In this document: in pieces, positions 1-59,849 of the stretch
Layout: the number at the start of each line of letters is the position of its first letter
How positions within the stretch are numbered: position 1 is the stretch's first letter
The notes under the pieces: generated by a model
Databases searched by the model: none
Seen by the model: the letters and a program-made list of their open reading frames with translations, nothing else
Told to the model about the DNA's origin: nothing
Program-made: the position numbers and the translations under genes
Assembly: GCF_016862935.1 (NCBI RefSeq)
Contig: NZ_BONX01000006.1
Span: 1-59,849, forward strand
Origin: Plantactinospora mayteni
GTDB lineage: Bacteria > Actinomycetota > Actinomycetes > Mycobacteriales > Micromonosporaceae
Length of the DNA stretch: 59,849 bases
Direction: 5' to 3'

Positions 1-1
1 T

Positions 2-46
2 GGCACCTCACCGAGTAACCCTGACGAAGCGTCACCGTCGGAATGA
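2..46 (+). CDS. 3' end of an upstream gene, possibly mcrB (partial)
   Basis: The window opens inside a reading frame with no stop from base 2 until the TGA at 44-46. That TGA overlaps the ATG of the mcrC-like gene as ATGA at 43-46. Only about 14 codons are visible, too few to identify by sequence. McrB, the AAA+ GTPase partner, is normally encoded directly upstream of McrC, so this is the expected identity by position only. Confidence 0.3.
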   Translation, partial: GTSPSNPDEASPSE

Positions 47-1242
47 GCGCGCTGCCGGCCAACCTTGGCGAACTCGACAGGACTGGCGCGCTGAGGCAGC
101 TCGACGACGATACCGCGAGCGCGCTGAGCAGCACCGGACTCGTCGAGGTGCATCCCGAGGGCGGCGGTTGGTGGCGCCTGCTGCCGACTGGCAAGGTCGG
201 CGCGGTCCGGATCGGTGGACTCGACGTCCAGGTGCAGCCAAAGGTGGGGATCGCCCGACTGCTGTTCCTGCTTGGCTACGCCCTGGATCCGGGGTTCCGA
301 CCAGAAGACGTCACCGCGATACCCGAACCAGATCTGTGGCCGGCGCTGTCCGAGTCGCTGATCCGGCAGGCTGAACGCGCGCTCGCCCCAGGCGTCCTAC
401 AGGGGTACGTGTCGGTCGACGAGTCGCTGCCGCTGGTCCGCGGGCGGATCCGGTTCGCGGATCAGTTCGCCCGCCGTCCCGGCGTACCGCTGCCGATCGA
501 GGTCCGCTTTGACGAGTACGCCGCGGACATTGCCGAGAACCAGATCCTGCGCACTGCTCTGCGGCGCATGATGGCGGTTCCCCGGTTGCCGGCCGGCGCG
601 CGAGCCCGCCTCGCCCATCTGGACGGTCGACTCGACGGCGTGCGGGTGCTTCCGTATGGAGCGCCCCTACCGGCCTGGCGTACGAGTCGGCTGAACGCGC
701 GGTACGCGCCCGCGCTCAGGTTGGCCCAGCTGGTCCTCCGCTACCAGTCCGCAGAGCCTGGGCCTGGCGACGTCACCATGGCCGCGTTCGTCGTGAACAT
801 GGCCAAGGTCTTCGAGGACTTCGTCACCACCGCCCTGCGCGAGGCGCTGGCCCCGTATCCGGGGCACACCGATGGCCAGTACCCGGCGCACCTCGACGTT
901 GACCGGACTATCCCCATCCGGCCCGATGTTGTCCACGTCGTCAACGACCGGCCCGTCGCGGTCTTCGACGCGAAGTACAAGCTTGAAGGCGCCAGCTCCG
1001 GCTACCCAAACGCTGACGCCTACCAGATGCTCGCGTACTGCACGGCGCTGAAGCTGCGCCTTGGGTGGCTCATCTACGCTCAGGGCACGTCGGAGCCCGG
1101 CCGCCGCCGGATCCGCAACACCGAAATCGACGTCGTGCATCACCCGCTCGACCTAGGCGCGCCGCCGCGCCACATTCTCGTAGACATCGACGTCCTGGCA
1201 CAAAAGGCTATGCACGAATACGCGGATACGCAGAGCCGCTGA
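43..1242 (+). CDS. mcrC: McrC-like subunit of a McrBC-type restriction system
   Basis: 399 aa, the usual size for McrC. McrC supplies the nuclease of a system in which the McrB AAA+ GTPase translocates on modified DNA. The N-terminal half has the McrC beta-rich region (GRIRF near residue 135, ENQILRTALRR near 166-175). The C-terminal half carries a PD-(D/E)xK nuclease core: Glu near 258, Asp295 and the Asp309-Ala-Lys311 motif within VFDAKYK. The ATG forms ATGA with the stop of the preceding frame, and an in-frame TAA at 16-18 rules out an earlier start. The target, usually modified cytosine, cannot be read from this subunit. It lies directly beside a base-modification-type island, but a functional link is only speculation. 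Confidence 0.85.
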   Translation: MSALPANLGELDRTGALRQLDDDTASALSSTGLVEVHPEGGGWWRLLPTGKVGAVRIGGLDVQVQPKVGIARLLFLLGYALDPGFRPEDVTAIPEPDLWPALSESLIRQAERALAPGVLQGYVSVDESLPLVRGRIRFADQFARRPGVPLPIEVRFDEYAADIAENQILRTALRRMMAVPRLPAGARARLAHLDGRLDGVRVLPYGAPLPAWRTSRLNARYAPALRLAQLVLRYQSAEPGPGDVTMAAFVVNMAKVFEDFVTTALREALAPYPGHTDGQYPAHLDVDRTIPIRPDVVHVVNDRPVAVFDAKYKLEGASSGYPNADAYQMLAYCTALKLRLGWLIYAQGTSEPGRRRIRNTEIDVVHHPLDLGAPPRHILVDIDVLAQKAMHEYADTQSR

Positions 1243-1323
1243 TTGCTCACGAGAGCTCAGGACCGCGTCGGTCGAATCCGACCGACGAGTCATGGCTCAG
1301 TCCCCGCGTTCCCCGACGGATAC

Positions 1324-1699
1324 GGCGAGGGAACGTGGCACGCCGAGGCCGAGGCGGCAGGCGTACTTGGACGGGCGGTGCGCAGCCGCTAGATCGGCGC
1401 CGGTGTCCCCGACGACCCATGAGTCTTCTGGTCGAATGCGATGGCTTCCGATCGCTTCCTCGAAAGGGGAGGTTGGGGCTTGCGGCACGAGCAGGCAGCG
1501 CCGATATCGTGCGGGCAGACGTAGACGGGTATAGGCGGGCTCCGTGAAACGCGGCTTGCTGTATGAATTCTGCACACATCAAATGGAAGTACTCGATCGT
1601 GAAGAGTCCGTGGCTGATCCTTCCTTGGTTTGTGATTATTGGGCAGATGTAGTTTGAGGCCGCAAGGTCGGCGAGAGCCTTGAATGTCCGCGTTTGGCA
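1324..1699 (-). pseudogene. Decayed HAD-IIIA (GmhB/HisB-N-like) phosphatase
   Basis: Read on the minus strand, conserved pieces of a D,D-heptose-1,7-bisphosphate-phosphatase-type HAD protein appear in the right order but in three frames. The first is ITNQGRISHGLFT at about 1699-1574. The second is YVCPHDIGAACSCRKPQP at about 1525-1470, the zinc-loop signature CPHxxxxxCxCRKPxP. The third is PEDSWVVGDTGADLAAA, the HAD motif IV, at about 1430-1381. At least two frameshifts separate them and the N-terminal catalytic DxD region is not seen. It follows the leftward kinase/QueC operon in the same orientation, so it was probably the last gene of that operon and has been lost. Confidence 0.6.
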
Positions 1700-1858
1700 G
1701 CGGCGAGATGGCTCGTTCCCCTCGATCACCGATGGGCTCGGCAGGAGCCGTTGAGGTCGCAGAAGACGGCTCGCATGCTGCCGAGGATAGACTGTCCGGG
1801 CGGGTGGCGCGAAGAAGGAACGCGGGAGTATTCGGTGACGGGTGCCGAGGATCTTCAG

Positions 1859-2377
1859 TTAGTTCGAAAGGTAGTCCAGGCAGGCATGCAGGACCTCTGA
1901 TTGCGGCTTGTTCGTATCGATGACGAGTTTGGGGCCCGGGATGGGGTGGGCTTGGGCCTTGAGGGTGCTGTGGAGGCTCGGGTCCCGGTTGGCGGCAGGG
2001 TGGTTGTCGGCGGTGCGGTCGCGCCGGAGCCGGTTGCGAGCGGTTGTGTCGTCGCAGCGACACTCGATGATCTTGAGGGGCTGACGGAGGCTCGTTGCGA
2101 GACGACGAACAGCCTCAACCTGGTAGGTCTGGCTGTAGGTTCGGCCGTCGAGGATGACGGTTCGGGTGGGATCTTCGGCGAGGAGTCGCGCGGTTGTTCG
2201 GTAGATGATCCCGACGACGAAGTCGTCTTGACCTCTCGTGTAGGTGGTGCCTTCAAACCCGAAGAGTGCGGCGCGGATGTGATCTTTGTCGAGCACCCGT
2301 GCGTGCAGGGCCTTGGCGAGTTGCCTTGCGAGGGTGCTCTTGCCGGTTCCAGGAAGTCCCGTGATGGCGATGATCAT
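1859..2377 (-). CDS. AAA-family P-loop kinase (small-molecule kinase-like)
   Basis: 172 aa single-domain P-loop protein. The Walker A motif GLPGTGKS lies near residues 7-14. The chain then resembles the AAA_33/adenylylsulfate-kinase-like group, with an ILDGRTYS stretch in place of a typical DxR loop and CRCDD before an Arg-rich lid (ARNRLRRDR). The substrate is not evident; relatives phosphorylate small alcohols, nucleosides or antibiotics. The ATG overlaps the stop of the NTP_transf_5 gene by four bases (2374-2377), so the two are likely translationally coupled in the QueC operon. It is the last intact gene of that operon. Confidence 0.75.
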   Translation of the reverse strand: MIIAITGLPGTGKSTLARQLAKALHARVLDKDHIRAALFGFEGTTYTRGQDDFVVGIIYRTTARLLAEDPTRTVILDGRTYSQTYQVEAVRRLATSLRQPLKIIECRCDDTTARNRLRRDRTADNHPAANRDPSLHSTLKAQAHPIPGPKLVIDTNKPQSEVLHACLDYLSN

Positions 2378-3381
2378 GATTGGTTGCCGTACAGCAGGGT
2401 GGCCAAGTCGTCGGCAACGTGGGGTGCCGGCGGCCCGATTTGGGGGTCAAGTTTCAATGCGTTGGTGATGTTCGATCCCATGGCCCTGTCGAGGCGACGG
2501 AATACCCAGTCGGCTTGGGATCGCGCATTGTGGTCGACGATTACTTGGCGGGCAGCATCGGCCTCGCCGGCTTGGATTGCGTGGTGCCAGAGCCGTAGAA
2601 GGTCCGCGCAGGAGAGCAGGGTGAGTTGGCGCGACCGGTGTGCCTTGTCCCAGAGGGCGATGGTGGCGTATGCGGCGTGGACAGCTCGTTGGGGCACGGA
2701 GAGGAGGACATCGGGAGATCCTGGGATTGGTTGTGCGGTGCGTCGGCGTACCATCTCTGCCATAAAAGGGGCGTAGTCGACCGCGACTTCGTTGAGCTGG
2801 TGGGTGAGGTCGACGACGATCCGGGGCACGAGCGGGTCGGCCAGGGTTCGGGTGTACGGGCCGACGCTGCGGCGGCGTGTTTGGCCGATTGGCTGGTATC
2901 CAAGCTTGGTCAGGACAGTGTCCGCAGCGGCCAACCGGGAGTGCTCGATGACGAGGTCGATGTCGCTGAGGGGCCGCTCGCCGCGGCCGTAGTACAGGGT
3001 TGATTCGACAGCGATGCCGGAAACGGCGGCATAGGGGATGCTCGCGTCAGTGAATGCCTGCGCGATTCGGGCGGCTTCGCGGCGGTGGTAGTGCAGGGTG
3101 TATTGATTGAGCCGGAGTTGGCGTGCGAGGAATCGGGCGCGGTGCGGTTTCTGCTCATGGAGCAGTCCGGTATGGGTGAGATAATCGGCAAGAAGGCAGA
3201 GCACCTTGTGGTCGACCGCCAGTTCGATTAGCCCTCCCCACCGCAGGTGCGGATGACTCAGGGTGAGGCTGGCGAGCGGATACGTCTGCTCGTAAGGAGT
3301 GGGTAGACAAACGAGTTCGAGCAGCGCGATCTCAGGATTGGCGGGCTGCTCAGGGCGTGGTGATGGGCTGGTGGGGACCAT
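2374..3381 (-). CDS. NTP_transf_5-type nucleotidyltransferase family protein
   Basis: 335 aa. The region AVSGIAVESTLYYGRGERP then SDIDLVI (Asp140 and Asp142) is the GxS...DxD metal-binding core of the minimal nucleotidyltransferase fold called NTP_transf_5 (PF14907). The rest is helical. The family is often found in peptide or nucleotide-related biosynthetic loci beside HprK-like kinases, and one is present in this island at 6348-7445. It probably transfers a nucleotide or phosphate-containing group to a small molecule; the acceptor is unknown. It starts three bases after the stop of the deoxyribosyltransferase-like gene and overlaps the kinase that follows. Confidence 0.75.
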   Translation of the reverse strand: MVPTSPSPRPEQPANPEIALLELVCLPTPYEQTYPLASLTLSHPHLRWGGLIELAVDHKVLCLLADYLTHTGLLHEQKPHRARFLARQLRLNQYTLHYHRREAARIAQAFTDASIPYAAVSGIAVESTLYYGRGERPLSDIDLVIEHSRLAAADTVLTKLGYQPIGQTRRRSVGPYTRTLADPLVPRIVVDLTHQLNEVAVDYAPFMAEMVRRRTAQPIPGSPDVLLSVPQRAVHAAYATIALWDKAHRSRQLTLLSCADLLRLWHHAIQAGEADAARQVIVDHNARSQADWVFRRLDRAMGSNITNALKLDPQIGPPAPHVADDLATLLYGNQS

Positions 3382-3384
3382 CGT

Positions 3385-3846
3385 TTACTCGGTCGAATCC
3401 GGCAAGTCGAGATGTCGACCTATCAGCCTCATCAGGTCGTCGATCGTGCGGGCTGTTCCGCCCCCGAGGGCGTAGTCGATCATGAGGTTGTTGGAGTCGG
3501 TGCCTCCGAAGCGGCGTGAGTCGGTTTGGAGGCCGAAGCAGGGCTTGTCCCAGGCGTATGCCATGCCGAGTTCCACGCAGCCTCCTTCGTCGGGTACGCG
3601 GCCGTCGAGGATGAATACCAGGAGGTCGCAGTCGCGGACGGCGGCGACGTCCCCCGCGAAGAGGCGGCTGCGAACGGTGTGCTCGTCAAGGCCCTGGCGG
3701 ACGAGGGGGGCGGCCTCGCCTCCATCGCGTTGTGGCAGGTAGGTGCGTAGTCCGGCGTCGCGGAGCGCTTGGTCGACGGCGAGGTTGAACGCCTTCTCGG
3801 CGTCGTTGAACAGGGGGGCGGCGATGTAGGCGCTGGGCGTTGCCAC
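3385..3846 (-). CDS. Nucleoside 2-deoxyribosyltransferase-like protein
   Basis: 153 aa, the usual length of the family, which moves (deoxy)ribose between bases or hydrolyses nucleoside bonds through a covalent enzyme-sugar intermediate. Family signatures are YIAAPLFNDAE at the N-terminus, a DCDLLVFILDG strand-loop, and DEGGCVELGMAYA, whose Glu is the expected nucleophile. The GTG start at 3846 is chosen because AGGAG lies just upstream and the fold begins immediately; the frame stays open upstream but without family sequence. Next to QueC it is a natural candidate for attaching a deazaguanine base to a sugar or for base exchange. That role is inferred. Confidence 0.75.
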   Translation of the reverse strand: MATPSAYIAAPLFNDAEKAFNLAVDQALRDAGLRTYLPQRDGGEAAPLVRQGLDEHTVRSRLFAGDVAAVRDCDLLVFILDGRVPDEGGCVELGMAYAWDKPCFGLQTDSRRFGGTDSNNLMIDYALGGGTARTIDDLMRLIGRHLDLPDSTE

Positions 3847-3883
3847 GATTGCTCTCCTGGGGTGGTTCGGGTCGAGCGGCCGG

Positions 3884-4600
3884 TCAGGGGCGGATGCCGA
3901 CGGTGGCGAGGGCGGAGACCAGCTCTGCGGCGCGGTGCTCGGGGTAGCGGCCAGCGCGCATGGCTGGCAGGTAGTAGTCGGTGACGCGGTGCCACTGCCA
4001 GGGCGGCGAGGCGAACTCTGCGGTGGTGATGTTGTTGTTGGCCAGGGCAATCCATCGCCGGAGACAACTCGGGCAGGTGCCGCAGTGCACGCTGGCGTTG
4101 CCGGACTCGGTGCACGAGAAGGTGAGTAAGAGGTTGTCGGCGGGCAGTCCTTGGGCGAGGTACCAGGCGACGATGTCGGTCTTGGTCATGTCCCAGAACG
4201 GGCTGGCGATGGTGATGGGTCGACCGGCGAAGGAGCTGAGGGACTGTGACATTTGCTCGAAGGCGTCGGGCGACTTGTCGAGGGTGTGGTCGCCCTTGAC
4301 GCCGATGCACCAGATCGCGTCAGCGTGCCGTGAGGCGATCATGGCGAGGAAGACGTTGCGCATGGGGATGATCACGTCGTCGCCGTGCCAGGCGGACAGG
4401 TCGAGTTCGGTGCTGATGGTGAGGTTGATACCGCACCGGTCGGCGAGGGCGGCGATGGCCTGTAGCTCGGGTGCGCGGTAGCGATGGCGGATGTCGACGT
4501 ATAGGGCGGGTGGTTGGCCGAGGTAGTGCCAGGCGGGAAAGCTGTCGAGGCCAGCAGAGAAGAGCAGGAGCTGTCGGTCGGTCATGGGGCTGGTCCTCAT
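3884..4600 (-). CDS. queC: QueC-like 7-cyano-7-deazaguanine synthase
   Basis: 238 aa. QueC uses ATP and ammonia to convert 7-carboxy-7-deazaguanine into preQ0. The PP-loop is S15-A-G-L-D-S20, a variant of the usual SGGxDS. The four zinc cysteines are all present and spaced as in QueC (Cys163, then CGTCPSC at 173-179). The ATG at 4600 gives a four-base overlap with the stop of the upstream kinase; a second ATG at 4585 is also possible. QueD and QueE lie 9-10 kb away in the same orientation, so the three preQ0 enzymes are split between two operons. Because the P-loop is variant, a product stopping at the amide cannot be excluded. Confidence 0.85.
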   Translation of the reverse strand: MRTSPMTDRQLLLFSAGLDSFPAWHYLGQPPALYVDIRHRYRAPELQAIAALADRCGINLTISTELDLSAWHGDDVIIPMRNVFLAMIASRHADAIWCIGVKGDHTLDKSPDAFEQMSQSLSSFAGRPITIASPFWDMTKTDIVAWYLAQGLPADNLLLTFSCTESGNASVHCGTCPSCLRRWIALANNNITTAEFASPPWQWHRVTDYYLPAMRAGRYPEHRAAELVSALATVGIRP

Positions 4601-5346
4601 TCGGCGGGTACCTTCAGGAGGTGGCGGGCGTACTGGGCGGCTTTGCAGGCGACATCGTCGGCGTCGCGCAGGCCGACGGTGATGCGACGGACCGACCCGG
4701 GACGCTCGGCTAGGACGCGCTGGTAGTTCTCGGCCAAGGCGGGCAGGAAGAGCAGGCGCTCGACGGCGGCGGGGTTGCCGTCGCCCCTGCCGCGGGCGAT
4801 GGCGCGTTCCCGGGCCAGGGGCCAGGGCACGTCGAGGTGGATGGCGAGGTCGGGGTGTAGCCACCACAGGTCGGTGCACGCGCGAAGTTGGGGCAGCAGG
4901 GTGTGTTGGGGTACGTCGGGGTTCCGCTCGGCGAGGATGGTCAGGTAGTAGGCCATCTTGAGGTAGACGCCGTGGTCGATGATTACTACCTGGTTCTCCC
5001 GGCATGCGGCCTGGTAGACCCGGGTCTGGTGGTCGGCTTCTCGGCACAGCCGCAGGAACAGGTCGATGATGGCGTGGTGCGGTACGGTGAAGCCGCCGAT
5101 GCCGGTGCGGCTGCGTAGCGGGTGGTGTTCGAGGAAGTCGGAGAGGTCCGCGAGGACACCGTGGCGGGCGCCGTAGGCGACCACGCGGGTGGTGAACCCG
5201 AGTGAAGCGAGGTGTTCGCCGAGCCGGCGGGCGCAGGTGGTCTTGCCTGCACCCCATACGCCCTCGATCGTGATGACCGCGGCACGTTGTTGGACCGTCG
5301 TCCGGTCCCGCGTGCTTCTGGTATTGGCGGTTGACATCGTGGTCAC
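4597..5346 (-). CDS. Thymidylate-kinase-like P-loop kinase
   Basis: 249 aa. The motif IEGVWGAGKTT near residues 28-38 is the P-loop of the dTMP/deoxynucleoside kinase group; IIDHGVYLKMAYYL occupies the DRx position and RERAIARGRGDG is a plausible lid. It is the first gene of the leftward operon that continues into queC. A GTG at 5346 with GGGAG nine bases upstream is chosen; an ATG at 5337 is possible. A second kinase of the same superfamily lies at 11733-12389. Two such kinases with a deazaguanine pathway and a deoxyribosyltransferase suggest nucleotide formation, but the substrate is unproven. Confidence 0.75.
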   Translation of the reverse strand: MTTMSTANTRSTRDRTTVQQRAAVITIEGVWGAGKTTCARRLGEHLASLGFTTRVVAYGARHGVLADLSDFLEHHPLRSRTGIGGFTVPHHAIIDLFLRLCREADHQTRVYQAACRENQVVIIDHGVYLKMAYYLTILAERNPDVPQHTLLPQLRACTDLWWLHPDLAIHLDVPWPLARERAIARGRGDGNPAAVERLLFLPALAENYQRVLAERPGSVRRITVGLRDADDVACKAAQYARHLLKVPAE

Positions 5347-5485
5347 TGGATCTCACTCCCGCTTGGATGTGGCCCTACCAGTCGACCAGTGGCTCGCGGC
5401 GGGGTGAAGGCTGGAGAGGCGTGAAAGTTGTGAATGTTGCCCGTGTATCGGGTGGTCGACCGGCTTGGGCGAGAAGACTGGTCGC
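5347..5485. promoter_or_regulatory. Divergent promoter region between the kinase-queC operon and the IMPase-like gene
   Basis: About 140 bases separate the leftward kinase gene from the rightward IMPase-like gene, so promoters for both must lie here or just inside them. I see no confident -10/-35 pair or inverted repeat. Confidence 0.35.
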
Positions 5486-6343
5486 GTGGATGTGCCAGAC
5501 CAGGTGATACAAGCGGGCCGATCCCGTGAGGGGCATGATCTGGATGCGTGGTTGGCGGTGGCGCGCGCAGCGGTGGCGTGCGCGGCTGCCTACGTGCGCG
5601 ACCACTTGCCGGGGGCGGTTGCGGCGAAGGGTGATCGGGATCTCGTGTCCGACGTCGATCTCGCGGTCGAGCGGCTGGTGCGGGACTTCCTTCATCAGCA
5701 CGCACCTGGCGTGGCGTTCGGCGGCGAGGAGTACGGCTTCCCGCCGGGTGTGGTGGATGAGCAGTGGGTGCTGGATCCGGTGGACGGCACGGTGAACTTC
5801 GTCCACGGAATTCCGCTGTGCGCGGTCTCGCTGGCGCTTCGGCGCGGTGACCGGGCGGTGCTCGGGGTCATCGCGGCGCCGTTCCTGGGCACCAGTTACT
5901 GGGCGGCGGAGGGGCGGGGCGCGTTCCGCAATGGGCAACCGATCATGGCCTCTCGCCGGCATGCACTGGATCAGGCTGTTGTCGCGGTCGGTGACTACGG
6001 CACGGGGGCGGGGGCAGCGTCCCGGAACCGTGCGGCGGTGTCGTTGCATCGTCGCCTGGCGGACCAGGTCCAGCGGGTGCGGATGCTGGGGTCGGCGGCA
6101 ATGGATCTGGTGTGGGTTGCCGAGGGTGCACTCGACGCGAGTATCACGCTTGGTAATCGGGTGTGGGACATGGCGGCGGGTGTGGTGATCGCGCGGGAAG
6201 CCGGGGCGGTGGTGGTCGACGTCGATGGATCGCCGCACGACTGCACCTCGGCGATCACGATCGCCGTGGCCGAACCCTTGGCTCTGCCAGTCACGGAGCT
6301 GGTGCGGGCGGCGATGCGAGAGGGCGGGCATCTGCCGGCCTGA
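5486..6343 (+). CDS. Inositol-monophosphatase-family phosphatase
   Basis: About 285 aa. The family metal-binding motifs are all present: GGEEYG, WVLDPVDGTVNF and RVWDMAAGVVIAREAG. The family dephosphorylates inositol phosphates, fructose bisphosphate, PAP or histidinol phosphate with Mg2+. Here a sugar or nucleoside phosphate is most likely, given the neighbours. It is the only rightward gene in the island and ends four bases before the stop of the leftward HprK-like gene. The start is uncertain: the frame is open from a TTG at 5465, and GTG codons at 5486, 5492 and 5504 lack a strong ribosome binding site. Confidence 0.85.
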   Translation: MDVPDQVIQAGRSREGHDLDAWLAVARAAVACAAAYVRDHLPGAVAAKGDRDLVSDVDLAVERLVRDFLHQHAPGVAFGGEEYGFPPGVVDEQWVLDPVDGTVNFVHGIPLCAVSLALRRGDRAVLGVIAAPFLGTSYWAAEGRGAFRNGQPIMASRRHALDQAVVAVGDYGTGAGAASRNRAAVSLHRRLADQVQRVRMLGSAAMDLVWVAEGALDASITLGNRVWDMAAGVVIAREAGAVVVDVDGSPHDCTSAITIAVAEPLALPVTELVRAAMREGGHLPA

Positions 6344-6347
6344 TTCC

Positions 6348-7445
6348 TTACCCGGTGGCACGCCAGATCACCTCGGCGAGTCCAGCCGCCGTGCCGGCAG
6401 GACTCGGTCCCACAGGGAGGCGGAAGCAGGGCACCGTATTTGCGACAGCTTCCGCCGCTGCCCGGATGTGCGCGTTCCGGTCCGATTCCGGCTGTGGGAT
6501 GAGCCAGTGGTTGATGCGGGCGGCGTACCCGCGAGCCCGGTCGACGGTGAAGAACCGGGTGCCGATGAGGGTTGCGCGTACCTCTTCCGGCTCCACAGGC
6601 TCAGCGGCCCCAGGCGTTGGCTGATCGAGTGTCAGGGTCGGCCACAGCATGACCGTGAGGTGGCAGGCGTTGCGGATGCTGCCCGAGGTCAACAGGCCGG
6701 GGATGTCGGGTGGTTCGACCGTGGCTTTCGTGTCGGACGTGGCGGCGAGCGCGGTGAAGTCGGAGTAAGCGTGCAGCGTCCCGGCGCCGATGTGGAGCCG
6801 ATGGGGCCATGCGTGTCCGACGAGCGTCTTGCCGTCGGTGTGCAGGAGGAGCCGGTCGTTGGTGACGAAGTCGGCGCCGAGGTGTCGTAGGGCGGCGATC
6901 AGTGTGGTGGTCTTGCCCGCACCCTTGAGCCCGGCGACGGCGATGCCCTGCCCGCGGTAGATGAACGCGGCAGCGTGGGCGTAAACGACGCCTTGTCGGA
7001 GTAGTTGGGCGGTCATAGCCTGCCGGGTCAGCCGGGTGGACCAGTCACGAGCGGCATCGGGCGGGCAGTTGACCAGGATGAGGCGGCGGCGGGGGTCGAG
7101 CCGGATGAGGCTCGACCGGTCCGGTATCCACCACACATCGAGCCCGAATAGCGCGAGCTTCCTCGCGGAGACGTTGGGGCCGATGTCGCGGGTGATGGTG
7201 CCGGCAAACGCGCAGTCCCACGCGGCGGGATTCGTGGGCGGTTCGGCGACGATGACGATCTGCCAGGCGGCGGGTCCGGCAGGATGGGTCGTGTACGAGT
7301 AGAGGGTGCTGGTCGCGGCTGTCAGCGCGGTGGGCAGGTCGCAGGTCAGGGCTACCGATGCCGTGTGCTGTCGGAAGACGATGGTGGTGGGGCTGGCCCC
7401 GGGGGCGGGAAGCTGCGAGATCGCGGCACGGAGCGGATCGGTCAT
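6348..7445 (-). CDS. HprK-like kinase
   Basis: 365 aa. A P-loop AGLKGAGKTTT at about 171-181 follows AHAAAFIYRGQGIAV, the arrangement of HPr-kinase-like proteins found in biosynthetic loci. After it come FVTNDRLLL and a Pro/His-rich stretch as in HprK relatives. There is no HPr or PTS gene nearby, so the substrate is probably a small molecule or carrier. The ATG at 7445 overlaps the cupin stop by four bases (ATGA), which decides the start. It is the last gene of the queD operon and converges on the IMPase-like gene. Confidence 0.7.
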   Translation of the reverse strand: MTDPLRAAISQLPAPGASPTTIVFRQHTASVALTCDLPTALTAATSTLYSYTTHPAGPAAWQIVIVAEPPTNPAAWDCAFAGTITRDIGPNVSARKLALFGLDVWWIPDRSSLIRLDPRRRLILVNCPPDAARDWSTRLTRQAMTAQLLRQGVVYAHAAAFIYRGQGIAVAGLKGAGKTTTLIAALRHLGADFVTNDRLLLHTDGKTLVGHAWPHRLHIGAGTLHAYSDFTALAATSDTKATVEPPDIPGLLTSGSIRNACHLTVMLWPTLTLDQPTPGAAEPVEPEEVRATLIGTRFFTVDRARGYAARINHWLIPQPESDRNAHIRAAAEAVANTVPCFRLPVGPSPAGTAAGLAEVIWRATG

Positions 7446-8326
7446 CCGAAGGGCCAATCCTGGTTCTTCCAGGCCGTGTCGGCGGCGGTCATGAGTTGCT
7501 CCAGCAGTCCGACAGATCGGGTGATGTACAGCTCGCACAGCGACTTCTCTGGACCGAGGTTGTGGCTGAGCCAGTGCGGGATGCCGTCGCAGGGCTGCGG
7601 CCTACCCCACGGCGTGAGGTCGGGCCCTTCAAGGCATAGTCCGCCGTCGCGGTTGCGCATCGCGATACGGAGAGGATCGCGGCGCCCGTACTTGAACTGG
7701 CTGTCCTTGCCGGCGGCGCGGCTGCTGGGTCCGCGTGCGGGGCGGAGCCGATCGGCGTAGATGTTGAACACGGCGGTGGGGGCGTCGAGCACGTAGGTGA
7801 GGTGCCAGGCACCGAAGGGCACGACCACCAGGTCACCTGGCCCCGAGGTGTGCTGGTAGAGATAGCGGCTGCCGTCCGGCCGCCACCCACTGACGATCAT
7901 GAGGTTGCGTCCGGCAAGGGTTTGAAAGATCTCCAACTGGTTCGCGCCGTTCCAGTGGCCTGTTGAGCGGATCGGCTCGCCGGTTGCGAGGACACCGGCC
8001 GGGTAGATCACCAGGTCGGCCGACCAGCCCTCGCCTATTTCCGCGTCGGTGCAGGCGGGTCGCTGCGGCAGGATGTCCCGGTAGGCGTCGTACATGACCG
8101 GGTTGTCTCCGGTCCGGACCGCCTGATGGAGTGCGGGGACGTCGAGGAAGTAGGGGCCGCCCGGTGGCCGGAGCATGTCGGCGAGGCGACGCGTGGTGCC
8201 GGCGTACGGTCGGCCGTTGAGGCGCAACCCGTGGCCGGGCTGGTAGGTGGCGTGGTGGAAGCCCCAGCCGAGCGGAAGAGCGGCGCGGAGGTCTGTGCCA
8301 CGGCTGAAATTGGTAGCGGCAGTCAC
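7442..8326 (-). CDS. Cupin protein related to archaeal-type glucose-6-phosphate isomerase
   Basis: 294 aa. The core GHWNGANQLEIFQTLAGRNLMIV followed by GPGDLVVVPFGAWHLT holds the His, Glu and second His positions of a metal-binding cupin barrel, as in cupin phosphoglucose isomerases. The expected role is isomerisation or epimerisation of a sugar phosphate. The N-terminal 100 residues are not the standard family sequence, and the family usually runs about 190 aa, so this is a longer variant. The GTG at 8326 overlaps the HAD stop by four bases. Confidence 0.6.
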   Translation of the reverse strand: MTAATNFSRGTDLRAALPLGWGFHHATYQPGHGLRLNGRPYAGTTRRLADMLRPPGGPYFLDVPALHQAVRTGDNPVMYDAYRDILPQRPACTDAEIGEGWSADLVIYPAGVLATGEPIRSTGHWNGANQLEIFQTLAGRNLMIVSGWRPDGSRYLYQHTSGPGDLVVVPFGAWHLTYVLDAPTAVFNIYADRLRPARGPSSRAAGKDSQFKYGRRDPLRIAMRNRDGGLCLEGPDLTPWGRPQPCDGIPHWLSHNLGPEKSLCELYITRSVGLLEQLMTAADTAWKNQDWPFG

Positions 8327-9111
8327 GAGATCGGGCCTCCTGCGACCTTCCGGGTGGGTCGGCGTGGGAATGGGGCGCTGTCGGGAGCGGTGGAGGGCAG
8401 GTCGAGCAGGGGCACGAGCATGTCGAACCGGGCGATGTCCTGGACGACTGCCATTGCCGGTGCCGTTGCGCCGGCAGGGTTGAACCAGACGGCCTGCCAT
8501 CCGGCCTCGGTGGCGCCCCGCACGTCGGTACGCCAGTCATCGCCAAGGTGCAGGATCTCCGTCGGATCAGCGTGTACCTCATCGGCGACAGCGCGGAAGT
8601 AACTGGGATGCGGCTTGGCCACGCCCAGCTCGTCGGAGAAGTACACGCCGTCGACGAGGTCCGCAAGTCCCCGGTATTCGAGGATCGAGCGTACGACCTT
8701 TCCGACGCTGGTCAGCGTGTTCGAGCTGACCACGACCCGGCGGCCCGAATCGTGGAGCTGCCGCAGCACCTCATGGGCGCCCGGCGCCGGTTCCGGACAG
8801 GCCCGCAGGACGGCGTGTGTGTGAACGACGACCAGCACGTCCAGCAAGTCATCCCGGAACGGCACGTCCAGCCGGGCCAACACGTCGGCAATCTGGGCGC
8901 GCGGAGCGAGCTGTTCGCCGTGGTGCCGTTGACGACGCAGGTGCTCTCGGTGCGCGTCGTCGGTCGCTTCCTGTAGTGCTCCGGCGTCCACGGGATGGCC
9001 GAACTCCTCTAGGACGAGCGCGAACTCGCGCAGTCGCCACGCGCGGGCAGCGTCCCGGTCGCCCATGTCGATGAGGGTGCCCCACAGATCGAGGCTGACC
9101 ACGCGGATCAT
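8323..9111 (-). CDS. HAD-superfamily hydrolase (phosphatase)
   Basis: 262 aa with all four HAD motifs: the nucleophile in SLDLWGTLID (Asp8), VVSSNTL (motif II), GVAKPHPSYF (motif III Lys) and LHLGDDWRTDVRGA (motif IV). A helical cap lies between motifs I and II, so it is a subfamily I phosphatase. Such enzymes act on sugar phosphates, nucleotides or phosphoglycolate. The ATG at 9111 makes an ATGA overlap with the epimerase stop; the codons before it are not HAD-like. Confidence 0.85.
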   Translation of the reverse strand: MIRVVSLDLWGTLIDMGDRDAARAWRLREFALVLEEFGHPVDAGALQEATDDAHREHLRRQRHHGEQLAPRAQIADVLARLDVPFRDDLLDVLVVVHTHAVLRACPEPAPGAHEVLRQLHDSGRRVVVSSNTLTSVGKVVRSILEYRGLADLVDGVYFSDELGVAKPHPSYFRAVADEVHADPTEILHLGDDWRTDVRGATEAGWQAVWFNPAGATAPAMAVVQDIARFDMLVPLLDLPSTAPDSAPFPRRPTRKVAGGPIS

Positions 9112-9806
9112 GAGCCGGCCGCCCACAGACCGGCGGCACGCAACCAGTCAACCGTGTCGGCGGGATCGGGTGCCTCGAACACGAGCGAGCCGGCCACGAC
9201 GGCGTGCACGCCGGCCTCAGCGAAGCGGGGAACGGTGTGCCGGCGGATTCCGCCGTCAGCGACGATCCGGATCGCGGCGCGGCGTGGGTGCTGGCTGATC
9301 AGGTGCCGCAGGGCCTGTATCCGCGCTGGCATTTCGGAGCTGGCGTCGGTGCCCTTGCTGCCCAGCGGGGTGCAGATCGCGACAACGGCGTCCACCTGGG
9401 CCAAGTGGTCGACGATGGTGGCGGGGTCGGTGTCGAGCCGCAGTGCCAGCCCCGCTGCCTTGCCGTGACTTCGGATCACGTTGATCGCCTGCGATACGTG
9501 CTCGGTTTCGGCGTGCACGGTGATGAGGTCGGCGCCGGCCTCGGCGAACGCCGGGGCGATGCGGGCAGGATTGTCGACCATGAGGTGGACATGCATTGGT
9601 GTGCTCGTCAGACGCCGCAGCGCCGCGACCACGTCGGGGAAGAACAGCAACTGGTCCACGAAGTGCCCGTCCGCGACGTCGATGTGGAACAGGTCGGCGA
9701 ACGGGGCGGTGCGTCGGACGTCTGTGGCGAGGTCGGTCAGGTCAGCGGACCACAGCGACAGGTCGACCAGCAGGCGGTTGGAGGGGAAACGATTCCAGAA
9801 CGACAT
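9108..9806 (-). CDS. Ribulose-phosphate 3-epimerase-family protein
   Basis: 232 aa TIM barrel. Family motifs are FHIDVADGHFV (metal His and catalytic Asp), HVHLMVDNP, a CTPLGSKGTD loop and VADGGI at the C-terminal phosphate site. The family interconverts ribulose and xylulose 5-phosphates or epimerises allulose 6-phosphate. A housekeeping Rpe would normally be encoded elsewhere, so this copy probably serves the pathway of the island, on a pentose or hexulose phosphate. It overlaps the HAD gene and follows the isomerase-like gene by about 40 bases. Confidence 0.8.
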   Translation of the reverse strand: MSFWNRFPSNRLLVDLSLWSADLTDLATDVRRTAPFADLFHIDVADGHFVDQLLFFPDVVAALRRLTSTPMHVHLMVDNPARIAPAFAEAGADLITVHAETEHVSQAINVIRSHGKAAGLALRLDTDPATIVDHLAQVDAVVAICTPLGSKGTDASSEMPARIQALRHLISQHPRRAAIRIVADGGIRRHTVPRFAEAGVHAVVAGSLVFEAPDPADTVDWLRAAGLWAAGS

Positions 9807-9846
9807 CAGCGATACCTCATGAATGGGGCGGTACCTGGGTGCCTGG

Positions 9847-10734
9847 TCAGGCAGGGATGTACGGGGTGCAGTGGGCCACCGAGCTGAGCAGCGTGGCGCG
9901 CACCTGGTCGTCGTCGTCCTCGAACCGGGGGTAGATCTCCAGCATCACCGGGATGTCGGCCAGCCCAGCGACGTCCAGGCGGGCGGCGAAATCGGCGACG
10001 TCGAAGCGACCCCGCTCGTGCGGCCAGCCCCAGTGCGGGTCACCCTGACGGTCGGTGTTGTCGAGGTGAATCAGCTTGGTGTCGCTGGCGAGAGCGTCGA
10101 GCCAGTCCCCGACGTTCGCGTTCGGCCCGTACAGCGGCTCGTACACGGTGTGGCCGGTGTCCACGGCGAAGCCGAACGGCACCCCGCGCTCGTGCAGGTC
10201 GGCGGCGAGTTGCTTGCACTGGGCGACGTTGTGGGGGATCTCCCGGGCAATCGGGGTGGGTTCGATGAGCAAGTGGTCGAGTCCGGCCTGTCGCACCTGC
10301 CCGCCGATGACGTCGAGGGCGTCCAGCAGGTCCCGGTAGCGCTGCTCACGGTGGACGAAATCGGCGGCGTCACGCACGCTCATTGTGCCGAGGGGGCCAC
10401 CCACGGCGGTGGCGCCCAGCTCGCCGGCCATGAACGCGGCTCGGGTCCACCACGTGATAGCCAGCCGACGGGCGTCCGGGTCCGGGTCCAGCAGTCCGGC
10501 GGGCACGTAGTGAGCCAGTCCGACGAACGCCGAGTGGATGGTGAGCTGCCAGTCGTCGGCAGCCTTACGGACCTGCTCGACGATCCGGGCACGGTCGTCG
10601 GCAGGCCACCACGGGTCGGCCAGGTCGAAGGTGAACTGCACGACGCTGAGGCCGAGGTCTTCCCGGACGAACCGGGCCCAGGCGTGCGGTTCGAGGTAGC
10701 GCTTGACGGCGAAGCACAGGTTGATACCGAGCAC
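9847..10734 (-). CDS. Sugar phosphate isomerase/epimerase-like TIM-barrel protein
   Basis: 295 aa of the AP_endonuc_2 (xylose-isomerase-like) fold. Metal-site features include LIEPTP (Glu), FAVDTGHTV (Asp and His), KLIHLDNTD and VMLEIYPR (Glu). Related enzymes epimerise tagatose or ribulose phosphates, or isomerise erythrulose phosphates. It starts with GTG. With the neighbouring epimerase and cupin, it gives this operon three sugar-isomerising enzymes, more than a base pathway alone would need. Confidence 0.75.
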   Translation of the reverse strand: MLGINLCFAVKRYLEPHAWARFVREDLGLSVVQFTFDLADPWWPADDRARIVEQVRKAADDWQLTIHSAFVGLAHYVPAGLLDPDPDARRLAITWWTRAAFMAGELGATAVGGPLGTMSVRDAADFVHREQRYRDLLDALDVIGGQVRQAGLDHLLIEPTPIAREIPHNVAQCKQLAADLHERGVPFGFAVDTGHTVYEPLYGPNANVGDWLDALASDTKLIHLDNTDRQGDPHWGWPHERGRFDVADFAARLDVAGLADIPVMLEIYPRFEDDDDQVRATLLSSVAHCTPYIPA

Positions 10735-10770
10735 GAGAGGGTCCTCTCCAGGGTTGGTACCGCAACGGGG

Positions 10771-11736
10771 TCAGGGCAGGTCGGTGAACAGGTGCCGGAC
10801 GCGGGTGAGTTGAGTGCCGAACTCCGCGGCTCGCTGGTCGCGTTGCTTCCAGAGCACGGCGAGCCAGCGCAGCGCGCAGGTGCGCTGGCAGGCGCGGAAT
10901 CGTTGTTGTTCCTGTGGCGCGACGCCCAGCTCGGGTAGGAGCGCCTGCCAGATGTCGTCGGGGATCAGTCGGCCGCTGATGTGCTCGATCAGGTCCGCGG
11001 CGTCGAACACCAGGTCGCTGTGGCCGCAGAACTCGAAGTCGACCACCCGGATGGTGTGACCGTCCCACAGCCAGTTGATCAGGTTCGCGTCGCCGCGTGA
11101 GAAGGTGCGGGGTCGCCACTCGCAGGCCACGTCACCATCGCCGCTGCGGCGCCATCGGCCGAGCAGGCCACGCAATTCGATGGTCAGCTCGTCCCGCTCG
11201 TGCTGGAGCAGTTGCACCGCCCATGTGCGGTTGATCCGCTCGACGTAGTGCTCGGCAGAGTCGATACGGGGCAGCCGGGAGAATCCGGCCGTCAGCGGTG
11301 CGGCGTGGATGCGGCGGAGCAGGTCCGGCATCGCGGTGACCGCCGGTACCGGATCAGGCAGGTCGGGAACCGATGTTCCGGGCAGGAGCGTCATGCCGAT
11401 CACCGGCATGGCAGGGTCATCGAGGCACCACAGCGGGCGGGGAATGCCGTCAACGCCCGCGCTGGCGAGCAGCGTGAGAGCGTTCCACTCCCGCTCCAGG
11501 CGGCGTCGTTCGTCGACCCGGTAGACCTTCACGCAGATCGGTGTGGCGTCGGCGTCCGACCACTGGTAGACGTCGTTGTTACGGCCGCCGGCGACGGGAT
11601 CCAGGCCGAGGTCGCGCAACGCCTGCGCCTGATGCTCAGGCTGGTTGATACGTGCGTCGCGCAGCCCGCCCAGTAGCCGCCTTGCTCGGGCGGCTCGGGC
11701 TTGCTCACCCTGGGCGGTTACCAGGTTGTCGATCAT
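10771..11736 (-). CDS. Aminoglycoside phosphotransferase (APH)-family kinase
   Basis: 321 aa protein-kinase-like fold. An N-lobe lysine lies in ICVKVY. The catalytic loop is SRGDANLINW, with Ser-Arg in place of the more common His-Gly, and VVDFEFCGHSD supplies the metal Asp. The family phosphorylates hydroxyls of antibiotics, choline, sugars or homoserine. The ATG at 11736 gives an ATGA overlap with the upstream kinase stop and is preferred to the ATG at 11751. A role in phosphorylating a pathway intermediate, or in self-protection, is equally possible. Confidence 0.75.
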   Translation of the reverse strand: MIDNLVTAQGEQARAARARRLLGGLRDARINQPEHQAQALRDLGLDPVAGGRNNDVYQWSDADATPICVKVYRVDERRRLEREWNALTLLASAGVDGIPRPLWCLDDPAMPVIGMTLLPGTSVPDLPDPVPAVTAMPDLLRRIHAAPLTAGFSRLPRIDSAEHYVERINRTWAVQLLQHERDELTIELRGLLGRWRRSGDGDVACEWRPRTFSRGDANLINWLWDGHTIRVVDFEFCGHSDLVFDAADLIEHISGRLIPDDIWQALLPELGVAPQEQQRFRACQRTCALRWLAVLWKQRDQRAAEFGTQLTRVRHLFTDLP

Positions 11737-12389
11737 GGCAATCTCCGACACAGCTCTTGGTAGACGTGCTCGTGCACCTGCTCGGGGCCGAGGTCGCGGA
11801 CATCGACCGGAATGATGGAGGGGTCGTTCGCGGTGAGCTGTTCGTAGGCGCGGTCGACGTAGCTCAGGTACGACATCTGCTCACCGCTATAACCCAGGCC
11901 AGAGCGTAGGGTCGCGCGGCGGACCGCCGTGGCGACCGGCGGTCGCAGCCACACCACGATGTCGGCCCGTGGGCCGGCGAGCTCCCCCACCGAGCGCAGC
12001 CACGACTCCACGCGAGGTGCGTCGAGGTCCGGATAATCCCGCAGCGCGGTCGCGAGGCTGTAGGCGTACATGGTGTGCACGCCCCGGTCCTCGATGATCA
12101 CGTCGTAGTCCGCCCGCGCCGGCTCGATGGTGGTAGCGACGATCTCAGCGCGGATGGCGGCAGCAAGGAAGCTGTCAGTGAGCAAGTCGCCGTGGCGGCG
12201 GAACGGGTCACCCGAGGACGCGAACAGGGCGTTCAACCGGTCGCCCACGCTGTCGAGTGACAAGGTGGCCAGGTCGGGCACGAGCGCTACCCGCAGTCCT
12301 CGCCGGGTGAGCCGATCGGCCAGCAGGGAACTCTGTGTGGACTTGCCGGAACCTGGAAGTCCTTCGAGGCTAAGCAACATCACGGACAC
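11733..12389 (-). CDS. Second thymidylate-kinase-like P-loop kinase
   Basis: 218 aa, the normal dTMP kinase length. The P-loop is G10-L-P-G-S-G-K-S17; IIEDRGVHTMYAY fits the DRx region, and a lid-like RRATLRSGLGYSG follows. It is diverged from housekeeping Tmk (GLPGSGKS rather than the usual ExDGxGKS). The frame opens with GTG at 12389; an ATG at 12380 is an alternative. It overlaps the regulator stop upstream and the APH gene downstream. The likely substrate is a nucleoside monophosphate or nucleoside made by the pathway. Confidence 0.75.
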   Translation of the reverse strand: MSVMLLSLEGLPGSGKSTQSSLLADRLTRRGLRVALVPDLATLSLDSVGDRLNALFASSGDPFRRHGDLLTDSFLAAAIRAEIVATTIEPARADYDVIIEDRGVHTMYAYSLATALRDYPDLDAPRVESWLRSVGELAGPRADIVVWLRPPVATAVRRATLRSGLGYSGEQMSYLSYVDRAYEQLTANDPSIIPVDVRDLGPEQVHEHVYQELCRRLP

Positions 12390-13797
12390 CCCGGTTGCTC
12401 GCTACAGGTCGGTGCGGCGGAACGCTGGGCGTCGTGATGGTGCCTGTACGAAGCCGTGGCTGGGCGCCGATGACCTGTTCCAGATCGGCGATGGCATCTG
12501 CCACGGCAGGTGTACGTGCCTGCCGGATCAGATACTCGCGCAGGTGCCGCCGGAGGCGCTCGCACCGGCCGGATCGAACCGTGACCAGCAGCGGAGAAAC
12601 GGCTCGCACAGTAGTTGCGGCTTCGTCGACAGCGTCAGTCATGATCTGCGCCTCTGCCAGCACCAGCCCGTAAAACAGCCGCTCCCGGGCGCTCAGCGAT
12701 GAATTCGGGCAGACACGACTCAGCACATCCACGGCACTCCCAAGGAATTCGGCGGCATCGGGGTTCCGGCGTGCCAGCAGAGTCGCCGCGTGGGCCGACT
12801 CGACAGTGAGTCGGTTGCGCTCCGGATGGTCATCGACCATCCGGAGGTGACCAGAAATTACCTGAGCCATCGCAGAGAAATCACGCACATCACCATTGGC
12901 TGCTGCCGCCATAGCGGCACGGGTAAGAAGCCGCGCACGCAGCAGTGTCTCGCCACGTGGACACAGGCCGATGGCGCGGGTGGCTAGTTTCCTGGCTGCC
13001 TCTGGCTGTGGTCCATTGCAGACCACTTCGGCCAACGTGCCCAGCGTGGCAGCGATCCCTACGTGATCGGCGGCGGCATACCTGAGCCGAAGCGCGGACA
13101 ACAGGTATCGCTCGGCGAACCCGTTTCTACCCGCATCAAACTCCATCTCACCAAGCAGGTGAGCGAGGTCAGCAACGACGACCAGTGTGTCGCTTGCTGG
13201 CACCTCAGCGGCGACGGCTGCAAGAGCGGACAACTCGGCCCCGGCGTAGTGCCGCGTGACCCGGTCACTGCCAACCGTTCCGAAAAGCTCACGCAGCCCA
13301 GAGGTGTGGGCGGCTACCAGCGGCAGCAACGGTGTGCTGTCCTCCTGCTCCTCACCAGGCCGCTCCTTCCAGCCCTCACCTGCTGCGGCCTCCACCGCAA
13401 CGGCCAGCTCCATTGAGGTACTCATCCGCAGATGCCCAGCCCGGGAAGCCGCAGCCGCCGTTAGCTCACGAAGCGTCTGGGCCTCACCCTTCACGGATCT
13501 AGCTACGGCCACCATCGGTAGTCTCTCCAGCCGCCCCCCGACCTCGATATCAGGCCAGAGCTGTGACGCGGTGATCGGGACCCCGAGATGGTCGGAAAGC
13601 ACGGCCGCTGCCGCGTATGCCGTGATCGGTCTGGGCCGCCGCCCTTCGCGTAACCACGAATACGGTGTCGTCTGGTGAATCCTGTCCCGCGCCAGTCCCT
13701 GCGCGGACATCCACTCATTGATCTTTGTGGCGAACTGCCGGGGTGTGATCGCCGCCCGGTGAAACGCATCCGCCAGGCCATTCACCTCAGCGTCCAC
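12370..13797 (-). CDS. HTH/TPR-type regulator
   Basis: 475 aa. The N-terminal 70 residues form an XRE-like DNA-binding domain (TPYSWLREGRRPRPITAYAAA), and the remainder is a long array of Ala-rich helical TPR-like repeats from about 150 to 440. This architecture is common in actinomycete regulators embedded in biosynthetic loci, where the TPR part may bind a peptide or metabolite. It lies inside the operon between queE and the kinase, overlapping both (13787-13797 and 12370-12389). It is therefore made with the enzymes it may control. Confidence 0.75.
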   Translation of the reverse strand: MDAEVNGLADAFHRAAITPRQFATKINEWMSAQGLARDRIHQTTPYSWLREGRRPRPITAYAAAAVLSDHLGVPITASQLWPDIEVGGRLERLPMVAVARSVKGEAQTLRELTAAAASRAGHLRMSTSMELAVAVEAAAGEGWKERPGEEQEDSTPLLPLVAAHTSGLRELFGTVGSDRVTRHYAGAELSALAAVAAEVPASDTLVVVADLAHLLGEMEFDAGRNGFAERYLLSALRLRYAAADHVGIAATLGTLAEVVCNGPQPEAARKLATRAIGLCPRGETLLRARLLTRAAMAAAANGDVRDFSAMAQVISGHLRMVDDHPERNRLTVESAHAATLLARRNPDAAEFLGSAVDVLSRVCPNSSLSARERLFYGLVLAEAQIMTDAVDEAATTVRAVSPLLVTVRSGRCERLRRHLREYLIRQARTPAVADAIADLEQVIGAQPRLRTGTITTPSVPPHRPVASNRGVRDVA

Positions 13798-14524
13798 GTT
13801 CGTCTCCCCACAGCAGGATGTGCAGGCGAGGAGTCAGGTTCCACCCACGCTGAATCACCGGCGCCGCAAGCGCCCGCAGGCGTTCCAATACCAGCTCGCC
13901 CGTGGTGCCCTCGGGCATCACCCAGACCGGCCCACCCCAGCCATCACTCCCTGCGCCGATCTGCGTAAGCAACTCGGACACCTCATCCAGATCGGGTGGG
14001 CCGGTAACCACGAACTTCCACACGACCTTGCCGGTATCCCGCAGCGCCCACAGCGGCTTCGGTCGGACTCGCCGGTGCTCTGCTAGGCCCGAATGCGCCA
14101 GCTTCGGCGAGACGTTGAACACCGTCACCAGCTCCACCAGATCCGCTCGCGGCTCCAACGTGCCCGACGTCTCTACCTCGACCCGGCAGCCACCCCCTTC
14201 GGCGGCCAACCGCTGCAGAAAGTTGACCAGCGCCGGCTGTTGAAGCAGCGGCTCCCCGCCGGTGACCACCACCAGGTCAGCCCGCTGCTCCAAAAACGTA
14301 CTGACCAAGTCGTCAACGTCGACCGCACGCCGCTCGGCTGCGAGGTCGAACCGCCCCTTGTCCCACGTGTACGGGGTGTCGCACCAGACGCACGACAAAT
14401 GGCAGCCGGAAAGCCGAACGAACAAGGCACGGCGCCCAAGGCTAGGCCCCTCGCCCTGAACACTTACGAACGTCTCAGCGACCCACAACGTCCGGTCGCC
14501 TGTTCGTGGCAGCAGATCCGTCAC
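13787..14524 (-). CDS. queE: QueE, 7-carboxy-7-deazaguanine synthase
   Basis: 245 aa radical SAM enzyme that contracts 6-carboxytetrahydropterin to 7-carboxy-7-deazaguanine. The cluster motif is C41-HLS-C45-VW-C48, the QueE-type CxxxCxxC. FVSVQGEGPSLG before it and VVVTGGEPLLQQ (SAM-binding GGEP at 89-92) after it are typical. The GTG start at 14524 overlaps the queD stop by four bases. Its product would be the substrate of the QueC-like protein at 3884-4600. Confidence 0.9.
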   Translation of the reverse strand: MTDLLPRTGDRTLWVAETFVSVQGEGPSLGRRALFVRLSGCHLSCVWCDTPYTWDKGRFDLAAERRAVDVDDLVSTFLEQRADLVVVTGGEPLLQQPALVNFLQRLAAEGGGCRVEVETSGTLEPRADLVELVTVFNVSPKLAHSGLAEHRRVRPKPLWALRDTGKVVWKFVVTGPPDLDEVSELLTQIGAGSDGWGGPVWVMPEGTTGELVLERLRALAAPVIQRGWNLTPRLHILLWGDERGR

Positions 14525-15228
14525 GACAGGTCCTTGCGTCGGTATTCAGCCCACGTCGAGGGCGTCTCCGAGACGCGGACCGCAGCCAATCGTACCTTCG
14601 GCAGATGCTCCTCACACCACGCGAACAGATGCTGCGCGAGATTCTCACTCGTGGGCGGGACCGGAAACCACTCGTTCAGATAGCGGTAGTTGAACCCTTC
14701 CTTAAGATAGTTATCCAGGGGAATCAGCATTTCGTCCGCGAAAGCGGTGCCGACATCAGGCGACTCGTCCGGGATGGCAAAGACCTGGTAGGTATGTCCG
14801 TGAACCCGCGAACACTTGTGTGCGTCCCCGAGGCCGGGAAGGTGATGGGCGGCCTCGAATCGTCGTCGCCAGGAGGTCAGAGGAACATCCTCCCAGCCCG
14901 TCCCTCCTTCGGAGACCACCACGCCCGCAAGGGTTACCCCATCCGGCAATTCGAGGTTGGACCTGCACCAACCCAACAAGTGAGTGGCGACATCTCTGCC
15001 GGCCGACATTTCCCCCAGGACCTCGTTGAGATTGCGGTGGTCGAGGGTCGCGTCGATGTAACGTGCGATGACCTTCAACGCACCGAAATCAACGACGAAT
15101 CCCGGCGCGCGTAAGCGGTCGGCCTTGAGACGCGTCACGGCTGTAAACGTGTGGCCGTGCAGTCCGCGGGCAACCGCCGAGACGAGATGGGCTGCGTCGA
15201 ATCGGTGGATCACTCCTATCGAATACAC
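14521..15228 (-). CDS. queD: Two-domain QueD (6-carboxytetrahydropterin synthase), tandem fusion
   Basis: 235 aa, twice the usual length: two QueD/PTPS domains (about 1-118 and 119-235). Each keeps a set of zinc histidines (His14, His24, His26; and His128, His143, His145). Domain 1 has the catalytic Asp-His in LDHRNLNE (Asp63, His64) but Ala20 where the catalytic Cys should be, and no PTSE motif. Domain 2 has the Cys (Cys139 in KCSRVHGH) and PTSEN (192-196), but Asn-Tyr where Asp-His should be (FNYRYLNE). The halves look complementary, so one composite active site is likely. The GTG at 15228 is chosen because AAGGAGG precedes it by seven bases. It heads the operon. Confidence 0.85.
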   Translation of the reverse strand: MYSIGVIHRFDAAHLVSAVARGLHGHTFTAVTRLKADRLRAPGFVVDFGALKVIARYIDATLDHRNLNEVLGEMSAGRDVATHLLGWCRSNLELPDGVTLAGVVVSEGGTGWEDVPLTSWRRRFEAAHHLPGLGDAHKCSRVHGHTYQVFAIPDESPDVGTAFADEMLIPLDNYLKEGFNYRYLNEWFPVPPTSENLAQHLFAWCEEHLPKVRLAAVRVSETPSTWAEYRRKDLS

Positions 15229-15235
15229 CGTTCTG

Positions 15236-15242
15236 CCTCCTT
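15236..15242 (-). promoter_or_regulatory. Strong ribosome binding site deciding the queD start
   Basis: AAGGAGG on the minus strand, seven bases before the GTG at 15228. It rules out an upstream in-frame GTG at 15270 as the main start. Confidence 0.7.
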
Positions 15243-15373
15243 TTTCAAGCAGCGAGGGTACCGTCGGCACCAGTTCCGGCCAGCTCCAGTGATCTCAGAC
15301 TCCGGTAGCGGCATGGGTCCGGCGAATGTAGTAGGGCGGCGGGGTAGGTGCCGCACGGATGAAGCCGGGCGTG

Positions 15374-15574
15374 TTAGGGGGTGGCCGGATATTCGGGGTC
15401 GACTGCGCTGGCTATATACGCAAGTGCGATCAATATGAGGAATAAGGCCAGCCCGGCGGTCAGGAGTCGGGCGAGACGCAGCCGAAACAGCGCCCATGTC
15501 ACGGAGGAGGCGCCGGCCCTGGCTAGTGCGGCGACCAGCAACAGGACGCCGACAATGGCTGACAGTTCGCTCAA
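15374..15574 (-). CDS. Possible small two-helix membrane protein
   Basis: 66 aa with two hydrophobic stretches (AIVGVLLLVAALA near residues 6-18 and LLTAGLALFLILIALAYIA near 37-55) separated by an Arg-rich turn. The start is a TTG without a clear ribosome binding site, and no family is recognised. It lies between the GNAT genes and the queD promoter in the same orientation. It may be genuine or a chance frame. Confidence 0.3.
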   Translation of the reverse strand: MSELSAIVGVLLLVAALARAGASSVTWALFRLRLARLLTAGLALFLILIALAYIASAVDPEYPATP

Positions 15575-15742
15575 CGTCTAATCCTTGTCTGAACGCGAAG
15601 AGATGCACCGGGGGTAGGGCTCGCGGTTTACGAGGTTCACCAGTTCAAGCGGGATCACTGTGGCGCGAGCGCCGTGAACATCGAAGATCCAGGGAGTTCG
15701 TCTGGGTGGCCTGCTTGGGTGAGAGTTGACGGGCGTTTGGGC

Positions 15743-15788
15743 GGTGGCGGACCCGCCCAGAGGGCACCGACGGGGCGGGTCCGCCACC
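15743..15788 (-). terminator. Perfect 16-bp inverted repeat downstream of the GNAT genes
   Basis: Arms at 15743-15758 and 15773-15788 (GGTGGCGGACCCGCCC and its complement) with a 14-base loop. It lies 60-110 bases downstream of the GNAT stop. There is no T-tract, as is common for actinomycete terminators; a binding site is possible. Confidence 0.55.
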
Positions 15789-15849
15789 TGGGGGTTAGGG
15801 CCGTGTCGCCCAGTGGAGGGCGGGTCATGCGGTGGACGACCGGACCGGG

Positions 15850-16470
15850 TTACCGCTGCTGGTTGCTGCAGGGACCTTGTGCGTCCGGCGCCGTTTGGGT
15901 TGGGCGCCACATCGGCGCGATCTGTCCCGCGTCGTCGGGTAGCGCGACGGGGTCTCGGCCGACGAAGCCGTGTTTGGTGAGCAGGCGGATGCCGGCTGGG
16001 CTGATGGCCTGGCTCCAGGCCGGCAGGCTGCCGGGCTCGTGGTGGCGCAGCAACGTGTTCGCGTGGCCCGCGCCCTGGTGGTCGGGGTGGGTGGCGAGGA
16101 AGACGAGGTGGTGGTGTGGCTCGGTGGGACGGGTGCTGTCGAGTAGTTCGTCCAGGATCTGGAAGCGGTGCAGGTGGGGGCCGCAGGCGTTGGTGAGCCG
16201 ACGCTGGTAGTCGACTGGTGCGATGGTCGTGCGGTTGTGGGTGAGCCATACCGCGACGGCGGTGCGGGTGTCGTGGAGGTGGATGTGGCCCCAGAGGAAG
16301 GCGTGCTCGGTCCAGATCCGCGCCCATGCAGTCAGTACAGGTCCGCGGTGGTGCTCGTCGGGGACGAGCCAGGCGCCGAGCGGTTGTGGGTGGAGGGCGG
16401 CGGCGATGAGCGCTGCCGCGTCGCGGATCTCGATGGCACTGGCCCGCACGATCGGCAATACGGTGGTCAC
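15850..16470 (-). CDS. GNAT-family acetyltransferase, divergent
   Basis: 206 aa. The GNAT core is recognisable from HHLVFLATHPDHQGAGHANTLLRHH, in which HQGAGHA replaces the usual Q/RxxGxG/A acetyl-CoA loop. WLVPDE and IWTEHA blocks match the neighbouring GNAT at 16467-17099, so the two are paralogues from a tandem duplication. The GTG at 16470 overlaps the stop of that gene by four bases. The substrate is unknown. Confidence 0.7.
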   Translation of the reverse strand: MTTVLPIVRASAIEIRDAAALIAAALHPQPLGAWLVPDEHHRGPVLTAWARIWTEHAFLWGHIHLHDTRTAVAVWLTHNRTTIAPVDYQRRLTNACGPHLHRFQILDELLDSTRPTEPHHHLVFLATHPDHQGAGHANTLLRHHEPGSLPAWSQAISPAGIRLLTKHGFVGRDPVALPDDAGQIAPMWRPTQTAPDAQGPCSNQQR

Positions 16471-17099
16471 CGTCCGGCTCCTTCCTCGCCTGCCGCTGCT
16501 GGGTGCAGGTGCATGGGCCAGATCGGTGGGCCGTTCTCGGGCAGGTGGACCGGCCCGTCGGTGCGGTAGCCGTGTCGCAGGTACAGGTCCCGGTTCCTGC
16601 TGTTGCTGGCCTCGAGGTAGGCCGGCAAGCCGTGGGTGGCGAGGTAGGCGTGGTGGTAGTCGAGCAGGGCGCTGCCGATTCCCTGCCTCTGCCGGCCTGG
16701 GGTGACGGCCAGGAACGCCAGGTAGTAGTGCGGCAAGGTCGGGTGGTGCTCGGCGAAGATGTCGCCGAGCAGGTCGAACCGGCGCCACCACCGGCCGCAG
16801 GCGGCGGCGAGACGCCCGCCCTCGCCCGGTTCCGGTATCGGGTCGCGCATGTCGTACCACAGCGCCACCCCGGCAACGTCCTCGCCGAGCTTGACGGTGT
16901 CGACGATGCCGTACTGGAGCGCGTGCTCGGTCCAGATGTGGAAGTAGTCGCGGTAGACGGTGCGGCGGGCGGTCTCGTTGGGGACGAGCCAGTCCGCGAC
17001 CGGACCGGGAAAGAATGCCTCGGCCAGCAGCTTGACGAGCTGACCGTGGTCGTCGCGGGTGGCGCGGCGGATCACCAGCGGCGGCGCGGTGTTGGTCAT
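16467..17099 (-). CDS. GNAT-family acetyltransferase
   Basis: 210 aa. The acetyl-CoA loop RQRQGIGSALLDY and the preceding YYLAFLAVTPG strand are standard GNAT features; the N-terminal IRRATRDDHGQLVKLLAEAF is the usual first strand and helix. It forms a coupled pair with its paralogue downstream, and the APC permease ends 20 bases upstream in the same direction. Transporter and acetyltransferases may act on one amine or amino acid compound. This is inference. Confidence 0.8.
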   Translation of the reverse strand: MTNTAPPLVIRRATRDDHGQLVKLLAEAFFPGPVADWLVPNETARRTVYRDYFHIWTEHALQYGIVDTVKLGEDVAGVALWYDMRDPIPEPGEGGRLAAACGRWWRRFDLLGDIFAEHHPTLPHYYLAFLAVTPGRQRQGIGSALLDYHHAYLATHGLPAYLEASNSRNRDLYLRHGYRTDGPVHLPENGPPIWPMHLHPAAAGEEGAGR

Positions 17100-17119
17100 C
17101 GGAACGGGTACCTCTCAGG

Positions 17120-18625
17120 TCAGGCGTGGGTCGGGTCGACAAGTGGAGGACGGGTGGCGCCGAACGTGGCGCCGCTGTGCACGCCGAGGCCGATCGCCTC
17201 GTAGACGGCAGGGTTGGAGGCGCGGAGGATCAACGCCCAGCCGACCCCGACCAGCGCGGCGACCGCGTAGACGGCGGGAAATATCCAGCGCAGCGGCGAG
17301 GCTGGGGCGACGCCGAGGAGGGTGGAGAACTCGGCCAGGGTCACCCACACCACAACACCCAGAAGGGCCGTCGCCAGGGCGGGGGCGATGCGCCGGCGCC
17401 AGACGCTCTCGCCATGCCGCTCCCGGTTGAAGTAGCCGAGGACTGCGGCGGAGGTGCCGGTCATCAGGATCAACACGCCGAGGCCGCCGGTGACGGTCAC
17501 CCAGAAGAACAGGTGGACGATCGGGTCCGCCCCGAGTGCCGCGTAGACGATCAGCGCCACGAGGGCGAGCAGGGTTTGGATGAGCGAGCCGGCGGCCGGG
17601 GCACCGCTGCGGCGGCTGGTCCGTCCCAGCCAGGCCGGTAGGACACCCTCGCGGCCGAGCGCGAAGCTGTAGCGGGCCACGGTGTTGTGGAAGCTCAGCA
17701 ACGCAGCGAACAGGCTGGTGATGAACAGGACGTGCCCGCCGGTCACCATGCCCTGTCCGACGTGTGGGAGGACGAGGTTGAAGACCAGCTCGGTGCCGTC
17801 CTCGGTGGCTGCGGTGACGATCCGGTCCGGCCCAGTGGCCACCGACATCGCCCAGGCCGACAGGCCGTAGAGCAGGCCGGTGACGACGACGGCGATGTAG
17901 GTAGCGCGGGCAATCGTCCGCTTCGGGTCGCGGGTCTCCTCGGAGAAGACCACGGTGGCCTCAAAGCCCACGAAACCGGTGATCGCGGTGACCAGGGCGG
18001 CGCCGATGCCGGCCGTGACCAGGTGGTGCGGGGACAGCGTGGCCAGGCTCAGCCCGGCATCGGCCGGGTGGCTGACCATGACAGCGTCGAAGACGACCGC
18101 GACCAGGATTTCGGCGGTGAGCATCACCGCCAGGACCAGGCCGTTGAGGTCGACCCGCGATACCCCGAGGACGGCCACGATCGCCCAGGCGACGAGCGCG
18201 TACACCCACCAGCCGAGATCCAGTCCGAGGCGGGGGTTGAAGAAATCCGAGGTGACGGCGCCGAATCCGCCATAGAGGCCGATCTGCATCGCGTTGTACG
18301 CCAGGAGAGCGACCATCGCTCCGGCCACGCCGGCGGGTTTGCCGAGTCCGCGGCTGATGTAGGTGTAGAACGCTCCGGCGTTGAGGATGTGGCGGGACAT
18401 GGCGACGTAGCCGACGGCGAACAAGGCGAGGATCGCGGCCGTAGCCAGGTACGCCACCGGGATGCCGGTCACCCCGGTGATCGCGTAGCCGGTGGTGGCG
18501 CCGCCTGCGACGACGGTCAGCGGCGCGGCGGCGGACATCACGAAGAACACGACGGCGGGAACGCCGAGCCTGCCGGCGGCGAGGGTGGCGGTGACGGTGC
18601 TGACTCTGGTCGGGGGGCTGGTCAC
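17120..18625 (-). CDS. APC-superfamily amino acid permease
   Basis: 501 aa with about twelve hydrophobic helices. The first carries LGVPAVVFFVMSAAAPLTVVAGG, the APC helix 1 with its unwound Gly/Ala segment. VGFEATVVFSEETRDPKRTI matches the helix 6 to loop region of APC transporters. It is expected in the cytoplasmic membrane, importing or exchanging an amino acid or amine by cation symport. The GTG start has CGGAG upstream. It is likely the first gene of a leftward unit with the two GNATs. Confidence 0.85.
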   Translation of the reverse strand: MTSPPTRVSTVTATLAAGRLGVPAVVFFVMSAAAPLTVVAGGATTGYAITGVTGIPVAYLATAAILALFAVGYVAMSRHILNAGAFYTYISRGLGKPAGVAGAMVALLAYNAMQIGLYGGFGAVTSDFFNPRLGLDLGWWVYALVAWAIVAVLGVSRVDLNGLVLAVMLTAEILVAVVFDAVMVSHPADAGLSLATLSPHHLVTAGIGAALVTAITGFVGFEATVVFSEETRDPKRTIARATYIAVVVTGLLYGLSAWAMSVATGPDRIVTAATEDGTELVFNLVLPHVGQGMVTGGHVLFITSLFAALLSFHNTVARYSFALGREGVLPAWLGRTSRRSGAPAAGSLIQTLLALVALIVYAALGADPIVHLFFWVTVTGGLGVLILMTGTSAAVLGYFNRERHGESVWRRRIAPALATALLGVVVWVTLAEFSTLLGVAPASPLRWIFPAVYAVAALVGVGWALILRASNPAVYEAIGLGVHSGATFGATRPPLVDPTHA

Positions 18626-18673
18626 AGGACAACTCCGGGAGAGGTGAGGGGTGATCGCAACAGCGGGTGAGGT

Positions 18674-19309
18674 TCAGGTGCGCTGAGCGAGGACCGCGTC
18701 GCCGATGGTCGCCTCGGTGTGCGCCAGCAGTTCTCGCATCGGGGGCCACAAATGCGCGGCCACGTACTGGAGATACTCAGAGGCTGCGGGTGGGGCGCCT
18801 TCCAGCACCCATTTGTCCAGGCCAGTCGCCAGAATGAACCCGGCCAGGCACGCGCCCGGGAAGTCCAGCTTGTGTCTCTCGCGTAGCCGCCAGGACAGCG
18901 AGAGCCAGGGCCAGGCCGCCTTGTTCATGTCGGTGGGGACGTATCTGGTAATTACCGGGCCCAGGAGACGGCGCGAGGTCACTGCCTGGAGGTCGCCGGA
19001 GCGCACCAGGCGTCTAGCCACGTGCGTCCGCGCATCCTTCTCTAGGTAGAGCAGCCAAGTACGTACGCTGTGTCGCTCCAGCTCCGCAAGGACGCTGTCC
19101 AGCACGGTGTGCGCTACCGCGTCCGTCGGCGGCGTGCGGTTCGCCGCCACCAGCTCGCCATCACGGATTTCCAGGTGGCGAGTGACGAGCAATTCCGCGA
19201 TCAATGCGGCGGCCAAGCCGATATCGACTGCGCGGGCATGCAACCGGCGGCGGCCGTTAACATCGTGATGGGCCAATCGGAAAAAGTCATCAGCGAGCAC
19301 AGCCCTCAC
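18674..19309 (-). CDS. GPP34 (GOLPH3-like) domain protein
   Basis: 211 aa of the GPP34 fold, which in eukaryotes binds phosphatidylinositol 4-phosphate and is widespread in actinomycetes with unknown role. Family features are LADDFFRLAHHD at the N-terminus, an Ala/Leu-rich helix (GLAAALIAELL), LLYLEKDARTHVARRLVRSG and the RERHKLDFPGACLAGFILATGL segment. The start is one of two nearby GTGs (19309 or 19300). It lies 49 bases upstream of the permease, same direction. Confidence 0.8.
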   Translation of the reverse strand: MRAVLADDFFRLAHHDVNGRRRLHARAVDIGLAAALIAELLVTRHLEIRDGELVAANRTPPTDAVAHTVLDSVLAELERHSVRTWLLYLEKDARTHVARRLVRSGDLQAVTSRRLLGPVITRYVPTDMNKAAWPWLSLSWRLRERHKLDFPGACLAGFILATGLDKWVLEGAPPAASEYLQYVAAHLWPPMRELLAHTEATIGDAVLAQRT

Positions 19310-19397
19310 ATCCTTTCGCGGGCGAATGACGGTCGAATCGACTACTTCTGCCCGTCGCCAACTCCCACCTATTGCGGGACAGTGACGGACCTAAACA

Positions 19398-19826
19398 TCA
19401 GATCCGCCAGACGCAGATAAGTTCGCTCGGCAGCGCTCCAATTCGGACGGCCACCAGTGTCCGCACGAACAACCATCCCCATTTCGCTTCCGGAACACCG
19501 TCGACCGGGACAAGGCCACGCCGATCGATTGCGTCGTAGGTCAGGCGTTCGACCTCGGCTGCGGAGACCGGGCTTAGCCGACAGCCACACGGCGAGCGGT
19601 AACAGCGCCCGTCAACCGTCGCCAGCGGACACAGACGCCGATCGCAACCATCGCAGACCAGCAATCCCCACAGGGGGTATGGACGATCTGAGCCAGGTAC
19701 GCTGATCTCCATCGCGGTGAGGATCTTCGCAGAATAAAGCCGGCAACGGCACTCCGGGTGCCCGCAGGAGCACCCGTCCGCCGTTGGCTGATGCGCCTGG
19801 TAGACCGCGACCGCCATCCCTGCCAT
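19398..19826 (-). CDS. Zinc-ribbon hypothetical protein
   Basis: About 142 aa. Cysteine pairs CSCGHPECRC and then LVCDGCDRRLCPLA ... SPCGCRLSP form one or two zinc ribbons like those at the C-terminus of serine recombinases, followed by AAEVERLTYDAI, also typical there. No catalytic resolvase domain is present, so it is not a complete recombinase. It is either a short zinc-ribbon family protein or a recombinase remnant. The start is not settled: an AGGAGG at 19851-19856 does not sit correctly for the ATG at 19826. Confidence 0.45.
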   Translation of the reverse strand: MAGMAVAVYQAHQPTADGCSCGHPECRCRLYSAKILTAMEISVPGSDRPYPLWGLLVCDGCDRRLCPLATVDGRCYRSPCGCRLSPVSAAEVERLTYDAIDRRGLVPVDGVPEAKWGWLFVRTLVAVRIGALPSELICVWRI

Positions 19827-20271
19827 TGACGAACGCCGACTGGCAAGGGACCTCCTGGTGGCGAGCCTGTCGACCTGTCCTGTCGACCTGGTTGCAGACG
19901 TAACCCGAGTGCGGACCAGGGTTCGGCTTGCGGCGTTCACGTCGCCTCCTCCGCACCTCGTTGCTGGGGTGTGCCGCGATCCCATCGGATCGCTACGGCA
20001 GACAGAGATGTCCGCGTTTGAGTGACCTATGGCCCTTGCTCGGTGCGACGAAGGGCACTAACTCACAATCGGGCATAGCCAGCATCGGCGGGAATCCCGA
20101 CCTACGGTTCGACCTTGTGTTCCGACCTACGGACCTACCAGCGCCTGACCTGCGGCTATGTGGAGTCGGGGCAGGGCAGCGAAGATCCACTGGCACGGAA
20201 GGCGGGGTACAGTCGTCCTACTCGATTAGCCCGGTGTCCACCGCGGCTCATGGATGTGCGGGAGGCTGCCG
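19827..20271. other. Intergenic region upstream of the XRE-DUF397 pair
   Basis: About 445 bases between two divergent genes. No confident gene is seen. It should hold the promoters for both sides; no clear repeat or hairpin was found. Confidence 0.4.
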
Positions 20272-21156
20272 GTGACCGGCCCGAGTCCGTTCGTTCGACG
20301 CCGCTGGCTCGGACAGGAGATCCGTCGGCTCCGCGCCGAGCACGACATGAGCGCCGAGCAACTCGCCCGAGCCCTTGGCTTTCCTCGCCAACAGCTCAGT
20401 GCGCTCGAAAACGGCCACCGCGGACCCGACATCGATCTCGTGGACGGAATTTGCGACTACCTACGTGTGGGGGCGAAGCGGCGCGAGGAAATCATCGCCG
20501 CCGCGACCGACGGCTGGGCAATCGGATGGTGGGAGCCGGACGCGGCGAAGATGGGACATCGGCAGGCCCGATACGCCGACCTGGAAAGCGGCACCCAGTC
20601 GATCAGCGAGTACGCCTTGGCGTTGATTCCTGGCCTCCTTCAAACCCCGGAGTTCACCGACGCGCGCAACCGAGCCGACCCCGCACGTCAGCCCGACACG
20701 TTCGACCCCATGACATCGGTCCGCGCGCGGACACGCCGCCAGCAACTACTCCTCGCCCCTAGCGGACCTGTCTACGACCTTGTCCTCGACGAGATCGCCG
20801 TGCGCCGCTGCGCGGCCGAACCACCCATCGTCGCAGCCCAACTTCGACACATCGCCGACCTGTGCGCCACGCATCAAAACATCTCGGTGCGTGTCCTACC
20901 CGTTGATGCCGCCATCAAAGGCCACAGCGCACCGCGCTCCGCCTACTCGCTCTACCGATATCGCGATGCTAACGCCACGTTCGCCGTCGCCGTTGACACC
21001 CTCACCAGCGATCTCGTGCTCACCATGCCGGATGAAGTAGACGCATACCGGCAGTTGCACAGCCGACTGAAGGTCGTCACACTCACCCCGGAAGCAAGCC
21101 TGCGAATGCTACAGGACGTAGCGGAGCAGTTGGGACGAAAAGAAGGAGCACCATGA
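20272..21156 (+). CDS. XRE-family regulator with DUF5753 domain
   Basis: 294 aa. A helix-turn-helix lies near residues 10-65 (MSAEQLARALGFPRQQLSALENG), and the rest is the DUF5753 (Scr1-type) domain with YEP-like WEPDAAKMG, LIPGLLQTPEF, RQQLLLAP and VLPVDAAIKGH blocks. Hundreds of paralogues exist in streptomycetes and relatives, nearly always followed by a DUF397 gene as here. They act as regulator/partner pairs linked to development or toxin-antitoxin-like control. The GTG at 20272 is preferred to the ATG at 20254 because GGGAGG precedes it by six bases. Confidence 0.85.
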   Translation: MTGPSPFVRRRWLGQEIRRLRAEHDMSAEQLARALGFPRQQLSALENGHRGPDIDLVDGICDYLRVGAKRREEIIAAATDGWAIGWWEPDAAKMGHRQARYADLESGTQSISEYALALIPGLLQTPEFTDARNRADPARQPDTFDPMTSVRARTRRQQLLLAPSGPVYDLVLDEIAVRRCAAEPPIVAAQLRHIADLCATHQNISVRVLPVDAAIKGHSAPRSAYSLYRYRDANATFAVAVDTLTSDLVLTMPDEVDAYRQLHSRLKVVTLTPEASLRMLQDVAEQLGRKEGAP

Positions 21157-21347
21157 TCCGGAATCTTCGGTGGCGCAAGTCGCGCCGCAGCGACGCGGGT
21201 GACAACTGTGTTGAGGTGGCCATCCCATCCCAGTCTGGGCTCATCGTGCGAGACTCCAAGGATCCCGGCGGCGGAACGCTCTCCTTCAGCAACAACTCCT
21301 GGAAGAAGTTTCTTGACGGTATTCGCTGCGGCACATTCATTCAATAG
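21153..21347 (+). CDS. DUF397 protein
   Basis: 64 aa, complete DUF397: WRKSRRSDAGDNCVEVA, then VRDSKDPGGGTLSFS and W-x-FLDGIR. It is coupled to the XRE-DUF5753 gene by ATGA at 21153-21156. The family are small partners of these regulators; a toxin role has been proposed for some. Confidence 0.9.
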   Translation: MIRNLRWRKSRRSDAGDNCVEVAIPSQSGLIVRDSKDPGGGTLSFSNNSWKKFLDGIRCGTFIQ

Positions 21348-21464
21348 CGATACGGAGAGCTGATCCTGGTAAACCGCCAACAGCAGACACTGGCCAGGTA
21401 TTGGAATAGGAAGCTTATCGGAGATGGAGCGGGGGCTCTGGGTGATTGGCCCGGGGCCCGCTCA

Positions 21465-22370
21465 TTATAGGAGCCCGAAATCTTGTTCAACCTGTGGCGC
21501 CGACCGGCGCAGCCGCAGCCGCACTTCTGCACTCCGGGGCGAAGTGTCGAGCAACTCGAACCCCGCCGACGAGAGGGCTGGGATGACTGCCGCCAGGGCA
21601 TCTGGTGGCGAGCTTCTCCGCACCGCAATAACAATCTCGTCGACACAGTCCAGATTGTCGTGGAGCAGGCCGGCATGACCATATCCTGTGAGGAGAACGC
21701 TCCGTGCTCCTGACGCATAGCAGGCTGACAACCATTGCCGCAGGTCGTTTTCCAGGGGGCCGGCTAGTATAAAGTGGGCGGAGGCGTGGCCACCGGGGAC
21801 ACCCTCCTCGGTCACCTTGTTCGCAAGTACGAGATCTGCTCCGCTGCGCAGGTCAGCGGCGAGTTGCTCACCAACGTGGTGGTCATCTTTCTCGTCGACG
21901 ACGTAGGCCCACGTCAGGTACGGTCGGCGTCGCCGGGTTGCGATGAGCCAGGGGCCGAGAACAGCGAGCGTTTCGCCAGGCAGGACGTTGGTTTCGACAT
22001 CGATGCCGTTGGCGGCGAGCACCGCGGCGCCCCCTTCGCCTCTGGACGTGGGGTCGATCACGCTGATGACGACACGGGATATGCCGGCGTTGATCAACTC
22101 TTGGCGGCAGGCCGGACTGACACCGACATGGTTGCAGGGTTCGAGCGTGACAACGGCAGTGCCACCTCGTGCCTCGGCGCCAGCTGCGGCGAGGGCGTGT
22201 ACCTCGGCGTGCGACTCTCCTTTGCGTCGGTGGTAGCCAGCTCCGACGGCTATTCCATGGCGGTCGAGGATGACGCATCCAACGGGCGGGTTCGGGCTGG
22301 TGGTGCCCAGTCCGAGCGACGACAGCGTGATGGCTTGTCGCATCGCGCTCAGCTCGACTTTGGATGCCAT
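21465..22370 (-). CDS. RibD-like deaminase/reductase
   Basis: 301 aa. The N-terminal cytidine-deaminase-like domain has the zinc site His54 (in SHAEVHAL, Glu56 catalytic), Cys79 and Cys88 (LEPCNHVGVSPAC), with TSPNPPVGCVI before it as in RibD. The C-terminal part resembles the RibD reductase domain but lacks a clear nucleotide-binding signature and is diverged. It may act on a pyrimidine or pterin intermediate outside riboflavin synthesis. The ATG overlaps the stop of the regulator by one base, so the two are coupled. No other rib gene is present. Confidence 0.75.
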   Translation of the reverse strand: MASKVELSAMRQAITLSSLGLGTTSPNPPVGCVILDRHGIAVGAGYHRRKGESHAEVHALAAAGAEARGGTAVVTLEPCNHVGVSPACRQELINAGISRVVISVIDPTSRGEGGAAVLAANGIDVETNVLPGETLAVLGPWLIATRRRRPYLTWAYVVDEKDDHHVGEQLAADLRSGADLVLANKVTEEGVPGGHASAHFILAGPLENDLRQWLSACYASGARSVLLTGYGHAGLLHDNLDCVDEIVIAVRRSSPPDALAAVIPALSSAGFELLDTSPRSAEVRLRLRRSAPQVEQDFGLL

Positions 22371-23611
22371 CAGGCGGTCTCCTTGAGATCTTCGAGGAAG
22401 GCGCGAACGTCGGGGAGGTGACGATGCCCGCTGACCGCCGTGCCCAGTTGGGCGAGTTGCTGCACGAGTCGGCGTGACCCTGCCCGGCGGGCGATAGGCA
22501 GCGCGGTGTGCGCGGTGGCGGCAGCGAGGTCGGGCTGACTTGCTGCGGCGTGTGCTGTGGCTTTGTTCAGGAGTGCCGAGGCGAAGTCCTGGCGGTGTAG
22601 CGGCGGAATCATGGGCAGGGCATCGTCAAGCACAGTGATTGCCTCGTGTGGCCGCTGCGCCAATTGCAGACACGCCCCCCGGTGGACCTCGATGTACCCG
22701 CTGGTGCAGTAGGAGCCGTGCTCGCCCTCGGGCTTCCCAGGGTGGCGGTCCGCTGCCCAGCGATGCGCCTCGTCGAGCAGCCGCAGCGCCTCGCGGTGCC
22801 GGCCATTTGCGGCGAGGGCGTGAGCATGCTGGACGCGCAGCGCCGCCCGCATCGGTCCCGGCAACTTCTGGTCGTAGCGCAGCGCTGCTTCGGCCTGCTC
22901 AAGGGCTCGGACAGGGTCCCCGCTCGTCAACCACTGCTGGCTGCCGCGATAGGTCGCCCATGCAGTCATGGCCGGATCAGCAACCTGGTCCGACCAGTTG
23001 AGTGCTTTTCGGGTCCAGTGGTGTCCTGCGGAGTAGTCGTTCAGGGACTGGTTCAGCCAGGCCGCAGACTCGGCGTACTGGGCGGCCAGACGCACGAGGG
23101 CGGGCCGGAGCGCTTGTGGCACGTCGCGTAGGAAGCCACCTATGACCGTCAACTGACTGGTCACGCCGACGAGCGCGTACTCCGGGCCGAGTATCTTGTC
23201 GTTCTGGACCAAGAGGTGCCACTGTCCGCGCAGCAGGTAGATGGTCTCGTCCCAACTACCCGGCTGAGGATGGCTTGGATTGCCGGCAACCTGCTTGCTG
23301 TCGGTGCGACGAGGGCTGTAGAGGTCAAGGTCCGTATCAGTGGCCGTGCCGAGAACCTGGCGCAGCGCGGCGCGACGCGCAGCGCTGGGCCACCGGTGTT
23401 CGCCGCGCTCAAGTTTGCCCACCCAGCGGAAGTCGACGTAGTGGGCGGTGACGTCCCGGCCCAGGTAGATCCGGTCGAGAGCCGCGTTGATGGCATCCGC
23501 CAGTTCGCTACGGGACATGGACTGCCCGGAACGCTTGGGCGACGGCAACCGCTGGCGAGCGCCGCTGAGTACGGTATTCGGCGTGATCATCGCATCCGGA
23601 TGGCGAGGCAC
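22370..23611 (-). CDS. XRE-like/TPR regulator coupled to the RibD-like gene
   Basis: 413 aa. Residues 1-100 form a DNA-binding domain (SRSELADAINAALDR, VGKLERGEHRWPS), followed by helical TPR-like repeats to the end. The N-terminal 100 residues are closely similar to those of the divergent 520-aa protein at 23843-25405, including the opening MPRHP and the LYSPRR end block. It starts with GTG and is transcribed with the RibD-like gene. It probably controls the shared intergenic promoter. Confidence 0.75.
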   Translation of the reverse strand: MPRHPDAMITPNTVLSGARQRLPSPKRSGQSMSRSELADAINAALDRIYLGRDVTAHYVDFRWVGKLERGEHRWPSAARRAALRQVLGTATDTDLDLYSPRRTDSKQVAGNPSHPQPGSWDETIYLLRGQWHLLVQNDKILGPEYALVGVTSQLTVIGGFLRDVPQALRPALVRLAAQYAESAAWLNQSLNDYSAGHHWTRKALNWSDQVADPAMTAWATYRGSQQWLTSGDPVRALEQAEAALRYDQKLPGPMRAALRVQHAHALAANGRHREALRLLDEAHRWAADRHPGKPEGEHGSYCTSGYIEVHRGACLQLAQRPHEAITVLDDALPMIPPLHRQDFASALLNKATAHAAASQPDLAAATAHTALPIARRAGSRRLVQQLAQLGTAVSGHRHLPDVRAFLEDLKETA

Positions 23612-23842
23612 GGTCTCTCCTCTCGGCCCACGTTCCGTTTCGCTGACTATGCCACCAGCTGTCTAGATCATTCAGCTGGCAGGGTCCTGGCAGGAGATGC
23701 GACACGCCTGCCGGATTGCGAAGTCGGACCACAAGTCGGTATTCCCTGTACGCCTACCTCCGGCAATCATGTGAGGCGAGCTCGCGCCGAGCGTGCCCTC
23801 GCGTCTGCTTGAGTCCAGTTTGGCCAGCTGAGAGGAGGGCCC
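23612..23842. promoter_or_regulatory. Divergent control region between two related XRE-type genes
   Basis: 231 bases between genes whose products share a DNA-binding domain. Both would be expected to bind here. GAGGAGG is the ribosome binding site for the right-hand gene at about 23832-23838. No perfect inverted repeat was spotted. Confidence 0.4.
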
Positions 23843-25405
23843 GTGCCTCGTCATCCAGAGACGCTGATCACGCCGAACACGGCTCTCTCCGAGGGACGTG
23901 CGCGGTTGCCGTCGCCCCGGCGACCTGGGCAGCGCATGTCCCGGACGGAGCTGGCGGATGCTGTCAACGCCGCCCTGGATCGGCTCTACCCGGGCCGGGA
24001 CCTTGCCGCCCACTACGTCGACCACCGCTGGGTCGGCAAACTGGAACGTGGCGAACACCGGTGGCCCAGCTGCGAACGCCGTACCGCCTTACGGCACGTC
24101 CTCGGCGTCACCACTGATACGGATCTTGGCCTCTACAGCCCACGGCGCTCCCGCAGTAGTCCGACAGCCGCCGTTGATCGGTGGCAAATGGCCCACTCCG
24201 GTCCACGGCCCGGCCTGCGTCCGGCCGGCGATCTGCTCCAATTCGGGAGTTCCACCACCGGGAAACAACTGCTGCCGAGCAGTGATCAATCGTGGTTCCG
24301 AGCGGTCTCGGCGCCGGGAGGAGAGCACTTCCCCGGAGCGGAGATCGACGTTGAGGTGTACCCGGCAACGGACGACGGCCGCGTCCTCGCCACCATCGGG
24401 CATGTGGATGCGGGACAGAGATGGCGCCGGCCCGTTCAGCGGCGGCTCGTCCTCGGACATGTTGACGCACCTGATGGTGTCGAGGTCTTTGCGCTGGACT
24501 CCCGGCAGGCGTACTGGTGCCTGGTCGCAGCCGGGCGGGGCGCCCGGCTGCTCATCCCTCGCGTGTACCAGCTCGATGCGATTACCACCGGGGTCCTGTG
24601 GGCAGTGGCGAACCTCGACCTGTCGCTCCTGCTGGACGACGCCCGGTTGGACGCTGCCCAGGCCGCTGCATCCCCGTACCGAGGCATGGCCAGATCCGCC
24701 GCCAGCCGCGACATCACCGAGGATCTGGACTCGGTGTCACGGTTGTGGATCGGCTCCGCGTTCTGCGCCGACTACATCCGTAGCCACTACGACATCCTGT
24801 CCGACGTACCGATCTACTGGACCCGGGAGCAACGCGGCGAGGAAGCGAGCACATGGCTGCTCTTCAGCCACAAGCTGCGGTACCTGCGCGAAACCGCCGA
24901 ACAGTTCCGCAGCACCTCCCAGCCAATGACCAGGATGTTCTGCCTCCCCGAGCAAGCGGTGGCGACGTCATCAGTGCCTGAACGGATCCTGCTGCTGCTC
25001 GCCATGGCCTTGATGGAGTCCCTCGGGATCCAGACCGCAGTCACCGATGATCCGGAGTACATCGCGCTGCCTGGACTCGTCCTGGACCAGCGGCACATGA
25101 TCATGGCCACCTGGATCCGAGCCGACGACGCATGGCACGTTGACGTCAGCGACCAACCTCACACTGTCGCCGCCTACCGCGACGCTCTCGGCCATGTCCA
25201 GGCCCACTCCGTGACCGCCGACGACACACCCGGCGGACGGCTACGGCACCTAGCCGACTACCTGAGCCTCGACTGGCACCGGCTGCAAGGTCGCTGTGCC
25301 GACCTCGGCCAGTATGGCTTCGCCGGCCTCGCCGAGCCCCGCAGCCGTCTGCTCTCCCTCGATGGCGTCAACCAAGCATGCCGCTTCATCGGCACCCTGC
25401 CGTAA
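23843..25405 (+). CDS. XRE-like N-terminal domain fused to an uncharacterised C-terminal domain
   Basis: 520 aa. Residues 1-105 match the neighbouring regulator nearly block for block (VGKLERGEHRWPS, ALRHVLG, LYSPRRS). From about 130 onward the sequence is not TPR. It is a mixed alpha/beta region with acidic and aromatic patches (YWTREQRGEEASTWLLFSH, LPGLVLDQRHMIMATWIR) that I do not recognise. GTG start with a strong GAGGAGG. It may be a ligand-sensing regulator or a DNA-targeted effector. The asparaginase gene follows 45 bases downstream. Confidence 0.7.
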   Translation: MPRHPETLITPNTALSEGRARLPSPRRPGQRMSRTELADAVNAALDRLYPGRDLAAHYVDHRWVGKLERGEHRWPSCERRTALRHVLGVTTDTDLGLYSPRRSRSSPTAAVDRWQMAHSGPRPGLRPAGDLLQFGSSTTGKQLLPSSDQSWFRAVSAPGGEHFPGAEIDVEVYPATDDGRVLATIGHVDAGQRWRRPVQRRLVLGHVDAPDGVEVFALDSRQAYWCLVAAGRGARLLIPRVYQLDAITTGVLWAVANLDLSLLLDDARLDAAQAAASPYRGMARSAASRDITEDLDSVSRLWIGSAFCADYIRSHYDILSDVPIYWTREQRGEEASTWLLFSHKLRYLRETAEQFRSTSQPMTRMFCLPEQAVATSSVPERILLLLAMALMESLGIQTAVTDDPEYIALPGLVLDQRHMIMATWIRADDAWHVDVSDQPHTVAAYRDALGHVQAHSVTADDTPGGRLRHLADYLSLDWHRLQGRCADLGQYGFAGLAEPRSRLLSLDGVNQACRFIGTLP

Positions 25406-25450
25406 TAGGCTTCTGCGCACCACCCAGCGCGACTGTTGGAAGGAACTGCT

Positions 25451-26530
25451 GTGTCCTCGACCCCAGCCACACCCCCACCGCGGGTGGTGGTGTTCGGACT
25501 CGGCGGCACGATCGCCATGACCAGCGGCACCGGCGAAGGCGTCAGTCCCACGCTGTCCGCGCGTGACCTGGTTGACGCCGTACCCGGTCTGGCCTCGACC
25601 GGGATCGAGATCAAGGTGGTGGACTTCCGCCGCAGTCCGGGGGCGTCCCTCACGGTCGCTGACATCGCCGCGCTCGCCACCGCAGTTGCCCGCCAACTCG
25701 CGACGGGGGCAACCGGGGTTGTTGTCACCCAGGGCACCGACACGATCGAGGAGACCGCGTACCTGCTCGACCTGCTGCATCACCGACCCGAACCCGTAGT
25801 CGTCACCGGCGCGATGCGCAACCCCACCATGGCCGGTGCCGACGGACCTGCCAACCTCCTCGCAGCCATCCAGACCGCCGCTTCCCCAAATACCCGGGGC
25901 CAAGGTTGCCTCGTCGTTCTCGCCGATGAGGTCCACGCCGCCCGCTGGGTCACCAAGACCCACTCCACCAGTGGCGCCACGTTTCAATCGCTGGACACCG
26001 GGCCCATCGGCTACGTCCTGGAAGACGCCGTAAGGCTGCTGACCCGCGTGCCGTACCGGCTCACCATCCCTGCCCCAAGTCAGGTCGAGCGGGCCCGCGT
26101 CGGCCTCTACACGGTCACCCTCGACGACGACCCCACCTTCCTCGACGCCATCGGTCCCTGTTGCGACGGCCTCGTCGTCGCCGGGTTCGGAGTCGGTCAC
26201 GTGCCCAAACCCCTCGTCGCCACCCTCACCACCCTCGCCGGACGAATCCCCATTGTCCTCGCCTCCCGCACCCCGGCCGGCCCGTTGCTCACCAGCACCT
26301 ACGACTTCCCCGGATCCGAGCGCGACCTCCTCGCCCGCGGACTCATCCCCGCCGGCTGGCTGCACCCCTACAAGGCCCGCATCCTGCTCCGCGCGCTCCT
26401 CGCCGCCCAGTCCAAGCCGCAGGACATCGCCGCAGCGTTCGCCGTCGCGGGCAACCTCGGCGAACCTGCCTCATGGCCCTGGCCGACACCGAACGGAGAC
26501 AGCAGCAGCGCATGCGTAGCCGCGACCTGA
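25451..26530 (+). CDS. Asparaginase-family amidohydrolase (type I/II fold)
   Basis: 359 aa. The two signature threonines are present: Thr20 in GLGGTIAMT and Thr97-Asp98 in VVTQGTDTIEE, with GADGPANLLAA after. The enzyme hydrolyses L-asparagine or a related amide; actinomycete members can also prefer glutamine or peptide substrates. No signal peptide is seen, so it is probably cytoplasmic. The GTG at 25451, six bases after GGAAGGA, is chosen. The last 18 codons overlap the following PPC-domain gene. Confidence 0.85.
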   Translation: MSSTPATPPPRVVVFGLGGTIAMTSGTGEGVSPTLSARDLVDAVPGLASTGIEIKVVDFRRSPGASLTVADIAALATAVARQLATGATGVVVTQGTDTIEETAYLLDLLHHRPEPVVVTGAMRNPTMAGADGPANLLAAIQTAASPNTRGQGCLVVLADEVHAARWVTKTHSTSGATFQSLDTGPIGYVLEDAVRLLTRVPYRLTIPAPSQVERARVGLYTVTLDDDPTFLDAIGPCCDGLVVAGFGVGHVPKPLVATLTTLAGRIPIVLASRTPAGPLLTSTYDFPGSERDLLARGLIPAGWLHPYKARILLRALLAAQSKPQDIAAAFAVAGNLGEPASWPWPTPNGDSSSACVAAT

Positions 26531-26970
26531 CCCCAGGACGAATGATCGGCGTGGTCTTCGACCACGGCGACGACTTCTTCACCGCCCTCACCGACGCCTG
26601 CCGCGTCCACGACATCAAGCAGGGCTACGTCCCGATGTTCATCGCCGGTCTCTCCACGGCGAAGATCGTCGGCACGTGTCAGCGCCTCGACAACCCCGAG
26701 GCCCCTGTCTGGGCGCACGTCGACCTAACCAACGTCGAAGCACTCGGCGGTGGCACCATCGCGTGGGACGACACCAATCAGATGATCGTCCCGCACATCC
26801 ACCTCACCGCCGGCCTCAAAGAACACAGCGCTACCGCACGCACCAGTCACCTGCTGGACGCCACGGTCCAGTTCCTCACCGAGATGCTCATCATTGAGAT
26901 CAGTTCACCGGCCATGCGCCGGGTACCGAACCCGGACCTGTACGACGTACCACAACTGCGCCTCGGCTAA
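26473..26970 (+). CDS. PPC (DUF296) domain protein
   Basis: 165 aa from the ATG at 26473, or 152 aa from 26512. The PPC/DUF296 fold is recognised from RMIGVVFDHGDDFFTALTDAC, GYVPMFIAGLSTAKIVG and PHIHLTAGLKE, where the His triplet sits in the trimer core. In plants the domain is fused to AT-hooks; single-domain bacterial members are of unknown function and may bind a small ligand. It overlaps the asparaginase 3' end in another frame, suggesting coupled expression. Confidence 0.75.
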   Translation: MALADTERRQQQRMRSRDLTPGRMIGVVFDHGDDFFTALTDACRVHDIKQGYVPMFIAGLSTAKIVGTCQRLDNPEAPVWAHVDLTNVEALGGGTIAWDDTNQMIVPHIHLTAGLKEHSATARTSHLLDATVQFLTEMLIIEISSPAMRRVPNPDLYDVPQLRLG

Positions 26971-27288
26971 CGATCGTCGAACGTTGCCTGCGGAGGAGCC
27001 GTAAGCCCCGCTCGTACTCGACCGAACTGAGATAGCCGGGGATGAAATTCCGGCGGCGAGGCATCCATCCGTTCCTCTCGGCATGCCGGACGTCCGTCGA
27101 TCCGTCGGCCGATCGACCCCAAGCGACGACCCGCGGTGAGATATCGGCGCCGCCCAGACGGGCCATGGTCGGCAACTGGGGCTCGGGCGGGTGCAAGCCG
27201 GCACGCGACCTTCCCGGCCTGACCGCGACAGGATGCATGGCATCAGAAGCTGATCGACGCTCGAAAGGCGTGGACCACGCTCTCCCGC

Positions 27289-27332
27289 ATCCCGTTCTCC
27301 GGTTGACGCGCGCGTCAACCGGAGAACGGGAT
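27289..27332. repeat. 44-bp perfect palindrome
   Basis: Two 22-base arms meet with no loop; the left arm begins ATCCCGTTCTCCGG and ends GACGCG. The symmetry is exact. It could be a recombination site, an operator for a dimeric protein, or a very strong hairpin. Confidence 0.85.
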
Positions 27333-27400
27333 AGCTCCGCAAACGGGGATTCGCCGCGACCTGTAAACGCAAAAGGGGTTTCGTTGCGGGCCGCAGCGCG

Positions 27401-27437
27401 GCCGGGAGCACAGGTCGGCTATGCCTGTGCTCCCGGC
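27401..27437 (-). terminator. Hairpin ending the leftward GGDEF operon
   Basis: 14-bp arms (GCCGGGAGCACAGG at 27401-27414 and its complement at 27424-27437) with a nine-base loop, 14 bases after the stop of the gene at 27451. Confidence 0.65.
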
Positions 27438-27450
27438 GCTAGCCGACTAA

Positions 27451-28779
27451 CTAGCTGTCCGCAGCCGCTGAGCTGTCGTTCTCAGCTCGTGGTCGGCGGG
27501 CTGTGCCGAGGATCCGTACGGTGGTGCTGGGTTTGATCGGGGCGTCCTCCGGCCCTTTCAAAAATGGGTCGATATCGATCTTCTTGCGGAGGCTGCGGCC
27601 GGGGCCGTATGCCTGGTTGCGCTCGTGTGCGCTGACCCAGTAGCGGTGATCTGGTTTGGCTCTGCCGCTCGGGGTGCGGTCATCTGCGGTCGTGGGAGGA
27701 GGGCTTGGTCGGGAGGTGGCCGGTTTGATGCGGATGAGTCGGACTTCGGGTGGTGGCCGGTGTGCGCGGGCGTACGCCTTACGGATGGGCGGGTCGACCG
27801 GGGTCGGCTCGTCGCGGGTGAGCTGCTGGGCGATGATCAGCCAGGAGGCGACCAACGAGGCCAGGGGGTGGTCCCCGTTGACGGTCAGCTCCTGGCGGAC
27901 GTATTCGACGTGGATGGGCACAAGCCAGCCGATTTCGTGCCGGACCGTTTCCATGACGGTGGGTAGTAGGTCGAGACCGAGGCTGCGATAGCAGACCATC
28001 TGCCAGCCGCCTGGGCGCGGGGTCCAGGAGGCGGCGGCGATGCGATGGCGCCGGTCGAGCGGGGCGGACCAGGCGAGCAGGCCGCTTCCGCCGGGCACGA
28101 TCCGGTCGGTGATGTGGGTGGTGGGCAGGTCGGCGAGCACCTCCGCGACGAGGGTCGTGAACTGCGGGTCGATCCAGTAGAGCCGGGCCTGGTCGAGCCC
28201 GTCGGCGATGAGCCGGCGCGGTTCGGTGTGGTCGATTGGTGTGGGCAGGCCGATCGGTCCGCGCAGCAGCCCGGTCAGGCGGTCGCGGACCTTGGGCAGG
28301 GTCGACGCCTTCATCGGTGCCGGGCTCCAGCCACCGGTGGTGAGCAGGGTTCTGCCGGGCTCGCGCATCAGCACGATGGCGCGGTGGAGGACGGCGAGGA
28401 TCTGTGCCCTCGGGTCGGTGCGACGCCAGCGCATGACGGCGATGCTGGCGTCGGTCAGCGTGCGGTGGTCGTCCTGCTCGATGAGCGCAGCACATCGACA
28501 GCAGACGTTCCACCGGGTGCTGTAGGTCTCCATGACCGGGCGGGTGCCGCCCTCGGCCAGGGCCTCGATCTCCGGCGTCCGGTACATCCACACGGGCGCG
28601 TTGGCGCTGCACAGGTGGCAACGCCGGAACACGTGAGCGAGCTGGTAGGCCGGCACCGGTACCGGGTCGTGGTCACCGCTGGTAGGTGCGACGGGGTGTT
28701 CGTAGGTGACCGTGCCGTCGTCGTCGATGGCGTTGAGCGCGTTGGTGCACACCACGCACGCCATGTCGTGCTCGATCAT
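27451..28779 (-). CDS. Element-encoded protein of unknown function with Cys-pair motifs
   Basis: 442 aa, not recognised. The N-terminus has CVVCTNAL, CHLCSAN and CCRCAAL, six cysteines in pairs that probably bind zinc. The middle is mixed alpha/beta and the last 100 residues are basic and Pro-rich, hence likely disordered. The ATG at 28779 overlaps the GGDEF-gene stop by four bases and is preferred to an open upstream extension. It is co-transcribed with the GGDEF gene near the recombinases, so an accessory role in element control is possible. Confidence 0.6.
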   Translation of the reverse strand: MIEHDMACVVCTNALNAIDDDGTVTYEHPVAPTSGDHDPVPVPAYQLAHVFRRCHLCSANAPVWMYRTPEIEALAEGGTRPVMETYSTRWNVCCRCAALIEQDDHRTLTDASIAVMRWRRTDPRAQILAVLHRAIVLMREPGRTLLTTGGWSPAPMKASTLPKVRDRLTGLLRGPIGLPTPIDHTEPRRLIADGLDQARLYWIDPQFTTLVAEVLADLPTTHITDRIVPGGSGLLAWSAPLDRRHRIAAASWTPRPGGWQMVCYRSLGLDLLPTVMETVRHEIGWLVPIHVEYVRQELTVNGDHPLASLVASWLIIAQQLTRDEPTPVDPPIRKAYARAHRPPPEVRLIRIKPATSRPSPPPTTADDRTPSGRAKPDHRYWVSAHERNQAYGPGRSLRKKIDIDPFLKGPEDAPIKPSTTVRILGTARRPRAENDSSAAADS

Positions 28780-29525
28780 GCGGTCACCTCGCCGCCGAAC
28801 TGCCCGTCGCTGTCTGCGGGGCGCTGGTCTCGCCAACGTGGCCCGTGCCGTCTGGCGTTGCGGGGCATCCGCATGTGCGGCTCGTAGGCGCGGTGCGTGC
28901 CGCGCTGCTGTTTGGCGTGGTAGAGGGCCACGTCGGCGTGGTGCAGCATCGTGTCGAACGTGCCGTAGTTGCCGTCGTAGACGGCGATGCCGGCGCTGGC
29001 TTCCGGATGCACGACGACTTCGCCGTCGTCGGTGGACAGCGTGGCGGGCTCGGCGAGCAGGTCCAGGATCGCCGCGACCGGCTCGACCCGATCGCTGTCG
29101 TCGTCGGCCGGCAGCAGCAGGAGGAACTCGTCCCCGGCGAGACGGGCCGCGGTGCCACCGTGGGATTTGACGGCCTGAGCCAGGCGTTCGGCGATGACGC
29201 GGAGGAGGTCGTCGCCGACGTGGTGGCCGTAGGTGTCGTTGGTGTGCTTGAACCGGTCGAGGTCGATCAGGGCCACGACGGTCGGCAGGCCCCGCATCTC
29301 CCGGATAAGGAAGACCTTCGCGGCCGACGACCGGTTCGGCAGACCGGTGAGCCGATCGTGCCCGGCCATGTAGGTGGCCAGGCGGAGCTGGATGTCGAGG
29401 TTGTCGATCAGTTCGCGGAGGTGCGCGTTCTCGGAGCGAAGCTTGCGGAACCCGGGTCGGGTGCTGAGCCGGCCCACGATGAAGCCGAACGCCGCGGTGG
29501 CGGCGAGGGCAGCGAGGATGGACAC
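28776..29525 (-). CDS. Membrane-anchored GGDEF-domain protein
   Basis: 249 aa. A single transmembrane helix at the extreme N-terminus (LAALAATAAFGFIVG) is followed by a short coiled segment (LRSENAHLRELIDNLDIQL) and a full GGDEF domain (GHDRLTGLPNR, ALIDLDRFKHTND, GHHVGDDLL). The signature reads AGDEF, a variant still found in active diguanylate cyclases. It may make c-di-GMP at the membrane. The GTG at 29525, four bases after GAGAGGAC, decides the start. Finding one on a conjugative element suggests a link between second messenger and transfer. Confidence 0.75.
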   Translation of the reverse strand: MSILAALAATAAFGFIVGRLSTRPGFRKLRSENAHLRELIDNLDIQLRLATYMAGHDRLTGLPNRSSAAKVFLIREMRGLPTVVALIDLDRFKHTNDTYGHHVGDDLLRVIAERLAQAVKSHGGTAARLAGDEFLLLLPADDDSDRVEPVAAILDLLAEPATLSTDDGEVVVHPEASAGIAVYDGNYGTFDTMLHHADVALYHAKQQRGTHRAYEPHMRMPRNARRHGPRWRDQRPADSDGQFGGEVTA

Positions 29526-29549
29526 TAGAGTCCTCTCTTTCCGAGAGAA

Positions 29550-29657
29550 CCCGGGACGCCCACGTTTCCTAGGCGATGGCGTCCCGGGTCCAAACAATGA
29601 CGAAGGCCCGCCGGTTGGCGGGCCACTTTTTGTGTTTGCGCCGCCGATTGGCGGCGC
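29550..29657. repeat. Cluster of three perfect hairpins near the recombinase genes
   Basis: Three perfect inverted repeats in 108 bases. The first has 11-bp arms at 29550-29560/29578-29588. The second has 8-bp arms GGCCCGCC at 29605-29612/29617-29624 and is followed by ACTTTTTG. The third has 8-bp arms GCGCCGCC at 29638-29645/29650-29657. The second resembles a rightward intrinsic terminator, yet no rightward gene precedes it. A recombination or control site is an alternative. Confidence 0.6.
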
Positions 29658-29702
29658 GGCGCGCTCGGCGGTCCATTGCGCGCGAGGGGTTTGCCTCGCT
29701 GG

Positions 29703-29966
29703 TTATCGGAGGGGCTCGGGCCCGATCTCAACCAGCCGTCCGTTCGCGTAGTCGAACCTGGTGGCCGACATCCACGCGGCGGGCAGGAACATCAGGGCCG
29801 GTGGTTCGCCGATGGCCGCCACCTCGTACGCCCAGGTGACGGCGAGGATGACCGGGTCGGATTTCTCCATGTCGGTGAACCCCGGCGCGGCGGTGACTTC
29901 ACTGAGCCCGCGGCGGCGGTGCCGCTCGATGGCCAGGTACGGGCACAGGTCCACGGCGGCTTGCAT
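29703..29966 (-). CDS. Small hypothetical protein
   Basis: 87 aa, not recognised. The sequence looks protein-like (DLCPYLAIERHRRRG, VILAVTWAYEVAAIGEPPALMFLPAAWM) with a central hydrophobic helix. It lies between the hairpin cluster and the divergent recombinase gene. It could be an excisionase-type accessory by position, but no HTH is evident. Confidence 0.4.
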   Translation of the reverse strand: MQAAVDLCPYLAIERHRRRGLSEVTAAPGFTDMEKSDPVILAVTWAYEVAAIGEPPALMFLPAAWMSATRFDYANGRLVEIGPEPLR

Positions 29967-30061
29967 GCAGTTTGTTATCTCGACAAGCGGCCCGGTTCCG
30001 CATTGCTGGTACGCCTCGTTGGACTCGTCTGGGCAGTCGCTCGAGGAGTCCAGGAGGACAG

Positions 30062-31228
30062 TTGCAGGCGGTAAGAGTGCTCGACGAGCAGGGGATTCTG
30101 CGATGGCTGCTCGCCGACGAGGACGGAACGCCGGTGGAGATCGCGGGCCGGTTCCTGCGGTTTTTGCAGAACCGGCAGTTGTCTCCGAACACGGTGGCCG
30201 CGTACGCGCGGGATCTGACGTTGTTCCTCCGTTTCCTCGATCATCGTGGACTCGCCTATGAGGTGGTGGGCCCGGCGCTGGTGGTGGAGTTCCTGGACTT
30301 CTTGACGCATCTGCCCGTACGCCGGCCGGGCAAGCAGCAGGCCCTCGCCGTGGTCACGAGCGACGCGGCGGGCCCGGGTCGGCGCCGCGCGGGCAGCTCG
30401 ATCAACCGCACAATGGCGGCGGTATCGAGCTTCTACGAGTTCGTGATCACCGTTGAGGCGTACGACGGCGACAACCCAGTACGCAAGGTCGACGACATCG
30501 CCTCCGGCCGGGTCGCCGAGCGGCATCGGCCGTTCATGGGCCGGGCCAGCCGTCAGCGCCCGGTGCGTCGGGCGGTCCGGGTCAGGACCGTGCAAGGCAT
30601 GCCCCGGCCCATGGCGCCGGAGGACCTGACGGAGCTGTTCGCCGCGTTCACGACGCTGCGCGATCGGGCGATCTTCCTGCTGATGCTCGACGGCGGACTA
30701 CGGCCCGGTGAGGTGCTCGGTCTACGCATCCCCGACGACGTCGAGTACGGCCGCCGCCGAGTCCACGTGCGTCACCGCGACGATCACCCGCGAGGCGTAC
30801 GGCAGAAATCCCGCACCGACCGGGTGGTCGACCTGCACGATCCGCGCACCCTCACGGCGGTGTCGCAGTACGTGATGACCGAGCGTCCCCGCGAGTCCGG
30901 CTCACCGTTCCTGTTCCTGGTCGGCGGCAGGGGCCGCCGCCGGTGTGAACCATTGGGCTATCAGGCGTTATGGGCCAGCTTCACCCGCCGCTGCGCTCGG
31001 CTCGGCATCCGCACGCCGTGGACGACGCCGCACGCGCTTCGGCACACGCATGCCACGGCGATGTGGGAGTCAGGCATGCGGGAGTTGACCTTGCAGAAGC
31101 GACTCGGACACGCCTCGCCGGAGTCGACCCGGATCTACACCCGGGTCTCCGACCGGGAGGTGCTGGCCGACTACGAGGCTGCGACCGCGGCCATCACCGC
31201 TCGCAGCAGCGAAGGGCGGACCGAGTGA
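30062..31228 (+). CDS. Tyrosine recombinase 1 (TnpA-like of a Tn554-type pair)
   Basis: 388 aa. An N-terminal SAM-like core-binding domain (RQLSPNTVAAYARDL) precedes the catalytic domain with Arg214 (GLRPGEVLGLR), His324-xx-Arg327 (HALRHTHA), His350 (KRLGH) and nucleophile Tyr359 (IYTRVSD). The TTG at 30062 is chosen because AGGAGG ends four bases upstream; the frame is open further upstream without similarity. Its stop overlaps the GTG of a second, larger recombinase, which reproduces the TnpA-TnpB order of Tn554-like modules. Confidence 0.85.
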   Translation: MQAVRVLDEQGILRWLLADEDGTPVEIAGRFLRFLQNRQLSPNTVAAYARDLTLFLRFLDHRGLAYEVVGPALVVEFLDFLTHLPVRRPGKQQALAVVTSDAAGPGRRRAGSSINRTMAAVSSFYEFVITVEAYDGDNPVRKVDDIASGRVAERHRPFMGRASRQRPVRRAVRVRTVQGMPRPMAPEDLTELFAAFTTLRDRAIFLLMLDGGLRPGEVLGLRIPDDVEYGRRRVHVRHRDDHPRGVRQKSRTDRVVDLHDPRTLTAVSQYVMTERPRESGSPFLFLVGGRGRRRCEPLGYQALWASFTRRCARLGIRTPWTTPHALRHTHATAMWESGMRELTLQKRLGHASPESTRIYTRVSDREVLADYEAATAAITARSSEGRTE

Positions 31229-33122
31229 GCCGCGCGCTCGCCGTGGCCGGTCGGGGCTCGGCCTGGCTGCGGCACTTCACCGACGAGGAGTACACCGCGT
31301 TGGTCATCCCCGCCGATAAAGGCCGCTACGAGTCGGGCCGGACCCGACGACAGGGGCGCCGTGAGTTCATCGAGCGGTGGCCCGACCTCGGTGTCTGGAT
31401 GGCCGCGCCGGTGGCGGACCGGCTGATGCACGCCCCGCCATATGCCGAGGCTCGGCACCGTCACGTGGTGGTCCGCGGGCACCGGCTCTACGCGAGCCTG
31501 CTGGCGATGCACGGCCGGCTCCCCCTCGACTACCCGTGGCTGTTCGCGAACTCGTTCAAGGACCTGCTCACCGAGAGCGGCAAGCTGCTGGGCATGGGGC
31601 CCGACTGGCTGACACCGCTGGACGTTGAGGCGCAGCGGATCGGCTACCGGCAGCCTGCGGCGCACCGCACTCTAACTGGAGCGAGCATCCGCATCGCGCT
31701 GCATCGCGGCAACCCGGACTGGCGGACCATCACCGTCGAAGACCTCGACCGGTTCCGCGCCGAGCTGGACGCCTTCGCCGCCCGCGACGATGTGCGCTCC
31801 CTACGGCCAGAGTTCGTGGCCGGTGGGAGAGTGCGAGAGTGGTACCGCAACCTGCGGACCAGCATCTACACCACCCAGGTCGTCCTGCACAGCCTCGGCG
31901 TGGTCGCCAAGCAGGTCCGCTACATCTCCACCGGAGGCCGGCCGCACCAACGCCCATCCGGGCCGCCAGCGATCGAAAAGGTCATCGACCGGTACATCGA
32001 ACGCACCGCTCCGGCCCGCACCCACAACAACCTCCGAAGCCGGTTTCGGGTGTTCACCTCCTGGCTGACCGAGCACCATCCCGAAGTGACCAACCTCGCC
32101 CAGCTCACGCGAACCCAGCTGGAGGAATTCCTGACCTGGGTCGCCACCGGATACCGCAACTACCGCACTGGCCAGCCGGTCAGCGTCTCCACGCAGGTGC
32201 ACACCATCTCGGCGCTCAACGTGTTCCTCCGCAAGACCCTCGCCTGGGGCTGGGACGACGTGCCGGACCGGCCATTGCTGAGCCACCTCGACATGCCCAA
32301 GCAGGTCAAGACGGTGCCCCGCTACCTACCAGCCCCGGAGCTCGACGCGATCGTCGAGGCCATCCACGCCCTGGCCGACCCCTACCAGCGAGCCGCCTGC
32401 CTGATCGCCCGCTGGGTCGGGCCACGCCGCAGCGAGATCCGGCGCCTAGAACTGGACTGCCTCGACGCCTACCCCGACGGACATCCACGACTGCGGATCC
32501 CGGCGGGCAAAACCTACACCGAACGCACAGTTCCCCTGCATCCCGAGGCCGCGGACGCATTGCGGGTATGCATCGAGCAGACCGGGGCACGTCACCAGCG
32601 GCCGCTCATCGACGAGGTCACCGGCAAGCCCACCCAGTACGTGTTCCAGCTGCGCGGTCGGCTGCTCAGCGACTACTTCCTGTTCGATTCCGCACTCCAG
32701 CAAGCCTGCGATCACGCCGGCCTCGTCGACGCCGACGGTGCGAAGACCGTGACCAGCCACCGATTCCGGCACACCGTCGGCACGCAACTCGCCGAAGAAG
32801 GCGCCCGCATCCAAACGATCATGGCCATCCTCGGACACACCAGCCCCGCGATGAGTCTCTTCTACGCCCGCATCAGCGACACGGCCGTTCTCCACGACTA
32901 CCAGACCGCGCTGCAACCCGGCGCCCTCCTCGCCGGCCCCGCCGCCGAAGCCGTCCGCAACAACGAACTGTCCGAACAGGCGGTGAACTGGCTGTCCAGC
33001 AACTACTACAAGACCGCCCTCGAACTCGGCCATTGCCTCCGGCTGCCCGAGGAAGGCCCCTGCGAGTGCGTGTCCCGCACCGGGTTTGATGGAGACATCG
33101 AAACCTGGGAGGAACACCAGCG

Positions 33123-33440
33123 ATGCCGGCACCGAAGAAGTACAACGATGAGCTGCGTGAGCGTGCGACCCGGTTGGCGGTCGAGGCCCGCCGTGATCCG
33201 GCGTCGGCGGTCGGAGCGATCCGTCGGATCGCTGGGCAACTCGGGGTTCACCCGGAGGCGTTGCGCACGTGGGTGAAGAAGGCCGAGACCGACGCTGGTG
33301 ACCGTCCGGGCACCAACAGCAACGACGCGGAACGCCTCGCGGCCCTGGAACGGGAAGTGCGTGAGCTGCGGCGGGCCAACCAGATCCTGAAGTCCGCGGC
33401 GAGTTTCTTCGCGGCGGAGCTGGACCGTCCGTCGCGATGA
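33123..33440 (+). CDS. IS3-family transposase OrfA
   Basis: 105 aa. An HTH region (NDELRERATRLAVEARRD through RRIAGQLGVHPEALRTWVKKAE) recognises the IS ends, followed by a C-terminal leucine-zipper-like coiled coil (LAALEREVRELRRANQILKSA). It overlaps OrfB as ATGA at 33437-33440. No A-rich slippery site is seen, so OrfB may be made by re-initiation rather than frameshifting. Confidence 0.9.
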   Translation: MPAPKKYNDELRERATRLAVEARRDPASAVGAIRRIAGQLGVHPEALRTWVKKAETDAGDRPGTNSNDAERLAALEREVRELRRANQILKSAASFFAAELDRPSR

Positions 33441-34357
33441 AGGTCGACTTCGTCGACTCCCAGAAGGCCGAACACGGTGTCCAGCCGGTCCTGCGGGCGC
33501 TCGAAAGCACGCCGGCACAGATCGCACCGTCGACCTTCTACGCCGCCAAGACCCGCCCGGCCTCGGCCCGGTCGCGGCGCGACGAGGAGCTGACCGCGCT
33601 GATCGAGCGGATCCACGCGGCCAACTACGGGGTCTACGGCGCCCGCAAGGTCTGGCACGAGCTGCACCGCCGAGGCGTGCCGGTGGCCCGGTGCACCGTC
33701 GAGCGGTTGATGCGCGAGTCTGGGCTACGCGGGCTGCTGCGCGACAAGTCACCCCGTACGACCCGGCCCGCAGCCGAGACTAGCCGACCCTCTGACCTGG
33801 TCAAACGGGACTTCACCGCAGTGCGGCCGAACCAGCTGTGGGTCGCCGACCTGACCTACGTCCGCACCAGTGTGGGCTGGGTATACGCCGCGTTCGTCCT
33901 CGACGTGTACTCCCGCATCATCGTCGGCTGGCAGGTGTCCACGTCGCTCTACACGGATCTGGCGCTCGACGCGTTGAAGATGGCGATCTGGCGCCGCCAG
34001 AACCAGGGCACTGACCTGGGCGGACTCGTGCATCACTCGGACAGGGGAGTCCAGTATCGAGCGATTCGCTACAGCCAACGGCTCGCCGAGGCCGGCGCCG
34101 TCGCCTCGGTCGGGTCCAAGGGCGACTCGTACGACAACGCGATGGCCGAGGCGTTCAACTCCCTGTACAAGGCCGAACTCGTCCGCAACCGAGGTCCGTG
34201 GCGTGGACTCGACGACCTGGAGATGGCCACCGTCGAGTACATCGACTGGTACAACAACCGCCGGCTGCACGGCGAGCTCGGGCACATCCCGCCCGCCGAA
34301 CACGAAGCGCTACACGCAATCACCCAGCCGGTCACCGGACCCCTGAAAACCAGCTAA
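33437..34357 (+). CDS. IS3-family transposase OrfB (DDE catalytic subunit)
   Basis: 306 aa rve/DDE integrase. The N-terminal HTH_21 segment (YGVYGARKVWHELHRRG) precedes the catalytic domain, with the first Asp in WVADLTYV, the second in HHSDRGVQY and the Glu in MAEAFNSLYKAEL, followed by the conserved DWYNNRRLHGELG. All residues are intact, so the element should be able to move. Confidence 0.92.
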   Translation: MKVDFVDSQKAEHGVQPVLRALESTPAQIAPSTFYAAKTRPASARSRRDEELTALIERIHAANYGVYGARKVWHELHRRGVPVARCTVERLMRESGLRGLLRDKSPRTTRPAAETSRPSDLVKRDFTAVRPNQLWVADLTYVRTSVGWVYAAFVLDVYSRIIVGWQVSTSLYTDLALDALKMAIWRRQNQGTDLGGLVHHSDRGVQYRAIRYSQRLAEAGAVASVGSKGDSYDNAMAEAFNSLYKAELVRNRGPWRGLDDLEMATVEYIDWYNNRRLHGELGHIPPAEHEALHAITQPVTGPLKTS

Positions 34358-34575
34358 CCAACTCTCCATCAAACCCGGGGCTTGACAGCGACCTGTTCCT
34401 CAGCTGCTCCAAGTTCTTCACCACCGCGGAGTATCAACCCCGCCTACGCGACCGGCTCTGCCTGGAGCAACGTCTCGCCGAGGACGCCGCGCAGCGCGGC
34501 TGGCTACGTGAGGTTGAACGGCACAACGCCATCGCAAAACGCATAGCAGGGCTGCTGGACGAACTTGCTCCTTGA

Positions 34576-34814
34576 ACCAAATCACGTCCCCTACCTCTCC
34601 ACATTGGCGCACCCGACTCCGCGCCGGTGTTGCTGCGAAGCCTCGGGACGCTGCAACAGCGGGGGCGAGCGGGCGGCCCACGTCAGCTACTCACGATGAG
34701 TAATCGGTGGACGTGGGCTGGCGCCCGAAATGCAGTAAATGAGTAGACCCTCATCGAATCTTGGGCTCCCCTCATGAATAGGAGCCGTCCAGCCTTCAGG
34801 CGATCGGGTCGCAG
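34576..34814. other. Gap between the recombinase and the cargo operon
   Basis: About 240 bases with no supportable gene. A TnpC-like gene would be expected here by analogy with Tn554 modules but is absent. Confidence 0.4.
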
Positions 34815-35447
34815 TTACCGCAGTCTGCGAGCATTCGGGTGAGGAACGCGTTGCCTCATGTATGGCGAACGCATGAATACATAGACGTCAAAGGAGCTGA
34901 AGAGCGCTGCGGCTACGAGCGCGATATAGTTGACCGCCGCGGGGCGCAAAGCCGTCATACAGTAGATGATGCTGCCGATCAGGCCGATGAAGATGTACCC
35001 AAAACCCAGCTCGACAAGCGATTTCCAGGCTATATCGCGCCGGCGTAGGGGTAGCGCCCAGCTAAGATGATATGTGCGTAATGCGTGCTCAAAATCAGCG
35101 AAGTCACCGCGCCCGTCGGCCAGCGCAGTAAGAAGAGTCCGCTGAATCAAGCTCCACCTTGCAACGTTGATGTAGCCCTTGGCCGCCCTTGTTGTAAAGT
35201 GCGTCCCTAGTACGATTAGGGCTAAAAGTCCGAGCAGCGAGAAGAAGTCAGGGAAGTTCGACCGGCCAAGAATAAACAGGGCTCCGGTCGTGATAATGGT
35301 GAGGCCCCAGGTGGTGGCGTTCTGCAACTCGGCAAGCGAGCCGGCCTTTTCTGCGGCTAGAGACTCTAAATAGCTGTTCGCAAAACTGGGGGCGAATGGA
35401 TTTGGATCGCGGCGAGAATTCCTGCGCCGAATAAATCTCTCGAGCAT
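34815..35447 (-). CDS. Membrane protein of unknown function, cargo operon
   Basis: 210 aa. Four hydrophobic segments are seen (about 48-60, 66-84, 148-168, 174-192): two pairs separated by a basic, helix-rich cytoplasmic region (TTRAAKGYINVARW to RRRDIAW). No family is recognised; the layout resembles small membrane effectors of bacterial immune operons, but that is only a resemblance. Its ATG is directly next to the stop of the HIT gene. Base composition is clearly less GC-rich than the surroundings. Confidence 0.6.
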   Translation of the reverse strand: MLERFIRRRNSRRDPNPFAPSFANSYLESLAAEKAGSLAELQNATTWGLTIITTGALFILGRSNFPDFFSLLGLLALIVLGTHFTTRAAKGYINVARWSLIQRTLLTALADGRGDFADFEHALRTYHLSWALPLRRRDIAWKSLVELGFGYIFIGLIGSIIYCMTALRPAAVNYIALVAAALFSSFDVYVFMRSPYMRQRVPHPNARRLR

Positions 35448-36128
35448 TCAATCAGCAACCTTGCTGTCGGTTGAAAGCACATGCGCAGTAGTCAACATGT
35501 TTTCCCTGCCCGGGAACACCGCCCAGTCCCACAGGTCGGGCTGGCCCTCCAACTCCAAGAGTAGGCGTCGCATGTACTGGGAAGGTAGCCGATCACGCGG
35601 AAAATAGGCTCTCATATCCTTGCCCTGCTCAACTAGCACATATGGCCTGCCAGCGGCGATGGAGGGCAGTTCAGCCAGATCGCGTACTCGCGCATATGGC
35701 ATTCGGTCATCCATGCCGGACATGACGTCTACCGCCGATGGCACCAAATGGATATGCGCATGGTCAATGCAGCCGCCCGCCATGTTTGTACTTGTCCCGC
35801 CATGCTCGAACAAGACGGCGTCCCCGAAGTGCTCGTTTAGCATATTGAGCGACAAGCGCCGCCAGCCGTCGGCGTGTGAGGAATGCGATTGGGGTAACTG
35901 AGCAAAGCACGAAGCGTGCACCTTCGGAATGAGTAAGAGATACCCTGGACGGAAAGCGCCGATGCCGATAATCAGCGCGAACTCCGAATCCTCGGCCACG
36001 GTTCTGCTGACTAGCTCATCACGGGAGAACATGCGCCGAAAATCGCTCGCCTCCACGTCGGAAAGTTCTACGCAGAACGGACAATCAGACACGATGCCTT
36101 CCGGCCGGGGAGCTATCGAGTCAGTCAT
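35448..36128 (-). CDS. HIT-superfamily hydrolase
   Basis: 226 aa. The histidine triad is DHAHIHLVP; CPFC near residue 16 and a long GIGAFRPGYLLLIPKVHASCF strand fit the HIT fold. Family members hydrolyse nucleoside phosphoramidates, dinucleoside polyphosphates or adenylylated products, or transfer nucleotides. It is about 80 residues longer than typical HIT proteins, with the extra sequence C-terminal. It lies in a three-gene operon with a MazG-like and a membrane protein, all of lower GC. Confidence 0.8.
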   Translation of the reverse strand: MTDSIAPRPEGIVSDCPFCVELSDVEASDFRRMFSRDELVSRTVAEDSEFALIIGIGAFRPGYLLLIPKVHASCFAQLPQSHSSHADGWRRLSLNMLNEHFGDAVLFEHGGTSTNMAGGCIDHAHIHLVPSAVDVMSGMDDRMPYARVRDLAELPSIAAGRPYVLVEQGKDMRAYFPRDRLPSQYMRRLLLELEGQPDLWDWAVFPGRENMLTTAHVLSTDSKVAD

Positions 36129-36137
36129 CGTCGCCTA

Positions 36138-36452
36138 TTATCCTTCCCGCAGTAGAACAAAACCTTGATCGAACACTCCCCTCGATCGGGCCTTCTGTAC
36201 TCGCATTTCTTCGAACGATTCACGCGAGCAGCCAAGCCGGTCAACTAAGGCGAATACGACTTCAATTATGTCGGCCAGCTCAGCAACGTCCTGTGACTCC
36301 AGGAACTCATCGACCTCTTCGAGCAGCTTGGCGCGTAGAAGCGTCATCATTTCCGAAGGTTCGGCCCTGCGAAAATCGCAGCTTCCGTCGGAAAAATCAA
36401 CGATGGCCGGGATCTTGTCTCGGACAAGTTTTTCTGGCAAGACGGCCTCCAT
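36138..36452 (-). CDS. MazG-like nucleoside triphosphate pyrophosphohydrolase
   Basis: 104 aa all-alpha NTP-PPase. The metal motif ExxE(n)ExxD is visible in LLEEVDEFLESQDVAELADIIEVVFAL. EKLVRDKIPAIV at the N-terminus is typical of phosphoribosyl-ATP-pyrophosphatase-like house-cleaning enzymes. It would remove pyrophosphate from an NTP, possibly a modified one. It is the first gene of the leftward operon with the HIT and membrane genes. Confidence 0.8.
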   Translation of the reverse strand: MEAVLPEKLVRDKIPAIVDFSDGSCDFRRAEPSEMMTLLRAKLLEEVDEFLESQDVAELADIIEVVFALVDRLGCSRESFEEMRVQKARSRGVFDQGFVLLREG

Positions 36453-36959
36453 CTGGGCGGAGAGTTATGACTGTACTACGCAGTGGCACGCTCCCGCGCC
36501 GCAGCGCCATCGGTGTTGCAGACGTCCGGGCTCGACCTGTCATCGGCAGATCCGGTGCGCCGCCGGGCCGGGCGAGCGTCACTTTGTGTAGTCGATGATT
36601 TCTGCATGCGGGCGCGGTTCGCGCCCGAAGGCGTGGCAACCGGCAAGGTCTGGACCGCCAACGTCCTTACCTTTCGCCACGTCATCGAAGGCCGCACCGC
36701 CGCCGGAGCTGAAGAGAAGATCCGCCTCCTGTTTGGCAAGATCGGTGAGTTGATGGGTCAAGGAAGCGCCGGCCCTATTCGGCGACTACACCGTCCAGGA
36801 CGGCGCATGGACCCCGGGCTGGCGGAAGGTCTGACGCAGGCCAAGCGCGTCGACCAGAAGGCCAGCTGCGTGTCAACGCCGCCGTCGCGACGGTCTCGAC
36901 TACGCTCAACTCGCATACGTGCCTAGACCGATCCCAGCGTGGTCACCAGTCGGACTCTG
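36453..36959. other. Gene-poor stretch upstream of the cargo operon
   Basis: About 500 bases. Open frames exist on both strands but none has a recognised family, a ribosome binding site and consistent codon use together. It is probably decayed DNA plus the promoter of the MazG-HIT operon. Confidence 0.35.
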
Positions 36960-37240
36960 CGGCCAAGTTGTCGAGATAAAGTCGACGTGGCCCGGCGGAT
37001 CGGTGTACATCCGACGGCGGAACCCACCGAGTCCGCCGACGAACGCGACGCGGAAGTCCTGCCGTTGTCCGCACAGCCCGCACAGCCGATCCCGGACACA
37101 CTCGAGAACCCGCCGTTGATGACCGCGAAGTTGACGCTGCCGTCGTTCTGCTCGCTGACGTACGGGATAGGCAACCCTCGACGCGGGTCGACGGGCCGGG
37201 CGGCAAGCCGCGCCGGGATCGCCGGCCGCTGCCCGCTCAT
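36960..37240 (-). pseudogene. Frameshifted element gene of an actinomycete-specific family
   Basis: It starts at the ATG at 37240, overlapping the upstream stop. The first 44 residues (ending SVNFAVING) continue, after a one-base shift near 37110, in another frame as LECVRDRLCGLCGQRQDF and RMYTDPPGH. The joined text has the shape of a short zinc-binding family often found on actinomycete elements (RRGLPIPYV, CxxCG). Similarity stops after DPPGH, so the 3' end is also lost. Confidence 0.55.
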
Positions 37241-37590
37241 CGGTTCCCTCCCGGCTGGGCCGGCTCGACGCGCCGCCACCCGTTGCTTTCGCACGCCCAC
37301 ATCTGGCCGTGCACGGTGACCGTGTCCCCGACGGACAGGCTCCGCAGCGGGTGGTCTACCTGTTCGGCGAGGGCGAGCTGGATGGCCCTGGCCGGTCCGG
37401 CGGGTGCCTGGCCCGGATAGTTGGACGCGACGAACGCCGCCTCAGCCCAGTCCTCTGCGCTGTGCTGCGACCCGTCGCCTTTCAGCGCGATGGTGACGGT
37501 CACTTGCCGCGCGCCGACCCGGTAGCCGTCGGAGAAGCTGATGTAGTCAGCGGCGCGGTCGGACTGGGTGAACCCCAAGACGATGATCAC
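37237..37590 (-). CDS. Element hypothetical protein
   Basis: 117 aa, not recognised. It starts GTG-ATC-ATC-GTC at 37590, with a GTGA overlap with the upstream stop. Predicted mainly beta (VIIVLGFTQSDRAADYIS, RQVTVTIALKGDG, SVGDTVTVHGQMWACE); the final beta block resembles an OB- or SH3-like barrel. It belongs to a run of coupled leftward genes. Confidence 0.55.
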   Translation of the reverse strand: MIIVLGFTQSDRAADYISFSDGYRVGARQVTVTIALKGDGSQHSAEDWAEAAFVASNYPGQAPAGPARAIQLALAEQVDHPLRSLSVGDTVTVHGQMWACESNGWRRVEPAQPGGNR

Positions 37591-38402
37591 AGGACCACCT
37601 CGCCGGAGGCCACTGTCCACGGCCAGAGGTAGACACCGAGGGCGTACTGTCCGGCGGGGTCCGGGTGGACCCGGTCGATTTCGACCTTGCGGGTTTCGCG
37701 GCCGTCGTCGACCTCCCAGCAGATGACGGCGATGTCGCCGTGCCACGTGACGAGCGGGTGTTCACCGGGCATGTCGCCGACGCGGACGGTGTCCAGGATG
37801 TCGGCGATCTGTTCGACGGTGGCGCGGTCGAAGGTGGGCAGAACCCCGCCGAAGACGGTGTAGCCGTCCGCGACCAGGGCCGGCAGCTCGATATCGACCA
37901 CCTCGCGACAGGTGACCGTGGCCGGTACCCAGGTCGCGTCCGGGGGTGCGATGTCGTCGCGGTGGTTGACGACGTGGAAGCCGTCGCTGGTGTGCGCGGC
38001 GCTCGGGTCGAGGACGAACCAGTGTCCGCCGGCCTTGGCGCCCCGGCGTAGGACCTCGATGAGCGGCTTGCGCCGACGGTCGCGGGAGCGGCGGTCGAGC
38101 CGCAGGAACCCGGCGGCACCGTCGGGTTGGCCGGGCGTGCCACGGGTTCCGGTCGGGGTGTGCAGCCAGGCGCGGGCCGGCACCCGGCGCGGGCTGCCGT
38201 CCTTGTCGTACCAGATGGGTACGCCGTTGCTGCCGAGCCAGTCGTCGTCGGGCTCGGCTTCCCAGATCAGCGCCGGATGGGTGGCCGAGCCGGCGAGTGC
38301 CTGCGCGCGGGTGAGCCGCCGTTCCGGGGCGGCCAGCGCGTGCTCCGCCAGGGGTAGTACGTCGTCCAGGTGCCACCACAGGCGGGTGGGCCGGTTGGTC
38401 AT
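37587..38402 (-). CDS. Element hypothetical protein
   Basis: 271 aa, not recognised. It has Trp-rich and Asp-rich patches (LWWHLDDVLPLAEHA, WEAEPDDDWLG, VEIDRVHPDPAGQYALGVYLWPW) and no membrane segment. The ATG at 38402 has GAGGAGT upstream. It overlaps the next gene (GTGA) and is probably cytoplasmic. Confidence 0.6.
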   Translation of the reverse strand: MTNRPTRLWWHLDDVLPLAEHALAAPERRLTRAQALAGSATHPALIWEAEPDDDWLGSNGVPIWYDKDGSPRRVPARAWLHTPTGTRGTPGQPDGAAGFLRLDRRSRDRRRKPLIEVLRRGAKAGGHWFVLDPSAAHTSDGFHVVNHRDDIAPPDATWVPATVTCREVVDIELPALVADGYTVFGGVLPTFDRATVEQIADILDTVRVGDMPGEHPLVTWHGDIAVICWEVDDGRETRKVEIDRVHPDPAGQYALGVYLWPWTVASGEVVL

Positions 38403-38453
38403 GGTGAAACTCCTCAGTGGATCGTGGGTGTGCCGGTTGCCTTGTGGCAGCGG

Positions 38454-38882
38454 CTATCCGCGTACGGCGATCGGGCGCACGCGGAGGATCTGGTGGGGCA
38501 GCAGCAGGGCCGCCGAGAGGTTGGTGATCGGGTCGGTGATGACGGTGTAGTCGCGTGCCCAGACGGCGTGCCACGGCTCGGCGGGCTGGCCGGCGCGGCG
38601 GCGGGCGTTGTCGCCGAGGACGATGCCGATGCCGGCGAACAGGTAGGTGTGGCCGCTGGCGCGGTAGTGGTCCATCCGCCCGGCTGTAGGGCACGCGGTG
38701 ATCGAGTAGCCGACGCACTCGGGGTGCATGGCGGCTTCGGCCGCGAGCTGCCGGTCCAGATCGCGGTCACGCATGGCGAGCACGAACCGGGCGGTGATCC
38801 ACGGCGCGACGAGTCCGGCGTACAGCGGCCGGTGCCGCAGCCGTAGCCGTACCGGTATTGGTGGAACGGCGGAGGCGTTCAC
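38454..38882 (-). CDS. Element hypothetical protein
   Basis: 142 aa, not recognised. One modest hydrophobic helix (LYAGLVAPWITARFVLAM) and a C-terminal hydrophobic strand (NLSAALLLPHQILRV) are seen. The GTG at 38882 overlaps the stop of the interrupted gene upstream by four bases. Confidence 0.5.
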   Translation of the reverse strand: MNASAVPPIPVRLRLRHRPLYAGLVAPWITARFVLAMRDRDLDRQLAAEAAMHPECVGYSITACPTAGRMDHYRASGHTYLFAGIGIVLGDNARRRAGQPAEPWHAVWARDYTVITDPITNLSAALLLPHQILRVRPIAVRG

Positions 38883-39152
38883 GGCTGCTCGACCCGTTTC
38901 CAGGTCAGGCAACCTCCGTCGCCGAGGGCGTAGAGGCCGTCGTCGTCGGGCTGGTGCCGGGTGCGCCGCATCTTCGCGCGGTTGCCGCGCGACACGGTGA
39001 GCAGGTCGCCGGTGAAGGTGACGCTGAGGCGTTGCCCGCTCTGCCTATCCAGGTCGGCGCTGATGCGTTCGGCGGTGGTGCGGGTGAAGCGGGGCGGCGC
39101 ATCCGGGTGGGCGGTGTTGGCCAGGGCGGGGTACACCTTGGGGCCTATTTCG

Positions 39153-40545
39153 GGCTCTACTGACGTTGTCGTGGGTGGTTTGAGCGTGCCGTAGCAGCGC
39201 ACGCCGTTGCCCGGCCTACGGTTCCGGTTGTCGAGATCGGAATCGGGGCATATCGGGAAACGGCGTGCGTAATGCAAGGATATGGCAGCGGCTGCTGAGG
39301 CTGCCACAGGTGGTCATCGAATCGCTGACTGTCGAGGACGATGACGGCGGCGACGTGTTGGTCGTCGGGGTACGGGCCCGCAAGGGCGCGGCCCGCCGCT
39401 GCGGACGGTGCGGTGTGCGGGCACCCTGGTACGACCGCGGCGCGGGAGTGCGCCGCTGGCGGCATCTGGACTTCGGTGTCGTGCGGGTGGTCATCGAGGC
39501 CGCCGCACCGCGTGTCGGTTGTCCGGTCCACGGTCCGACCGTGGTGGCCGTGCCGTGGGCGCGGCATGGCTCCCGGTTCACCGCCGCGTTCGAGGACACC
39601 TGCGCGTGGCTTGCCGCCCACACCGCCGCGTCCACGGTCGGCGAACTGCTCCGTGTGTCGTGGCGGGCGGTGACCGGCATCGCCGCCCGAGTCGTCACCG
39701 AGGCGTGTGGCACGACTGATCGGCTCGACGGCTTGCGACGCATCGGCATCGACGAGGTGGCCTACCGCAAGGGCCAGCGGTACCTGACCGTCGTGGTCGA
39801 TCACGACACCGGCCGTCTCGTGTGGGCCCGCGCGGGGCGGGACAAAGCCACCGTGGCCGCGTTCTTCGACGACCTCGGTCCCGAGCGAGCCGCCCAGTTG
39901 ACCCACGTCTCCGCCGACGCGGCGGAGTGGATCAACAGCGTGGTCGCGCAGCGGGCACCGCAAGCGGTGCGCTGCCTGGACCCGTACCACCTCGTCGCGT
40001 GGGCCACGAACGCCCTGGACAAGGTCCGCCGCCAGGTGTGGAACACCGCCCGCGGGGCAAAGGCCGCCGCAACGCGACCTCCCGCATGCTCAAAGGCGCC
40101 CGCTGGGCGCTGTGGCGAAACCCGAGCAACTGACCGACACGCAGAAGCAGACCCTGGCGGCGATCCAGGCCACGAACAAGCCGCTGTACCGCGCCTACCT
40201 ACTCAAGGAGCAACTCCGCGAGATCGTCGCGGTCAAAGGCGAAGACGGCAAACTGCTCCTCGCCGCATGGCTGCGTTGGGCGGCCCGTAGCCGGCTGCCA
40301 CCATTCGTCAAGCTCGCCGCCACGATCCGCACCCACCTGGCCGCGATCCACAACATGCTCGACTGCGGACTGTCCAACGCCCGGATCGAGGCGAACAACA
40401 CCCACCTACGGCTATTGACCCGCCAAGGCTACGGCTACCACTCCGCCGACGCCCTGATCACCATGGCCATGCTCCGCCGAGGCGGCCTATGCCCACCCCT
40501 CCCCGGACGATCATGAATCCGACCCACGACAACGTCAGGAGACCC
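39153..40545 (+). mobile_element. ISL3-family insertion sequence, 1393 bp
   Basis: The inverted ends are GGCTCTACTGACGTTGTCG on the left (39153) and, read inward from 40545, GGGTCTCCTGACGTTGTCG on the right. An exact 8-bp target duplication CTATTTCG lies at 39145-39152 and 40546-40553, the size expected of ISL3. It carries one transposase gene, now frameshifted, so the element cannot move by itself. Confidence 0.92.
39265..40516 (+). pseudogene. ISL3-family transposase with two frameshifts
   Basis: The frame runs intact from a GTG at 39265 through the N-terminal zinc finger (RCGRCGVRAPWYDRG) and the DDE domain (GIDEVAYRKGQRYLTVVVDHDTG, VSADAAEWI, LDPYHLVAWA). Near 40066 it shifts to another frame (RRNATSRMLKGARWALWRNP), and near 40125 to a third (EQLTDTQKQTLAAIQATN) that runs to the normal end with NARIEANNTHLRLLTRQGYGYH. 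Two single-base deletions explain this. They could be sequencing errors. Confidence 0.8.
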
Positions 40546-40926
40546 CTATTTCGTGCCCGTGGACGCAGACCGGCGTCCAGCGTTTGTGGGCTCCGGTCGG
40601 CAGGCTGGTGTAGCCGACGTGGTGCGCGTGGGCGGAGAACGCGGTGATGCTCTGCCAGGCCAGGTCGCGGGTGGCAGCCAGCAACCGGACCGACTCGTCG
40701 AGGTCGCTGTTGCTGGTGAGCTGCGCGGCGAGGATCTCGTCGGTGTGGTCCAAGGCGGTGACGAACCCGGCCGCGTGGGCGGCGGCGAGCAGCGCGCTGG
40801 TGGACACATACAGCGGGAAGTCGGATCGGTTGGTGTGCAGGGTCAGGCCGTACCAGTCCCGGACCCATCCTTCGATGGTGGTCAACGGTGGTCCTTTCCG
40901 TCCGGATGTTTAAGGTGGGTGCGGGC

Positions 40927-40962
40927 GGGCGGCCCGCCACCGGGGCCGGTGGCGGGCCGCCC
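40927..40962 (-). terminator. Perfect 16-bp-armed hairpin
   Basis: Arms at 40927-40942 and 40947-40962 (GGGCGGCCCGCCACCG and its complement), four-base loop, no T-tract. It lies between the 32-codon gene at 40994 and the interrupted gene. Confidence 0.6.
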
Positions 40963-40993
40963 GTCCGGGATAGGGGTGTGCCGGGTGGCGGGG

Positions 40994-41092
40994 TTAGTGC
41001 CGGTTGCGGTGGCGGTGTTGTTCGGCGGCGGCCAGATCCGGGTGGGTGCGCCGCAGCGTGGACCATGCCTGGTCCAGCAGCCGGCTGGTCAT
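40994..41092 (-). CDS. Very small element protein, 32 aa
   Basis: The ATG at 41092 forms ATGA with the stop of the gene at 41089. The product (MTSRLLDQAWSTLRRTHPDL then a His/Arg-rich tail) is short and basic. Coupling and the hairpin just after its stop support it being a real gene. Confidence 0.45.
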   Translation of the reverse strand: MTSRLLDQAWSTLRRTHPDLAAAEQHRHRNRH

Positions 41093-41532
41093 CGGGCTCG
41101 CCGGGTTGGGCAGCGCTCGTCCATGCCGGCGTCGACGGTGAATGGCCCGGCGGCCAGCCGCCACTTGCCGTCGAGCCAGCCGGTCGGCACTTCGTGACCG
41201 GCGAGCATTCGGGTGGCCGGGCGGCGGCAGCCGGGGTGGGGGCAGTCGTCCGGGATGGCCGGAACGCCGCAGGGCCGGTACGTCTGGTACCAGTGCGCGC
41301 CCGTTGCCGCTGAGCGCCGTTGCGGGCGGTCGAGCGCGAGGCCGACGTCGATGGTGCCGCCGTCGGTCCACAGCGCCACGGACTTGCGGCACCAGCCGCA
41401 GGAGGTGCCGTGCCAGACGAACCGCACCTCGGCGATGACGGCGGTGTGCCCGGTGGTGGTTAGCACCGGCTTCGGTGCGGTGGCCACCCACGGGTTGAGG
41501 CCGCCGATGAGCTGTGGGCCGTCGGCGGTCAC
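41089..41532 (-). CDS. Element hypothetical protein with Cys/His zinc-like motifs
   Basis: 147 aa. CGWCRKS at about residue 45 and CPHPGCRRPA at about 100 suggest bound zinc. Not recognised. The GTG at 41532 overlaps the upstream stop (GTGA), and its own stop overlaps the 32-codon gene. Confidence 0.6.
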   Translation of the reverse strand: MTADGPQLIGGLNPWVATAPKPVLTTTGHTAVIAEVRFVWHGTSCGWCRKSVALWTDGGTIDVGLALDRPQRRSAATGAHWYQTYRPCGVPAIPDDCPHPGCRRPATRMLAGHEVPTGWLDGKWRLAAGPFTVDAGMDERCPTRRAR

Positions 41533-42161
41533 TGCGGGTCCTCGTCGTCGCCGGCCGCGTCGCGGGCGAGGTCGAGGAGCTGACCCGCCCAGGTGGTGAG
41601 TTTCTCGACACGGGCCAGCTCGGCGCCGAAGAGGCGGGCCGCGGTGGCGAACCCGACGGGTGTGGGCCGGATGTTGATGAAGCCGGGCTCCGACGGGTCG
41701 TCGGGGTCGGGCTGCTGGGCGGCGGCCTCGGCGGTCTGGATGGCTTCCCGCCACCGCAGCTCGGTGAGCATCAGGCAGTGCCGTAGGAACTCCAGGTCGT
41801 TGACGGTGAAGACGACCGCGATACCTTCGCCGGTCGCGACTCCGAGTCGGGCGAGCTGGATGGTGAGGTCGGTAATCCGCTGCCGGTACTCGGCGATGAG
41901 ACCGGCGACGGCCTCGGTGGCGACCAGCCCGTCGAGGTCGGCGGGCAGGCTGCGGACGGGGACGTTGTGCCGGCGTACGCCGAGGTCGATGGTGTGGCCG
42001 CCGAGGGTGCCGACGACGCTGAACGTGACGGACACATTGCCCGGGGCGGCCGGAGCGTTCGTGGCGAAGTCTTCCGATTCGTACTCGACGTGGATGGTCA
42101 GCGCGAGGTCGCCGGTGGGGACGGGCAGTGGCACGGTGCCGATTGGTTTGGTCTTGCGCAT
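41529..42161 (-). CDS. Element hypothetical protein
   Basis: 210 aa, not recognised. The N-terminal 80 residues are beta-rich (LALTIHVEYESEDF, VSVTFSVVGTLGGHTIDLGVRRH); the rest is helical. The ATG at 42161 follows GGAG at an unusually long 12-base spacing. It heads the unit that runs down to the small gene at 40994. Confidence 0.6.
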   Translation of the reverse strand: MRKTKPIGTVPLPVPTGDLALTIHVEYESEDFATNAPAAPGNVSVTFSVVGTLGGHTIDLGVRRHNVPVRSLPADLDGLVATEAVAGLIAEYRQRITDLTIQLARLGVATGEGIAVVFTVNDLEFLRHCLMLTELRWREAIQTAEAAAQQPDPDDPSEPGFINIRPTPVGFATAARLFGAELARVEKLTTWAGQLLDLARDAAGDDEDPQ

Positions 42162-42189
42162 GGGGGTTTCGTTCTCCAGACGTGCGAAA

Positions 42190-42213
42190 GGCCCACCCGA
42201 GATCGGGCGGGCC
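42190..42213 (-). terminator. Intergenic hairpin
   Basis: 10-bp arms 42190-42199/42204-42213 (one G-T pair), four-base loop, 21 bases downstream of the stop at 42235. Confidence 0.5.
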
Positions 42214-42234
42214 GGGCGGTGGGGTTCGACGGGG

Positions 42235-43479
42235 TCAGTCGCGGTCGGGATCAAGCCGGTGGTCGGCGTGCTCGCCGAGGTACACGGTGGTCAGCGGGAC
42301 GGTGCCGATCTGTGGCAGCTCGTCGGCCAGGACGCTCAGTTGCAGCCGGACTGCCTGTTCGGCGAGCTGGGTGCAGTGAGCGGCGCGCAGGCAGACCAGG
42401 TAGCTGTGATGCCAGGTCACCCGGAAGCTGCGCTCACCGTCGGCGACGATTTCCGGGTCGCGGTGCGTGGAGCTGACGGTGATGGGCAGCCCGAACTGTG
42501 GGCAGGTGGCGGACGCGTCGCGCAGGATTCGGTAGGCGGCGACGCGGGCGGTTTGCGGGTTGTCGGCGGTCACGGTGAGCCGGATCGCCGTGGTGATCTC
42601 GTACTGGTGCGAGTGCGGCAGCCCGGGGAGCCCGAGGTCGCGCAGCAGGTCGTCGATCAGGCCGTACGGGGCGTGCCGGCCCGGTTGGGCGTCGAGGTCG
42701 CCGGTGACGAGCGCGTCGATGAGCGCGGCCCGCAGTTGCCCGGCCAGGTGGTGCCGTGCCTGCATGGCCAGGTACCTGGCGGTGCGCGCCTCGGTGAGCT
42801 GCCCAACGCCAAAGAACGGCGGCAACGGGTGTGGCTGGAACGGAGCGTCCGCGTCGACGTCCAGCTCGACCGGGGTGTGCTCGTCGGGTTCGACCTGCAC
42901 CCTGGCCGCGTTGTCGAGGTCGGCGGTGACGCCGGCCAGTCCGGCGAGTTCGTCGAGCAGCCGGGTGACCGCTGTCGTGCGCGCCTGGTCACCGGTGTCG
43001 GCGCGTACCGTGGCGGTGATGACCGGTTGGCTCCACAGGTCGTAGGGCCGGCGGCCGGCGGTCTCGCGTGGGCCGGTGGCCCTCGCCCGCGGTGGCTGGT
43101 CGAAGGCGAGGGTGGCGGCCGGGCCGAGGGCCTGGCGCACCGCCACGTGCAGCTCGTCGCGGAACGTCTGCACTGCCTGGTCTGGGCTGGTGGCGCTGGC
43201 ACGTCGGGTGATGGCCGGGGCGAGCTGGACCGCCCACATGCGCGGCAGCGGCGGCAGACCCGCACGCTGCAAGATCTGGCGCGCCACGCCCAGCGGCACG
43301 AGGTTCGCGCGTACCAGCGGGATCAATCGGCGGCGAACCTCGACGCCCAACGCGTGGGTCAGGCGCCGCCACGCGGCGACCTCCTGCCACACGACGGCCG
43401 TCGCGGTCACGGTCGCACCGGCGGGCGGCTCGGGACGTGCCTGGCGTGGCGCCGGGGTGTCCGGCGTAGTGGATGTCAT
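42235..43479 (-). CDS. Element protein, repeated beta-alpha-beta domains (paralogue of 46829-48010)
   Basis: 414 aa, not recognised. It shares order and wording with the 393-aa protein at 46829-48010: LLRDLGLPGLPHSHQYEIT against LHGLGLAGLPRAHHVTVT, and an identical style of C-terminus (HRLDPDRD against EHLDPDTD). Several beta-alpha-beta units alternate with Ala-rich helices. The ATG at 43479 has AGGAGG six bases upstream. A structural or nucleic-acid-binding role is possible; the evidence is weak. Confidence 0.65.
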   Translation of the reverse strand: MTSTTPDTPAPRQARPEPPAGATVTATAVVWQEVAAWRRLTHALGVEVRRRLIPLVRANLVPLGVARQILQRAGLPPLPRMWAVQLAPAITRRASATSPDQAVQTFRDELHVAVRQALGPAATLAFDQPPRARATGPRETAGRRPYDLWSQPVITATVRADTGDQARTTAVTRLLDELAGLAGVTADLDNAARVQVEPDEHTPVELDVDADAPFQPHPLPPFFGVGQLTEARTARYLAMQARHHLAGQLRAALIDALVTGDLDAQPGRHAPYGLIDDLLRDLGLPGLPHSHQYEITTAIRLTVTADNPQTARVAAYRILRDASATCPQFGLPITVSSTHRDPEIVADGERSFRVTWHHSYLVCLRAAHCTQLAEQAVRLQLSVLADELPQIGTVPLTTVYLGEHADHRLDPDRD

Positions 43480-43511
43480 GACTTCCTCCTGGTGTGATGC
43501 CGACAAGGGAC

Positions 43512-43543
43512 AGCGGGGCGAGGCCGTGATGGCTCGCCCCGCT
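43512..43543 (-). terminator. Intergenic hairpin
   Basis: 11-bp perfect arms (AGCGGGGCGAG at 43512-43522 and its complement at 43533-43543), ten-base loop, just upstream of the gene starting at 43479. Confidence 0.5.
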
Positions 43544-43678
43544 GGTCGGCGATGGCTTGGATGGATGGCTGAAGGGGTCTAACTCGTCGGCCTGCCGAAG
43601 GTGGTGTGAGCGGCCCGGACCGCGCACCGGTGCCGCGCGGTGGGGTCGGCTGCGTCCGGCAACGGCGGCTGCCGGTCG

Positions 43679-44134
43679 CTATGCCTGCTCACGGCGACGG
43701 GCGCGATCCTCGACCTCTTCGATGACCTTGTCCCGGCGGGCTGCGGGGAGGTCGGCGAGGATCTCGACGTACTGCTGTTCCTGGTCGCTGAGCGGCTCGA
43801 CGAACGCCGCCTTGTAGGCCAGCCGCGCCGCCTCGTGTTCGGCCTCGATCGGCCGGCTGCCGTCGTAGCCGTAGGCGATCTCACGCAGTTGCTCGGCTGC
43901 CCGGACCGGGTCGCGGGACAGGGTGATGTCGTAGACGCGGAAGTTCGCCGGGATGTCCGCCGCTTTCAGCGCGGCGAGCAGGCACAGGTCGGCCTGGACG
44001 TGGTGGGCGAACGTGTCCGTACGGACGGGGGTCTCGCCACGGGCGCGCACGGCGGCGCGGTCGGCGTGCCAGCGCAGCCGAGTCTCTTTGGCGCGCTGAG
44101 CGAGGGCGAGCAGCATGCTGCGGACGGGGTCCAC
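43679..44134 (-). CDS. Element hypothetical protein, helical
   Basis: 151 aa, mostly charged helices (LALAQRAKETRLRWHADRAAV, SDQEQQYVEILADLPAARRDKVIEEVEDRARR). Not recognised. The GTG at 44134 is fixed by AGGAGG seven bases upstream. It lies between two hairpin-bounded units. Confidence 0.6.
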   Translation of the reverse strand: MDPVRSMLLALAQRAKETRLRWHADRAAVRARGETPVRTDTFAHHVQADLCLLAALKAADIPANFRVYDITLSRDPVRAAEQLREIAYGYDGSRPIEAEHEAARLAYKAAFVEPLSDQEQQYVEILADLPAARRDKVIEEVEDRARRREQA

Positions 44135-44285
44135 TGTGGTTCCTCCTGCTTTGAAGGGGTACCCCTGCCACGGGATGGCCAAGGGGCAAGGGGTTGGTGA
44201 AGAACGGCGAGCGGCGGGCGTCCGGCGATGGCCGGGATCGGGCGCCGTGCTCACGCGGCGCAGGCCGCTGGAGTGCGCTTCGCTT

Positions 44286-45593
44286 TCAGTCGCCGCTGAT
44301 CGCCTGCTCGATCACAGACGGTGGAAGCCCGGCTCGGACCGCCGACAGCAGCAGGTCGGCGAGGCTGTACGTGGGATCGGCCTGAAGGGCGCGCTCGGCG
44401 GCCATGGCCGCGAGGCCGCCGTCACCGCAGCGCCACGCGGTGACGGCGAGCAGCGTCGCCGGTGCCGGTACCAGTGGCGGTTCGGCGCGGCGGGTGACCT
44501 CGGCCCAGAACGTGACGTGCCGGTCGTGCCGCTGGCTGAGTTCCATGGCCAGGTCCCGCACCGAGGTGTCCGCGAGGAGCAGGGTGAGCCAGGCCATCTC
44601 GTCGTCGGACAGGTATTCGCCGCCGTCGTGCTTGCGCAGCGCGTCGCGGACCGCTGCCGCGCCGGCCTCGTGCACGGCGTCGTCGCCGGCCTCGACCAGC
44701 GTTTCCAGGCGGTTGACCGCCGCGTCGGTGGCGTGGCGCATGCGCTCGCGGGCGTCGCCCTCGACCGGCGCGAACCGCGCTGCGATGGCTGCCCGGTCCG
44801 GCAGCGCGACTATCCCGGCGGCGGTGGCCTGGACCGCGATCAGGGACGTGGTCGGGTCGAACGGGGTTCCCTGCGGCGGGCAGCAGGCCGGGTCGTCGCA
44901 GGTGAGGCTGAACCACCGTCCGGCGGTGACTCGCAGCAGGTCCCGGACCAGCATGCCGGCGGCGGTGCACGCCTGCGCGACGGTGCGTAGGGCCGGGTCG
45001 ACCCGTCCGGCGTCGCCGTAGCCGACGATGGCGGTGATGGGCTGCTGCTGCGCCACGATCGGGGTCAGGCAGGCGGCGAGTTCGCGCACCTCGCTGGCGG
45101 GGGCGTCGGGGTCGGGCAGGTCGACGCGGGCGACGAACACGATCCGGCCGCTGCCGACCACGACGACCACGAGACTGCCGTCATCGGGGTGGTGGCCGAC
45201 GAGGTATGGCACCGCCGCCACCAGATCGGCCGGGGATCGCACCGCCAGCTTGGTGTTGGGGAACGCCTTCGTGGCGATCGACGCGTCGACCTCCCGGCAC
45301 AGCTCGGCGATGGCTTCCTGGTACTCGGGGTCGGTGTGGTACTTGCCGTTGCCCTGGCGGCGGTCGAACTCGGCGACGTTCTGCGGGCGGTGCCAGTCGA
45401 CGCGGGGGTCGCCGTCGCCTTTGTCCGGGGCGAACCACAGGTGCCCGTCCGGGCCTCGGAAGTAGGCCATGCCGGAGGCCACGACGAACACCGACGGGAT
45501 CGGGTAGCTGTCACTGAACGCGAAGGTGGCGTAGTCGAACCCGGCACGCACGCCATAGGTGGTCGCCATTGTGGCGATGTTGTTGTCGCTCAT
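44286..45593 (-). CDS. DUF4192 domain protein
   Basis: 435 aa. The DUF4192 core begins near residue 115 with SPADLVAAVPYLVGHHPDDGSLVVVVV and includes VGYGDAGRVDPALR and a Cys pair CDDPACCPPQGTPFD, typical of actinomycete DUF4192 proteins. The C-terminus has the usual LLAVTAWRCGDGGLAAMAAERALQADP block. The first 110 residues are an extra domain. The function of the family is unknown; it is common on chromosomes and elements. ATG at 45593 with GGAG upstream. Confidence 0.8.
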   Translation of the reverse strand: MSDNNIATMATTYGVRAGFDYATFAFSDSYPIPSVFVVASGMAYFRGPDGHLWFAPDKGDGDPRVDWHRPQNVAEFDRRQGNGKYHTDPEYQEAIAELCREVDASIATKAFPNTKLAVRSPADLVAAVPYLVGHHPDDGSLVVVVVGSGRIVFVARVDLPDPDAPASEVRELAACLTPIVAQQQPITAIVGYGDAGRVDPALRTVAQACTAAGMLVRDLLRVTAGRWFSLTCDDPACCPPQGTPFDPTTSLIAVQATAAGIVALPDRAAIAARFAPVEGDARERMRHATDAAVNRLETLVEAGDDAVHEAGAAAVRDALRKHDGGEYLSDDEMAWLTLLLADTSVRDLAMELSQRHDRHVTFWAEVTRRAEPPLVPAPATLLAVTAWRCGDGGLAAMAAERALQADPTYSLADLLLSAVRAGLPPSVIEQAISGD

Positions 45594-45627
45594 GGTGAGT
45601 CTCCAATGGGTGTCCTGGGAGGAAGCC

Positions 45628-45660
45628 AGCGGGGACGGGCCGTCGCGGACCGTCCCCGCT
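45628..45660 (-). terminator. Intergenic hairpin
   Basis: 11-bp perfect arms (AGCGGGGACGG at 45628-45638 and its complement at 45650-45660), downstream of the DUF932 gene. Confidence 0.5.
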
Positions 45661-45736
45661 GGGTGGTTGGGAGGTGGTCGATGACCGGTCGGCCGCGCCG
45701 GAGCCGGTCGACCAGTCAGGGCCTGGACTGGTGGGT

Positions 45737-46711
45737 TCAGGCGGCGAGCACCAGGTCGAAGGCCCGCTTCTTGGTGGCGGTCACCGTGCCGTCGGTGAGG
45801 ACCTTGTTGGCGCGGTGGTGGTCGCTCTTGGCCGGCTGCCTGTGGTCGAGCCACTCTGTGATGGCCTGGTAGCCGGCCCACGCGGTGCCGCGGATGTTCT
45901 CCTGGGTGGGGGCGTCCTCGAACAGGTGCTTGAGGTCCCGATCGCGGGCCATCTTGCGCAGGAACGCGGTCTCCTTGTCGTCCTGGTCAAGGGGCCACAG
46001 TTCGTCGGCGATGCGCTGGAGCTGGTCCCATTCAAGCTGCTTTTCGATCATCTTCTCGGCTTCGGCCTGGAACTGGTCCAGGTACACCGGCACCAGCTTC
46101 AGCGCGTCGCGGACCTCGGTCAGCTTGCCTTCGATGTCGCCGGAGTGGCGCAGGGCGTACTCGCCGACGTTGTTGGCGAACGCGGCGGCCTGGGTGTTCG
46201 CGCACACGATCCGGACCGGGGTGACCAGCACCCGGGCCAGGCGGGAGCCGTCGTGGGAGGTGCACATGGCCAGGTACAGGTCCATGGCGTCGATGCCGGC
46301 GACCATCATCGAATCCGGCAGCTTCATCGTCACGAACACCTCGCGCCCGCCGCGCAGGCTGCCGGCGGTCTCGAAGTGGGCGCCGGTTTCATCGACGATG
46401 AAGTTGAGCAGGTCGCAGGCTTGCTCGTTCTGCACGACCTGATAGGACTTGCCGACCATGCCGAGGACTTCCCGCTTGCCGGTCTTCGGGTGGATGCGGG
46501 TGGTGGCCCACCGGTTGGGCACGGCCGCGCCGGACGGGACGGCCTGCACGGTTTCCTTGCGCACGTCCCAGCCGCCGAGGAAGGCGACGTCCATCACCTG
46601 CGCGGCGGTGAGGCAGTCGGTGGTGGTGGTGCCGAGCCGGTGCCAGGCGTCTTTGCGGGCGGTGAAGAACGCGGCGGTTCCGTCTGCGAAGGTTTCGATC
46701 TCGTGAGCCAC
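45737..46711 (-). CDS. DUF932 (phage/plasmid-like) protein
   Basis: 324 aa, the full length of the phage/plasmid-like DUF932 group. It begins MAHEIE and has KDAWHRLGT, GKSYQVVQNEQACDLLNFIV, SHDGSRLARVLVTPVRIVCANT and TAWAGYQAITEWLDHRQ, all characteristic. Such genes are frequent on plasmids and conjugative elements, with unknown function. It starts with GTG after AGGAG. Confidence 0.88.
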   Translation of the reverse strand: MAHEIETFADGTAAFFTARKDAWHRLGTTTTDCLTAAQVMDVAFLGGWDVRKETVQAVPSGAAVPNRWATTRIHPKTGKREVLGMVGKSYQVVQNEQACDLLNFIVDETGAHFETAGSLRGGREVFVTMKLPDSMMVAGIDAMDLYLAMCTSHDGSRLARVLVTPVRIVCANTQAAAFANNVGEYALRHSGDIEGKLTEVRDALKLVPVYLDQFQAEAEKMIEKQLEWDQLQRIADELWPLDQDDKETAFLRKMARDRDLKHLFEDAPTQENIRGTAWAGYQAITEWLDHRQPAKSDHHRANKVLTDGTVTATKKRAFDLVLAA

Positions 46712-46741
46712 GGAAGGCTCCTTCCTGTGTGGAAACGAAGA

Positions 46742-46771
46742 CAGGCGCCACCCGGGATTGGGTGGCGCCTG
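46742..46771 (-). terminator. Intergenic hairpin
   Basis: 12-bp perfect arms (CAGGCGCCACCC at 46742-46753 and its complement at 46760-46771), six-base loop, between the DUF932 gene and the gene at 46829. Confidence 0.55.
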
Positions 46772-46828
46772 CGTGGTGCCGTGATGTGGGGATTGCCGGT
46801 CGCCGCTGCCGGCGGCCGACAGGTTGGT

Positions 46829-48010
46829 TCAGTCGGTGTCGGGGTCGAGATGCTCATCGATGCCGTAGCCGACATGGGCGACGGTGACGTCCACCAGGTC
46901 GTGCTCGGTTCCGGCCAGTGTTCTGGCCAGGTCCGCGCGGACGAGGGCTTCGCCTGCCGCGGTCGCGTCGGTGGGCTCGGTGTGGCCGCGCAGTCCCAGC
47001 TCGTACTCGTGCCGCCAGCCGATGAGCCAGCGGCCGTCGTCGCGGACTGTGCTGCCGGTGAGCCAGCCGCTGGCTTTCCACGCCCCCGCGTTCGAGGGCC
47101 TGGCCGCAGTCGGCCGCATGGTCTTCCGCACGGCGAGGTACGCCTCGTGGCTGGTGGCCGTATGCACCCGCAGGCGCAGATCGGCGGTCACCGTGACGTG
47201 GTGCGCGCGGGGCAGGCCGGCGAGCCCGAGGCCGTGCAGGAATTCCTCGACGCGTTCGGCGGTCTCCTCGTACAGGCCACCGATCTCGTCGTCGGCCAGC
47301 GCGCGGATCGCCCGGCGGCGGATCTTGCGGCGCAGCTCGGCGAGCGCCTCGGTCGCCGCAGCGTGGGCGGCGGTCACGGCGGTCAGGTCGTCCCCGACAT
47401 CCGGTACCGGCACGGTCGCCGGTCGCGGGTCAGGCTCGGCGGGGTGGATCAGGTCGTCGGGTGCGTCGTAGACCTCCCACGCCAACCCGGTCAGGGTGAT
47501 GTCCGCGTCGGCCAGCTCGGGCAGCCGGGCGTTCACCAGCGCCGCCGCGCCGTCGATCGCGGCGGCCTGCGACGTGGCGGTGATCGGTGTGCGGAGAACG
47601 ACCTCGACGGTGATCCGGTACGGGTGCGCCTCGGGGTAGTCGTCGCCGTCCGGTATCGGCGCCACCTCAATCACCCGCGTCGGCCACCCGTCCACCGTGG
47701 GCAACGGCCGGAACAGTTCGTCCGGCACGTGATGCCGCGCTTCGTCGCGGGCTTCGTCGTCGTCGGCGTGTATTCGCGTGTACGACAGCTGTCCGACGGC
47801 GGACATCGTCAGCTCGCCGGGCGGCGGCTCCAAACCCCAGCCGGTGAGGGCGTCCGCGCAGCCGTTGCGGCAGATCCATCTCTGCTCCCACGCGGCGATG
47901 AGCGCGCGGCGGGCTTCGGCGGCGAGCTGGTCGCGGTGTTCGATCGCGGCGATCGTCTCCTCGCGCAGCGCCCGAACCCGAGCCTGCACGTTGCTGGTGC
48001 TGGCGGTCAT
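46829..48010 (-). CDS. Element protein, paralogue of 42235-43479
   Basis: 393 aa. The N-terminal region has CRNGCADALTGWGL, a Cys pair. The rest is a set of beta-alpha-beta units (YRITVEVVLRTPITATSQAAAIDGAA; HHVTVTADLRLRVHTATSHEAY) ending in EHLDPDTD, as in its paralogue. The ATG at 48010 overlaps the stop of the upstream gene by four bases. Unrecognised family. Confidence 0.65.
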   Translation of the reverse strand: MTASTSNVQARVRALREETIAAIEHRDQLAAEARRALIAAWEQRWICRNGCADALTGWGLEPPPGELTMSAVGQLSYTRIHADDDEARDEARHHVPDELFRPLPTVDGWPTRVIEVAPIPDGDDYPEAHPYRITVEVVLRTPITATSQAAAIDGAAALVNARLPELADADITLTGLAWEVYDAPDDLIHPAEPDPRPATVPVPDVGDDLTAVTAAHAAATEALAELRRKIRRRAIRALADDEIGGLYEETAERVEEFLHGLGLAGLPRAHHVTVTADLRLRVHTATSHEAYLAVRKTMRPTAARPSNAGAWKASGWLTGSTVRDDGRWLIGWRHEYELGLRGHTEPTDATAAGEALVRADLARTLAGTEHDLVDVTVAHVGYGIDEHLDPDTD

Positions 48011-48477
48011 CGCCGCACCGCCGATGCGGTGGCCAGGTGGGCTTCCTTGACCAGGCCGGCGGACTCCTCCAGCCGGCAACTGGCCGCGGCGACGGCCTTG
48101 GTCAGCTCAGCGCGGTGATTCGCTGGCAGGGCCGAAAGGTCGGCTCCGGTGGCGGTGTCGACCTGGTAGGCCAGCCGGCCGCTGAGCTGCGCGAGGTAGG
48201 CCAGCAGCAGGTTCACGCCGGTGAGTAGCCGGGCGAACTGGTCGGTGTCGGCCACGGCGTGCCGGCCGCCGTGCGGGATGGCGTCGGACAGGTGCTCGGC
48301 CATGCGCAGCATGACCTCGACCGCCGTGGCGGTGTGCGCGGGGCTGATGCCGGCGTCGGCACCGAACAGCTCGTCCAGCGTCGCCATCAGCTCGCTCGCC
48401 TGCGGCAGGCGCGGGGCGTCGGGGACGCCGTCGAAGAAGTCGGCGTGGGTGATCAGGTACCAGGCGTTTTTGAGCAT
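48007..48477 (-). CDS. Element hypothetical protein, helical
   Basis: 156 aa, almost entirely alpha-helical (TAVEVMLRMAEHLSDAI, VNLLLAYLAQLSGRLAYQV, AELTKAVAAASCRLEESAGLVKEAH). The ATG at 48477 follows GGAAGGGG. It is the first gene of a leftward unit whose promoter side holds CTGACAG-type repeats. Confidence 0.6.
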   Translation of the reverse strand: MLKNAWYLITHADFFDGVPDAPRLPQASELMATLDELFGADAGISPAHTATAVEVMLRMAEHLSDAIPHGGRHAVADTDQFARLLTGVNLLLAYLAQLSGRLAYQVDTATGADLSALPANHRAELTKAVAAASCRLEESAGLVKEAHLATASAVRR

Positions 48478-48618
48478 GGTGGCCCCTTCCAATGGGCACG
48501 ACGAGGAGGACAGCCACCAGTGGTGGCCGCCCTCGCGGAACAGGGATGTGCCGGGTCGCCACGCGCGCCCGTTCGGGCGCGCGAGATCGACACGGTGTGG
48601 GAGATGGGTGCTGGACGG

Positions 48619-48811
48619 CTGTCAGCCCGAGCATCGGCGGCCGACCCCCGGCGGGGTGGGCATGGTGCCGGCGTCCGGCGGCTGTCAGGTCAGCACGAGG
48701 GGTGTTGCGAAAGGTGTGCACCGAGGCTAACTCGACGACCTGTCAGCCCAGACCAGCCCACGTCCGGCGGTCCTGACCGGAGCTGACAGCACCGTTCACG
48801 GGACCTGACAC
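48619..48811. repeat. CTGACAG repeat cluster, left group
   Basis: CTGTCAG at 48619, 48682 and 48740, CTGACAG at 48783 and a near match CTGACAC at 48805, in a gene-free interval between the helical gene and the methyltransferase gene. The interval 48478-48840 holds no other feature I can support. Likely protein-binding sites. Confidence 0.6.
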
Positions 48812-48840
48812 CGCAGGTCACCGCAGAGCCGGGCCAGGTG

Positions 48841-49731
48841 TCATTCGCCGGCGCCGGCCGGGCTCGGCGGTGCGGCGGAGCCGCCCCGCGGCCGGCGCAG
48901 CACGTACACGTCCTCATGAGCCACGAGCGCGACCGGGATGCCGTCGGCCCTCGCCTTGCGCGCGGCCAGGAGCCCGAACATGTTCGCCCGGTGGATGAGC
49001 TGCCCGTCGCGGACGGCGGCGAGCATGGCCACGCACCGCTCCACCGGCTCCAACCCCACCGACAGCGCCACGGCGAACAGCTCGCCGGGCAGGTCGATCA
49101 GGTCGTCCGGGGTACGGCGGACCGGGCGGCAGGTGAACACGAAGGTGCCGCCGGGCCGCAGCATCGTCATGCAGCCGGCCACGATCTGCCGCCACCCGTC
49201 CAGCAGCCGCTCCCAGCCGAGGTAGGCCAGGTTGCCGGCGCCCCGGTCGCCGTAGACGTGGTCGCGTTTGTGGACCCGCTCACCCGGGTTGGTGCGGACC
49301 AGGCCGTGGGTGCGCCGCCCGTACGGCGGTGAGGTGACCACGAGGGACACCTTGCCGTGCGAGCTGGCCGGCAGCAGCGCGGCCACGTCGCGGGCATCGC
49401 CGCAGGCGACCTGCCCCCACGCGGTGAACCCGTGTGCGGCGGCCAGGGCGAGGTTCGCCTGCGCGAGGGCGGTGAACTTCGGCTCGATGTCCACCCCGAT
49501 GCCGTCGCGGCCCAACCGGACCGCCTCGACCATCGTCGTGCCCGACCCGCACATCGGGTCCATGACGAGGTCGCCGGGGGCGGTGTACGCCTTGATGGCG
49601 TGTGCCGCCAGGTCCGGCAGCATCTTCGCCGGATGCTTCGAGGTTTCCTCCACGTACCGGCCGCGCCGCTGGTCGCGGGCCGGTCGCTGGCAGGTCAGCC
49701 AGACCGAGGTGACCGGCAACAGCTCAGCCAT
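48841..49731 (-). CDS. DNA methyltransferase, N6-adenine/N4-cytosine type
   Basis: 296 aa. Motif I (DPMCGSGTTMVEA near residue 58) comes before motif IV (VVTSPPYGRR near 132); TSPPY favours an amino-methyltransferase. A target-recognition-like loop follows (HKRDHVYGDRGAGNLAYLGW) and then the usual LRPGGTFVFTCRP strand. The order is gamma-like. No restriction endonuclease is adjacent, so it is probably an orphan protecting the element or controlling its promoters. It overlaps the gene upstream by eight bases. Confidence 0.82.
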   Translation of the reverse strand: MAELLPVTSVWLTCQRPARDQRRGRYVEETSKHPAKMLPDLAAHAIKAYTAPGDLVMDPMCGSGTTMVEAVRLGRDGIGVDIEPKFTALAQANLALAAAHGFTAWGQVACGDARDVAALLPASSHGKVSLVVTSPPYGRRTHGLVRTNPGERVHKRDHVYGDRGAGNLAYLGWERLLDGWRQIVAGCMTMLRPGGTFVFTCRPVRRTPDDLIDLPGELFAVALSVGLEPVERCVAMLAAVRDGQLIHRANMFGLLAARKARADGIPVALVAHEDVYVLRRPRGGSAAPPSPAGAGE

Positions 49732-50308
49732 CGGCGGACCCCCGCAACGCGTCCAGCGAGCTGCGAAAGATCAGCACGTCGCTGTGCACGGACAGGTGGG
49801 TGCCGTCGAGCTGCCCGCGCGGTGCGGTCAGGTCGTGCGCGGCCACGATGTGCTGCAGGTAGGTCAGCCCCGCCGCGCGGGCGGCAGCGATGAGGACCTG
49901 GTTGACGGTCAGCTCGGCGGCGCGCAGCACCACCGCGACGCAGCCGCCGACCATCACCCGCTGCGCGCAGTCGGCCAGGAACGGTACCGGCTCGGTGTCG
50001 CCGAGCGGCCACCCGGTGACGATCAGCGCCGCCCGGCGAATGCCTGCGCTCAGATCCTCGGGGATGTGCCGTGCGTGGTGCCGCTGTGCCGCCCGGACCG
50101 CGCGGGCCAGTTGCTCGCCGCTGGTCAGGTCGAGGACCAACCAGCGCCGCCGGGTGAAGTTGCGCACGAGGCGGTCGGCGAGCGTGACGGACATGGTGTC
50201 GCCCGCCTGCGGGGCGGGCGCCTGCCAGACGGTGATCGGCACCGGCGGCTCGCCGGGGATGATGTCGCCGACGGCTTCCGGTGCGGGATGACGAGTGGGT
50301 TCGGTCAT
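49724..50308 (-). CDS. Methyltransferase-like companion lacking catalytic motifs
   Basis: 194 aa. It matches the second half of a methyltransferase fold, with RRAALIVTGWPLG at the motif IV position but no PPY, GGCVAVVLRAAE, and AAGLTYLQHIVAAHDL, echoing GGTFVFTCRP and GLEPVERCVAML in the neighbouring enzyme. Motif I is absent, so it is probably inactive and may act as a regulatory or DNA-binding partner. ATG at 50308. First gene of the leftward unit facing the repeat-rich control region. Confidence 0.55.
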   Translation of the reverse strand: MTEPTRHPAPEAVGDIIPGEPPVPITVWQAPAPQAGDTMSVTLADRLVRNFTRRRWLVLDLTSGEQLARAVRAAQRHHARHIPEDLSAGIRRAALIVTGWPLGDTEPVPFLADCAQRVMVGGCVAVVLRAAELTVNQVLIAAARAAGLTYLQHIVAAHDLTAPRGQLDGTHLSVHSDVLIFRSSLDALRGSADG

Positions 50309-50338
50309 GGGCGTTGGCCCCCGGACCGGGCGGGCGTA

Positions 50339-50482
50339 CTGACACTGCACAGACGCGAGCTGACAGGCGAAACGAACTGCACGCCGAGCTGACAGCACCT
50401 GTCCGGGCCGGACCTGACAGGCCGCGAACCTGACCCGACCTAACCCGACCTGACAGAACCTAACAGCGGGCTGTGGTGACAG
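50339..50482. repeat. CTGACAG repeat cluster, central control region
   Basis: In about 140 bases between divergent genes: CTGACAC at 50339, CTGACAG at 50360, 50389, 50414 and 50450, plus CTGACCC at 50430, CTAACAG at 50460 and GTGACAG near 50476. Most are preceded by GAG, GAC or AAC. Probable operator or iteron array controlling both directions of the element. Confidence 0.7.
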
Positions 50483-50548
50483 GTCCCGGTGGCGCAATGA
50501 GGTTCTTCGCCCCACACCCGGTGGGGCAGTCCTGCTTCAGGAGCCGCT

Positions 50549-51286
50549 ATGCGCCGCACCGCCCTGACCGTCGCCGAGGACGCCTTCCGGCTGCTGGTCT
50601 GCGAACCAGCACCTCTCGCCTTCGACGGCCGCCCGATCGCCGGCCTCCCCGACCGGCACATCCCCCTGGACGAGCTGCGCACGATGCTGCGGGCACGAAC
50701 GATGAGCCCCGACACGTCCGACGCCATCTGGCGTCAACTCGCCCACCAGGCCCGGCACTGGGGTCCGGCGTGGACCGTCGGTGCCGTCGGCGCCGCCCTG
50801 CCCGGCCTGACCCACCTCGCCGCTCGCCTGTCCAAAGGCTTCACGAAACTGGCCGACGACATCGACTCCGAACTGCTCGCCGCGTTCCTGCACGCGCTGC
50901 GCACCGACGACCTTCAGGCGCCGAGGGTGTGGCTGCGGCTGTGCTGGGCGGCGTGGCGGGCCGGGGTCAAAGTCCGACGCAGCGACGACCTGCTCGAGTT
51001 GCCGCCGGACGTGCCGGTCGGTTCCCGCACCCCGTACCGGCCCTACGGCCACCCGGACCTGGTCCTCGGCCGTGCCGTCGCCGCCGGCATCATCACCGAG
51101 GCCCAGGCCGAACTGATCGCCGCCACCCGGCTCGGCGACGTGCTGATCGAACAGATCGCCGCCGAGTGCGGTCAGCCCGGCTCCGCGATCCGGATGCGAC
51201 GCAAGCGCGCCGAGCGCAAGCTCATCGCGGCGCTGCAACGCGGCGATCTTGCCGTACCGCGCCGGATCGCGACCGCCACCGCCTGA
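50549..51286 (+). CDS. Sigma-factor-like/HTH regulator of the element
   Basis: 245 aa. The last 70 residues resemble sigma region 4: GHPDLVLGRAVAAGIITEAQAELIAATRLGDVLIEQIAAECG followed by IRMRRKRAERKLIAAL, a helix-turn-helix with a basic recognition helix. No region 2 is evident, so it is not a full sigma factor. AGGAGC precedes the ATG. It is the first rightward gene, transcribed out of the CTGACAG array, and may control transfer genes. Confidence 0.65.
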   Translation: MRRTALTVAEDAFRLLVCEPAPLAFDGRPIAGLPDRHIPLDELRTMLRARTMSPDTSDAIWRQLAHQARHWGPAWTVGAVGAALPGLTHLAARLSKGFTKLADDIDSELLAAFLHALRTDDLQAPRVWLRLCWAAWRAGVKVRRSDDLLELPPDVPVGSRTPYRPYGHPDLVLGRAVAAGIITEAQAELIAATRLGDVLIEQIAAECGQPGSAIRMRRKRAERKLIAALQRGDLAVPRRIATATA

Positions 51287-51402
51287 CTCGCCACCGTTCG
51301 CGGCCCGAGCGATCCCCAGTCAAAACCGTGTCCGGCGGCCCCGTATGCGAGCATTGTCTCATCGGCGTTCCGCGATGGACGGATCTGATGGGAGCTGGTC
51401 GG

Positions 51403-52248
51403 ATGGGCAATCGCAAACGAGGCTCACGCCGCCATCGCCGGGAGCCGATCCGGCGCCCGATCCCACCGGCGCGACCACCGGCTTTGAGGACGACGCCCCC
51501 GGACGCCTGGTTGATGCCGACGTACGAGCACAGCCCCATGTTCGCGCTCTTGGTCGAGGCACCGGTCGAGCTGACGCCGCTATACGCCGTGTTGGCCGGA
51601 CTGCATCAAGCCATGAGCGGCAAACCCGTGGGCACCTGCGTGATCAGTTGCCACCAGATCAGTGGGGCACTACATCACCTCGGCTTCGAAGCCGAGCCCA
51701 TCGCCGCGTGCGCCACGCTGTACCGGACCACCGGAACATTTACCGAAGTATCCGAGGTCGGCGTGTGGAAGCGCCCGCCCATCCTCCGGCTGGATGGCAC
51801 CACGACTGGACACATGGTCGTCTGGACGCCCTCGTTCGCCCAGCTCATCGACCCGACGCTCGTCCAGGACCCGACGCTGTACGCGCTCGCCGCGAGAGAC
51901 CCCGTCTACTCCATCCCGGTGTCCGTCGAGGTCTCGACAGATCGTGTCGAGGTGCTACGGACACGTCCGGTCGTGGCCTTGGACGAGCGGCTACACGCCT
52001 CGTGGCTTCTACTTCCGGAGTGGACCGAGGTCATGAACACGGTCCTTGACGGACCGGAAGGCACCGCGGCGACGCTCGGCGGGTTGGTGCTAGCCGCGGA
52101 CGCGCTCGTCGCCCTACGGCACCTCGGACACGAGCGCGACCTGACCCAGCTCTCTGAACTCTATCCCCAGCTCGGAGCGCTCCTCGCCGGTCGGCGGCAG
52201 CTCCCGCCATTGCCGGCACAGGTGCCGCCTGAGCTTCTGCACGACTGA
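51403..52248 (+). CDS. Hypothetical protein with transglutaminase/papain-like triad
   Basis: 281 aa. A basic N-terminal tail (about 1-35) precedes a globular part with GTCVISCHQISGALHHLGF (Cys79 or Cys83), GHMVVW (His137) and LIDPTL (Asp150): the spacing of a Cys-His-Asp transglutaminase-like core. No secretion signal. Which Cys would be catalytic cannot be told. The ATG at 51403 follows GGGAGC at about eight bases; an ATG at 51388 is possible. Confidence 0.5.
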   Translation: MGNRKRGSRRHRREPIRRPIPPARPPALRTTPPDAWLMPTYEHSPMFALLVEAPVELTPLYAVLAGLHQAMSGKPVGTCVISCHQISGALHHLGFEAEPIAACATLYRTTGTFTEVSEVGVWKRPPILRLDGTTTGHMVVWTPSFAQLIDPTLVQDPTLYALAARDPVYSIPVSVEVSTDRVEVLRTRPVVALDERLHASWLLLPEWTEVMNTVLDGPEGTAATLGGLVLAADALVALRHLGHERDLTQLSELYPQLGALLAGRRQLPPLPAQVPPELLHD

Positions 52249-52949
52249 TCGCGAGCTCGTGCTGCCGGGGCAGTCCTGCACCGCGGGCAACTGGCGGTCT
52301 GCGGTGATCTGGAACGCGCGGGCCGGCGGCGCGTACCTGCTCGGCCGGGATCTCCGCATTGCCCTCGAGCCCGTTCCAAGAGCCGAAGTAGATGTACGGC
52401 GGTGGGTGGCGCCAGGATTGGTGCCCGGCTGACGAACCCCTCCTTCGCCGCTGCCCAGGTGGACGTGGTTGAGGACATCGACCCGGCCGCGCAGCTTCAC
52501 CTGCACGTTCGGCTTTTCCCCGACACATCCAACGCGAGTGACGCAGCGGCGTCCGTACCCGCCGCCTCGGCCACGATGCGGTCCAGTTCGATGTCCAGCC
52601 TCCGAATCGGTGGTCTCGACATACCGACGGGCTGACAGGCGTCTGCCGCGTCCAGGCGGATCCGCCGGTCCAGGAGCGCTGACCAGCGCGGTTAGGTGCT
52701 GTCAGGTTCGGTCAGGTGGGCGGCGAGTTCGTGCGGGCTGACAGCGGATGTCTGGGCGGGTGCATGCCGCTGATGGCGTGCCCGCCTCGGTGGGGACGCA
52801 GTATCCCTCTGGCGGTTGGCCGGATTCCCGGTGCGGCGTACTGACCACCAACCTTCGCACACCACGTAGGGAGGAGCGCCCCCACCGGTCAGCACCCGCA
52901 CGGGGTTTCCCATCGAGGCGGTCCCACGAGTCCCTTGTGGAGACCGCCC
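52249..52949. other. Intergenic stretch before the transfer genes
   Basis: About 700 bases. Neither strand has a frame I can support, and some pieces look like decayed coding sequence. CTGACAG-type repeats occur at 52632, 52699 (inverted) and 52738, upstream of the pilin gene. Confidence 0.45.
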
Positions 52950-53255
52950 ATGCACGCGTACACCCTCGTCTCCGTCGCCGGAGACATGCTCGCCGCAGCG
53001 CCCGCACCGGATGTCCTGGCGGCGAAGACCATCCCCGAGGTCATCGACGGCCTCAAGTTGTGGATCATGGGGATTCTGGCGGCCGTCGCCACGCTTTTCC
53101 TCGTGATCGGTGGCCTGCGGTACATGACCGCCGGAGGTGACCCGGCCCAGGCGGAACAGGCCAAGGGCAACTTCAAGGCGGCCCTGGCCGGCTACGCCCT
53201 GGCCGTACTCGCACCCGTGATCCTGCAAGTCTTGCAGGGCATCGTCGGCGGCTGA
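52950..53255 (+). CDS. VirB2/TrbC-like pilin subunit
   Basis: 101 aa. An N-terminal segment ending AAAPAP is followed by two hydrophobic helices (LWIMGILAAVATLFLVIGGL and AALAGYALAVLAPVILQVL) joined by a short polar loop RYMTAGGDPAQAEQAKGN, the layout of VirB2-like pilins of Gram-positive type IV secretion. It is the first gene of the transfer run. GGAG precedes the ATG. Expected in the membrane. Confidence 0.7.
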   Translation: MHAYTLVSVAGDMLAAAPAPDVLAAKTIPEVIDGLKLWIMGILAAVATLFLVIGGLRYMTAGGDPAQAEQAKGNFKAALAGYALAVLAPVILQVLQGIVGG

Positions 53256-53263
53256 AGGCCGCC

Positions 53264-54169
53264 ATGACCGATTGGCTGTACAACGGCCTGATCGAGTGGC
53301 TCGCCGAGCGTGTCCAGGGCATGCTCGGCGGGCTGGTCTCGCTGCTGACCGCCACCTTCTTCACCAGCCCGGACGTCACCTACTTCCCGCAGGTACAACT
53401 GCTGGTGAGCAGGTCGATGGTGGTCGTCAACGCCGCCTTCGTGTTGGCGATCATCGCCGCCGGGGCCATCGCGATGACGCACGGCACCTTTCAGATCCGC
53501 TACCAGGCCAAAGAGCTGTTGCCGCGGCTGGTGTTCGGGTTCGTCGCGTCGAACTTCGGCGTCGAGCTGTGCCGGATGTGCATTGAGGCGGCCAACGCCC
53601 TGACGGTGGCGATGGTCGGCGAGACCGCGTCGGGTCCGCAGGTCATCGAGTTCGTCAAGGCACGCATCGTCGGGGCGTTGACCAGCCCGTCGTCCGCCGT
53701 CCTCGCGGTGGTGATCGGGCTGATCATCGTCGTGCTGTTCTACATGCTGCTGGTCGGCTGGTTCGCCAGGATCGCGACGCTGATCGTGCTCGCCGGGATC
53801 GCCCCGATCGCCCTCGCGTGCTACGCCCTGCCGCATACGCAGGCCGTCGCCGGGCTGTGGTGGCGCTCGCTGCTGGGGTGCCTTTCCACACCGCTGCTGC
53901 AAGCCATCTTCTTCACCACCGGCGTGAACCTGCTGCTCGACCCCGAGCACAACGTGCCGATCCTGCTCGGCCTGCCCGGCGGCGCGAGCACCGACGTGTT
54001 CAACCTGTTCATCGCCGCCTGCCTGCTCATGGTGACCGTGCGCATCCCGAAGCTGGTCGGCCGCTACGTCACCCGCTCCGGCCAGGCGTCCACCGCCGGA
54101 GTCGTACTGCGCGCCGTGATCATCCAGTCGATCACCCGCCGCATGCGCATCCCCGGACGCCGCCCCTGA
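53264..54169 (+). CDS. Polytopic membrane protein, VirB6/TrbL-like
   Basis: 301 aa with about six hydrophobic helices, among them AAFVLAIIAAGAIAM, VLAVVIGLIIVVLFYMLLVGWFARIATLIVLAGIAPIAL and DVFNLFIAACLLMV. The position between pilin and PrgI matches VirB6/TrbL-type channel proteins in actinomycete elements. The C-terminus is basic (ITRRMRIPGRRP), probably cytoplasmic. Confidence 0.7.
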   Translation: MTDWLYNGLIEWLAERVQGMLGGLVSLLTATFFTSPDVTYFPQVQLLVSRSMVVVNAAFVLAIIAAGAIAMTHGTFQIRYQAKELLPRLVFGFVASNFGVELCRMCIEAANALTVAMVGETASGPQVIEFVKARIVGALTSPSSAVLAVVIGLIIVVLFYMLLVGWFARIATLIVLAGIAPIALACYALPHTQAVAGLWWRSLLGCLSTPLLQAIFFTTGVNLLLDPEHNVPILLGLPGGASTDVFNLFIAACLLMVTVRIPKLVGRYVTRSGQASTAGVVLRAVIIQSITRRMRIPGRRP

Positions 54170-54196
54170 CATCCCTTGCTGACAAGGAGTTCCGCC

Positions 54197-55084
54197 ATGG
54201 ACGACGACATCCCTCGGGCCGCCGTGCCCGCAGACATCGGCACCCCCGACAAGATCGCCTGGGGTTTGACCTTCCGGCAACTGGCCATCATCGGCAGCGT
54301 CGCCGGTGCCAGCTGGCTGCTGTACACCAACTTCGGGCCGCTGCTGCCCCCGATGGCATGGGTGATCGCCGCGATCCCGGTCGCCGGGGTCACCGTGTTC
54401 GTGGCGCTCGGCCGCCGCGACGGCCTGCCCCTCGACGTGTGGCTGCGGCACGGGTTCGCGCTGCGGCGGGTGCCGAAGCTGCAAACCCCGGGCCGTGTGC
54501 GTGCCGGGCATCCACTGCTCGACACGGCGGCGCCGCCGAAGGTGCCGGCACCGCTGCGCACCGCCGCGACCAGCATCGCAGCCGACGGCACGCTCACCGT
54601 GGACGGCACCGCCCGGTCGGTGATCGCCTGCGGCACCACCAACGTGGTGCTGCGCACCGGCAAGGAACAGGGCGCCCTGCTGGCCGGCTTCGGCGCCTGG
54701 CTCAACGCGTTGAACGGCCCGGCGCAGATCGTGGTCTCCGCCCAGCGGCACGACCTGACCCCGTACGCGCAAGCCGTCGTGGACAACACCGCCCGGCTGC
54801 CGAACGAGGCGCTGCGGGCGGCGGCCGACGACTACGCGGCGTTCCTGCTCGACCTCGACCAGACCCGTCAGCCGCTGCGCCGCCAGGTCCTCGCCGTGGT
54901 CCCGGCAGGCCCGACCCGGGAGGCGACCGTCCGCGCGTTCGGCGCCCTCGGCGTGTCCGCCGACCCGCTCGACGGCGGCGCGGTCGCCGCCGCGCTCGCC
55001 AGCGCGGTCGACCCCTACCAGCCGCCGGTGCCCGGCCCTCGGGCTGTGCCCGGCATCCCGATCACCACCCGGAGGACGCCATGA
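54197..55084 (+). CDS. PrgI-family conjugation protein (VirB3-like), extended
   Basis: 295 aa. The N-terminal PrgI region has IPADIGTPDKIAWGLTFRQL-type sequence and two adjacent helices (LAIIGSVAGASWLLY and AWVIAAIPVAGVTVFVAL). The 200-residue C-terminal extension, with RHDLTPYAQAVVD and LRRQVLAVVPAG, is like the N-terminal region normally found in VirB4 proteins. AAGGAG precedes the ATG. It overlaps virB4 as ATGA. Confidence 0.82.
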   Translation: MDDDIPRAAVPADIGTPDKIAWGLTFRQLAIIGSVAGASWLLYTNFGPLLPPMAWVIAAIPVAGVTVFVALGRRDGLPLDVWLRHGFALRRVPKLQTPGRVRAGHPLLDTAAPPKVPAPLRTAATSIAADGTLTVDGTARSVIACGTTNVVLRTGKEQGALLAGFGAWLNALNGPAQIVVSAQRHDLTPYAQAVVDNTARLPNEALRAAADDYAAFLLDLDQTRQPLRRQVLAVVPAGPTREATVRAFGALGVSADPLDGGAVAAALASAVDPYQPPVPGPRAVPGIPITTRRTP

Positions 55085-56859
55085 GCCTGTTCACCCGCAA
55101 GCGATCCACCACCACCGTGAAGGCTCCGGCCGACCTGGCGCCGGCGCCAGCGGCGTTGGAGGTCACCTCGACCCATGTGCGGGTCGGAGACGACTACTCC
55201 GCCACCTACGCGGTGTGCGGCTACCCGGCCGAGGTCGGCCCGGCCTGGCTGGTCCCGCTGCTGTCCTACCCGGGCCGGGTCACCGTCGCCGTGCACGCCG
55301 AGCCGATCCCGGCGCCAATCGCCGCGCCGATGCTGACCAAACAACGCGCCCGCCTCGAATCGACCCGCCGCATCGACGCCGAGCGTGGCAAGCTGTCCGA
55401 CCCGACCGTGGAGGCCGCCGCCACCGACGCCGCCGACCTGGCCGAGCGGGTCGCCCGGGGCGCGTCGAAGCTGCACCACGGCGCGGTCTACGTCACCGTG
55501 CACGGCCGCACCCTGGACGAGATGCACGACACGGCGGCCGGCGTGCGGTCGGCTGCCGCGTCGATGTTGCTGGATCTGCAACCGGTCACCTTCCGCCACC
55601 ATCTCGGCTACACCAGCACCCTGCCTTTGGGCGTTGACGGGCTGGGGATGCGACGAATCTTCGACACCGAGTCGTTGGCCGCAGCGTTCCCGTTCGCCTC
55701 CGGCGACCTCGCCGCCCCCGCCCCCGGCAAGCACACCTCCGCCGAGGCGGTGCTGTACGGGGTGAACACCACCTCCCACGGGGTGGTGATGTGGAACCGG
55801 TGGGCGCAGGACAACCACAACAGCGTGGTGCTCGCCCGCTCGGGGGCCGGCAAGTCGTATTTCATCAAGCTGGAAGTGCTGCGGTCGTTGTACCAGCAGG
55901 TCGAGGTCGCGGTGATCGACCCGGAGGACGAGTACACGCCCCTCGCGGAGCATGTCGGTGGCACCGTCATCCAGCTCGGCGCCCCCGGGGTCCGGCTGAA
56001 CCCGCTCGACCTGCACGCCGACCCCACGGAGCTGACCGCGTTCCGGGACCACCAGATGGCCGTGCACACGATCATCCAGGTGATGCTCGGCTCGTCCGGG
56101 AGGGAGGCTGCGTTCAACGACCGGGAGAAGGCCGCGCTGGACCGGGCGATCGTGGCCACCTACGACAAGTACGGCATCACCCACGACCCGGCGACCTGGT
56201 GCAGGCCGGCGCCGCTGCTACGGGACCTGGCCGCCACCCTGGCCTACGACGGCGACCCGGCCGCGCAGCAGATGGCGGTCCGGCTCGCCCCGTGGGTGTC
56301 CGGCACGTTCTCCGACCTGTTCGACGGGCCGACCAGCACCCGCCCGGAAGGCCGGCTGGTGGTCTGGTCGTTGCGGCATCTGCCGGACGAGCTGCGCACC
56401 ATCGGCACCCTGCTGACCCTCAACCACATCTGGAGCCGCATCGAAACCACCGCCGCCACCAACCAGCGGATCAAACGTCTCGTCGTCGTCGATGAAGCGT
56501 GGTTGTTGATGCGTGACGGCGAGGGCGCCCGGTTCCTGGCCAAGATGGCGAAAAAGGCCCGCAAGCGCAACGCCGGCCTGACCGTGGCCACTCAGGACGC
56601 CTCCGACGTCCTCGGCACGGACCTCGGCCTGACCGTCGTGTCCAACGCGGCGACGCAGATCCTCATGCGCCAGTCCACGCAGGCGATCGACGCGGTCACC
56701 GACGCGTTCGGGCTGACCGGTGGGGAGGCGCGGCTGCTGCTGTCCGCAGGCAGGGGCGAGGGCCTTTTGGTCGCGGGACGGTCCAGAGTGCCGTTTCGGT
56801 CCCAAGCCTCCGGCAAAGAGCACCAATTGGCCGTCACGGGAATCGGCGGTGACCAGTGA
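55081..56859 (+). CDS. VirB4-like conjugation ATPase
   Basis: 592 aa. The N-terminal domain (1-220) is followed by an ATPase with Walker A ARSGAGKSY (252-260), IDPEDEYTPL (279-288) and Walker B LVVVDEAW (467-474), then the CagE/VirB4 end VATQDASDVLG and SNAATQILMRQ. It powers the type IV secretion channel at the inner face of the membrane. The ATG overlaps the prgI stop; its own TGA overlaps the next ATG. Confidence 0.92.
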   Translation: MSLFTRKRSTTTVKAPADLAPAPAALEVTSTHVRVGDDYSATYAVCGYPAEVGPAWLVPLLSYPGRVTVAVHAEPIPAPIAAPMLTKQRARLESTRRIDAERGKLSDPTVEAAATDAADLAERVARGASKLHHGAVYVTVHGRTLDEMHDTAAGVRSAAASMLLDLQPVTFRHHLGYTSTLPLGVDGLGMRRIFDTESLAAAFPFASGDLAAPAPGKHTSAEAVLYGVNTTSHGVVMWNRWAQDNHNSVVLARSGAGKSYFIKLEVLRSLYQQVEVAVIDPEDEYTPLAEHVGGTVIQLGAPGVRLNPLDLHADPTELTAFRDHQMAVHTIIQVMLGSSGREAAFNDREKAALDRAIVATYDKYGITHDPATWCRPAPLLRDLAATLAYDGDPAAQQMAVRLAPWVSGTFSDLFDGPTSTRPEGRLVVWSLRHLPDELRTIGTLLTLNHIWSRIETTAATNQRIKRLVVVDEAWLLMRDGEGARFLAKMAKKARKRNAGLTVATQDASDVLGTDLGLTVVSNAATQILMRQSTQAIDAVTDAFGLTGGEARLLLSAGRGEGLLVAGRSRVPFRSQASGKEHQLAVTGIGGDQ

Positions 56860-59381
56860 TGAGCGGGCTGTCCTGGGAATCGTGGACCTCGTGGGTGACG
56901 GACCGGCCGTGGCTCGCCGTCGTCGCGGCGCTCGGCCTCGTCGCGTACGTGTTCGGCCGGGACCAGCTCCTCGCGTGGCGGCACCGCCGCCTCGTTGATG
57001 GCGCCCGGTGGGTGACGATCGCCGCGCCACCCGAGGTCGATGAGCACTCCGCTGCCGCGCTGTGGTCCACCATGACCGGGGTGCTCACCCCGTCGGTGTG
57101 GCGGCGTCGGGTGTTCGGCACCCCGCACGTGGCGTGGGAGTACACCTGGACCGGCCGTACCCTGACGATCCGGCTGTGGGTGCCCGGCACGATACCGCCC
57201 GGTGCGGTGGAAAGCGCGGTGCGCGGGGCGTGGCCCGCCTGCGCCGTCGCGGTCGACGAGACCGCCGGGCCACCGATCCCGGCAGCCGTGGCAGAGCAGG
57301 CCGGTGGGGCGTTGTGGCCGCAGGAGACCGACGTGCTGCCGCTGCGCACCGAGCACGAGGCCGACCCGTTGCGGGCGCTGCTGTCCGCCGGGGCCGGGGT
57401 CCGCCATCGGGAGCACGCCTGCGTGCAGATCCTGGCCCGGCCCGCCTCGGCACGGCGGGTCCGCCGCGCCCGCCGCACGGCCGTGAAACCCGCCGGCACC
57501 CCCGGCGGCGACGTGGCAAACAAGGCGGTCAACAGCATGGCCCGCCTCGCGATCGAGCCGATCCTGTGGCTCCTCGAAGTGTTCCTGCCCGGCCCGACCC
57601 GCCGGCCCACCTCGCCGCGTACGTACGCCTCACGGGCTGAAGTGCGGGATCCGGTGGCCGATGCGCACCAGCACGCGGTGGTGGACAAGGCGGTGCGGGT
57701 CCCGCACTTCGAGATCGCCATCCGCCACGCCGTCGCCATCGACGACGACAGTACGAACGACCGAAGCGGGAAGGAGGCCAAGGCCGAGAAGGAGGACAAG
57801 CGGACCCGGGAAGCAAAGCGGCGGGACGACGAGCGGCGCCGGCAGATGCGGGCGCGGCTGGCCGGGCTCGGGCACACGTTCGCGTCAGCGGCGGCCACCT
57901 ACACCCGCCCAAACCGGCTACGACGGATGAAGATGGGAGAACCGGTCAGCGTGCTCGCCTCCCGGCGGCTGCTGCGCGGCTTCCTCGCAACGGTGGAAGA
58001 GCTCGCGGTCCTCGCGGCCCTGCCGCAGGACCTCGCCGTGCCCGGCCTCGACAGGGCGCGGGCGAAGGCGATGCCGTCGCCCGCGGCGATCCCGTCGGGA
58101 GGGCGCGAGGTGAAGGTGCTCGGCCGCTCGCAGATCGGTGGGCACTCGGTCGGGCTGAACGTGGTCGACGCCCGCCAACACGTCCATCTGATCGGCAAGA
58201 CCGGGGTCGGCAAGTCCACGCTGCTGCTCAACATGATCCTGTCCGACGTGCACGCCCGCCGGGGGGCGGTGGTCATCGACCCACGCGGCGACCTCGTCCT
58301 GGACATCCTGGACCGGTTACCCGCCTCGTACGCGGACCGGATCGCGATCATCGACCCGGAGCAGGACAACCCGGCCTGCTTCAACCCCCTCGATGACGGC
58401 GGAGACGCGCACCTGGCGGTGGACAACCTCGTCGGCGTCTTCTCCAAGATTTTCCAGCGGCACTGGGGGCCGCGCATCGACGACACGTTGCGGGTCTCCT
58501 GCCTGACCCTGATGCGTCATGCCAGCCCGACGCTGTCGCTGGTGCCTCCGCTGCTCAACGACCGGCAGTTCCGTGGCCGGTTCGTCTACGACCTGTCCGA
58601 CCCGGAGGGCCTGGGCGGGTTCTGGGCCTGGTACGACTCCATGAACGAGGGCCAACGCGCCCAGGTCATCGGCCCCGTCCTCGCCCGGCTGCGGGCGTTC
58701 CTGCTGCGCGACTTCGTCAAGAACGTCATCGGCACCGCGCACACCTCGTTCCAGATGTCGCGCATCCTCGACGGTGGGTTGCTGCTGTGCCGGCTGCCCA
58801 AGGGGGTGCTCGGTGAGGAGACCGCCCGGATCCTCGGCTCGCTGATAGTGGCCCGGGTCTGGCAGGCCGCCATCGCCCGCGCCGGGCAGCCGGAGGACGA
58901 ACGCCACGACGCCACCCTATATATCGATGAATGTCAAAACTTTCTGAATTTGCCGGGTTCGGTGGACGACATGCTCGCCGAGGCCCGGGGGTTCCGGTTG
59001 GGACTGGTGCTCGCACACCAGAACCTGGCCCAGTTGCCGAAGGAGACCGCCGACGCGGTCTCCGCGAACGCCCGATCGAAGATCTTCTTCAACGTCGACC
59101 CGAACGACGCCCGGGAGCTTTCCAAGCACACCAGGCCGGAGCTGGACGACCACGACCTCGCGCATTTGGACGTGTACACCGCCTCCGCCCGGCTGCTGGT
59201 GAGCAATCGGGAGCTGCCGGCGTTCACGTTCACCACCAACCCGCCGGTGGAGCCCGTCGGTGAGGCCACCGCGATCCGGCAAAGGGTTACCGCGGCGCAC
59301 GCCCGGCCAACCGAGGAGACCGCCATGCAGCAGGTCGCCCGCAAGGCGCTGCATCGGCGCACCAACCCACGACAGTCCTGA
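56859..59381 (+). CDS. VirD4/TraG-like type IV coupling ATPase
   Basis: 840 aa. One N-terminal membrane helix (LAVVAALGLVAYVFG) is followed by a VirB4-like N-terminal region. The AAA+ coupling domain has Walker A LIGKTGVGKSTLL (near 445), IDPRGDLVLDIL, Walker B TLYIDECQNF (near 687) and LGLVLAHQNLAQLP. It brings DNA or the relaxase-DNA complex to the channel. The start is the ATG at 56859 (TGATG overlap) or the GTG at 56856. A run of AT-rich codons interrupts the GC-rich gene at 58916-58957, exactly over Walker B. Confidence 0.9.
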   Translation: MSGLSWESWTSWVTDRPWLAVVAALGLVAYVFGRDQLLAWRHRRLVDGARWVTIAAPPEVDEHSAAALWSTMTGVLTPSVWRRRVFGTPHVAWEYTWTGRTLTIRLWVPGTIPPGAVESAVRGAWPACAVAVDETAGPPIPAAVAEQAGGALWPQETDVLPLRTEHEADPLRALLSAGAGVRHREHACVQILARPASARRVRRARRTAVKPAGTPGGDVANKAVNSMARLAIEPILWLLEVFLPGPTRRPTSPRTYASRAEVRDPVADAHQHAVVDKAVRVPHFEIAIRHAVAIDDDSTNDRSGKEAKAEKEDKRTREAKRRDDERRRQMRARLAGLGHTFASAAATYTRPNRLRRMKMGEPVSVLASRRLLRGFLATVEELAVLAALPQDLAVPGLDRARAKAMPSPAAIPSGGREVKVLGRSQIGGHSVGLNVVDARQHVHLIGKTGVGKSTLLLNMILSDVHARRGAVVIDPRGDLVLDILDRLPASYADRIAIIDPEQDNPACFNPLDDGGDAHLAVDNLVGVFSKIFQRHWGPRIDDTLRVSCLTLMRHASPTLSLVPPLLNDRQFRGRFVYDLSDPEGLGGFWAWYDSMNEGQRAQVIGPVLARLRAFLLRDFVKNVIGTAHTSFQMSRILDGGLLLCRLPKGVLGEETARILGSLIVARVWQAAIARAGQPEDERHDATLYIDECQNFLNLPGSVDDMLAEARGFRLGLVLAHQNLAQLPKETADAVSANARSKIFFNVDPNDARELSKHTRPELDDHDLAHLDVYTASARLLVSNRELPAFTFTTNPPVEPVGEATAIRQRVTAAHARPTEETAMQQVARKALHRRTNPRQS

Positions 59382-59403
59382 ACCAAAGCCGCTGACCGCA
59401 GCG

Positions 59404-59439
59404 CGAGGACCGCCAGCGTGTGTCTGGTGGTCCTCGTTT
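59404..59439 (+). terminator. Hairpin after the coupling-protein gene
   Basis: 12-bp arms 59404-59415/59425-59436 (one G-T pair), nine-base loop, followed by TTTGG; 23 bases after the stop at 59381. Confidence 0.6.
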
Positions 59440-59467
59440 GGCTGCTCGGCAGGGTTCTCGGCCGGTC

Positions 59468-59529
59468 GCTCGTTTAGGGGCGTTTGCGAAACGAGCCCCG
59501 CAACGAGCCCAAAGCTGGGCGGCTGTCAG
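59468..59529. repeat. Inverted repeat and CTGTCAG site before the last gene
   Basis: 8-bp arms GCTCGTTT at 59468-59475 and its complement at 59489-59496, then CTGTCAG at 59523-59529, another member of the element-wide CTGACAG family. Probably part of the promoter of the gene at 59628. Confidence 0.45.
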
Positions 59530-59579
59530 GCCGTCCACCAGCGGACCAGTCAACCGATCCGCAAGATCCACCTGTCCAG

Positions 59580-59596
59580 ACTCCCGTACCGGGAGT
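59580..59596. promoter_or_regulatory. Inverted repeat ACTCCCGTACCGGGAGT, possible operator
   Basis: 6-bp arms ACTCCC/GGGAGT around GTACC, 31 bases before the start of the last gene. Symmetry and position suit a dimeric repressor; it is too short to be conclusive. Confidence 0.4.
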
Positions 59597-59627
59597 ATCT
59601 CTCTACCCTCGTGAGGGGCGACTGCCT

Positions 59628-59849
59628 ATGGCTCCATCCGCATCGGCCACGCATCCGCTGGCCCTCTACCACCGCCTGACCCCCCGTGACCGGGATCTGC
59701 TCGCCCTGCTGGACGAGCACTCGGTCCTGACCACCGATCAGGTCCACCGCCTGCACTACCGGGCGCTGCGCACCTGTCAGATCCGGCTGCGTGAGCTGCA
59801 CCAGCTCGGGCTGCTGGACCGGTTCCGGTTCGCCCGCCTCTACGGCGGG
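59628..59849 (+). CDS. Replication-relaxation family protein, N-terminus (partial)
   Basis: 74 codons before the window ends. TPRDRDLLALLDEHSVLTTDQVHRLHY followed by RTCQIRLRELHQLGLLDRFRF is the winged-helix region of the replication-relaxation family, which resembles MobC-type relaxosome accessory proteins. GAGGGG lies about eight bases before the ATG. It would help open the origin of transfer or replication. The rest of the gene is off the window. Confidence 0.75.
   Translation, partial: MAPSASATHPLALYHRLTPRDRDLLALLDEHSVLTTDQVHRLHYRALRTCQIRLRELHQLGLLDRFRFARLYGG

Follow-up and report, generated by a model that had tools for sequence, protein, structure and literature searches.

A recurrent actinomycete gene cluster with a divergent QueC homolog may encode a 7-deazaguanine-derived natural product

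Gene content of the locus

The stretch of DNA analysed here, referred to as the window in the following, comprises 59,849 nucleotides (positions 1-59,849 of contig NZ_BONX01000006.1) from Plantactinospora mayteni (GCF_016862935.1) and harbors a gene island at approximately 1,324-15,270. Family scans (Pfam, NCBIfam) and profile searches against the PDB support nearly all gene calls. The island consists of two minus-strand gene runs and one plus-strand gene; unless noted otherwise, the features below lie on the minus strand. An earlier, sequence-only reading had stated that most genes within each operon overlap by 4-20 bases. With putative starts used for NDT, GPIc and the HPrK-fold kinase (see below), this holds for eight of the 13 minus-strand junctions and fails for the other five, where gaps of 3, 11, 36, 37 and 40 bp occur.

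The family scans agree with the earlier assignment of QueD, QueE and QueC, the last of these as a divergent homolog. QueD (14521-15270) has two tandem 6-carboxytetrahydropterin synthase (PTPS) domains (PF01242, two stretches, E 1.8e-36; TIGR03367 over cut-off) and may start either at 15270, the limit of the open reading frame, or at an alternative in-frame GTG at 15228. The 7-carboxy-7-deazaguanine synthase QueE (13787-14524) finds its best NCBIfam matches in QueE models (E 2e-24, below their cut-offs) and carries the CxxxCxxC motif. The divergent QueC homolog, QueC' (3884-4585; PF06508, E 2.1e-13), is the only QueC match in this genome. At 3385-3846, with a putative GTG start at 3846, lies a nucleoside 2-deoxyribosyltransferase homolog (NDT; PF05014, E 7e-19) that was missing from the earlier gene list. 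Its nearest solved structure is a 2'-deoxyribosyltransferase (7o62; profile E 2.1e-24, Foldseek 2.6e-10), and it is closer to true 2'-deoxyribosyltransferases than to the DNPH1/BcmB hydrolases. The column of the catalytic Glu is kept in eight of nine aligned NDT sequences, the ninth (L039) having a gap there; the predicted structure is of moderate confidence (pLDDT 74.6).

The remaining genes match the set of five kinase-like proteins, three isomerase/epimerase-type proteins, two phosphatases and a nucleotidyltransferase reported before. Two P-loop kinases resemble thymidylate kinases and were assigned with the help of family alignments: TMK1 (11733-12389; PF02223, E 3.6e-10) and TMK2 (4597-5346), a marginal match to the same family (27.6 bits; cut-off 27). 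They are joined by an AAA_33 P-loop kinase (1859-2377; PF13671, E 1.2e-16), an aminoglycoside-phosphotransferase-fold kinase (APH, 10771-11751; PF01636, E 8.5e-16) and an HPrK/PEPCK-fold kinase (6348-7445, putative ATG start at 7445; TIGR04355, E 1.5e-13, below cut-off), whose predicted structure (pLDDT 88) matches PEPCK and HPrK best, at the level of the fold. The isomerase-type proteins are a xylose-isomerase-like TIM barrel (TIM, 9847-10734; PF01261, E 3.3e-14; 3qxb, E 4.7e-71; 4k3z, E 2.5e-25), a ribulose-phosphate 3-epimerase family enzyme (RPE, 9108-9806; PF00834, E 4e-44), which matches 5umf (E 2.5e-47) and the allulose-6-phosphate epimerase 3ct7 (E 1.1e-32) in PDB profile searches, and a cupin sugar-phosphate isomerase-like protein (GPIc, approximately 7442-8326, putative GTG start at 8326). 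GPIc had no Pfam match in the family scan of the window and a weak PDB profile match to the cupin glucose-6-phosphate isomerase 4luk (E 0.0076). The phosphatases belong to the HAD (8323-9126; PF00702, E 1.3e-20) and inositol-monophosphatase families (IMPase, 5465-6343, plus strand; PF00459, E 9.7e-57), and the nucleotidyltransferase to PF14907 (NTP5, 2374-3381; E 1.3e-17; aligned). The decayed third phosphatase of the sequence-only reading is weakly supported: a possible HAD remnant with internal stops lies at about 1324-1800, where a minus-strand frame within 1243-1858, its three stops read as X, matches PF13242 below the cut-off (E 0.0015). A regulator with HTH and TPR motifs belongs to the NsdA family (12370-13797; NF053720, E 4.8e-35, over cut-off).

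An McrC gene adjoins the locus. No RNA family reached its gathering threshold in positions 1-26000, and no exporter or resistance gene could be assigned in the window.

Conservation across genomes

We collected 20 loci from about nine lineages; six of the loci are plasmid-borne. Of the 20, 17 are complete, two run into a contig end and one is a truncated remnant. The same 12 genes are common to all 17 complete loci, where the que genes occur together with kinases and isomerases, as a search in other actinomycetes proposed by the earlier reading was meant to establish. The genes for AAA_33, PF14907, TMK2, the HPrK-fold kinase, GPIc and the HAD phosphatase were found in 17 of 17, that for IMPase in 16 (not in L048). 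No complete locus has the que genes without kinases and isomerases. The one partial case is the 3.1-kb piece L041, which holds TMK2, QueC', NDT, TIM and the start of RPE. It lacks QueD, QueE, HAD and anything further along in RPE, and has the appearance of a locus broken by truncation. Named carriers include Micromonospora rubida, M. okii, Amycolatopsis rubida, A. sp. AA4 and Streptomyces longwoodensis.

The loci are not all independent: QueC' identity is 90-95% among six loci of a single Pseudonocardiaceae group and 92-98% among four from Streptomyces. Duplicates were recognized (L033 and L038; L086 and L034; a second S. longwoodensis record, H3, is probably L083), and the archaeal and gut sequences L049 and L050, without any other core gene, stand outside the 20. 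In L077 and L078, a canonical QueC of a different lineage accompanies a phosphoribosyltransferase and a radical SAM protein, and the core is absent.

In other genomes, the same genes form one contiguous run with about 34-69% identity to the window, and TMK1 and APH are fused in four loci, in one of them annotated as a single CDS. Pairwise-distance correlations among 11 core families range from r 0.77 to 0.97, values inflated by close relatives. Close matches to the HPrK-fold kinase occur in exactly the five of 397 genomes of the order that have a close QueC'. Another 14 of the 397 have weaker matches; in the six of these that were mapped (L071-L076), HPrK is accompanied by one HAD match (L071) and otherwise by regulator, GNAT or permease matches only. 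In a sample of the phylum (n=396), QueC' was found in its own genome only, and HPrK there and, weakly, in two others. Recurrence of the set as a unit in distant genomes goes beyond chance: the cluster genes belong together. The window's arrangement, with two minus-strand runs and a single gene on the plus strand, could suggest unrelated operons that lie side by side by chance, but the contiguous run elsewhere and the TMK1-APH fusions speak against this, and we reject it as having a negligible probability.

The cluster also appears to be separate from tRNA queuosine synthesis. TGT had no match in any of five carrier genomes searched, the window's included (control genomes: 14 of 14 positive), and neither had QueF (controls: 8 of 14 positive), which agrees with the earlier observation that the island lacks QueF and a base-exchange enzyme; nothing indicates that the que genes feed this pathway. 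FolE is present in all five, with two copies outside the locus in the window's genome. We therefore reject tRNA queuosine as the role of the cluster, which fits a natural-product pathway instead.

An altered QueC signature

According to the available part of the QueC family paper (PMC13329287), four residues of E. coli QueC are essential for preQ0 synthesis, Y35, Y131 and Y189 among them. We compared 15 cluster members with 16 control rows (14 distinct; 15 of 24 candidate control loci matched, plus the reference), and aligned five plasmid-encoded QueC' sequences afterwards. Y35 of the YxQxHxxE motif is L, S or I in 15/15 QueC' and Y in 16/16 control rows. In the YPDC motif, all 15 have a gap at Y131 and K in place of C134, against 14 of 16 control rows with Y131 and 14 of 16 with C134. 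Y189 is S, A or T in 15/15 and Y in 14 of 16 control rows; in the plasmid sequences it is F (three), M (one) or S (one), and the Phe of the three Streptomyces loci might retain activity. Y35, Y131 and Y189 are replaced in 20 of 20 QueC', the five plasmid sequences agreeing with the other 15. R99, D133, K165 and the four zinc cysteines are retained in 15/15, and a new His and Lys are invariant, at positions assigned to the mouth of the pocket in the accessible part of the family paper (PMC13329287).

Because three of the four essential residues are replaced, the pathway probably does not end at preQ0; the earlier suggestion that it stops at preQ0 finds no support in the 20 sequences. As judged from these residues, QueC' more likely forms an amide on the carboxy-base, which may be present as a nucleotide. 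We consider it unlikely, though worth keeping in view, that the locus encodes a preQ0-nucleoside antibiotic of the toyocamycin or huimycin kind, in which QueC' makes preQ0 for subsequent glycosylation and the kinases and phosphatases serve salvage, protection or self-resistance. The QueD/QueE/QueC trio, the conserved zinc site, R99, D133 and K165, and the FolE and phosphoribosyltransferase of some relatives, as in toyocamycin clusters, would suit such a product. Against it stand the replacements in 15/15 and 5/5 plasmid members, the lack of a named nitrile hydratase or base decarboxylase in six annotated regions, and the five kinases and three isomerases, for which the available portions of the toyocamycin, tubercidin and huimycin cluster descriptions offer no counterpart.

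Among solved structures, the type IV CBASS protein Cap9 (9nto, 7.8e-11) is the only match of QueC' at E<1e-3, and canonical QueC chains are missing even at E<=1; the PADLOC QueC model also matches (E 1.4e-17). Together with the adjoining McrC, these matches could indicate that QueC' attaches 7-carboxy-7-deazaguanine (CDG) to a protein amine like Cap9 or QatC, with the other enzymes making a nucleotide signal. Such a role in protein deazaguanylation or immunity seems quite improbable to us: no CD-NTase, TGT-like Cap10 or Qat partner was found among ten proteins scanned with PADLOC, no CBASS or Qat partner is named in six annotated regions (whose hypothetical proteins were only partly scanned), and the Y/FxQ and YxDC motifs, kept by Cap9 in the part of the family paper at hand (PMC13329287), are absent from QueC'. 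Furthermore, McrC had no match in two sets of mapped loci of relatives, and accessory genes of some relatives, described below, point to a metabolite.

An exchanged module around a fixed core

The loci come in two versions. Twelve of the 20, including the window, carry NDT and TIM, and eight carry a phosphoribosyltransferase (PRT), a radical SAM protein, a DegT aminotransferase, a second TIM-type protein (TIMb) and FolE; no locus has both modules, and the second is known from only two of the roughly nine lineages. From its family and this clean exchange, NDT is likeliest to be the base-sugar joining enzyme, with PRT in its place in the other version. Versions with the second module probably have an amino sugar (radical SAM and DegT) in their product. 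A PADLOC match of this radical SAM protein to viperin (pVip, E 2.5e-20) was rejected, as a tungsten-cofactor maturase model of NCBIfam scores higher and the viperin model there lies far below its cut-off.

Four Streptomyces plasmid loci add an adenylation-PCP (A-PCP) protein and a methyltransferase, and their product probably contains an amino acid. Three loci have an ABC transporter nearby, and six (one partial) a GT4 glycosyltransferase; the latter had no match in the window's genome in a search run without a positive control. A secreted product is thus supported by some relatives only.

NDT and two thymidylate-kinase-like enzymes are also what a dNTP route would need, and the product could be a deoxy-deazaguanine triphosphate that enters DNA. 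We regard this as very improbable: the second module takes a ribosyl route, yet both kinases are kept; the sugar isomerases, phosphatases and nucleotidyltransferase are left unexplained; the 12 shared genes include neither a polymerase nor a restriction partner; and the TGT family is unmatched in 5/5 carriers, although a remote DpdA could escape that model.

Proposed route and product

On balance, we consider it slightly more likely than not that the locus directs the biosynthesis of an undescribed natural product, a glycosylated and phosphorylated derivative of 7-deazaguanine. Clusters of this kind are rare, and several relatives carry theirs on plasmids; our literature search, at the level of listings, abstracts and passages, found no description of this gene set. 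The earlier proposal of a deazaguanine nucleotide with an unusual sugar, or of a sugar-nucleotide-linked deazaguanine, remains a good guess. More tentatively, the product may represent a new class, in which a 7-deazaguanine (deoxy)nucleotide is phosphate-linked to a second, isomerized sugar, QueC' amidates a CDG nucleotide, and glycosylation modules (2-deoxyribosyl or phosphoribosyl plus amino-sugar) are exchanged.

As expected from their families, QueD and QueE would convert the FolE product to CDG. The base would then be joined to a pentose by NDT, through 2-deoxyribosyl or related transfer, or by the phosphoribosyltransferase in other versions. QueC' would adenylate the carboxylate and form an amide, perhaps on the CDG nucleotide, rather than free preQ0, as the lost essential residues and the invariant His and Lys suggest. 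TMK1, TMK2, APH and AAA_33 could phosphorylate the nucleoside and sugar; TIM, the 3-epimerase, the cupin protein and the phosphatases could shape a second sugar phosphate. In the weakest step of this scheme, the HPrK-fold kinase and the PF14907 nucleotidyltransferase might activate this sugar for joining through phosphate.

The cluster suggests that a family of deazaguanine-derived metabolites awaits description, and the named carrier strains allow a direct search for the product. Besides preQ0 synthesis and protein deazaguanylation, QueC' would provide a testable third function of the QueC scaffold, and the two cluster versions form a natural experiment, the glycosylation module being swapped while the core stays the same.

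Comparison with known systems

The toyocamycin, tubercidin and huimycin clusters, as far as their descriptions were available (PMC12648386, PMC7439116), share the QueD, QueE and QueC families and actinomycete hosts with the loci described here, and FolE and a phosphoribosyltransferase with the second module version. They differ in that the preQ0 signature is lost in QueC', and the available text mentions no counterpart of NDT, the two TMK-like proteins, AAA_33, the HPrK-fold kinase, APH, the nucleotidyltransferase, the three isomerases or IMPase, in keeping with the earlier remark that the set is unlike toyocamycin-type clusters. The regulator differs as well, being of the NsdA family in the window and, in the same partial sources, of the ToyA type in toyocamycin.

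Within the QueC family (PF06508), which includes Cap9 and QatC, QueC' shares the ATP-pyrophosphatase fold family, the zinc cysteines, R99 and K165, with Cap9 as nearest solved relative; it lacks YxQxHxxE, YPDC and Y189, and no CBASS or Qat partner was seen. By eye, and from the part of the paper at hand, the motif set of cluster 4 of this family, QueC-like proteins beside PfkB-NDT proteins, is unlike that of QueC' (PMC13329287).

The puromycin, A201A and 3'-amino-3'-deoxyguanosine pathways share with the second module version a possible oxidizing enzyme, an aminotransferase and a monophosphatase, comparable in presumed role to Pur10, Pur4 and Pur3 in the accessible parts of their descriptions (PMC9239236, PMC11641026). 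They have an NAD dehydrogenase where a radical SAM protein is found here, and the window lacks the second module. Finally, the angustmycin pathway (AgmA-F), in the available part of its description (PMC8599513), differs in its base, which is a deazaguanine here, in the AgmC-type pyrophosphokinase missing among our shared genes and in the many more kinases here, but shares an unusual sugar phosphate made by a 3-epimerase, joining of the base at the phosphosugar stage and a HAD phosphatase.

Gene content and recurrence of the cluster

The window, 59,849 bases long, is an entire contig from a 9.84 Mb genome. ORF and family scans place on its minus strand a first run of genes encoding QueD, QueE, an NsdA-family HTH/TPR regulator, a thymidylate-kinase-like kinase (TMK1), an aminoglycoside-phosphotransferase-fold kinase (APH), a xylose-isomerase-like TIM barrel (TIM), a ribulose-phosphate 3-epimerase family protein (RPE), a HAD phosphatase, a cupin GPI-like protein (GPIc) and an HPrK/PEPCK-fold kinase (HPrK). 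A second minus-strand run encodes another thymidylate-kinase-like kinase (TMK2), a QueC homolog (QueC'), a nucleoside 2-deoxyribosyltransferase homolog (NDT), the PF14907 nucleotidyltransferase NTP5 and the AAA_33 P-loop kinase AAA33; an inositol-monophosphatase gene (IMP) is on the plus strand. These results bear out almost all of the genes listed in the sequence-only reading and add NDT (PF05014, E 7e-19). The decayed third phosphatase it proposed is weakly indicated (E 0.0015), and the overlaps of 4-20 bp it described for most genes are seen at 8 of 13 minus-strand junctions, some starts being inferred.

With QueC as protein query, 28 of the 397 genomes searched in the order had matches; five of these, our own included, reach at least 62% identity, and the remainder do not exceed 42%. 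The core is contiguous in all four other close-QueC genomes, and three of them share the order QueD-QueE-TMK2-QueC-NDT-TIM-RPE-HAD-GPIc-HPrK-NTP5-AAA33-IMP-TMK1-APH. A pattern scan covering genomes from 84,980 species found 11 loci in actinobacteria, 10 of which were new, and tblastn against plasmid records yielded seven close matches, six of which were inspected. After duplicate removal, 20 loci were tabulated, six of them plasmid-borne; L040 and L046 are cut by contig ends, L041 is a truncated remnant and the other 17 are complete. This search for the same gene set in other actinomycetes, which the sequence-only reading had proposed as a check, found 12 genes jointly present in 17 of 17 complete loci: QueD, QueE, TMK2, QueC', RPE, HAD, GPIc, HPrK, NTP5, AAA33, TMK1 and APH (in six loci APH was masked in the tabulation by a fused TMK1-APH query and was seen in the individual locus maps). 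IMP is found in 16 of the 17. These genes belong together. Grouped by QueC' identity, the loci represent about nine lineages, so their number overstates their independence. In four loci TMK1 and APH are fused into one ORF (569-571 aa), and pairwise distances among 11 core families correlate across the 17 loci with r 0.77-0.97, values inflated by close relatives.

The remnant L041 (Saccharopolyspora hirsuta, 8062-11142) is a 3.1-kb piece, 93% identical to L047, that extends from TMK2 as far as the beginning of RPE. TMK2, NDT and TIM are each broken across two frames and the flanks on both sides are unrelated, which indicates that the cluster can be lost piecewise.

Genomic surroundings

A RibD-like deaminase gene paired with an HTH/TPR regulator gene lies near the cluster in the window (21465-23611) and in L036 (1492-3567), from a genome of the same family; the pairs are 70-74% identical. 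An McrC-like restriction gene (43-1242) sits beside the cluster at the contig edge, and any McrB partner would lie beyond it. Positions 29972-34357 hold a phage-integrase-family recombinase (29972-31228) and an IS3-type transposase, and the ORF at 30970-33276 resembles by eye a second recombinase. G+C is 0.60-0.70 over 1-38 kb and 0.68-0.73 over 38-58 kb, consistent with an acquired region. Near the cluster in L035, a small DprA/SLOG-like protein is encoded at 15142-15621 (PF02481, E 1e-4, below cut-off); a similar-looking ORF in L048 (17046-17531) has no Pfam match.

Elsewhere, two Amycolatopsis-family genomes (L077, L078) carry a canonical QueC close to an NsdA-like regulator, together with a PRTase and a radical SAM protein and, in L077, ORFs resembling glycosyltransferases by eye; this is a different deazaguanine cluster, possibly undescribed as well. 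A QueC-like protein of 37% identity, extended at its C-terminus, is encoded on an Asgard-archaeal contig (L049, 9992-11005); nearby ORFs look like a methyltransferase and a DNA polymerase by eye, and this may be a mobile element.

Divergent QueC and tandem QueD

According to a 2026 family paper (PMC13329287), Y35, R99, Y131 and Y189 are essential in E. coli QueC. All 15 cluster QueC' sequences have lost Y35, Y131 and Y189 and carry His for Q37 and Lys for C134, while R99, E42, D133, K165 and the four zinc cysteines are kept. Of 24 candidate control loci from the same order, 15 were matched; with the reference they give 16 rows (14 distinct), which have Y35 in 16 of 16 and Y131, C134 and Y189 in 14 of 16. 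Five plasmid QueC' proteins agree with the cluster signature; three of them have Phe at residue 189. Among solved structures, Cap9 from type IV CBASS is nearest to QueC' (E 7.8e-11), and the same search returned no chain of a canonical QueC at E<=1. The residue signature of QueC' is not that of a canonical preQ0 synthase; its new His and Lys may bind the phosphate of a 7-carboxy-7-deazaguanine (CDG) nucleotide. CDG amides occur as natural products, the echiguanines.

The window's QueD (14521-15270) has two PTPS domains. In the N-terminal domain, Ala replaces the Cys before HGH in all eight tandem proteins compared (window, L034, L035, L038, L040, L042, L045, L047); in the C-terminal domain of the window, L038 and L042 proteins, the Cys is present and Tyr replaces the His of the Asp-His pair. 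The two domains therefore look complementary; this Cys and the Asp-His pair are catalytic residues. The genome's third PTPS domain, a single one (contig C49, 21392-21772; L030, L037), lies beside what by eye are a dehydrogenase and a glycosyltransferase, with no QueC there.

Exchangeable module and other enzymes

NDT and the first TIM occur in 12 loci, counting the window and L041. The other eight have a second module, in which a phosphoribosyltransferase stands together with a radical SAM protein, a DegT aminotransferase, FolE and another TIM (hydroxypyruvate-isomerase-like, E 5e-75, below the model's cut-off); none of the 20 loci has both modules. An unrooted tree built from the 17 complete loci groups all seven complete second-module loci in one clade and shows the window as a long separate branch. 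It is mainly because deoxyribosyltransferase and phosphoribosyltransferase are swapped that we place NDT at the glycosylation step. Its nearest solved structure is the 2'-deoxyribosyltransferase 7o62, ahead of the nucleotide hydrolases DNPH1 and BcmB (model pLDDT 74.6).

The HPrK-like protein is predicted to adopt a PEPCK/HPrK fold (model pLDDT 88). The closest match of TIM is 3qxb, followed by 4k3z, annotated as an erythrulose-phosphate enzyme; for RPE, ribulose- and allulose-phosphate specificity are not separable by profile comparison. GPIc weakly matches cupin glucose-6-phosphate isomerase, and for NTP5 the solved structures offer no informative match (best E 0.053).

Four Streptomyces plasmid loci additionally encode an adenylation-PCP protein, two HAD proteins, a methyltransferase and a 684-aa protein without Pfam match. 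ABC transporters (best matches exporter-like, below cut-offs) are found close to three loci. Six loci have a GT4 glycosyltransferase nearby, L048 with a short match only; a search without positive control found no match to the relatives' GT4 in the window genome.

Product and role

TGT and QueF were without match, and FolE was matched, in all five carrier genomes searched, which makes a role in tRNA queuosine synthesis very unlikely. The cluster is sporadic, occurring in 5 of 397 genomes of the order and, as QueC', in 1 of 396 of a phylum sample; this, its carriage on large plasmids and the relatives' adenylation-PCP and transporter genes fit a natural-product pathway, and a regulatory or defence role is less supported. 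The likeliest product would be a 7-deazaguanine nucleoside or nucleotide that carries glycosyl and phosphate groups. We found no published description of the gene set in the mostly open-access literature searched. The second module, read as an amino-sugar maker, would follow the logic of puromycin and aminodeoxyguanosine (PMC9239236, PMC11641026), and the epimerase reading would follow that of angustmycin (PMC8599513).
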